Shown here: in pieces, positions 1 through 26,878 of the stretch
How positions within the stretch are numbered: the stretch's first letter is position 1
How the letters are laid out: each line of letters opens with the position of its first letter
Source of the DNA: Janthinobacterium agaricidamnosum NBRC 102515 = DSM 9628
GTDB lineage: Bacteria; Pseudomonadota; Gammaproteobacteria; Burkholderiales; Burkholderiaceae_D
Length of the DNA: 26,878 nucleotides
NCBI RefSeq assembly: GCF_000723165.1
Contig: NZ_HG322949.1
Coordinates: forward strand, 1,476,018 to 1,502,895
Direction: 5' to 3'
Notes under the pieces: model-generated
What the model was told of the DNA's origin: nothing
Databases searched by the model: none
Seen by the model: only the letters and a program-made list of their open reading frames with translations
Program-made: the position numbers and the translations under genes

Positions 1-333
1 CAGTGCCATTTTGTCCTGCCGCTCCCTGCGCGACCCTGCGCCATCGTTCGCGATACTAAACTAAAGGTAGCTATGGTCGGCATTTTTTGAAGGGTGCCTC
101 TACGGTCGCCCTGCGGGTTCCCTACGAGGCACTTTCCAAAAAATATTGCGCTATCGATACCTTACCGTTGTGGACTGTTCTCCAACCCTCCGTACAGCCA
201 TGTTTTGAGTGAAAAAATATAAGTTCCAGCTTCCAGGAGAATCCAAGCATAAAGTCGCATTCCTGTACAAATTTAATGGTCGGCTATTGCCGATAAAAAA
301 GTGGCAATGTTATCTCTTTATTATTGATAACGG
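1..333. other. Non-coding left edge with AT-rich tract
   Basis: I see no supported gene in this stretch. The first 80 bases have no recognisable feature, positions 82-144 form a strong hairpin that is listed separately, and about 200-345 is clearly more AT-rich than the rest of the window. A GTG-initiated reading frame of 60 codons starts at 209, but it runs out of the AT-rich tract into the wrong frame of the dnaE2 relic and has no convincing ribosome binding site. The change in base composition near 345 looks like a deletion or insertion scar at the edge of the relic. Confidence 0.6.
82..144. repeat. Long imperfect inverted repeat (hairpin)
   Basis: Arms 82-100 and 126-144 pair over 19 positions with one mismatch (90/136) and two G-U pairs. 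The core GTGCCTC/GAGGCAC (94-100 and 126-132) is perfect, and the outer arm is six T's against six A's (83-88 with 138-143). The 25-nt loop contains a smaller CCC-TGC-GGG stem. With a T-run at one side and an A-run at the other, it could be a bidirectional terminator. It could equally be a REP-like palindromic repeat, since no functional gene ends next to it. Confidence 0.6.
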
Positions 334-890
334 CTTTCAAATTTGGTTTGTATTTCGATATCGACGTCGACTTCGAACACCAGCGACGTGAAGAAGTGAT
401 CCAGTATATCTATCGCAAATACGGCCGCGAACGGGCCGCGCTGGCCGCCGTGGTGATCAGCTACCGGCCGAAAAGCGCTTTGCGCGACAGTGGCCGGGCG
501 CTGGGGATCGATCTGGATATCGTCGAAAAAGTGGCCAAGGCGCATCACTGGTTTGACGGCAAGCGCGACTTGCTGAACCGCCTGGCCGAATGCGGACTCG
601 ATCCGCTGGCGCTGCTGCGTCCGCAATTGCTGGAGCGGTGTTTCATGCCGGCAACCACCTTGGCCGCATACAAGAATGGGCAACTGGCGCGGGCCTGCGG
701 CATTGTCACCATGCGCCAGCGTCCCGGCACCGCCAAGGGCGTGATCTTCATGACGCTGGAAGATGAAAGCGGCAGCGTCAATGTGAACGTCTGGCTGGCG
801 CTGATCGACCAGCAGCCGCGACTTTTGTTAAGATGGCCATATGGGTACCTTGACCTTTCGATTCGCGCGTCCAGGCGACATGTGACATAG
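324..890 (+). pseudogene. dnaE2: Relic of error-prone DNA polymerase DnaE2 (ImuC), internal deletion
   Basis: The open frame joins two separate pieces of a polymerase that is normally about 1,030-1,080 residues long. Codons 12-98 (about 357-617) match the palm region around the catalytic aspartates, seen here as DIDVDFEH, followed by [19 protein letters not shown] and the segment ending in WFDGK and GLDPLALL. Codons 104-166 (about 633-821) match the C-terminal OB-fold region, with [18 protein letters not shown] as landmark. The PHP domain, fingers, thumb and several hundred intervening residues are missing, and the C-terminus after codon 166 is unrelated. The frame stayed open across the deletion, but the product cannot be a working polymerase. 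In betaproteobacteria DnaE2 acts with ImuA and ImuB in SOS mutagenesis. Neither partner is visible here. The family call is firm; the deletion boundaries are approximate. Confidence 0.85.
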
Positions 891-897
891 TCGCTAT

Positions 898-2307
898 TTA
901 CCAATCCACGATCTTGCCTGGATTCATGATGTTCTTCGGATCCAGCGCATGCTTGATGGCGCGCATCGTGTCGATCGCGCCTTCGCCATGCTCCTCGATC
1001 AGGAACGGCATCTTGTGCAAACCCACCCCATGTTCGCCGGTGCAGGTGCCATCCATCGCGATGGCGCGCGACACCATGTCGTGGTTCACTTGTTCAGCCA
1101 GCGCGATCTCGTCGGCATGGTCCGGATCGACCAGCATCAGCACATGGAAATTGCCGTCGCCGACATGGCCGATGATGGAATACACGATGCCATGCTTTTC
1201 GCAATCGGCCTTGGTGTCCAGGATGCATTCGGCCAGCCGCGAAATCGGCACGCAGCAATCGGTCGAAATCGAGCGGCTGCCGGGGCGCATTTGCAGCAGC
1301 GCAAAGAAGGCGTTGTGGCGCGCCGCCCACAGCCTGCTGCGGTCTTCCGGCCAGCTGGCCCATTCGAAGCCGCTGGCGCCATGCTCGTCGGCGATGCTTT
1401 GCACCAATTGCGCCTGCTCTTCGACGCTGGCCGGCGTGCCGTGGAATTCAAACAGCAGCAGCGGTTTTTCCGGCAAGTTCATCTTGTCGTAGGCGTTGAT
1501 GGCCTTGACGCTGTTTTCATCGAGAAACTCGACGCGCGCCACCGGCACGCCCATCTGGATGGTCTGGATCACCGCATTGACCGCATCGCCGGCCGAGCCG
1601 AAGGAACAGACCGCGGCGGAAATCGCTTCCGGCAATGGATACAGCTTGACGGTCACTTCGGTGATGATGCCCAGCGTGCCTTCGCTGCCGACGAAGACCC
1701 GGGTCAGGTCGTAGCCGGCCGACGATTTGCGGGCGCGGGTGCCGGTCTTGATGATGCGGCCGTCGGCGGTGACCACGGTCAGCGCCAGCGTGTTGTCGCG
1801 CATGGTGCCGTAGCGCACGGCATTGGTGCCGGACGCGCGCGTCGCCGCCATGCCGCCCAGCGACGCGTCGGCGCCCGGGTCGATCGGGAAGAACAGGCCG
1901 TTATCCTTGATCTCCAGGTTCAGTTGCTTGCGTTTCACGCCCGCTTGCACGGTGGCGGTCAAGTCTTCCGGGTGCAGCGCGACAATCTTGTCCATCAGCG
2001 ACAAGTCGATGCTGACGCCGCCTTGTACCGCCAATAAATGGCCTTCCAGCGAGGTGCCGCTGCCGTAGGCGATCACCGGCACGTCGTGCGCGCTGCATAG
2101 CTTGACGGCGGCCGCCACTTCTTCGCTGGACTGGGCGAAGATCACCGCGTCCGGCGGCATCGGGGCGTAACTCGATTCATCGCGGCCGTGATGCTCGCGC
2201 ACCGCCTGCACCGTCGAAAAACGGTCGGCGAAGATTAATGACAGCACGGCGATCAGCGATGCCGGCAGCGGTTTTTTCAGGGTGGCCAGGTGTACAGGGT
2301 GGTTCAC
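898..2307 (-). CDS. FAD-linked oxidase, D-lactate dehydrogenase (cytochrome) type
   Basis: The 469-residue protein has the layout of the GlcD/LDHD family of D-2-hydroxyacid dehydrogenases. An N-terminal PCMH-type FAD-binding domain spans roughly residues 50-230, with the FAD loop YGSGTSLEGH at 81-90 and DPGADASLGGM at 143-153. The C-terminal FAD-oxidase domain carries IGHVGDGNFH at 379-388, whose histidines belong to the family's metal/substrate site, and GEHGVGLHK at 424-432. It probably oxidises D-lactate or a related 2-hydroxy acid and passes electrons to quinone or cytochrome at the inner membrane. Full length is present, and a GGAGG motif lies just before the ATG. The substrate cannot be told from sequence, and a glycolate oxidase subunit is a less likely alternative because no glcE/glcF partners are nearby. 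Confidence 0.88.
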   Translation of the reverse strand: MNHPVHLATLKKPLPASLIAVLSLIFADRFSTVQAVREHHGRDESSYAPMPPDAVIFAQSSEEVAAAVKLCSAHDVPVIAYGSGTSLEGHLLAVQGGVSIDLSLMDKIVALHPEDLTATVQAGVKRKQLNLEIKDNGLFFPIDPGADASLGGMAATRASGTNAVRYGTMRDNTLALTVVTADGRIIKTGTRARKSSAGYDLTRVFVGSEGTLGIITEVTVKLYPLPEAISAAVCSFGSAGDAVNAVIQTIQMGVPVARVEFLDENSVKAINAYDKMNLPEKPLLLFEFHGTPASVEEQAQLVQSIADEHGASGFEWASWPEDRSRLWAARHNAFFALLQMRPGSRSISTDCCVPISRLAECILDTKADCEKHGIVYSIIGHVGDGNFHVLMLVDPDHADEIALAEQVNHDMVSRAIAMDGTCTGEHGVGLHKMPFLIEEHGEGAIDTMRAIKHALDPKNIMNPGKIVDW

Positions 2308-2367
2308 GGGTGTCCTCCATTTTTTTATTCTAACCCGTCAGCCTGATGCGCGCCGTCCCGCCGATGT

Positions 2368-2397
2368 CAAGCTGCCGGGCTGAGGCCCGGCAGCTTG
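2368..2397 (-). terminator. Perfect 13-bp hairpin downstream of the PRC-barrel gene
   Basis: CAAGCTGCCGGGC (2368-2380) and its exact complement (2385-2397) enclose a 4-nt loop. The hairpin lies 17 bp after the stop of the minus-strand PRC-barrel gene and about 60 bp before the oxidase gene. No T-run follows on either strand, so it is not a textbook intrinsic terminator. It may work with Rho, or protect a 3' end. Confidence 0.6.
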
Positions 2398-2414
2398 AGT
2401 GAGGCGCTTGCGGG

Positions 2415-2816
2415 TTAATGCGGCGACGTGCCGTAATAGGAATGGATGGTATTGGCCCAGCGCTGGTCGGCCATGTCCGGCCAATGGTCGCTGTCGAAGC
2501 CCGGCGCGTTGTCGAGCCGTTCGCGTTCGATGTCGAGCGTGAAGCGTTTATTGACGGTATCGAGCAGCAGCGCTTCCCACGGCACGGCGAACAGTTTGGC
2601 GCCGATGTTGAACATGCCGCCATGCGACAGTACCGCGTAGGCGATTTTGCCGCTGCGCATGTCGAGCATGATTTCCTTGATTTCGCCGAGATGTTCGTCC
2701 CGCACATTATGGACATGGTCGCCGATCAGCGTGTCCGCGCCCATCAGTTCAGGGCCCGGACCCTTGCGGCCGTGGTCGACATACATGCCAAATGCATCGC
2801 GTTCTTCGTAGCTCAT
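2415..2816 (-). CDS. PRC-barrel domain protein
   Basis: This is a 133-residue soluble protein. Residues about 25-90 fit a PRC-barrel, with GADTLIGDHVHNVRDEHLGEIKEIMLD followed by a beta-rich segment and a typical FAVPWEAL turn. PRC-barrels occur in the photosynthetic reaction centre H subunit and in RimM, but stand-alone copies like this are mostly uncharacterised and often linked to stress responses. I chose the ATG at 2816 because GGGAGG stands 5-8 bases upstream; an in-frame ATG 33 bases further upstream lacks such a site. It is a single gene with its own upstream gap and a strong downstream hairpin. On the minus strand a TAGTAT at about 2887-2892, with TTTACC 16 bases before it, is a possible promoter. 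The exact function is unknown. Confidence 0.82.
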   Translation of the reverse strand: MSYEERDAFGMYVDHGRKGPGPELMGADTLIGDHVHNVRDEHLGEIKEIMLDMRSGKIAYAVLSHGGMFNIGAKLFAVPWEALLLDTVNKRFTLDIERERLDNAPGFDSDHWPDMADQRWANTIHSYYGTSPH

Positions 2817-3006
2817 GATGACCTCCCGTGTAAAACTGCAGCATGGCACTGCAAGCTGAAGCGGTATGTTCGGTCACCCACATAAAAATACTATCCTGGA
2901 AAGATTTCCGGTAAAGCGGTGTTGTGCGTTCGCAGCATGAAACGGCTGCATGGCCGGATTTAAGCGGAATTTTCGCTGCGGATGACGTCGTCAAGAGCGG
3001 GTTTAG

Positions 3007-4719
<1,713 letters not shown>

Positions 4720-4737
4720 CGTGGTAAGAGCTTGATC

Positions 4738-4798
4738 GCTGCCCGGACCGGTACTTTTCCGCCCGCCAACTGGCGCACGGAAAGTGCGGCCGGGCAGC
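4738..4798 (+). terminator. Large hairpin between pyrG and eno
   Basis: The arms GCTGCCCGG (4738-4746) and CCGGGCAGC (4790-4798) pair perfectly. A second inner stem pairs CTTTTCCG near 4754-4761 with CGGAAAG near 4778-4784. A T-rich stretch follows only about 10-20 bases later. It may terminate or attenuate pyrG transcription ahead of eno. Confidence 0.5.
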
Positions 4799-4886
4799 TT
4801 GCTGAACAGCTTTAATTTTGATGCTTTGCTGAATCTGCTGGACTCCCCCGGTGCTTGTTCTTGCCGGGATTCCCGTTTGACCCTAG

Positions 4887-6230
<1,344 letters not shown>

Positions 6231-6248
6231 TTTGACGTAGTTTGAATT

Positions 6249-6272
6249 ACCGGCCGGAATTTTCCGGCCGGT
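6249..6272 (+). terminator. Hairpin between eno and ftsB
   Basis: ACCGGCCGG (6249-6257) pairs with CCGGCCGGT (6264-6272) around a 6-nt AT loop. Only a short, interrupted T-rich stretch follows (6272-6294). It is 18 bp after the eno stop and 23 bp before ftsB, so it probably reduces read-through into ftsB without blocking it. Confidence 0.6.
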
Positions 6273-6295
6273 TTAGCATTAGCCTTCTTTTTCCT

Positions 6296-6634
6296 ATGCG
6301 CCTGATTTCGCTGGCTCTCGCCGCCTTGTTGTTGTTGATACAGATCCCGCTGTGGTTGGGCAAGGGCGGCTGGCTGCGCGTGGCCGACATGGAAGCCCAG
6401 GTTGCCGTGGCGCAAAAGAAGAATGTGGAATTGAAAGCCCGCAACGCCAAGCTCGATTCCGAAGTGCGCGACCTGAAGGACGGCACCGGCGCGGTCGAGG
6501 AGCGGGCCCGTTACGAACTGGGCATGGTCAAGCAAAACGAGATTTTTGTGCAGATCGTCGGCAAAGGACAAGTGCCGCCGGAAAAACGGATCCAGAACCC
6601 GGACGCGCCGAAAGACGCAGCGCCGCTGGACTGA
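6296..6634 (+). CDS. ftsB: Cell division protein FtsB
   Basis: FtsB is a bitopic membrane protein of the FtsQLB complex that activates septal peptidoglycan synthesis. The 112-residue product has one transmembrane helix at about residues 2-19 ([18 protein letters not shown]). The G-KGGW motif that follows is typical of the family. The periplasmic part is a coiled coil of about residues 28-65 ([22 protein letters not shown]), followed by [18 protein letters not shown] chose the ATG at 6296 because it places the membrane helix at the N-terminus; the upstream in-frame start would add 18 unrelated residues encoded across the hairpin. Location after eno is conserved in proteobacteria. Confidence 0.93.
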
Positions 6635-6686
6635 GCCAGCCGGCGGGCCGCCAGCGTGTTGGATGCGCTGGTTTCGGCCTGATATT

Positions 6687-6837
6687 GTGATTACTTTGCT
6701 ACTGAGTGCTGTTGCTGCTTTGCAGCAAGACGCCAAACCGTGGCGCCTGTCTTGTCGATGTCTTGCAACCTGTCCCAGCAGGGAGCATCGTCTGAGTGGC
6801 TGTCCGCAGGCGATGTATTCTCTACTGGGATAGGCTC
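6687..6837 (-). mobile_element. Eroded copy of the GAGCCTATCCC miniature element
   Basis: The right end (6822-6837) is the exact 16-bp terminal repeat CTACTGGGATAGGCTC, followed by TTA at 6838-6840. The inner flank (GGCGATGTATTC, about 6810-6820) resembles the left inner flank of the intact copy at 10033-10190, so the two lie in opposite orientation. The left end at about 6687-6702 is badly eroded, with mostly C-to-T changes, but the adjoining bases (TGAGTGCTGTTGCTGCTTTGCAGC) still align with the other inner flank. Two small hairpins lie inside, at 6712-6728 and 6731-6745. No open frame for a transposase is present. The right end is certain; the left end is a judgement. Confidence 0.65.
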
Positions 6838-6927
6838 TTAGTCCTGGGCTTGTACCTTGAACAGGAAAAAGCGGGTTGCGGTAACTGCGACTGCCAGAAC
6901 AACCAGGCCGTATTCAATGATCATCAT
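6838..6927 (-). CDS. 29-residue single-pass membrane protein
   Basis: The minus strand encodes a 29-residue peptide beginning MMIIEYGLVVLAVAV and ending FFLFKVQAQD. Nearly the whole chain is one hydrophobic helix with a lysine near the C-terminal side. AAAGGAAA stands 6-13 bases before the ATG, a good ribosome binding site. The TAA stop codon is the TTA (6838-6840) that borders the miniature element. The gene lies 63 bp downstream of an 87-residue unknown gene on the same strand and could share its transcript. Small hydrophobic proteins of this kind often modulate larger membrane complexes. I do not recognise the family. Confidence 0.55.
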   Translation of the reverse strand: MMIIEYGLVVLAVAVTATRFFLFKVQAQD

Positions 6928-6990
6928 GATGGATTTCCTTTAAGTTGGTAAGTATTTGAATGCTTTGTAGATTGATACTTTGCCGATTGT

Positions 6991-7254
6991 TTAGCCGCGC
7001 GACGCCATGAAGCGCAGTTCAGCGGCCAGGTTCGGCATCATCTTTTCGTAGCGTGCCGCTTCCGAGGTCAGCACGGCAATATCTTGCTGGCTAGGGCGGA
7101 CATAACGTTCGTCGGCGATCGCGCCGGTTTCTTTTTCAGCGAGGGTTTGATAGGGCTTGGCCGCCAGCAGGGCGCGCAGCAAACCGCGCGCTGCCACTGC
7201 CAGGTTGCGGAAATAGCCGTTGTCTTGTACGTAGTTGCTGGTGATGCTAGTCAT
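6991..7254 (-). CDS. Small hypothetical protein (87 residues)
   Basis: The product has no recognised domain. It starts MTSITSNYVQDNGYFRNLAV, has an alpha-helical, alanine-rich middle (ARGLLRALLAAKPY) and ends with charged helices (EAARYEKMMPNLAAELRFMASRG). No signal peptide, membrane helix or cysteine motif is visible, so it is probably a small cytoplasmic helical protein. GGAGTG before the ATG is an acceptable ribosome binding site, and codon choice is GC-rich at third positions as in real genes here. On the minus strand TTGGAC (7313-7318) and TATTGT (7289-7294), 18 bp apart, could be its promoter. The 29-residue membrane protein follows it. It may be a lineage-specific gene. Confidence 0.65.
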   Translation of the reverse strand: MTSITSNYVQDNGYFRNLAVAARGLLRALLAAKPYQTLAEKETGAIADERYVRPSQQDIAVLTSEAARYEKMMPNLAAELRFMASRG

Positions 7255-7452
7255 GCTTCACTCCATGAATCATGTGATGTTGCATTGCACAATATCGGAG
7301 TTGTGATTATTCGTCCAATTTCAAATTCCAATTTCAGAAATTCGATTTGTGAATAATAGGGGCGTAGAGGTGGTGTTTTGGTGATTGCAACTATTTGTAA
7401 CTTTGAAACAGTGACGTGGTTTCGGCTGGGTTGCCGATGTTGTGATCGAAAT

Positions 7453-7782
7453 TCAAGGTTGCTGGCCTAGACGTTTTTCCAGCAGTGATTTCATGTCGCG
7501 GCGTGTATCCACAATGATATGGATGTACACAACATCCGCTCGAACTTCATAAATGATACGGTTCATGCCCGCTAAGACTTGGCGGTACTTTGTTGTACCA
7601 TATTGCCTGATTTCATCCGGCACTGTACCGGATTGTGGAAACGACTTCAATAAACGTATACTTTTCTTGATTTTGGCGTAACTATCTTGCCAAGTAGTGA
7701 CAGAAAAGTGTTGTATGAGGTATGTTTGCAAATCTTTCAAGTCTTGCTCTGCTTCGTCAAGAACGACAACCCGGGTGTTCAT
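7453..7782 (-). CDS. RelE/ParE-family toxin
   Basis: The 109-residue protein has the RelE/ParE fold signature. A helical hairpin starts with VVVLDEAEQDLKDLQTYLIQHFS, a middle segment reads LKSFPQSGTVPDEIRQYGTTKYRQVLAGMNRIIYEV, and a closing strand holds VVYIHIIVDTRRDM. Arg and Tyr residues in the last two parts (YRQV, RIIYEV, DTRRD) sit where the family keeps its active or gyrase-interaction face. ParE-type toxins poison DNA gyrase and RelE-type toxins cut mRNA on the ribosome; the sequence alone does not decide between them. The gene starts 21 bp after the stop of the antitoxin gene on the same strand and forms an operon with it. No strong ribosome binding site is seen, which would favour coupled, lower translation. 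Confidence 0.85.
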   Translation of the reverse strand: MNTRVVVLDEAEQDLKDLQTYLIQHFSVTTWQDSYAKIKKSIRLLKSFPQSGTVPDEIRQYGTTKYRQVLAGMNRIIYEVRADVVYIHIIVDTRRDMKSLLEKRLGQQP

Positions 7783-7803
7783 CGTTAAACGTCGTTAAGC
7801 AGC

Positions 7804-8061
7804 TTAATCTACATCTGCAAATACATCCTCTGCGTCGCGAAATTTTCCTTGTTGGATTTGTTGCTCTCCCCTCGACAATATCTTCAGCAAAGCCAGCGCC
7901 TGCTCCTTCTCCTCATAGATTTTAACATCCATGACAACCAGTCTGGCTTGGCCGTCTTGTGTGATGACCAGGGGTTCTGCCGTCCCGGACAAGTCTTTGA
8001 GTATATCGCCAGCATCGCTTTGAAGATAACTGATCGGCTTGCTATAAGAATACGTCTTCAT
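7804..8061 (-). CDS. Phd/YefM-family antitoxin
   Basis: The 85-residue product fits the Phd/YefM antitoxins. The N-terminal DNA-binding part (about 1-50) reads TYSYSKPISYLQSDAGDILKDL, followed by the family-typical EPLVITQDGQARLVVMDVKIYE. The C-terminal acidic tail would wrap around the toxin. The ATG at 8061 is preceded at 9 bases by a perfect AGGAGG (8071-8076), so I prefer it over a TTG start two codons upstream. The antitoxin gene comes first and has the stronger ribosome binding site, the usual arrangement that keeps it in excess. It should repress its own promoter, which must lie in 8076-8130. Confidence 0.85.
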   Translation of the reverse strand: MKTYSYSKPISYLQSDAGDILKDLSGTAEPLVITQDGQARLVVMDVKIYEEKEQALALLKILSRGEQQIQQGKFRDAEDVFADVD

Positions 8062-8238
8062 GGCCAAATTCCTCCTGCATCGTTACTTGAATAATCAGTG
8101 TAGACGTAATCGCTACGGCTATCCAGTCTGTTTGAGTGCGGGTTGAGGCAAACTTGATAGCGCTCATCGCCAATACCAGATTGCTTCGTCCCACGACCAG
8201 CCTCCTCCAATGCTGCGGCCGCGGGCGGAGCAGAGTGC

Positions 8239-8850
8239 TCAGAACACCGGCAATTGCAACACTTGTTCGGTGCTCAGGATATCGGCAAAGGTGTCGGCCA
8301 GCGTCACCAGCGACGCCGCATGCAGCGTGGCATGGCCGACCACGCTGCCATTCGCGGCGTCCAGGTCGCGCGTGGCGCAGGCGTCTTCGGCGACGATCAC
8401 GTCATAGCCGGCCGGCACCGCGTCGCGGGTGGCGCCCGATACGCAGGCATGCGTCATCAAGCCGCTGATGATCAGCGTCTTGATGCCAGCGGCTTTCAGG
8501 CGTGCATCGATATCGGTGCTGGCAAAGACGCTGACGGTGCTTTTCCGAATCACTTGATGGCCTGCTTGAGGTTGCAACTCGGCATGGAATTTTACGTTGT
8601 CGCCATGGTCGGCAAAGATCGGCGAGCCGGCCGGCGTCACGTGCTGGACATGAAATACTGGAATCTGGTGCCGGTCGGCCAGGGCGATCAGGCGCTGGGC
8701 GTTGTGCAGCGCCTTGATGCCATCCGGAATCGGCAGCTTGCCGCTGAAGTATTCATTCTGGAAGTCGATCACCAGCAAGGCGCTGCTGCTGGCGGTGATG
8801 TGGCGCGCGGCGGTGGCGCCGGCGATGGTGCGGATGCTTGGATGGTTCAT
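8239..8850 (-). CDS. Isochorismatase-family cysteine hydrolase
   Basis: The 203-residue protein shows the catalytic triad of the family: Asp29 in LLVIDFQNEYF, Lys103 in VIRKSTVSVF and Cys136 in LMTHACVSGATRDA, which includes the cis-peptide segment before the cysteine. Such enzymes hydrolyse isochorismate, nicotinamide or other amides and carbamates. The substrate is not clear here. The gene is transcribed away from a GlxA-type regulator gene 122 bp upstream, which suggests that the regulator controls it. Length is normal. The last coding bases are 10 bp from a GC-rich stretch without a clear terminator. Confidence 0.9.
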   Translation of the reverse strand: MNHPSIRTIAGATAARHITASSSALLVIDFQNEYFSGKLPIPDGIKALHNAQRLIALADRHQIPVFHVQHVTPAGSPIFADHGDNVKFHAELQPQAGHQVIRKSTVSVFASTDIDARLKAAGIKTLIISGLMTHACVSGATRDAVPAGYDVIVAEDACATRDLDAANGSVVGHATLHAASLVTLADTFADILSTEQVLQLPVF

Positions 8851-8935
8851 GGTCGATTCCTCTGTCGGTGATTAAAAAAGCCGCAATGGCTGGCGTGCAG
8901 GAAAAAGTATAGGCCGCCGCCTTTTCATCTGTAAG

Positions 8936-8970
8936 TGGCCCGAAAGCCAAATAATGATAGGATTGGGCCA
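8936..8970. promoter_or_regulatory. Dyad TGGCCC-N23-GGGCCA in the divergent gap
   Basis: Two 6-bp inverted arms (8936-8941 and 8965-8970) flank an AT-rich spacer directly before the GlxA-type regulator gene and opposite the isochorismatase gene. The position suits an operator used by the adjacent AraC-type regulator. The arms are short, so chance is possible. Confidence 0.25.
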
Positions 8971-8972
8971 TC

Positions 8973-9959
8973 ATGATAATTTCATCACTTTCCACTGGCC
9001 AGCACACCATCGCGCTGATCGCCTTTGACGGCATTAGTCCGTTTCATTTGTCGGTGCCTTGCATGGTGTTTGGCGACGACCTGGCCCGGCTCGGCATTCC
9101 CCGTTACCGCTTGCTGATTTGCGCACAACAGACGGGCACGGTCCGTACCATGTCGGGTTTCAATATCGAGGTCGAGCATGATCTGTCCGCCGTGGAGCAG
9201 GCCGATACGGTGATCGTTCCCGCCTGGCGCGATCCGGATGAAACGCCGCCCGAGGTATTGCTGGAAGCGTTGCGCAGCGCGCAGCGGCGCGGCGCGCGCA
9301 TCGTCGGCCTGTGCCTGGGCGCGTTTGTGCTGGCCGAAGCCGGCTTGCTCGACGGCCGGGCGGCATCGACCCATTGGGCATGGGGCGACGATTTCGCCAA
9401 GAAATATCCGAAGGTAAAGCTGGACCGCAAAGCGCTGTATGTCGACGATGGCGACATCATGACCTCGGCCGGCACCGCCGCCGCCATCGATTGCTGCCTG
9501 CATTTGCTGCGCCGCGATCACGGCGCCGAGGCGGCCAACAAGATCGCCCGCCGCATGGTGGTCGCGCCGCGCCGCGACGGCGGCCAGGCGCAATATATCG
9601 AGCAGCCTGTGCGGCAGGGCAGCGGTGGCGACTTGCTGGCCAGCACCCTGGATTGGGCCATCGCGCATCTGGATCAAAGCTTGACGCTCGATACGCTGGC
9701 GCAAAAGGCGGCGATGAGCCGGCGCAATTTTACGCGGCGTTTTAAAATGAAATGCGGCAGCACGGTGTCGCAATGGCTGTTGAATCACCGGCTGGCGGCC
9801 AGCCAGCGCTTGCTCGAAACTACCGACACGGCCATCGAGCGCATCGCCGAAGCGGTCGGCTTTGGTTCCGCCGTATCGTTGCGGCAGCATTTCATGGCGG
9901 CGTTTTCGATCTCGCCGGCCGCTTACCGGCGCCAGTTCAGGCTGTCCCGCGAGACTTGA
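8973..9959 (+). CDS. GlxA-family transcriptional regulator (DJ-1/PfpI plus AraC HTH)
   Basis: The 328-residue protein has two domains. Residues about 10-180 form a class I amidotransferase-like DJ-1/PfpI domain, with the nucleophile-elbow cysteine at Cys114 in VGLCLGAFVLAEAGLL and the helper segment STHWAWGDDF. Residues about 215-325 form an AraC-type pair of helix-turn-helix motifs, with SLTLDTLAQKAAMSRRNFTRRF and IERIAEAVGFGSAVSLRQHF. Regulators of this class sense small nitrogen compounds or amides and activate adjacent catabolic genes. The divergent isochorismatase-like hydrolase is the likely target. No Shine-Dalgarno is evident before this ATG. A perfect terminator follows. Confidence 0.9.
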   Translation: MIISSLSTGQHTIALIAFDGISPFHLSVPCMVFGDDLARLGIPRYRLLICAQQTGTVRTMSGFNIEVEHDLSAVEQADTVIVPAWRDPDETPPEVLLEALRSAQRRGARIVGLCLGAFVLAEAGLLDGRAASTHWAWGDDFAKKYPKVKLDRKALYVDDGDIMTSAGTAAAIDCCLHLLRRDHGAEAANKIARRMVVAPRRDGGQAQYIEQPVRQGSGGDLLASTLDWAIAHLDQSLTLDTLAQKAAMSRRNFTRRFKMKCGSTVSQWLLNHRLAASQRLLETTDTAIERIAEAVGFGSAVSLRQHFMAAFSISPAAYRRQFRLSRET

Positions 9960-9970
9960 CGGCGCATAAA

Positions 9971-10004
9971 AAACGGCCCGCTTCCGGTAAGGAGCGGGCC
10001 GTTT
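9971..10004 (+). terminator. Intrinsic terminator after the GlxA-type regulator
   Basis: AAACGGCCCGCT (9971-9982) pairs perfectly over 12 bp with 9993-10004 around a 10-nt loop. An A-run precedes it and T's close it, so it can work on both strands. It lies 12 bp after the regulator stop codon. Confidence 0.85.
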
Positions 10005-10032
10005 CGCCAGGCGCTATCAGGCTGGATGCTTA

Positions 10033-10190
10033 GAGCCTATCCCAGTAGATGAATACGCCCTCTTCTGGCGCCCCTCAGCAGCGGGGACTGCGTTGATCGT
10101 CGTCGCGTGGCCCGCCACGCTTGCTCCTCACGCCTGGTCCGCACTGCTGATGCGCTGCCAGCAGAAGACGCTCACTACTGGGATAGGCTC
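10033..10190. mobile_element. Intact 158-bp miniature transposable element with TTA duplication
   Basis: The ends are perfect 16-bp inverted repeats, GAGCCTATCCCAGTAG (10033-10048) and its complement (10175-10190). Both are flanked by the direct repeat TTA (10030-10032 and 10191-10193). There is no coding capacity for a transposase. Internal palindromes include GCGTGG-CCCG-CCACGC (10105-10120) and CCCC-N7-GGGG (around 10071-10085). Ends starting GAGCC together with a TNA target duplication resemble IS5-family insertion sequences of the IS1031 group, so it is probably a MITE mobilised by such a transposase; that link is inference. The right TTA is the stop codon of the phosphodiesterase gene read on the minus strand. 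Confidence 0.85.
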
Positions 10191-11324
10191 TTAGCCGCCG
10201 ACGGCGATCTTGCCGAGACCCGGATCGTCGCTGAAGAAACCGTCGATGCCGGTGTCGATATAGCGTTTCATTTCGGCGATCGAACCCGCTTCGTTGCGGC
10301 TGTTCGGGCCCTGGCCGTCGCGGAAGTCCGCCGCCAGGAACTGGTTTTCCGGGCGGAAGGTCCAGATGTGCACCAGCAAGCCTGCCTTGTGCGCATCGTC
10401 GACCAGCGAGGTCGGCGCCAGCAAGCGCTCATCCTTGCCCAGCGGGATGATGCCACGGGTCGGCGGCGCCACCACGTCGGCGTAGCGGGCGATGTCGCGC
10501 AGGCCGGACGGCGTCAGCATGTCGTTGAAGGTCAGCTTGCCGCCAGCGGCCGCCACATCGCTCGGGCGCAGCGGCATGTCGACCACCAGCTGCATCAGGC
10601 GCATATTGGCTGGCTTGCCCAGCTTGCCGCGCAAGTATTTCAGGTTGGCGATTTCAAACGACTGGATCTCGACCGGCGCGCGGCGGGTATATTCGTGCGC
10701 TTTCAGGATGTCGACAAAACGGTCTTCCATCGGCAAGCCGACCGACGCGAAATAGGTCGAGCTTTTCAATTCCGGCACGATGCCGATGATGCGGCCCTGG
10801 GCGGCCGATTCGGCGGCGACGAAATCGATGATTTCTTCGAAGGTGGGAATCTGGAATTGACCGTCGTAGCGGGTATTGTTCGGGCGAACTTTCGGCAAGC
10901 GTTCGATCGCGCGCAGCGTCTTCAATTCCGCCAGCGTGAAATCGTCGACGAACCAGCCGTCATGGGCTTCGCCATCGACGGTCTTCTTGCTGCGGCGCGA
11001 AGCGAATTCCGGCCGTTGCGCGACGTCGGTGGTGTCGGTCATATGGGTTTCATGACGCGCCACCAGCACGCCGTCGCGGGTCGAGACCAGGTCCGGCTCG
11101 ATATAGTCGGCGCCGTCGCGGATCGCCTTGGCGTACGACGCCAGCGTGTGTTCCGGACGCAGCGCGCTGGCGCCGCGGTGGGCGAACACCAGCGGCGGCG
11201 GCGCTTCGGTCGGCAGCAGACGGCTGGCGGCGAAGGCCGGCATGGACGCCAGCGCGATGCCGCCGGCGCTGGCTTTCATGAAACTACGGCGCGAAAAGGC
11301 GCGCAAGGGATTGTGTTGATCCAT
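10191..11324 (-). CDS. Glycerophosphodiester phosphodiesterase, Tat-exported (GlpQ-like)
   Basis: The enzyme releases glycerol 3-phosphate from glycerophosphodiesters such as glycerophosphocholine. The 377-residue protein begins with a twin-arginine signal (SRRSFMK at residues 11-17, then a hydrophobic stretch ending in MPAFA), so it acts in the periplasm. The catalytic GDPD domain fills about residues 44-370, with AHRGASALRPEHT at 48-60 (His49, Arg50, Glu58), the metal ligands in YIEPDLV (Glu76, Asp78) and His91 in ARHETH. The ATG overlaps the stop codon of the TonB receptor gene by one base (TAATG), so translation is coupled. The stop codon TAA coincides with the target duplication of the adjacent miniature element. 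Together with the Pho-box-like promoter this suggests phosphorus scavenging. Confidence 0.92.
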   Translation of the reverse strand: MDQHNPLRAFSRRSFMKASAGGIALASMPAFAASRLLPTEAPPPLVFAHRGASALRPEHTLASYAKAIRDGADYIEPDLVSTRDGVLVARHETHMTDTTDVAQRPEFASRRSKKTVDGEAHDGWFVDDFTLAELKTLRAIERLPKVRPNNTRYDGQFQIPTFEEIIDFVAAESAAQGRIIGIVPELKSSTYFASVGLPMEDRFVDILKAHEYTRRAPVEIQSFEIANLKYLRGKLGKPANMRLMQLVVDMPLRPSDVAAAGGKLTFNDMLTPSGLRDIARYADVVAPPTRGIIPLGKDERLLAPTSLVDDAHKAGLLVHIWTFRPENQFLAADFRDGQGPNSRNEAGSIAEMKRYIDTGIDGFFSDDPGLGKIAVGG

Positions 11325-13762
11325 TAAAACTCCGCAGTCAAAGTCAGGAAGCCCTGACGTGGTGGGATAGGGAAGGTATTGTAGGTACCGCTGGCGGCGC
11401 CGACCACCACGTTCAGCGAACCTTCGCGGTTCATCAGGTTGCTGACCGTGACTCTCCAGCGCGGATTTTTCAGCCAGCTGGCCAGCGCCGGCAATTTGCC
11501 GGACACGCCCAGGCTGGTCAGGAAGTAGCCCGGTACCGACAAGTCGTTGGTGTAGGTTGCGTAGCGTTTGCCCTCGTAATCGCCGATCAGTTGAACTTCG
11601 ACATCGCCGAGATTAGCCGTGGCGACAAATTTATTCATCCACTCCGGTGCGCCCGGCACGATCTTGCCAGCCGTCGGCACCACTGCCGCGCCGTTGTTGT
11701 AGTTATCCGAATACAAGGAACGGTTGTACGACAATGCATTGTAGAACGAGAAGGTGCGGCCGAAGTGCAATGTTCCAGAAAGATCGATACCGTCGGTGCG
11801 CACGCTGCCGACGTTGGCCAGCACCGGATTACCGCCGATGATCGCCGAAATCACCGGCGTCGGGCTGATCTGCAGCAAGCGGTTGCTGAAATCGACGTGG
11901 TACAGATTGACCTGGCCATCGATAGCAGTCAGCGGACCGAGGTCGAGCTGGTGATTGCCGCGTATCCCGGCTTCATAGGTGACCGAGGTTTCCGGCTTGG
12001 CGTTGTCGCGGAACAGGTCGAACGCGGCCTGGCTGGCCAGGCTCCATGGCGATGCGCCGCCGCCGCCGTAGGTGACGAACTGGCGCAAGTTTTGCTGGAC
12101 GTTGACATACAGCTGGTCGCGCGGCGTGAAATCCCAGCGCGCGCCGATTTGCGGCAAGAACCATTTTTTGGTGTCGATCTGGCCGACCGGCAAGGCGGTC
12201 GAACCGCCGGCGATCGCGCCCTTCAGCGGCTGGACCGGGAATTGGCCATCGGCAAATTGCAGGCTGGACTTGAAGCCGGCTTGCAGCGACAGGTCAGGAC
12301 GGATGCGCCATTCATCTTGCAAATGCCACTGGAACACGCGGTTGTTGATGTCGCTGCCGTACTGGGTGATCAAAGGATTGACCGGACGGTCGTAGGGCGA
12401 GCTTGGATTGTTGACGTCCAGCGCGTACCAGCGGCGGTAGGCCGACGATTTGTTCTGCTCGAACCAGGCGCCCATTTCAATCTGGTGGTTGCCCCATTCC
12501 TTGCGCAGGTTCGAGATAAAGCCGCCGCGGTTGATCTGGTATTCGGTGGTGCGGGTGGCGTAGCCGGAATTGCCGAACACTTGCTTCAAGTTCTGGTTCG
12601 GGTAATACACGCCGAACAGCGCCGGCAAGCCCGCCACGCCGATCGGGCCGGCCACCACGCCGACGCCGTCGTCGTTGTGGTAATACACCTGATTGGACCA
12701 GGTCAGCGTGTCGCTCAGGTTGGCGTCGAACTTGGCGTAGGCCAGGTAGTCGGTGCGTTGCGCATCGCTGTAATAGTTGCGGTAGTTATTGCCGTCGGCG
12801 GCAGGCGTGGCGCCGGTCGGCGACAGATAATTCAGCGCGGCGCCGAAATTCGGATACAGGAACGGGCGGGTGTACGGCGCGCTGGTTTCGCCGGCCACGT
12901 GCACGGTGCTGTCTTCGTTCGGTTCGATCTTGTCGGAGTAGTTGAAGAACAGCGTCAGCTTGCCGGCGTCGCTCTTGTTGACGAACTTCGCGTTGACCTG
13001 GTCGCCGCCCTGGCGGCCGTCGAAATCCCAGGCGTGGGCTTCATGGTGCAGCACCGAAATATAGGCGCTGTTGCCTTCGCCAAACACGCCGCTATCGTAG
13101 CGCAGGAAGGTGCGCGACGTCTTGTGGCTGCCGACGGTTTGCTGGATGCTGCCGCCTTGCCTGGCCAGCGGATCGCTGGAATAGGTTTCGATGGTGCCGC
13201 CCAGGTTGCTGGTCGACGCGGTCGCCAGGTCGCCGGCGCCGGACGACAGCACCACGCTGCTGACGTTTTCGCTGATCACCGCGCGTTGCGGCGACAAGCC
13301 GTTGTAATTGCCGTATTGCTGGTCGCCCAGCGGTACGCCATCCATGGTGTAACCCAGTTGCTGGCCGCTGAAACCATGCACGAACAGCGACAGGTTTTGT
13401 TCGTTATTGCCCCAAGGGTCGGCGGTCTGGAAAGCGACGCCCGGCAAGGTTTCCAGCGCTTTTAAGGGATTGGTGCCCGGCAGGATTTTCTGGATTTCCG
13501 CCTTGTTCAAGGCCACCGAGGAACGGGTCTTGTTGGACGAAACTTCCACCGTGGCGATCGGCGTCGCATCGACCGCGCCACTGGACGAAGCGGCGGCGTC
13601 CGCCATTGGCGCCGCCATGTCGCTGGCGGCCGCCGCCACCGCCGCCGCGACGGCGGTTTGCGCAAAGGCGGGCATGCTTAGCGCAACGGCACAAACGGCG
13701 CCAGCAGCAAGCAAAACGTGGGGAGAGCCGCGGCGTGGCGCCGACTTCAATTTCTGGTTCAT
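11324..13762 (-). CDS. TonB-dependent outer-membrane receptor
   Basis: The 812-residue protein starts with a Sec signal peptide cleaved after PAFA (about residue 34). A TonB-box-like VEVSSNK is at about residue 73, then a plug domain of roughly residues 80-210 (LKALETLPGVAFQT, FVHGFSGQQLGYTMDGVPLGDQ, VVLSSGAGDLATASTSNLGGTI). The rest is a long beta-barrel rich in aromatic girdle residues that ends in phenylalanine (LTLTAEF), the usual barrel-insertion signal. It is translationally coupled to the periplasmic phosphodiesterase and has a Pho-box-like promoter, so the likely cargo is a phosphodiester or a phospholipid-derived compound rather than an iron chelate. That substrate is an inference. 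No strong Shine-Dalgarno is seen before the ATG. Confidence 0.92.
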   Translation of the reverse strand: MNQKLKSAPRRGSPHVLLAAGAVCAVALSMPAFAQTAVAAAVAAAASDMAAPMADAAASSSGAVDATPIATVEVSSNKTRSSVALNKAEIQKILPGTNPLKALETLPGVAFQTADPWGNNEQNLSLFVHGFSGQQLGYTMDGVPLGDQQYGNYNGLSPQRAVISENVSSVVLSSGAGDLATASTSNLGGTIETYSSDPLARQGGSIQQTVGSHKTSRTFLRYDSGVFGEGNSAYISVLHHEAHAWDFDGRQGGDQVNAKFVNKSDAGKLTLFFNYSDKIEPNEDSTVHVAGETSAPYTRPFLYPNFGAALNYLSPTGATPAADGNNYRNYYSDAQRTDYLAYAKFDANLSDTLTWSNQVYYHNDDGVGVVAGPIGVAGLPALFGVYYPNQNLKQVFGNSGYATRTTEYQINRGGFISNLRKEWGNHQIEMGAWFEQNKSSAYRRWYALDVNNPSSPYDRPVNPLITQYGSDINNRVFQWHLQDEWRIRPDLSLQAGFKSSLQFADGQFPVQPLKGAIAGGSTALPVGQIDTKKWFLPQIGARWDFTPRDQLYVNVQQNLRQFVTYGGGGASPWSLASQAAFDLFRDNAKPETSVTYEAGIRGNHQLDLGPLTAIDGQVNLYHVDFSNRLLQISPTPVISAIIGGNPVLANVGSVRTDGIDLSGTLHFGRTFSFYNALSYNRSLYSDNYNNGAAVVPTAGKIVPGAPEWMNKFVATANLGDVEVQLIGDYEGKRYATYTNDLSVPGYFLTSLGVSGKLPALASWLKNPRWRVTVSNLMNREGSLNVVVGAASGTYNTFPIPPRQGFLTLTAEF

Positions 13763-13823
13763 CTAGTAAGCCTGTAAAAGACAATTGGTTAGAATGCGAC
13801 GCAGCGCAGCGTAACCAGCTTAT

Positions 13824-13852
13824 GTGACAGCTTGATGACCGGAAAATGACGA
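13824..13852 (-). promoter_or_regulatory. Pho-box-like site with three PhoB half-sites
   Basis: Read on the minus strand the units are TCGTCAT (13852-13846), CGGTCAT (13841-13835) and CTGTCAC (13830-13824), separated by 4-base spacers, giving an exact 11-bp period. The last two units with their spacer match 15 of 18 positions of the PhoB consensus CTGTCATAWAWCTGTCAY. The site ends 61 bp before the receptor start codon, a usual distance. A weak TACGCT that could be the -10 lies 10 bases downstream, which is where PhoB-activated promoters have it. Confidence 0.65.
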
Positions 13853-13875
13853 TTGTGTGAAATTTTAATGAAGAA

Positions 13876-13913
13876 AAGCGGCGCCTGATTCTTTGCAGAA
13901 TGAGGCGCCGCTT
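13876..13913 (-). terminator. Intrinsic terminator downstream of hslO
   Basis: AAGCGGCGCCT (13876-13886) pairs perfectly with AGGCGCCGCTT (13903-13913), and ATTC/GAAT extends the stem inside after one mismatch. On the minus strand a TTTTCTTCATT stretch follows, so it terminates the hslO transcript before the TonB receptor operon. About 115 bp without a recognised feature lie between it and the hslO stop. Confidence 0.8.
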
Positions 13914-14028
13914 GGCCGATGCTTCCTGAAGATGGCCTGAATGTTTGCTGAGTTAACTTTAAAGATAGCCTGCCTGGCAAAACGTTGAGGGCAATGCAAC
14001 GCCGCCATGGACGTTTTGTCGGACGCTC

Positions 14029-14982
14029 TTAGTGCTTGATATCGCTGGCCGGTATCAATACTTCGGCCGGTGCATCGCTGGCAAACAGTTGCGCGCAATC
14101 GACTTTGTCGAAATCGTAATGCTGGCCGCAGAAATCGCAATTGACGCCGACGTTGCCCAATTCTTCCAGCGCGCTGTCGACTTCTTGCTGACCCAGCATT
14201 TTCAGCATATTGCCGACTTTTTCGCGGGTGCAGGTGCAGTGGAAGCTCGGGTGCACCGGATCGAATACGCGGATGGTTTCCTCCCAAAACAGCCGCTGCA
14301 TCAGCGTATCGATATCGGTGGCCAGGATTTCTTCCTGTTTCAGCGTCGACGCCAGCATCACGGCGCGGTTCCAGGTTTCCAGCGCTTCATCCTCGGTCAG
14401 CGCGGTCGCTTCCGCCTTGCCGCCGTTGAATGGCAATTTTTGCAGCAGCAAGCCGCGCGAGGTCTGGTCGTCGGTGGCCAGCCACAAACGGGTGTCGAGC
14501 TGTTCCGAACGCAACATGTAATTCTCGATCACGGTCGCCATATCGTCGCCGTCCAGCGGCACGATGCCCTGGTACGGTTGCTGGCCCGGCATTTTTTCCA
14601 GCGGATCCAGCGTGATGATGAAGCGACCCTTGCCATTCGCGTTCAGCAATTGCGGCACGGTGGCGCCGTCGGCGATCACCGCTTCCGGATCGAGCTTGGC
14701 GGTGGCGCGCAAGCGCAGTTCCGCATCGCATTCGACCACCATCAGGCGCACCGGCCCGTCGCCATGGATTTGCATGATGATGGAACCGTTGAATTTCAGG
14801 TTGGCCGACAGCAACGCGGCGGCCGCCAGCATTTCGCCCAGCACGGTCTTGACCGCGCCCGGGTAGTCATGGCGGGCCACCACTTCGCGCCAGGTGCCGG
14901 ACACGTCGATGAATTCGCCGCGCACCGAAGTGTTGTCGAAAATAAATTTTTGCAGCGTATCTTTGCCGGCGTTGGTGGTCAT
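14029..14982 (-). CDS. hslO: Redox-regulated chaperone Hsp33
   Basis: Hsp33 is a cytoplasmic holdase that is activated by oxidation and protects unfolding proteins. The 317-residue protein has the family N-terminal domain, with KFIFDNTSVRGEFIDVSGTW at 12-31 and GIVPLDGDDMA in the middle. The C-terminal zinc site is complete: Cys249 and Cys251 (HCTCTREK) plus Cys282 and Cys285 (NCDFCGQHY), a CXC-X30-CXXC arrangement; a further Cys296 follows. AGGA precedes the ATG and overlaps the end of the upstream gene, which stops 6 bp before. So the two genes form one operon. The intrinsic terminator downstream ends the unit. Confidence 0.95.
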   Translation of the reverse strand: MTTNAGKDTLQKFIFDNTSVRGEFIDVSGTWREVVARHDYPGAVKTVLGEMLAAAALLSANLKFNGSIIMQIHGDGPVRLMVVECDAELRLRATAKLDPEAVIADGATVPQLLNANGKGRFIITLDPLEKMPGQQPYQGIVPLDGDDMATVIENYMLRSEQLDTRLWLATDDQTSRGLLLQKLPFNGGKAEATALTEDEALETWNRAVMLASTLKQEEILATDIDTLMQRLFWEETIRVFDPVHPSFHCTCTREKVGNMLKMLGQQEVDSALEELGNVGVNCDFCGQHYDFDKVDCAQLFASDAPAEVLIPASDIKH

Positions 14983-14988
14983 GGTGCT

Positions 14989-15513
14989 TTATCCTATTTT
15001 ATTGAGTTGTGTCTTGAACAGTTGTCCGCGCCGCACATACGTGGCGGCGTTAGCTTGCAGGCGTGCGATCTCTTCTGCCGTCAGGCTGCGCACGGCCTTG
15101 GCCGGTGTACCGATGATTAATGTGTGGTCGGGAAATTCCTTGCCTTCCGTCACCAGGGCGCCGGCGCCGACCAGGCAACCGTTGCCGATTTTGGCGCCAT
15201 TCAGGATCACCGCCTGGATGCCGATCAGCGCACCATCGCCGATGGTGCAGCCGTGCAGCATCGCCTGGTGGCCGATGGTGACGTTGTTGCCTACCGTCAG
15301 GGGATAACCCATGTCGGTATGCAACACCGACGACTCTTGCACATTGCTGTTGTCGCCGATGGTGATGCGTTCATTATCGCCGCGTAAGGTCACGCCGAAC
15401 CAGACCGAAACATATTCCCCTAGCGTTACCTTGCCGATCACGGCGGCGGAATCGGCGACAAAAGCAGTGGCGTCAATCTGGGGCGCGTCGGCGCCCAATT
15501 GGTAGATGGTCAT
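14989..15513 (-). CDS. Gamma carbonic anhydrase-like hexapeptide protein (YrdA type)
   Basis: The 174-residue protein is a left-handed beta-helix built from hexapeptide repeats (for example VIGKVTLGEYVSVWFG, ITIGDNSNVQESSVLH, LTVGNNVTIGHQAMLH). The three zinc-ligand histidines of the family are at His65, His82 and His87. A C-terminal helix packs along the trimer. Homologues such as YrdA and PaaY bind metal, but many have weak or no carbonic anhydrase activity, so the reaction is uncertain. Length is normal. hslO follows 6 bp downstream in the same operon. Upstream, 183 bp separate it from a divergent hydrolase gene. Confidence 0.9.
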   Translation of the reverse strand: MTIYQLGADAPQIDATAFVADSAAVIGKVTLGEYVSVWFGVTLRGDNERITIGDNSNVQESSVLHTDMGYPLTVGNNVTIGHQAMLHGCTIGDGALIGIQAVILNGAKIGNGCLVGAGALVTEGKEFPDHTLIIGTPAKAVRSLTAEEIARLQANAATYVRRGQLFKTQLNKIG

Positions 15514-15600
15514 GGTCAGTCTGGTGAATACTGCGTTGGAATAACGCTATTTTACGCTGTCGCCACAGCCTGCCGGCATGTCGGCCCGAAGGCTATCCGG

Positions 15601-15606
15601 TATAAT
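15601..15606 (+). promoter_or_regulatory. Putative -10 box of the alpha/beta hydrolase gene
   Basis: A perfect TATAAT stands 91 bases before the chosen start codon, in the divergent gap with the gamma carbonic anhydrase gene. The -35 region at 16-17 bp (around ATGTCG) is poor. Confidence 0.4.
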
Positions 15607-15696
15607 TATAGAACGGTCGTACTTTTATAGCGTCTTTTATTTTGTGTAACAGCTCTTATGTGGCGACGAGGAGCTTACTTTCAAGGCAATCAATCC

Positions 15697-16575
15697 ATGA
15701 AACCTTCCCGTTCCGAATTCATCACCTTGCGCGGCGCGCGCACCCATGTGCGCCATTGGGGCCGCGACGGTGCGCCGCTGTTGTTCATGGTGCATGGCTG
15801 GATGGATGTGGCGGCCTCGTTCCAGTTCGTCGTCGATTGCCTGCAAGGCGATTGGCATGTGATCGCGCCGGACTGGCGCGGTTTCGGCCTCAGCGAGCGG
15901 ACCCGTGAGGAAACTTACTGGTTCCCCGACTATGTGGCCGACCTGGAGGCGTTGCTGCTGCATTATTCGCCGCATCAGCCGGTCAACCTGCTCGGCCACA
16001 GCATGGGCGCCAACGTGGCCGGCATTTATGCCGGCGTGCGCCCCGGGCGGATTTGCAAGCTGATCAACCTGGAAGGATTCGGCTTGCCGGCCACCAGGCC
16101 GGAACAGGCGCCGGGGCGCTACGCCAGATGGCTGGACGAATTGCGGGTGCCGGCCGAAATGCGCAGCTACCCGAGCCGGCAGGCGGTCGCGGCGCGGCTG
16201 CAAAAGACCAATCCGCGCTTGCCCGATGAGCGGGCCGACTTTCTGTCGCAGCACTGGTCGGCCCAAAATGCCGAAGGGCAATGGGAAATCCTCGGCGACC
16301 CCCTGCACAAGCGCAGCCATCCCTTGTTGTACCAGGTCGAGGAAACTATGGCGTGCTGGGCCGCGATCACCGCGCCGGTGCTGTGGATCGAGGCGGACGA
16401 TACCAATATGTGGCAATGGATGGGGCCGAAGCCGGAAGCGCGCATCGAAATCGACCGCCGCCTCGGCTTCCTGAAGGATGTGACCACCCGCATGATGGCC
16501 GACGCCGGCCATATGCTGCACCACGACCAGCCGGCCGAACTGGCGCGGATGGTGGAAGAGTTTTTGGCGGCGTGA
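15697..16575 (+). CDS. Alpha/beta hydrolase
   Basis: The 292-residue protein is a typical alpha/beta-hydrolase. The oxyanion-hole segment MVHGWMDVAASFQ is at 31-43, the nucleophile elbow GHSMGANVAG has Ser102, and the catalytic histidine is His272 in DAGHMLHHDQP. The acid residue is probably in the WIEADDTN region. The DWRGFGLSE motif near residue 59 is common to esterases, haloperoxidase-like and epoxide-hydrolase-like members. The substrate cannot be inferred. I chose the ATG at 15697 because it puts family sequence (FITLRGARTHVRHWG) at the start and has AAGG about 10 bases upstream; an in-frame ATG at 15658 would add 13 residues and has no ribosome binding site. Confidence 0.88.
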   Translation: MKPSRSEFITLRGARTHVRHWGRDGAPLLFMVHGWMDVAASFQFVVDCLQGDWHVIAPDWRGFGLSERTREETYWFPDYVADLEALLLHYSPHQPVNLLGHSMGANVAGIYAGVRPGRICKLINLEGFGLPATRPEQAPGRYARWLDELRVPAEMRSYPSRQAVAARLQKTNPRLPDERADFLSQHWSAQNAEGQWEILGDPLHKRSHPLLYQVEETMACWAAITAPVLWIEADDTNMWQWMGPKPEARIEIDRRLGFLKDVTTRMMADAGHMLHHDQPAELARMVEEFLAA

Positions 16576-16680
16576 GCCGGGGCGTCATGCTCAGTCCGCT
16601 TTGATCCGTGCGATCGGGACAAGCAGCGTACAATGGAAGCTTCTTTTCCATTTTGCTGAGCCGGGCAAGGCCTTGTTTTT

Positions 16681-17514
16681 ATGCTTAAAGTCGACCTGCA
16701 TTGCCATTCCAACATTTCCGACGGCTTGCTGGCGCCTGCCGCGGTGGCCGCGTACGCGCGCAAGGCCGGCGTCGATGTGTGGGCGCTGACCGACCACGAC
16801 GAAGTGTCCGGCATCGCCCGCGCCCGTAGCGCCGCGCTGGAACTGGGCATGCGCTTTGTCGCGGGGGTCGAGATTTCGATTACCTGGGCTGGCCAGACGG
16901 TGCATATCGTCGGCTTGAATATCGATGAAAACCATCCCGGCTTGCTGCAAGGCCTGGCCAGCACCCGTTCCGGGCGCGATGCGCGCGGCCGCGAAATTGC
17001 CGCGCAGCTGGAGCGGGCCGGCATCCCGGGCGCGTATGAAGGCGCGCTGAAATTCGTCGGCAACCCGGACTTGATGTCGCGCACCCACTTTGCCCGCTAC
17101 ATCGTCGACAGCGGCAAGTGCGCCAATATTCCTGAAGTGTTCCGCAAGTATTTGTCGGAAGGCAAGCCCGGTTATGTCGCGCACCGCTGGGCCACGCTGG
17201 CCGACGCGGTCGGCTGGATCCGCGGCGCCGGCGGCCTGGCGGTGATCGCCCATCCGGGCCGCTACCATTTCAGCGCCACCGCCCAGGGCGTGTTGTTCGA
17301 CGAGTTCAAGCAACTGGGCGGGGTGGCGATCGAAGTGGTCACCGGCAGTCATACGCCGGACCAGTATCCGGAATATGCGCGGCTGGCCAACGATTACGGC
17401 TTCCTGGCGTCGCGCGGCAGCGATTTCCACGCGCCCGGCGAATCGCGGGTCGATTTTGCGATGCTGCCGCCGTTGCCGGCCAATGTGAGGCCGATCTGGC
17501 ACGACTGGTTTTAG
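16681..17514 (+). CDS. rnm: PHP-domain phosphoesterase (RNase AM / 3',5'-nucleoside bisphosphate phosphatase)
   Basis: The 277-residue protein has the metal-binding motifs of the PHP family: [11 protein letters not shown] (His7, His9), [10 protein letters not shown] (Asp38, His39, Asp40), [13 protein letters not shown] and SDFHAPG near the C-terminus. Homologues hydrolyse 3',5'-nucleoside bisphosphates, as shown for the Chromobacterium enzyme. The E. coli homologue (YciV/Rnm) trims the 5' ends of rRNA. The family assignment is clear; which activity matters here is inferred from homology. In E. coli rnm stands next to yciO. Here htpX lies between them, and the same neighbours are otherwise kept. 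Confidence 0.88.
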
Positions 17515-17554
17515 CGCCTGTAACAGTGAGGCAATTTCAATCGGAGGTATCGCT

Positions 17555-18442
17555 ATGAAACGTATCGTCCTGTTTATTGTCACCAACCTGGCCGTGATGC
17601 TGGTGTTGTCCATCGTGCTCGGTGTGCTGGGCGTGGGGCGTCCCGGCGCTGGCGCCGAGCTGGACCTGGGCAGTTTGATGGTGTTTTCGCTGGTGGTCGG
17701 TTTTACCGGCGCCATTATTTCTTTGCTGATCAGCAAACCGATGGCGAAATGGTCGACCGGCGCGCGTGTCATCGAGCATCCGTCGTCATCGACCGAGTTG
17801 TGGCTGGTCAATACCGTGCGCGCGCTGAGCGAACGGGCCGGCATCGGCATGCCGCAAGTGGCGATCTACGATGGCGAACCGAACGCCTTCGCCACCGGCG
17901 CGTTCAAGAATTCGGCGCTGGTCGCGGTGTCGACCGGTTTGTTGCAAAGCATGACACAGCAAGAGGTAGAAGCCGTGCTGGGCCATGAAATCGGCCACGT
18001 CGCCAATGGCGACATGGTGACGCTGACCCTGATCCAGGGCGTGGTGAATACCTTCGTGGTGTTTTTGGCGCGGGTGGTCGGCTTTTTTGTCGATAATGTC
18101 TTGTTGCGCAACAAGGACCAGCAGGGCGGCGGCCGCGGCATCGGCTATTTTGTCACCGTGATGGTGTGCGAAGTGCTGTTCGGCTTGCTGGCGTCGATCA
18201 TCGTGGCCTGGTTTTCGCGCCAGCGCGAATTCCGCGCCGACGCCGCCTCGGCCCGCTTGCTGGGCAGCCCGGCGCCGATGGTCAATGCGCTGGCTCGCCT
18301 GGGCGGCGTGCCGGCCGGCGCATTGCCGCAATCGATGCAGGCGCTGGGCATTACCGGCGGCCACAAGGGCTGGTCGGCGCTGTTCGCCACCCATCCGCCA
18401 CTGGAAGAGCGCATCGCCGCCTTGCGTGGCGGCATGCAGTAA
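17555..18442 (+). CDS. htpX: Membrane zinc metalloprotease HtpX
   Basis: HtpX degrades misfolded inner-membrane proteins together with FtsH. The 295-residue protein has N-terminal membrane helices (about residues 4-26 and 39-60), the zinc motif HEIGH at 144-148 and a third ligand in the segment [12 protein letters not shown]. Two further hydrophobic segments lie after the zinc motif ([20 protein letters not shown] and [21 protein letters not shown]). A GGAGG (17543-17547) precedes the ATG at 7 bases. Length is standard. It starts 40 bp after rnm, so cotranscription is likely, and its stop codon overlaps the -35 element of the yciO promoter. Confidence 0.95.
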
Positions 18443-18471
18443 TGACAAGCCGATAATGCCAGCCCTATAAT
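18442..18471 (+). promoter_or_regulatory. Strong promoter for yciO overlapping the htpX stop codon
   Basis: ATGACA (18442-18447) differs from the -35 consensus by one base, and TATAAT (18466-18471) is a perfect -10 at 18 bp. It begins on the last base of the htpX stop codon and gives a leader of about 25 nt before yciO. Confidence 0.65.
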
Positions 18472-18502
18472 GATGGCAACTTCATAAAAGAATCAGCCTG
18501 AC

Positions 18503-19126
18503 ATGAGTCAATTTTTCCAGATCCATCCCGATAATCCGCAGCAGCGCCTGATCAAGCAGGCCGCGCAGATCATCCATGGCGGCGGCATCGTCGCGTTGCC
18601 GACCGATTCCTGCTACGCGCTGGTGTGTCACCTGGACGACAAGGGCGCGGTCGAGCGTTTGCGGCGCATTCGCGGCATCGATGAAAAACATCATCTGACC
18701 TTGCTGTGCCGCGACTTGAGCGAAATCGGCGTGTATGCGCGGGTCGACAACCGCCAGTTCCGCCTGCTGAAAGCGGCCACGCCGGGACCGTACACGTTTA
18801 TCCTGGAAGCAACCCGCGAAGTGCCGCGCCGCCTCAGCCATCCGTCGCGCAAGACCATCGGCTTGCGGGTGCCGCAGCACCGCATCGTGCAATGCCTGCT
18901 GGAAGAACTGGGCCAGCCGCTGCTGGGCACCACGCTGATCATGCCGGGCGACAGCGACAGCTTGAACGACGCCGACAGCATCCGCGCACAGCTGGAAAAG
19001 CAGATCGAACTGATCGTCGATGGCGGCGCCTGCGCATTCGAGCCGACCACCGTGATCGACTTGAGCGGCGCCGAAGCGGAGCTGGTGCGCCAGGGCCGTG
19101 GCGACGCCGCCATCTTCGGTCTTTAA
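18503..19126 (+). CDS. yciO: YciO, Sua5/YciO/YrdC-family protein
   Basis: The 207-residue protein starts MSQFFQIHPDNPQQRLIKQA, which is close to the E. coli YciO N-terminus. It carries the nucleotide-pocket segments GGGIVALPTDSCYAL, TLLCRDLSE, TPGPYTFILEA, KTIGLRVP and PTTVIDL of the Sua5/YciO/YrdC family. The TsaC/Sua5 members make threonylcarbamoyl-AMP for tRNA t6A modification. YciO is a paralogue whose cellular role is less certain and which does not simply replace TsaC. The N-terminal part and overall length fit YciO better than TsaC (about 190) or Sua5 (about 340). A near-consensus promoter stands directly upstream. Confidence 0.9.
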   Translation: MSQFFQIHPDNPQQRLIKQAAQIIHGGGIVALPTDSCYALVCHLDDKGAVERLRRIRGIDEKHHLTLLCRDLSEIGVYARVDNRQFRLLKAATPGPYTFILEATREVPRRLSHPSRKTIGLRVPQHRIVQCLLEELGQPLLGTTLIMPGDSDSLNDADSIRAQLEKQIELIVDGGACAFEPTTVIDLSGAEAELVRQGRGDAAIFGL

Positions 19127-19205
19127 CTTCGGCCGCAACGCCTATTTATGCGGCCGTGGCGGGGCCGCGACTGGCAAGCAATCCGGCTCTGGTAGAATTC
19201 CGCCC

Positions 19206-19877
19206 ATGAGCGATATTAACGAAGTAATCCAAACCATCGCGGTCTACCTGATCCCGGTCCTGTTTGCCATCTCCCTGCATGAAGCGTCGCACGGTTATGC
19301 CGCGCGTTATTTCGGCGATCCGACCGCCTCCCACGAGGGTCGGCTGAGTCTTAATCCGATGCGGCACATCGACCCCTTCGGCACCGTGCTGCTGCCCTTG
19401 CTGCTGTATTTCACGATACAAGTGCCGTTCGGCTACGCCAAGCCGGTGCCGGTCGATTTCAGCCGCCTGCGCAATCCGAAGAAACAGATGGCCTGGGTGG
19501 CGTTCGCCGGTCCGGCCGCCAATTTTGCGATGGGCCTGGGCTGGATGATTTTCCTGGTGCTGCTGTATTCGGTGCATGTCGAGGAATCGTTTTTCCTGAA
19601 AATGGCGGCCGCCGGCGTCAGCGTCAACGCCGCCATGTTCGTCTTCAACCTGATCCCGGTGCCGCCGCTGGACGGCGGGCGCATCCTCACCGGCTTGCTG
19701 CCGATGGACCTGGCGCGCAAGTATGCCCGCATCGAGATGTACGGCATCTATGTGTTCGGCGCGCTGGTGCTGCTGATGTATTCGGGCGTATTGAGCGGCC
19801 TGCTGCGCGGTGCGATCGGTTTTGTCATCGGCGTGTTCCAGACGCTGGTGTATCCGCTGGCGTCCCTGCTGAGCTGA
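19206..19877 (+). CDS. Site-2 protease family membrane metalloprotease (M50)
   Basis: The 223-residue protein has four to five hydrophobic segments. The zinc motif HEASH is at residues 25-29 inside a membrane helix (IPVLFAISLHEASHGYAARYFGD). The second site motif is in NLIPVPPLDGGRI near residue 155, where the aspartate is the third ligand. This pattern defines small S2P/M50 proteases. They lack the PDZ domain of RseP and are generally uncharacterised in betaproteobacteria. I chose the ATG at 19206 because the upstream in-frame extension has no homologous features and a TAGAAT at 19193-19198 suggests transcription starts close by. The trpS start codon is 6 bp after the stop, so the two genes are an operon. 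Confidence 0.88.
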   Translation: MSDINEVIQTIAVYLIPVLFAISLHEASHGYAARYFGDPTASHEGRLSLNPMRHIDPFGTVLLPLLLYFTIQVPFGYAKPVPVDFSRLRNPKKQMAWVAFAGPAANFAMGLGWMIFLVLLYSVHVEESFFLKMAAAGVSVNAAMFVFNLIPVPPLDGGRILTGLLPMDLARKYARIEMYGIYVFGALVLLMYSGVLSGLLRGAIGFVIGVFQTLVYPLASLLS

Positions 19878-19883
19878 GCCGCC

Positions 19884-21086
19884 ATGTATCCCGACCGTGT
19901 CGTTTCCGGCATGCGCCCGACTGGCGCGCTGCACCTTGGTCATTATCATGGCGCCCTGAAAAACTGGGTGCGCCTGCAAAGCGAGTTGCCTTGCCTGTTT
20001 TTCGTTGCCGACTGGCATGCGCTGACCACCCATTACGACGATCCGTCGCTGATCGAGCGCAGCACCTGGGACATGCTGGTCGACTGGCTGGCGGCCGGCG
20101 TCGATCCGTCGCAATCGACGCTGTTCATCCAGTCGCGGGTGCCGGAACATGCCGAGCTGCATTTGCTGCTGTCGATGGCCACGCCGCTGGGCTGGCTGGA
20201 GCGGGTGCCGACCTATAAGGACCAGATTGAAAACCTTGCCAGCAAGGATTTGGCGACCTACGGCTTTCTCGGTTATCCGTTGCTGCAGGCGGCCGACGTG
20301 CTGATTTACCGCGCCAGTCAGGTGCCGGTCGGCGACGACCAGGTGCCGCACGTGGAAATGATGCGCGAAATCGCGCGCCGCTTTAACCATTTGTACGGCA
20401 AGGAAAAAGGCTTTGAAATCAAGGCCGAGGAAGCCGTCAAGAAGCTCGGCAGCAAGCGCGCCAAGCTGTACAAGGAATTGCGGATTGCCTATCAGCAAGA
20501 AGGCGAGGACGAGGCGCTGGAGCAGGCCAAGGCCATGCTCGACGACGCCCAGAGCCTGTCGATGATCGACCGCGAGCGGCTGTTCGGCTATCTGGAAGGC
20601 AGCCGCAAGCTGATCCTGGTCGAGCCGCAAGTGCGCCTGACGGCCGCGTCGCGCCTGCCGGGCCTGGATGGCCGCAAGATGTCCAAGAGTTACGGCAATA
20701 CGATCGCCTTGCGCGAAGACAAGGATGTGGTCGCCAAGAAAGTGCGCACCATGCCGACCGATCCGGCGCGGGTGCGCCGCAGCGACGCCGGCGATCCGGC
20801 CCGCTGCCCGGTGTGGCAATTGCATCAAGTGTATTCCCCGATCGACGTGTGCAGCTGGGTCGACAAGGGCTGCAAATCGGCCGGCATCGGTTGCATCGAA
20901 TGCAAGCAGCCGGTGATCGACGCCATCGTCAAGGAGCAGGAGCCGATGCATGAACGGGCCCAGCCTTACCTGGACGATCCGTCGCTGGTGCGCGCCATCG
21001 TTGCGGACGGTAATGACACGGCGCGCAAGCTGGCGCAGGAAACCATGCGCGATGTGCGCGAAGCAATGGGATTGGTGTACAACTAA
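19884..21086 (+). CDS. trpS: Tryptophan-tRNA ligase with a four-cysteine insert
   Basis: The enzyme attaches tryptophan to tRNA(Trp). The 400-residue protein has the class I signature HLGH at 17-20 (GALHLGHYHG) and KMSKS at 265-269. It is longer than the E. coli type (334) through an insert of about residues 175-245 and a C-terminal cysteine cluster. The cysteines are Cys308, Cys330, Cys337 and Cys340, spaced C-X21-C-X6-C-X2-C; Cys323 is extra. The Thermotoga enzyme binds a [4Fe-4S] cluster with a C-X22-C-X6-C-X2-C motif, so a metal or iron-sulfur site is likely, although spacing differs by one residue. The stop codon overlaps the start of the next gene by one base. Confidence 0.95.
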   Translation: MYPDRVVSGMRPTGALHLGHYHGALKNWVRLQSELPCLFFVADWHALTTHYDDPSLIERSTWDMLVDWLAAGVDPSQSTLFIQSRVPEHAELHLLLSMATPLGWLERVPTYKDQIENLASKDLATYGFLGYPLLQAADVLIYRASQVPVGDDQVPHVEMMREIARRFNHLYGKEKGFEIKAEEAVKKLGSKRAKLYKELRIAYQQEGEDEALEQAKAMLDDAQSLSMIDRERLFGYLEGSRKLILVEPQVRLTAASRLPGLDGRKMSKSYGNTIALREDKDVVAKKVRTMPTDPARVRRSDAGDPARCPVWQLHQVYSPIDVCSWVDKGCKSAGIGCIECKQPVIDAIVKEQEPMHERAQPYLDDPSLVRAIVADGNDTARKLAQETMRDVREAMGLVYN

Positions 21087-21643
21087 TGGAACAAGCGATG
21101 GAAAAAATTTCTTGCTGGGTACAACGCTGGGCGCCGCTGGTGCCGAGCGGCGAAGTGCTGGACCTGGCCTGCGGCGCCGGCCGCCATGCGCGCCACCTGG
21201 TGACGCTGGGGCACCAGGTGATGGCGCTGGATCACGATCCGGACATGCTGGCGCAAGTTTGCGGGCAGGGCATCGTCACCTCGCAAGTCGACCTGGAAGC
21301 GCCGGGCGCGGTGTGGCCGTTCGCGGCAGGGCGTTTTGCCGGCATCGTGGTGACCAATTATCTGCACCGCCCGCTGCTGGAAAACATGCTGCGCAGCCTG
21401 GCGCCGGATGGTGTATTGATCTATGAAACCTTTGCCGATGGCAATGCCGAATTCGGCAAGCCGTCGAATCCGGCATTTTTATTGCAGCCGGGAGAAATGC
21501 TGGCCTGGGCGGCCAGCCACGGCTTGCGCGTGGTGGCCTTTGAGGATGGCCGGGTCGACCATCCAAAAGCTGCTATGGTGCAACGTTTATGCGCCGTCAA
21601 GCCGGATTTTCCACGGCAGGCGGCGCTTCTTGCGCCGTTTTGA
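21086..21643 (+). CDS. Class I SAM-dependent methyltransferase
   Basis: The 185-residue protein shows the Rossmann SAM-binding signature [15 protein letters not shown] near residue 26-40 and the acidic motif [13 protein letters not shown] after it. [23 protein letters not shown] follows as motifs IV to V. It belongs to the small-molecule methyltransferase group related to TehB. The substrate is unknown. Its ATG overlaps the trpS stop codon by one base, so translation is coupled to trpS. An internal ATG at 21098 (MEKISCW) is an alternative start. dapA follows after an 83-bp gap that has its own promoter-like TACAAT. Confidence 0.85.
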
Positions 21644-21688
21644 GCGGTGATTCACTGTCAAGATGCACCACAGGCGCGGGCTATCCGC

Positions 21689-21694
21689 TACAAT
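21689..21694 (+). promoter_or_regulatory. Putative -10 box of dapA
   Basis: TACAAT lies 32 bases before the dapA ATG. The -35 region at 16-18 bp has no good match to TTGACA. A second TATACT at 21718-21723 is too close to the start codon to direct a usual leader. Confidence 0.4.
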
Positions 21695-21726
21695 CGTTGT
21701 TTTATTTATCGGCGCACTATACTTAT

Positions 21727-22605
21727 ATGATTAAGGGCAGCATTGTAGCAATCGTTACCCCGATGCACGCTGACGGCAGCCTGGACTTTCCAGGTTTGCG
21801 CAAGCTGATCGATTGGCATATTGCCGAGGGTACAGACGGCATCGTGATCGTTGGCACCACCGGCGAATCGGCAACTGTGAGCGTGGAAGAACACTGCGAA
21901 CTGATCAAGCTGACGGTCGAACATGCCAAGGGCCGGATTCCTATCATCGCTGGCGCTGGCGGCAATTCGACCGCCGAAGCCATCAAGCTGACCCGTTACG
22001 CCAAGGAAGCCGGCGCCGACGCGGTGCTGCAAGTCGTGCCGTATTACAACCGTCCGACCCAGGAAGGCATGTACCAGCACTTCAAGGCCATCGCCGAAGC
22101 GGTCGATATCCCGGTGATCCTGTACAACGTACCGGGCCGTACCGTGGCCGACATGAGCAACGACACCATCGTGCGCCTGTCCGCGATTGCCAATATCGTC
22201 GGCGTCAAGGACGCCACCGGCAATATCGCGCGCGCGATCGACTTGCTGCGCCAGGTGCCGGCCGATTTTGCCGTGTATTCCGGCGACGATCCGACCGCGC
22301 TGGCGCTGATGCTGTGCGGCGGCCATGGCAATATTTCGGTGACCGCCAACGTCGCGCCGCGCGCCATGCACGAACTGTGCGTCGCCGCCATGGCGGGCGA
22401 GCGGGCCACTGCGATCGCGATCAATAACAAGGTTTTCCCGCTGCATCAAAAGCTGTTTGTCGAGCCGAATCCGGTGCCGGTCAAATGGGCGCTGGCGGAA
22501 ATGGGCTTGATGCCGGCCGGCCTGCGTTTGCCGCTGGTAGCGTTGTCGGCCGACTGCCATGATAGTGTCAGGAAGGCTTTGCGCGACGCCGGCGTATTAC
22601 AATAA
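21727..22605 (+). CDS. dapA: 4-hydroxy-tetrahydrodipicolinate synthase
   Basis: DapA condenses pyruvate with aspartate semialdehyde at the first step of the lysine and diaminopimelate branch. The 292-residue protein has Lys161, the Schiff-base residue, in VGVKDATGN. Tyr133 is in ILYNVPGRT, the helper segment is GTTGESATV (43-51), and [14 protein letters not shown] is at 106-119. Length matches E. coli DapA. I chose the ATG at 21727 because the longer frame starting at 21589 would add 46 residues without enzyme similarity. Gene order dapA-bamC is the same as in E. coli (dapA-nlpB). Confidence 0.96.
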
Positions 22606-22668
22606 GACTATCAGCCCGGCCGAGTTCGGTCCGGATACTTCCGTTTTAGCTTCTTAACCAGTAACGAC

Positions 22669-23850
22669 ATGACTAATCGCAAGAAACTTAACCCGGCTTC
22701 CTCCGCCATCGCCGTTCGCGGCCTCGTCATTGGCGCCGTCGTGGCCAGCCTGAGTGGCTGCGGCATGATCAGCTCCGTTGTCGGTGGCAACAAGCTCGAC
22801 TACAAGTCGGCCAAGAAGGCCAGCACGCTCGACGTGCCGCCCGACCTGACTCAATTGCAGGCAGATAACCGTTACTCGTTGCCGGACTCCAAAAATGGTA
22901 TCGCCACGGCATCCGGCTACAATGCGCAAAAAGGCGTATTGCCGGGCACAATCGTCACTTCCGCCGGTATCACCACGGTGGTGCCGCTCAGCGCCGGCGA
23001 CGTGCGCGTCGAGCGTTCCGGCAACCAGCGCTGGCTGGTCGTCAAGCAGGCGCCGGAAGTGTTGTGGCCGCAACTGAAGAAATTCTGGGAAGATTCGGGC
23101 TTCACGCTGGAAACGGATGCGCCGACCGCCGGCATCATGGAAACTGCGTGGAATGAAAACCGCGCCAATATCCCGCAAGACTTTATCCGCAGCACTATCG
23201 GCAAGGTATTCGATTCGCTGTATTCGACCGGCGAGCGCGACAAGTTCCGCACCCGCGTGGAACGCCTGGCGGATGGTTCGACCGAGATCTACATCAGCCA
23301 TCGCGGCGCCCAGGAAGTGTTGACCGGCTCGCAAAAGGACACCACGACGTGGACCGCGCGTCCCAACGATCCCGGCCTGGAAGCCCAATTCCTGGCCAAG
23401 CTGATGGAGCGCCTCGGCAGCACCGAAGAAGCGCAAGCGAAGACCGCTATCGACAGCGCCGTGGTGCAGCCGCTGCACGCCAAGCTGGTCGGCGAAGGCG
23501 CTTCCCGCGGCGTGGAAGTGGATGAAGGGTTCGACCGCGCCTGGCGCCGTGTCGGCCTGGCGCTGGACCGGGTCGGCTTCACCGTCGAAGACCGCGACCG
23601 CATCCAGGGCACGTATTTTGTGCGCTATATCGATCCGGATTCGGTCAAGACCGAAGGCTTCTTCACCAAGCTGTTCAGCTGGGGCTCGTCCGACAAGGAA
23701 AAGGACAAGGATGCGCAGCGCTACCGCGTCTCGGTCAAGGCCGGCGCCGGTTCGACCAGCCTGGTGACGGTATTGAACAACGAAGGCAAACAAGATGCTT
23801 CGGCCACTTCCGAGAAGATCCTCGGCTTGCTGAACGAGCAGCTGAAGTAA
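22669..23850 (+). CDS. bamC: Outer-membrane assembly lipoprotein BamC (NlpB)
   Basis: BamC is a lipoprotein of the beta-barrel assembly machinery. The 393-residue protein starts with a lipoprotein signal peptide whose lipobox is LSGC, so Cys31 is lipidated. The unstructured N-terminal part that binds BamD follows (DYKSAKKASTLDVPPDL), then two helix-grip domains at about 120-225 and 275-390. PPDLTQLQADNRY is the conserved signature near the start. The protein is longer than E. coli BamC (344). The first serine after the lipidated cysteine is not an inner-membrane retention aspartate, so outer-membrane sorting is expected. A perfect terminator follows. Confidence 0.94.
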   Translation: MTNRKKLNPASSAIAVRGLVIGAVVASLSGCGMISSVVGGNKLDYKSAKKASTLDVPPDLTQLQADNRYSLPDSKNGIATASGYNAQKGVLPGTIVTSAGITTVVPLSAGDVRVERSGNQRWLVVKQAPEVLWPQLKKFWEDSGFTLETDAPTAGIMETAWNENRANIPQDFIRSTIGKVFDSLYSTGERDKFRTRVERLADGSTEIYISHRGAQEVLTGSQKDTTTWTARPNDPGLEAQFLAKLMERLGSTEEAQAKTAIDSAVVQPLHAKLVGEGASRGVEVDEGFDRAWRRVGLALDRVGFTVEDRDRIQGTYFVRYIDPDSVKTEGFFTKLFSWGSSDKEKDKDAQRYRVSVKAGAGSTSLVTVLNNEGKQDASATSEKILGLLNEQLK

Positions 23851-23885
23851 TCGGAGGAGGGCGCTGGAAACGGCGCCTTGCTTGC

Positions 23886-23914
23886 AAAAAACCGGCCGCT
23901 GGCCGGTTTTTTTT
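23886..23914 (+). terminator. Intrinsic terminator after bamC
   Basis: The stem CCGGCC/GGCCGG (23892-23897 and 23901-23906) is extended by the flanking A/T run, and eight T's follow at 23907-23914. It lies 36 bp after the bamC stop codon. Confidence 0.92.
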
Positions 23915-23961
23915 ACGCCTGTTTTACGTCTGGCGGCGCTGGAAAGGAAAGCGGCAGACGT

Positions 23962-23990
23962 AAAAAAGCCGACCCGAAGGTCGGCTCTTT
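23962..23990 (-). terminator. Terminator of the Ala/Pro-rich lipoprotein gene
   Basis: AGCCGACC (23967-23974) pairs with GGTCGGCT (23979-23986) around a CGAA tetraloop. The run of six A's on the left becomes a T-tract on the minus strand, directly after the lipoprotein gene. It could also act on plus-strand read-through from bamC. Confidence 0.85.
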
Positions 23991-24005
23991 TAATGCCGGC
24001 TGATA

Positions 24006-24248
24006 TTACTTAGCAGCGGAAGCAGCTGGAGCCGAAGCAGCAGCGTCAGCAGGAACCGAAGCGGCTGGAGCAGCAGCGTCAGCAGCTGGAGCGGCAGCAG
24101 GAGCAGCAGCGTCAGCGGCTGGAGCGGCTGGTGCTGGAGCAGCAGCAGGAGCTTCTACGACTGGTGCTGGTGCTGGTGCTTCTTCTTTTTTGGTGCAAGC
24201 AGCCAAAACAACAGCCATCAGGGAGACGATCAGCAGGGATTTTTTCAT
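24006..24248 (-). CDS. Small Ala/Pro-rich lipoprotein
   Basis: The 80-residue product has a lipoprotein signal peptide with the lipobox LAAC, so Cys18 is lipidated after cleavage. The mature part starts TKKEEAPAPAP and then consists almost only of Ala, Pro and Asp in repeated units such as AADAAAPAA. No folded domain is possible in this composition, so it is probably a flexible tether or spacer on the periplasmic face of a membrane. GGAAAA stands before the ATG. The gene has an unusually long predicted leader with a palindrome, listed separately. Function is unknown; repeats of this kind vary in length between strains. Confidence 0.8.
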   Translation of the reverse strand: MKKSLLIVSLMAVVLAACTKKEEAPAPAPVVEAPAAAPAPAAPAADAAAPAAAPAADAAAPAASVPADAAASAPAASAAK

Positions 24249-24295
24249 GGGTTTTCCTTAATTATTTCAAAATAAAATCAACAATGTTGCGATGA

Positions 24296-24313
24296 ATAAT
24301 TACCGGTAATTAT
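24296..24313. promoter_or_regulatory. Perfect 18-bp palindrome upstream of the lipoprotein gene
   Basis: The sequence ATAATTACCGGTAATTAT is a perfect palindrome centred between 24304 and 24305, about 48-65 bp before the lipoprotein start codon. A dyad without spacer is a typical operator for a dimeric repressor, or could be the core of a hairpin in the leader RNA. No regulator can be named. Confidence 0.5.
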
Positions 24314-24388
24314 CGCTCGTTAGGTCGTCTTCGAAGGCTTTTCGTACCAAGAGGTGCCTGCCAGACAACGGAAACTTCCTAACCGAAT

Positions 24389-24394
24389 ATTATA
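24389..24394 (-). promoter_or_regulatory. Putative -10 box of the lipoprotein gene, long leader
   Basis: On the minus strand TATAAT occupies 24394-24389, with TATTGC at a 17-bp spacing upstream. If used, the leader is about 130 nt, well above the typical length here, and it would contain the 18-bp palindrome. The remaining 24249-24547 stretch has no supported gene. Confidence 0.4.
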
Positions 24395-24547
24395 GCGATT
24401 TTTGGTGCGTCGCAATAGGAGCAAGAGGCAATTTCGCAACTATTTTGTGATAACGCAAGAATTACCGGAGCATTCCGATTGTAGTTCAATAATATTTGCG
24501 CCAGGACTGATTTTTGCGATGTAAATCGAGCATTTTTTTGACCTGGC

Positions 24548-25024
24548 TCATAATCCCGTAAGAGTAACATGCAGGCCCGGTATTGACTCGTCCCATAGGG
24601 CATCGAAGCGCTGGGCTTGAATGAAGAAATCTTCAGGATTTCCGGTGCTGGCGACACCCCGGAGTTGGTCTTTATGGAAGCGGCGCACCATATGGTGCCC
24701 ATCGGCAATACAAAAGGAATCACTAAGCTGGCGCAGCTGCCGGCTGGTGACGCGGCATTCGACGGCATGGCTGAAGTCCTTCAGCAAGCGCAGGAAACGC
24801 GGCTGTTGACGTTCCAGGTAATGCTGATCATGGGTAATCAACTGAATCCGGCCATTGCCGCTTAATAAGCGCCGCAATTGCACATCGGTTTGGCTGGAGC
24901 CAAGTTGCCACAGGGAAAAATCAGCATCGAATAATTGCAATCGAGATTGGGCGCTGGAAAAGCACAGCTGCAACTGGGTTTCAAAATCCTTGCGGCTTGA
25001 AAATTCCACACGGTGCTTTTCCAT
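24548..25024 (-). CDS. PLD-like DUF protein next to roxA
   Basis: The 158-residue protein resembles the uncharacterised PLD-like family that accompanies ribosomal oxygenase genes (I recall it as a DUF7931-type domain). Strand segments RLQLFDADFSLWQL (28-41) and GRIQLITHDQHYLERQ (58-73) fit a phospholipase D-like fold. The later motif ADGHHMVRRFHKDQLRG (108-123) contains a His-Lys-Asp, but it is a single copy and not the full HxKxxxxD pair. It is probably a non-catalytic binding domain. The start codon is 11 bp after the roxA stop codon, so it belongs to the roxA operon. Function is unknown. Confidence 0.75.
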   Translation of the reverse strand: MEKHRVEFSSRKDFETQLQLCFSSAQSRLQLFDADFSLWQLGSSQTDVQLRRLLSGNGRIQLITHDQHYLERQQPRFLRLLKDFSHAVECRVTSRQLRQLSDSFCIADGHHMVRRFHKDQLRGVASTGNPEDFFIQAQRFDALWDESIPGLHVTLTGL

Positions 25025-25035
25025 TATGTGCCCTC

Positions 25036-26160
25036 TTATTTGGCGAATTCCAGCCAGCCATCCTGATACCAGGTGTACAGCGCATCCATCACGTCGTCGG
25101 AGGCGCTGGCCAGCGCGCTCCCGTCGAGCGCGCGCTGGTTGGCCAGCGCTTCCAGCGTGACCTTGTCGGCGCGGCCGATGGCGAACGATTCGCCGTTGAT
25201 GAAGACGTTCTTGCCACGGTACAGCATCAAGGTCTTGCGCGACAGGGCCAGGCCTTTTTTAGCGGCGCTGCTGGCGAAGCGTTCCGGCGTCAGCGGCTTG
25301 GCCACCGGCGTGAAAAACACATTGTGCTTGGGCTCGGACAAATGTTCGCCGAGGAAGATGGTGACGTCGTCTTCGGTGAAGCGCACCTTGTTCATTTCAT
25401 CGGCGATGGTGCTGAGCATATGGCGCGGGATTTCCGCCGGGTTTTTCGCCACCTCCAGTTCCGGATCGGCGTAACGGCCCGGCAAGTCGATCGAGTCGGC
25501 CATGAATTGCAGGAACGCTTCGCCCAGCTCCTGGTACGACGGCGAACGGAAACCGATCGAATACGTCTGGCAATCGCCGATCGCCACGCCGTCGTGGGCG
25601 TAGTGCGGCGGCAGGTACAGCATGTCGCCCGGTTCCAGCACGAATTCCTGGTCCGGCTTGAATTTGCTCAGTATCTTCAGCGGCAAGCCTTCGACCAGGC
25701 TCAAGTCCTTTTGCGCGCCGATCTTCCAGCGGCGCTGGCCTTGCGCTTGCAGCAGGAATACGTCGTACGAGTCGAAGTGCGGACCGACGCCGCCGCCATC
25801 GGTGGCGAAGCTGACCATCAGGTCGTCCAGCCGCGCATCCGGGATGAAGCGGAATTGGCGCAGCAATTCGTCGGCCTTGCCGTTGTGCAGGTTGACGCCT
25901 TGCACCAGCAAGCTCCATTCCTTTTGCTTCATCGGCGGCAGGCTGTTCAGCGGGCCTTGCTGCATCGCCCATTCGCCGTCGGCATGGCTGACCAGGCGCG
26001 CTTCGACGTCGTCGCGGGTCGCCAGCGCGGCCAGCGCGGCCACGTCGAGGAACGGTTTGAAGCCGGGAACGGCCTGGCGTATCAATAAGGGTTTTTTATG
26101 CCAGTAATCGCGCAAAAATTGCGCCGGCGTAATGTCGCCGAGGAGAGTGAATTTTTTCAT
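25036..26160 (-). CDS. roxA: Ribosomal protein uL16 arginine hydroxylase (RoxA/YcfD-type cupin)
   Basis: The 374-residue protein is a Fe(II)/2-oxoglutarate oxygenase of the JmjC-like cupin group. The iron ligands are His128 and Asp130 in GVGPHFDSYDVFLLQ and His189 in PPHYAHDG, in the same positions as in E. coli YcfD. The N-terminal segment (FLRDYWHKKPLLIRQAVPGF) and the C-terminal part with PRHML and FFTPVAKPLTP also fit. E. coli YcfD hydroxylates an arginine of ribosomal protein uL16 (L16); the same target is expected here. A PLD-like protein follows in the operon, and slyD diverges upstream. Confidence 0.9.
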   Translation of the reverse strand: MKKFTLLGDITPAQFLRDYWHKKPLLIRQAVPGFKPFLDVAALAALATRDDVEARLVSHADGEWAMQQGPLNSLPPMKQKEWSLLVQGVNLHNGKADELLRQFRFIPDARLDDLMVSFATDGGGVGPHFDSYDVFLLQAQGQRRWKIGAQKDLSLVEGLPLKILSKFKPDQEFVLEPGDMLYLPPHYAHDGVAIGDCQTYSIGFRSPSYQELGEAFLQFMADSIDLPGRYADPELEVAKNPAEIPRHMLSTIADEMNKVRFTEDDVTIFLGEHLSEPKHNVFFTPVAKPLTPERFASSAAKKGLALSRKTLMLYRGKNVFINGESFAIGRADKVTLEALANQRALDGSALASASDDVMDALYTWYQDGWLEFAK

Positions 26161-26259
26161 GGCTACATTATATCAAGCAGTAAAGCGCCAGCGGCAAAGG
26201 GGCGGCATCGCGCCGGTGGCAAGACAGCGACAGATTCGCGCCGGGCCGGGCGAACGGGG

Positions 26260-26265
26260 TATAAT
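26260..26265 (+). promoter_or_regulatory. Putative -10 box of slyD
   Basis: A perfect TATAAT lies 30 bases before the slyD ATG, with a very GC-rich stretch and no good -35 upstream. AAGGAAG at 26285-26291 serves as the ribosome binding site. Confidence 0.5.
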
Positions 26266-26295
26266 TTGCCAGCTTATACAATGAAAGGAAGCACA

Positions 26296-26844
26296 ATGAA
26301 GATTGCCAAGAACACGGTCGTGACTGTCAACTACAAACTGTCGGATGCGCAAGACAATTTGATCGAAGATGGCCGTCAGCCTATGGTCTATTTGCACGGT
26401 GATTATGAAAACACCCTGCCTAAGATCGAAGAAGAGCTGGATGGCAAGGAAGTTGGCTACTCCAATACTATTCAGATCGAACCGGATGACGCGTTCGGCG
26501 AATACGACCCGGCGCTGGTCAAGGTCGAGCCGCGCGCTCGCCTGCCTGAGCCGCTGGAAGTGGGCATGCAATTCGAAGGCATGCCGGAAAGCGATTCGGC
26601 TGACGAAGAAGCGATGATCTTCACCGTCACCGATATCGCCGACGACAAGGTCGTTCTCGACGGTAACCATCCACTGGCCGGCATCGCGCTGCGTTTTGCG
26701 CTGACCGTGGCCGACGTGCGTGAAGCCACCGACGAAGAAATCGCCCACGGCCACGTGCACGGCGCGCATGGCCACGCACATGACGATGAAGATGATGGTG
26801 ATGAAGAATCGGGTGATCACTTCCGTACTCATCCGATTCACTAA
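26296..26844 (+). CDS. slyD: FKBP-type peptidyl-prolyl isomerase SlyD
   Basis: SlyD is a cytoplasmic prolyl isomerase and chaperone that also binds nickel and other metals. The 182-residue protein has the split FKBP domain (VTVNYKLSDAQDNLIEDG, FGEYDPALVKVEPRARLPEP) with the insert-in-flap domain at about 75-120. NHPLAGIALRFALTVADVREAT closes the fold. The C-terminal tail (about 151-182) is rich in His and Asp and acts as a metal-binding region. I chose the ATG at 26296 because it has a good ribosome binding site and family N-terminus; the longer frame from 26098 overlaps roxA. The TAA stop is directly followed by the end of a miniature element. Confidence 0.94.
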   Translation: MKIAKNTVVTVNYKLSDAQDNLIEDGRQPMVYLHGDYENTLPKIEEELDGKEVGYSNTIQIEPDDAFGEYDPALVKVEPRARLPEPLEVGMQFEGMPESDSADEEAMIFTVTDIADDKVVLDGNHPLAGIALRFALTVADVREATDEEIAHGHVHGAHGHAHDDEDDGDEESGDHFRTHPIH

Positions 26845-26878
26845 GAGCCTATCCCGGTAGATGAATACGCCCTGTTCT
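26845..26878 (+). mobile_element. Partial copy of the GAGCCTATCCC miniature element at the window edge
   Basis: The first 16 bases are GAGCCTATCCCGGTAG, one base different from the intact copy, and the following 18 bases (ATGAATACGCCCTGTTCT) differ from it at one base. The orientation matches the intact copy. TAA at 26842-26844, the slyD stop codon, occupies the target-site position. The rest lies outside the window. Confidence 0.85.

Follow-up and report, generated by a model that had tools for sequence, protein, structure and literature searches.

The locus and its three element copies

The window, the whole stretch of 26,878 nucleotides analysed here, covers positions 1,476,018-1,502,895 of the 5.95-Mb single-contig genome of Janthinobacterium agaricidamnosum, and three genes within it end directly against a copy of the same short repeat. 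Copy 2 (10033..10190), recognized from paired copies and from its fold, is a complete, near-palindromic MITE of 158 bp enclosed in a perfect target duplication. The left TTA of this duplication (10030..10032) is not the stop of any neighbouring gene, and the right one (10191..10193) is, on the minus strand, the TAA stop codon of a gene for a GDPD-family phosphodiesterase (10191..11324, minus strand; PF03009). Copy 1 (6766..6837) is best read, from sequence and fold, as a 72-bp variant with one good end at 6822-6837, found at genome position 1482839 in the genome-wide end search, and one degenerate end at 6766-6781 (CAACCTGTCCCAGCAG), which has TTG beside it instead of TTA. The TTA at the good end (6838..6840) is the minus-strand TAA stop of a 29-residue gene (6838..6927, minus strand) for a short hydrophobic protein. 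This gene has no Pfam match, but similar reading frames exist in relatives, and in all 11 relatives read such a short frame lies downstream of the same neighbour without the element. The third copy (26845..26878) comprises the first 34 bases of the repeat before the window end cuts it, the sequence beyond being masked, and these readable bases are 94% identical to the consensus. It follows the stop of a slyD-like gene (26296..26844, plus strand) that has orthologues in 29 relatives and whose product gives a weak FKBP_C match slightly under the Pfam cut-off.

The initial annotation had described three element copies, each abutting an in-frame TAA, and all three contacts are confirmed, at 6838-6840 and 10191-10193 on the minus strand and at 26842-26844 on the plus strand; as copies, however, only the second is complete, the first having a degenerate end and the third being cut. 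It had also proposed that insertion duplicates the stop and leaves the protein end unchanged, and comparison with 29 relatives for each gene bears this out: the slyD orthologues end at the identical position (25 with TAA and 4 with TGA) and the GDPD orthologues at the identical position or one codon earlier, the element being absent from the 45 nt after the stop in both sets. At the genome rate of 41% reported below, three stop contacts out of three in one window have a probability of 0.07, and this local concentration owes something to luck.

The repeat family and related transposases

The end sequence GAGCCTATCCCNGTAG occurs 224 times in the genome with at most two mismatches, as against six occurrences of a reversed control pattern. 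For copy counting, 77 regions of 20 kb (1.54 Mb) were fetched around elements, and they hold 98 paired copies together with 27 unpaired ends (at most three mismatches), some of which are surely chance matches. Of the 98 paired copies, 70 have a length of exactly 158 bp, the remaining ones measuring 30-239 bp, and 76 carry an identical TWA (TAA or TTA) on both sides. Past 3.69 Mb, the search for copies relied mostly on exact ends following TAA, TTA or TSA, so that intact duplications are favoured there. The main stop rate leaves out the unpaired ends and the 22 copies that lack identical TWA flanks, five of which also adjoin a stop. Present in this bacterium in roughly 100 copies, the repeat is short, bounded by terminal inverted repeats, flanked by a target duplication and devoid of an internal gene; it is a MITE of 158 bp with shorter variants, belonging to the IS1031 group of the IS5 family. 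It was matched in 29 of 40 genomes of the same genus. The sample of relatives consists of 80 of 94 regions, drawn from the candidates scored in each genome (at most 21 per genome), and its 81 paired copies reduce to 64 distinct sites, 41 of them with an intact TWA; none of the 64 coincides with a site in the present genome.

The family assignment is based on an end shared with a PF13340 transposase remnant and on a 3-bp duplication at TNA, nearly always TWA, a TNA target with a 3-bp repeat being attributed to the IS1031 group in PMC12016507. Three PF13340 genes are present in this genome, and the one that starts beside an end identical to that of the repeat is broken and partly masked; its DNA has a single weak 78-base match in the rest of the genus, and a DNA search of 40 genomes of the genus returned no intact autonomous copy. 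Related transposases were examined at 28 loci on plasmids and in genomes, and 25 of these show a left end of the GARCYTATCCC type, bordered by TWA in 23 cases and by TCA or TTG in the others. On an Aromatoleum plasmid, the annotated stop of an oxidoreductase fragment of 150 nt is occupied by ISAzo38. Stop placement is nonetheless not obvious for the autonomous relatives, with only 4 of the 25 left ends placed where an open frame of 90 or more codons ends, a count that refers to open frames rather than to predicted genes.

Target site and restoration of stop codons

Exact ends with a TNA flank number 162 and are preceded by TAA (89), TTA (71) or TSA (2). The duplicated triplet, taken at the outset to be TNA, narrows to TWA (160 of 162), and the target as a whole is CTWAG-like. 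The flanks of the copies display the palindrome A-C-(TWA)-G-T, which corresponds to a preferred target of about ACTWAGT with the core CTWAG, and in a logistic model the odds ratios are about 24 each for C at -1 and G at +3. This core contains a stop on each strand, CTAAG containing TAA in one direction and TAG in the reverse. As the element begins with G and finishes with C, the stop is rebuilt on both sides of an insertion.

With genes called by our own predictor, trained on the fetched DNA, 31 of the 76 intact-duplication copies overlap an in-frame stop, through 26 TAA and 6 TAR codons, one copy having both. In 15 other genomes the same is true of 27 of the 41 distinct intact-TWA sites, which brings the combined figure to 58 of 117. 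The TAR stops, 13 in number, take TA from the duplicate and G from the element; the base that occupied the place of this G prior to insertion can be read in 12 of them, and the original codon was TAA or TAG in all 12. Four copies lie at convergent gene pairs and contact both stops simultaneously. Disruption of genes was considered for the intact-duplication copies first classed as coding, but these proved to be such TAR stops; one copy without an intact duplication is classed as coding, and in the relatives two genes extend 16 nt into the element.

Since the genes come from our own predictor and the regions were picked around elements, the association might be a product of gene prediction or of region choice. 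We regard this as extremely improbable: 32 genes end at intact-duplication copies in this genome, and 30 of the 31 that were scanned (one is split over two fetched pieces) match Pfam, including genes for a class II tRNA synthetase, a transaldolase and an RNase H, while the effect is seen again in the 15 other genomes and the background was drawn from the same sequences as the copies.

Stop codons against the background of other sites

The tests of this paragraph treat sites as independent. Within the same DNA, 8.3% of noncoding TWA sites are TAA stops and 2.3% are TAR stops (about 11%), and among the 73 of 76 copies with readable flanks 29 are at stops, where noncoding TWA sites of any kind would predict 7.8 (p 9e-11). 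Once sites are weighted by a motif derived from the non-stop copies, the predicted stop share rises to about 18-22% and the expectation to 12.9-15.8 of 73 (p 8e-6 to 3e-4). Unpredicted genes could inflate the background, and the test was therefore repeated on gaps no longer than 350 bp, where 27 of 52 copies (from the 76) are at stops against 9.9 expected, or 14.1 with motif weighting (p 1e-4), and where the relatives (24 of the 41 sites) give 21 against 5.3, or 10.6 with motif weighting (p 1e-5). The count of stop sites proposed in the initial annotation thus shows stops to be more frequent than other TWA sites, and the outcome that would have spoken against the idea, an equal frequency, did not occur.

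When 3'-side sites are considered alone and weighted by motif, stops are not clearly in excess, with 27 of 42 against 53% expected in this genome (p 0.09) and 21 of 24 against 69% in the relatives (p 0.04). A logistic model of motif bases and position, fitted to both sets (51 copies here and 24 in relatives) with 3'-side sites beyond 30 nt as reference, yields odds ratios of 3.8 for stops (p 0.003), 4.8 for sites 0-12 nt past a stop (p 0.006), 1.4 for those at 13-30 nt and 0.40 for those less than 60 nt from a gene start (p 0.14); when the gap limit is raised to 1000 bp, the same four classes give 3.9, 6.0, 1.3 and 0.36, the last with p 0.06. In the relatives alone there are no hits at 0-12 nt past the stop (0.6 expected), so that this class rests on the present genome. 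The peak at stops and up to 12 nt beyond them indicates that the favoured zone is the 3' boundary of the gene and not the stop codon alone. Of the suggested targeting preference, what stands is that stops are used above other TWA sites; part of this is motif, and the rest, being common to sites 0-12 nt past the stop, reflects the 3' end of the gene rather than recognition of the stop codon.

Perfect CTWAG sites allow the classes to be compared directly, being occupied at 26 of 97 stops, 27 of 186 other intergenic positions and 0 of 49 coding positions (stop vs intergenic p 0.016; stop vs coding p 1e-5), and at 4 of 5 positions within 12 nt past a stop. Sites that combine two stops show no clear preference relative to those with one (2 of 5 perfect CTWAG, p 0.61). 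Within 60 nt of gene starts 5 copies are found where 14.5 are expected, and none in the relatives where 5.6 are expected. The C at -1 matters less for hits on stops than for other hits (interaction p 0.017 and 0.009). No difference in divergence separates stop copies from other copies (p 0.45), which gives no sign of slow filtering with age.

In a competing view, the 3' boundary of the gene would itself be the target and CTWAG only the local choice, the transposase or a partner from the host being guided there by such features as supercoiling, exposed single strands or the termination of transcription. The narrow motif-corrected peak, back to baseline by 13-30 nt, would fit such steering, as would the relaxed -1 base at stops and the 27 of 41 sites in relatives, together with the missing relation to divergence. 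Elements nevertheless also occupy perfect CTWAG sites at other intergenic positions, the stop excess among 3'-side sites is marginal and selection alone explains the zero coding hits, and we consider steering rather unlikely.

The predicted hairpin at gene 3' ends

The element folds into one long hairpin of -101 kcal/mol (z -9.7), and no match to Rfam above the gathering score was found within the window. A classical intrinsic terminator consists of a GC hairpin followed by a T-tract. The element finishes with GGCTC followed by TWA and is not a classical intrinsic terminator because it lacks the T-tract. Native terminators are predicted at 11 of 111 element-bearing 3' ends (relatives not de-duplicated), compared with 78 of 299 TAA-stop controls; against all controls (67 of 398) the difference has p 0.08 under a crude terminator prediction, and the deficit is weak evidence. 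That native terminators set the limit of the 3' zone is suggestive only.

Copies near stops might instead have been retained for a useful hairpin at the mRNA 3' end, acting in transcript protection or termination, roles that have been suggested for other small repeats in bacteria. The stable fold and the scarcity of predicted native terminators both lean this way, but against them are the missing T-tract, the lack of any terminator-like site at 9900-10300 of the window and the crudeness of the terminator prediction, which leave a useful hairpin a distinctly unlikely reason for the pattern.

A motif that spells stops

The best explanation, to which we assign a probability of about 0.68, combines a target motif that spells stop codons, ends of the element by which these are rebuilt, and selection against insertions elsewhere. 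An IS5-family transposase of the IS1031 group would move the MITE in trans, as the shared ends and target suggest, into a palindromic target of about A-C-T-W-A-G-T, whose central TWA is duplicated, as the flanks of the copies show. The CTWAG core supplies a stop on both strands, and the initial G and terminal C rebuild it on either side, so that a stop on either strand survives beside its own gene, as the 12 readable TAR stops show. TAA stops are a rich source of the motif in noncoding DNA, and selection would purge insertions inside genes and thin those just upstream of them. The survivors would then sit on and right after stops, recognition of the stop codon as such being unnecessary.

The palindromic flanks, the occupancy of CTWAG, the few copies near gene starts, the pre-insertion stops and the related transposases count in favour of this explanation. 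Against it count the odds ratios at stops and just past them, which exceed those of other 3'-side sites after motif correction, although those sites should be about equally harmless. In the joint model the drop at gene starts does not reach significance, and the weaker dependence on -1 C at stops, the lack of a difference in divergence and the few autonomous relatives at frame ends also count against it.

Comparison with known systems and significance

The repeat shares GARCYTATCCC-type ends and a 3-bp TWA or TNA duplication with elements of the IS1031 group (ISAzo38, ISPrst3 and ISLrh) and the MITEs derived from them, and the PF13340 transposase of that group is matched by the remnant in this genome; it differs in having no gene inside, in its near-palindromic 158 bp, in its copy number and in its strong stop placement. 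REP and BIME sequences likewise lie near gene 3' ends, and PMC3733652 states that GTAG REP ends often provide TAG stops. As described there, these are 20-40 bp long and associated with tyrosine transposases, and they lack a 3-bp duplication by which the former stop would be restored. Identity with them was rejected, the repeat having 158 bp, long inverted ends and a TWA duplication in place of a 20-40 bp palindrome with a GTAG/CGTC tag. BOX and SPRITE of pneumococcus are also small and found at gene 3' ends, and of 58 genes that overlap BOX, 36 have their stop encoded by it according to PMC3049150, whereas in the present case the old stop is duplicated and retained and stop codons are part of the target motif. 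RUP, ERIC and Correia MITEs resemble the repeat in being short, with inverted ends, target duplication and folded RNA, and effects on mRNA are proposed for ERIC in PMC2229807, but they use a TA target and have other end sequences. Among the titles and abstracts that searches of open-licence PMC papers brought up, none concerned this family or stop-codon insertion of this kind.

More speculatively, and with considerable doubt, the whole system may be tuned to gene 3' boundaries as a safe-landing strategy, with a target that has stops on both strands, a terminal G and C that rebuild them even between convergent genes with overlapping stops, and machinery also drawn to the bases at and just past stops. 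The bias of 58 of 117 copies is strong enough for a single unselected insertion experiment to separate targeting from selection. For annotation, it matters that many genes in this genome have a final codon and a 3' flank that belong to a transposon insertion. A target that spells stops, combined with ends that restore them, is a simple route to a harmless mobile element.

Copies of the element at gene ends

The second copy of the MITE in the window (10033-10190) abuts the stop codon (10191-10193) of the minus-strand phosphodiesterase gene, and on inspection by eye the minus-strand sequence at 9971-10004, about 25 nt beyond this stop if the element is discounted, reads as a strong hairpin that carries a T-run. 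This hairpin, which was not reported by a terminator scan of window positions 9900-10300, is likely a terminator, and because hairpin and T-run lie past the stop, the copy would sit between the stop and the likely terminator.

Two small ORFs of 109 and 87 aa (7453-8067, minus strand) resemble a RelE/ParE-type toxin-antitoxin pair. The gene abutting copy 1 (6838-6927, minus strand) encodes a conserved, very short hydrophobic protein, which matched no Pfam family; in relatives, such a protein (about 27-31 aa) is encoded downstream of the same 87-aa gene.

Variants, arrangement and a broken transposase

Some MITE copies are only about 56-76 bp long but share the ends of the full-length element and may form a subfamily of their own; they include copy 1 (6766-6837) and those at contig positions 4443836, 3205284, 4930401, 5540129 and 2347749. 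Neighbouring copies also occur head to tail with one TWA common to both (2989206-2989524, 320405-320738 and 1234991-1235195). The broken transposase (9495-10557 of fetched region L169) is interrupted by a second transposase-like ORF, in a region that also contains an NRPS-like ORF.

The element is also present at four sites where two convergent genes have stops that overlap in one target (contig positions 3739031-3739188 and fetched regions L179, L198 and L244), and there each gene has its own stop after insertion.
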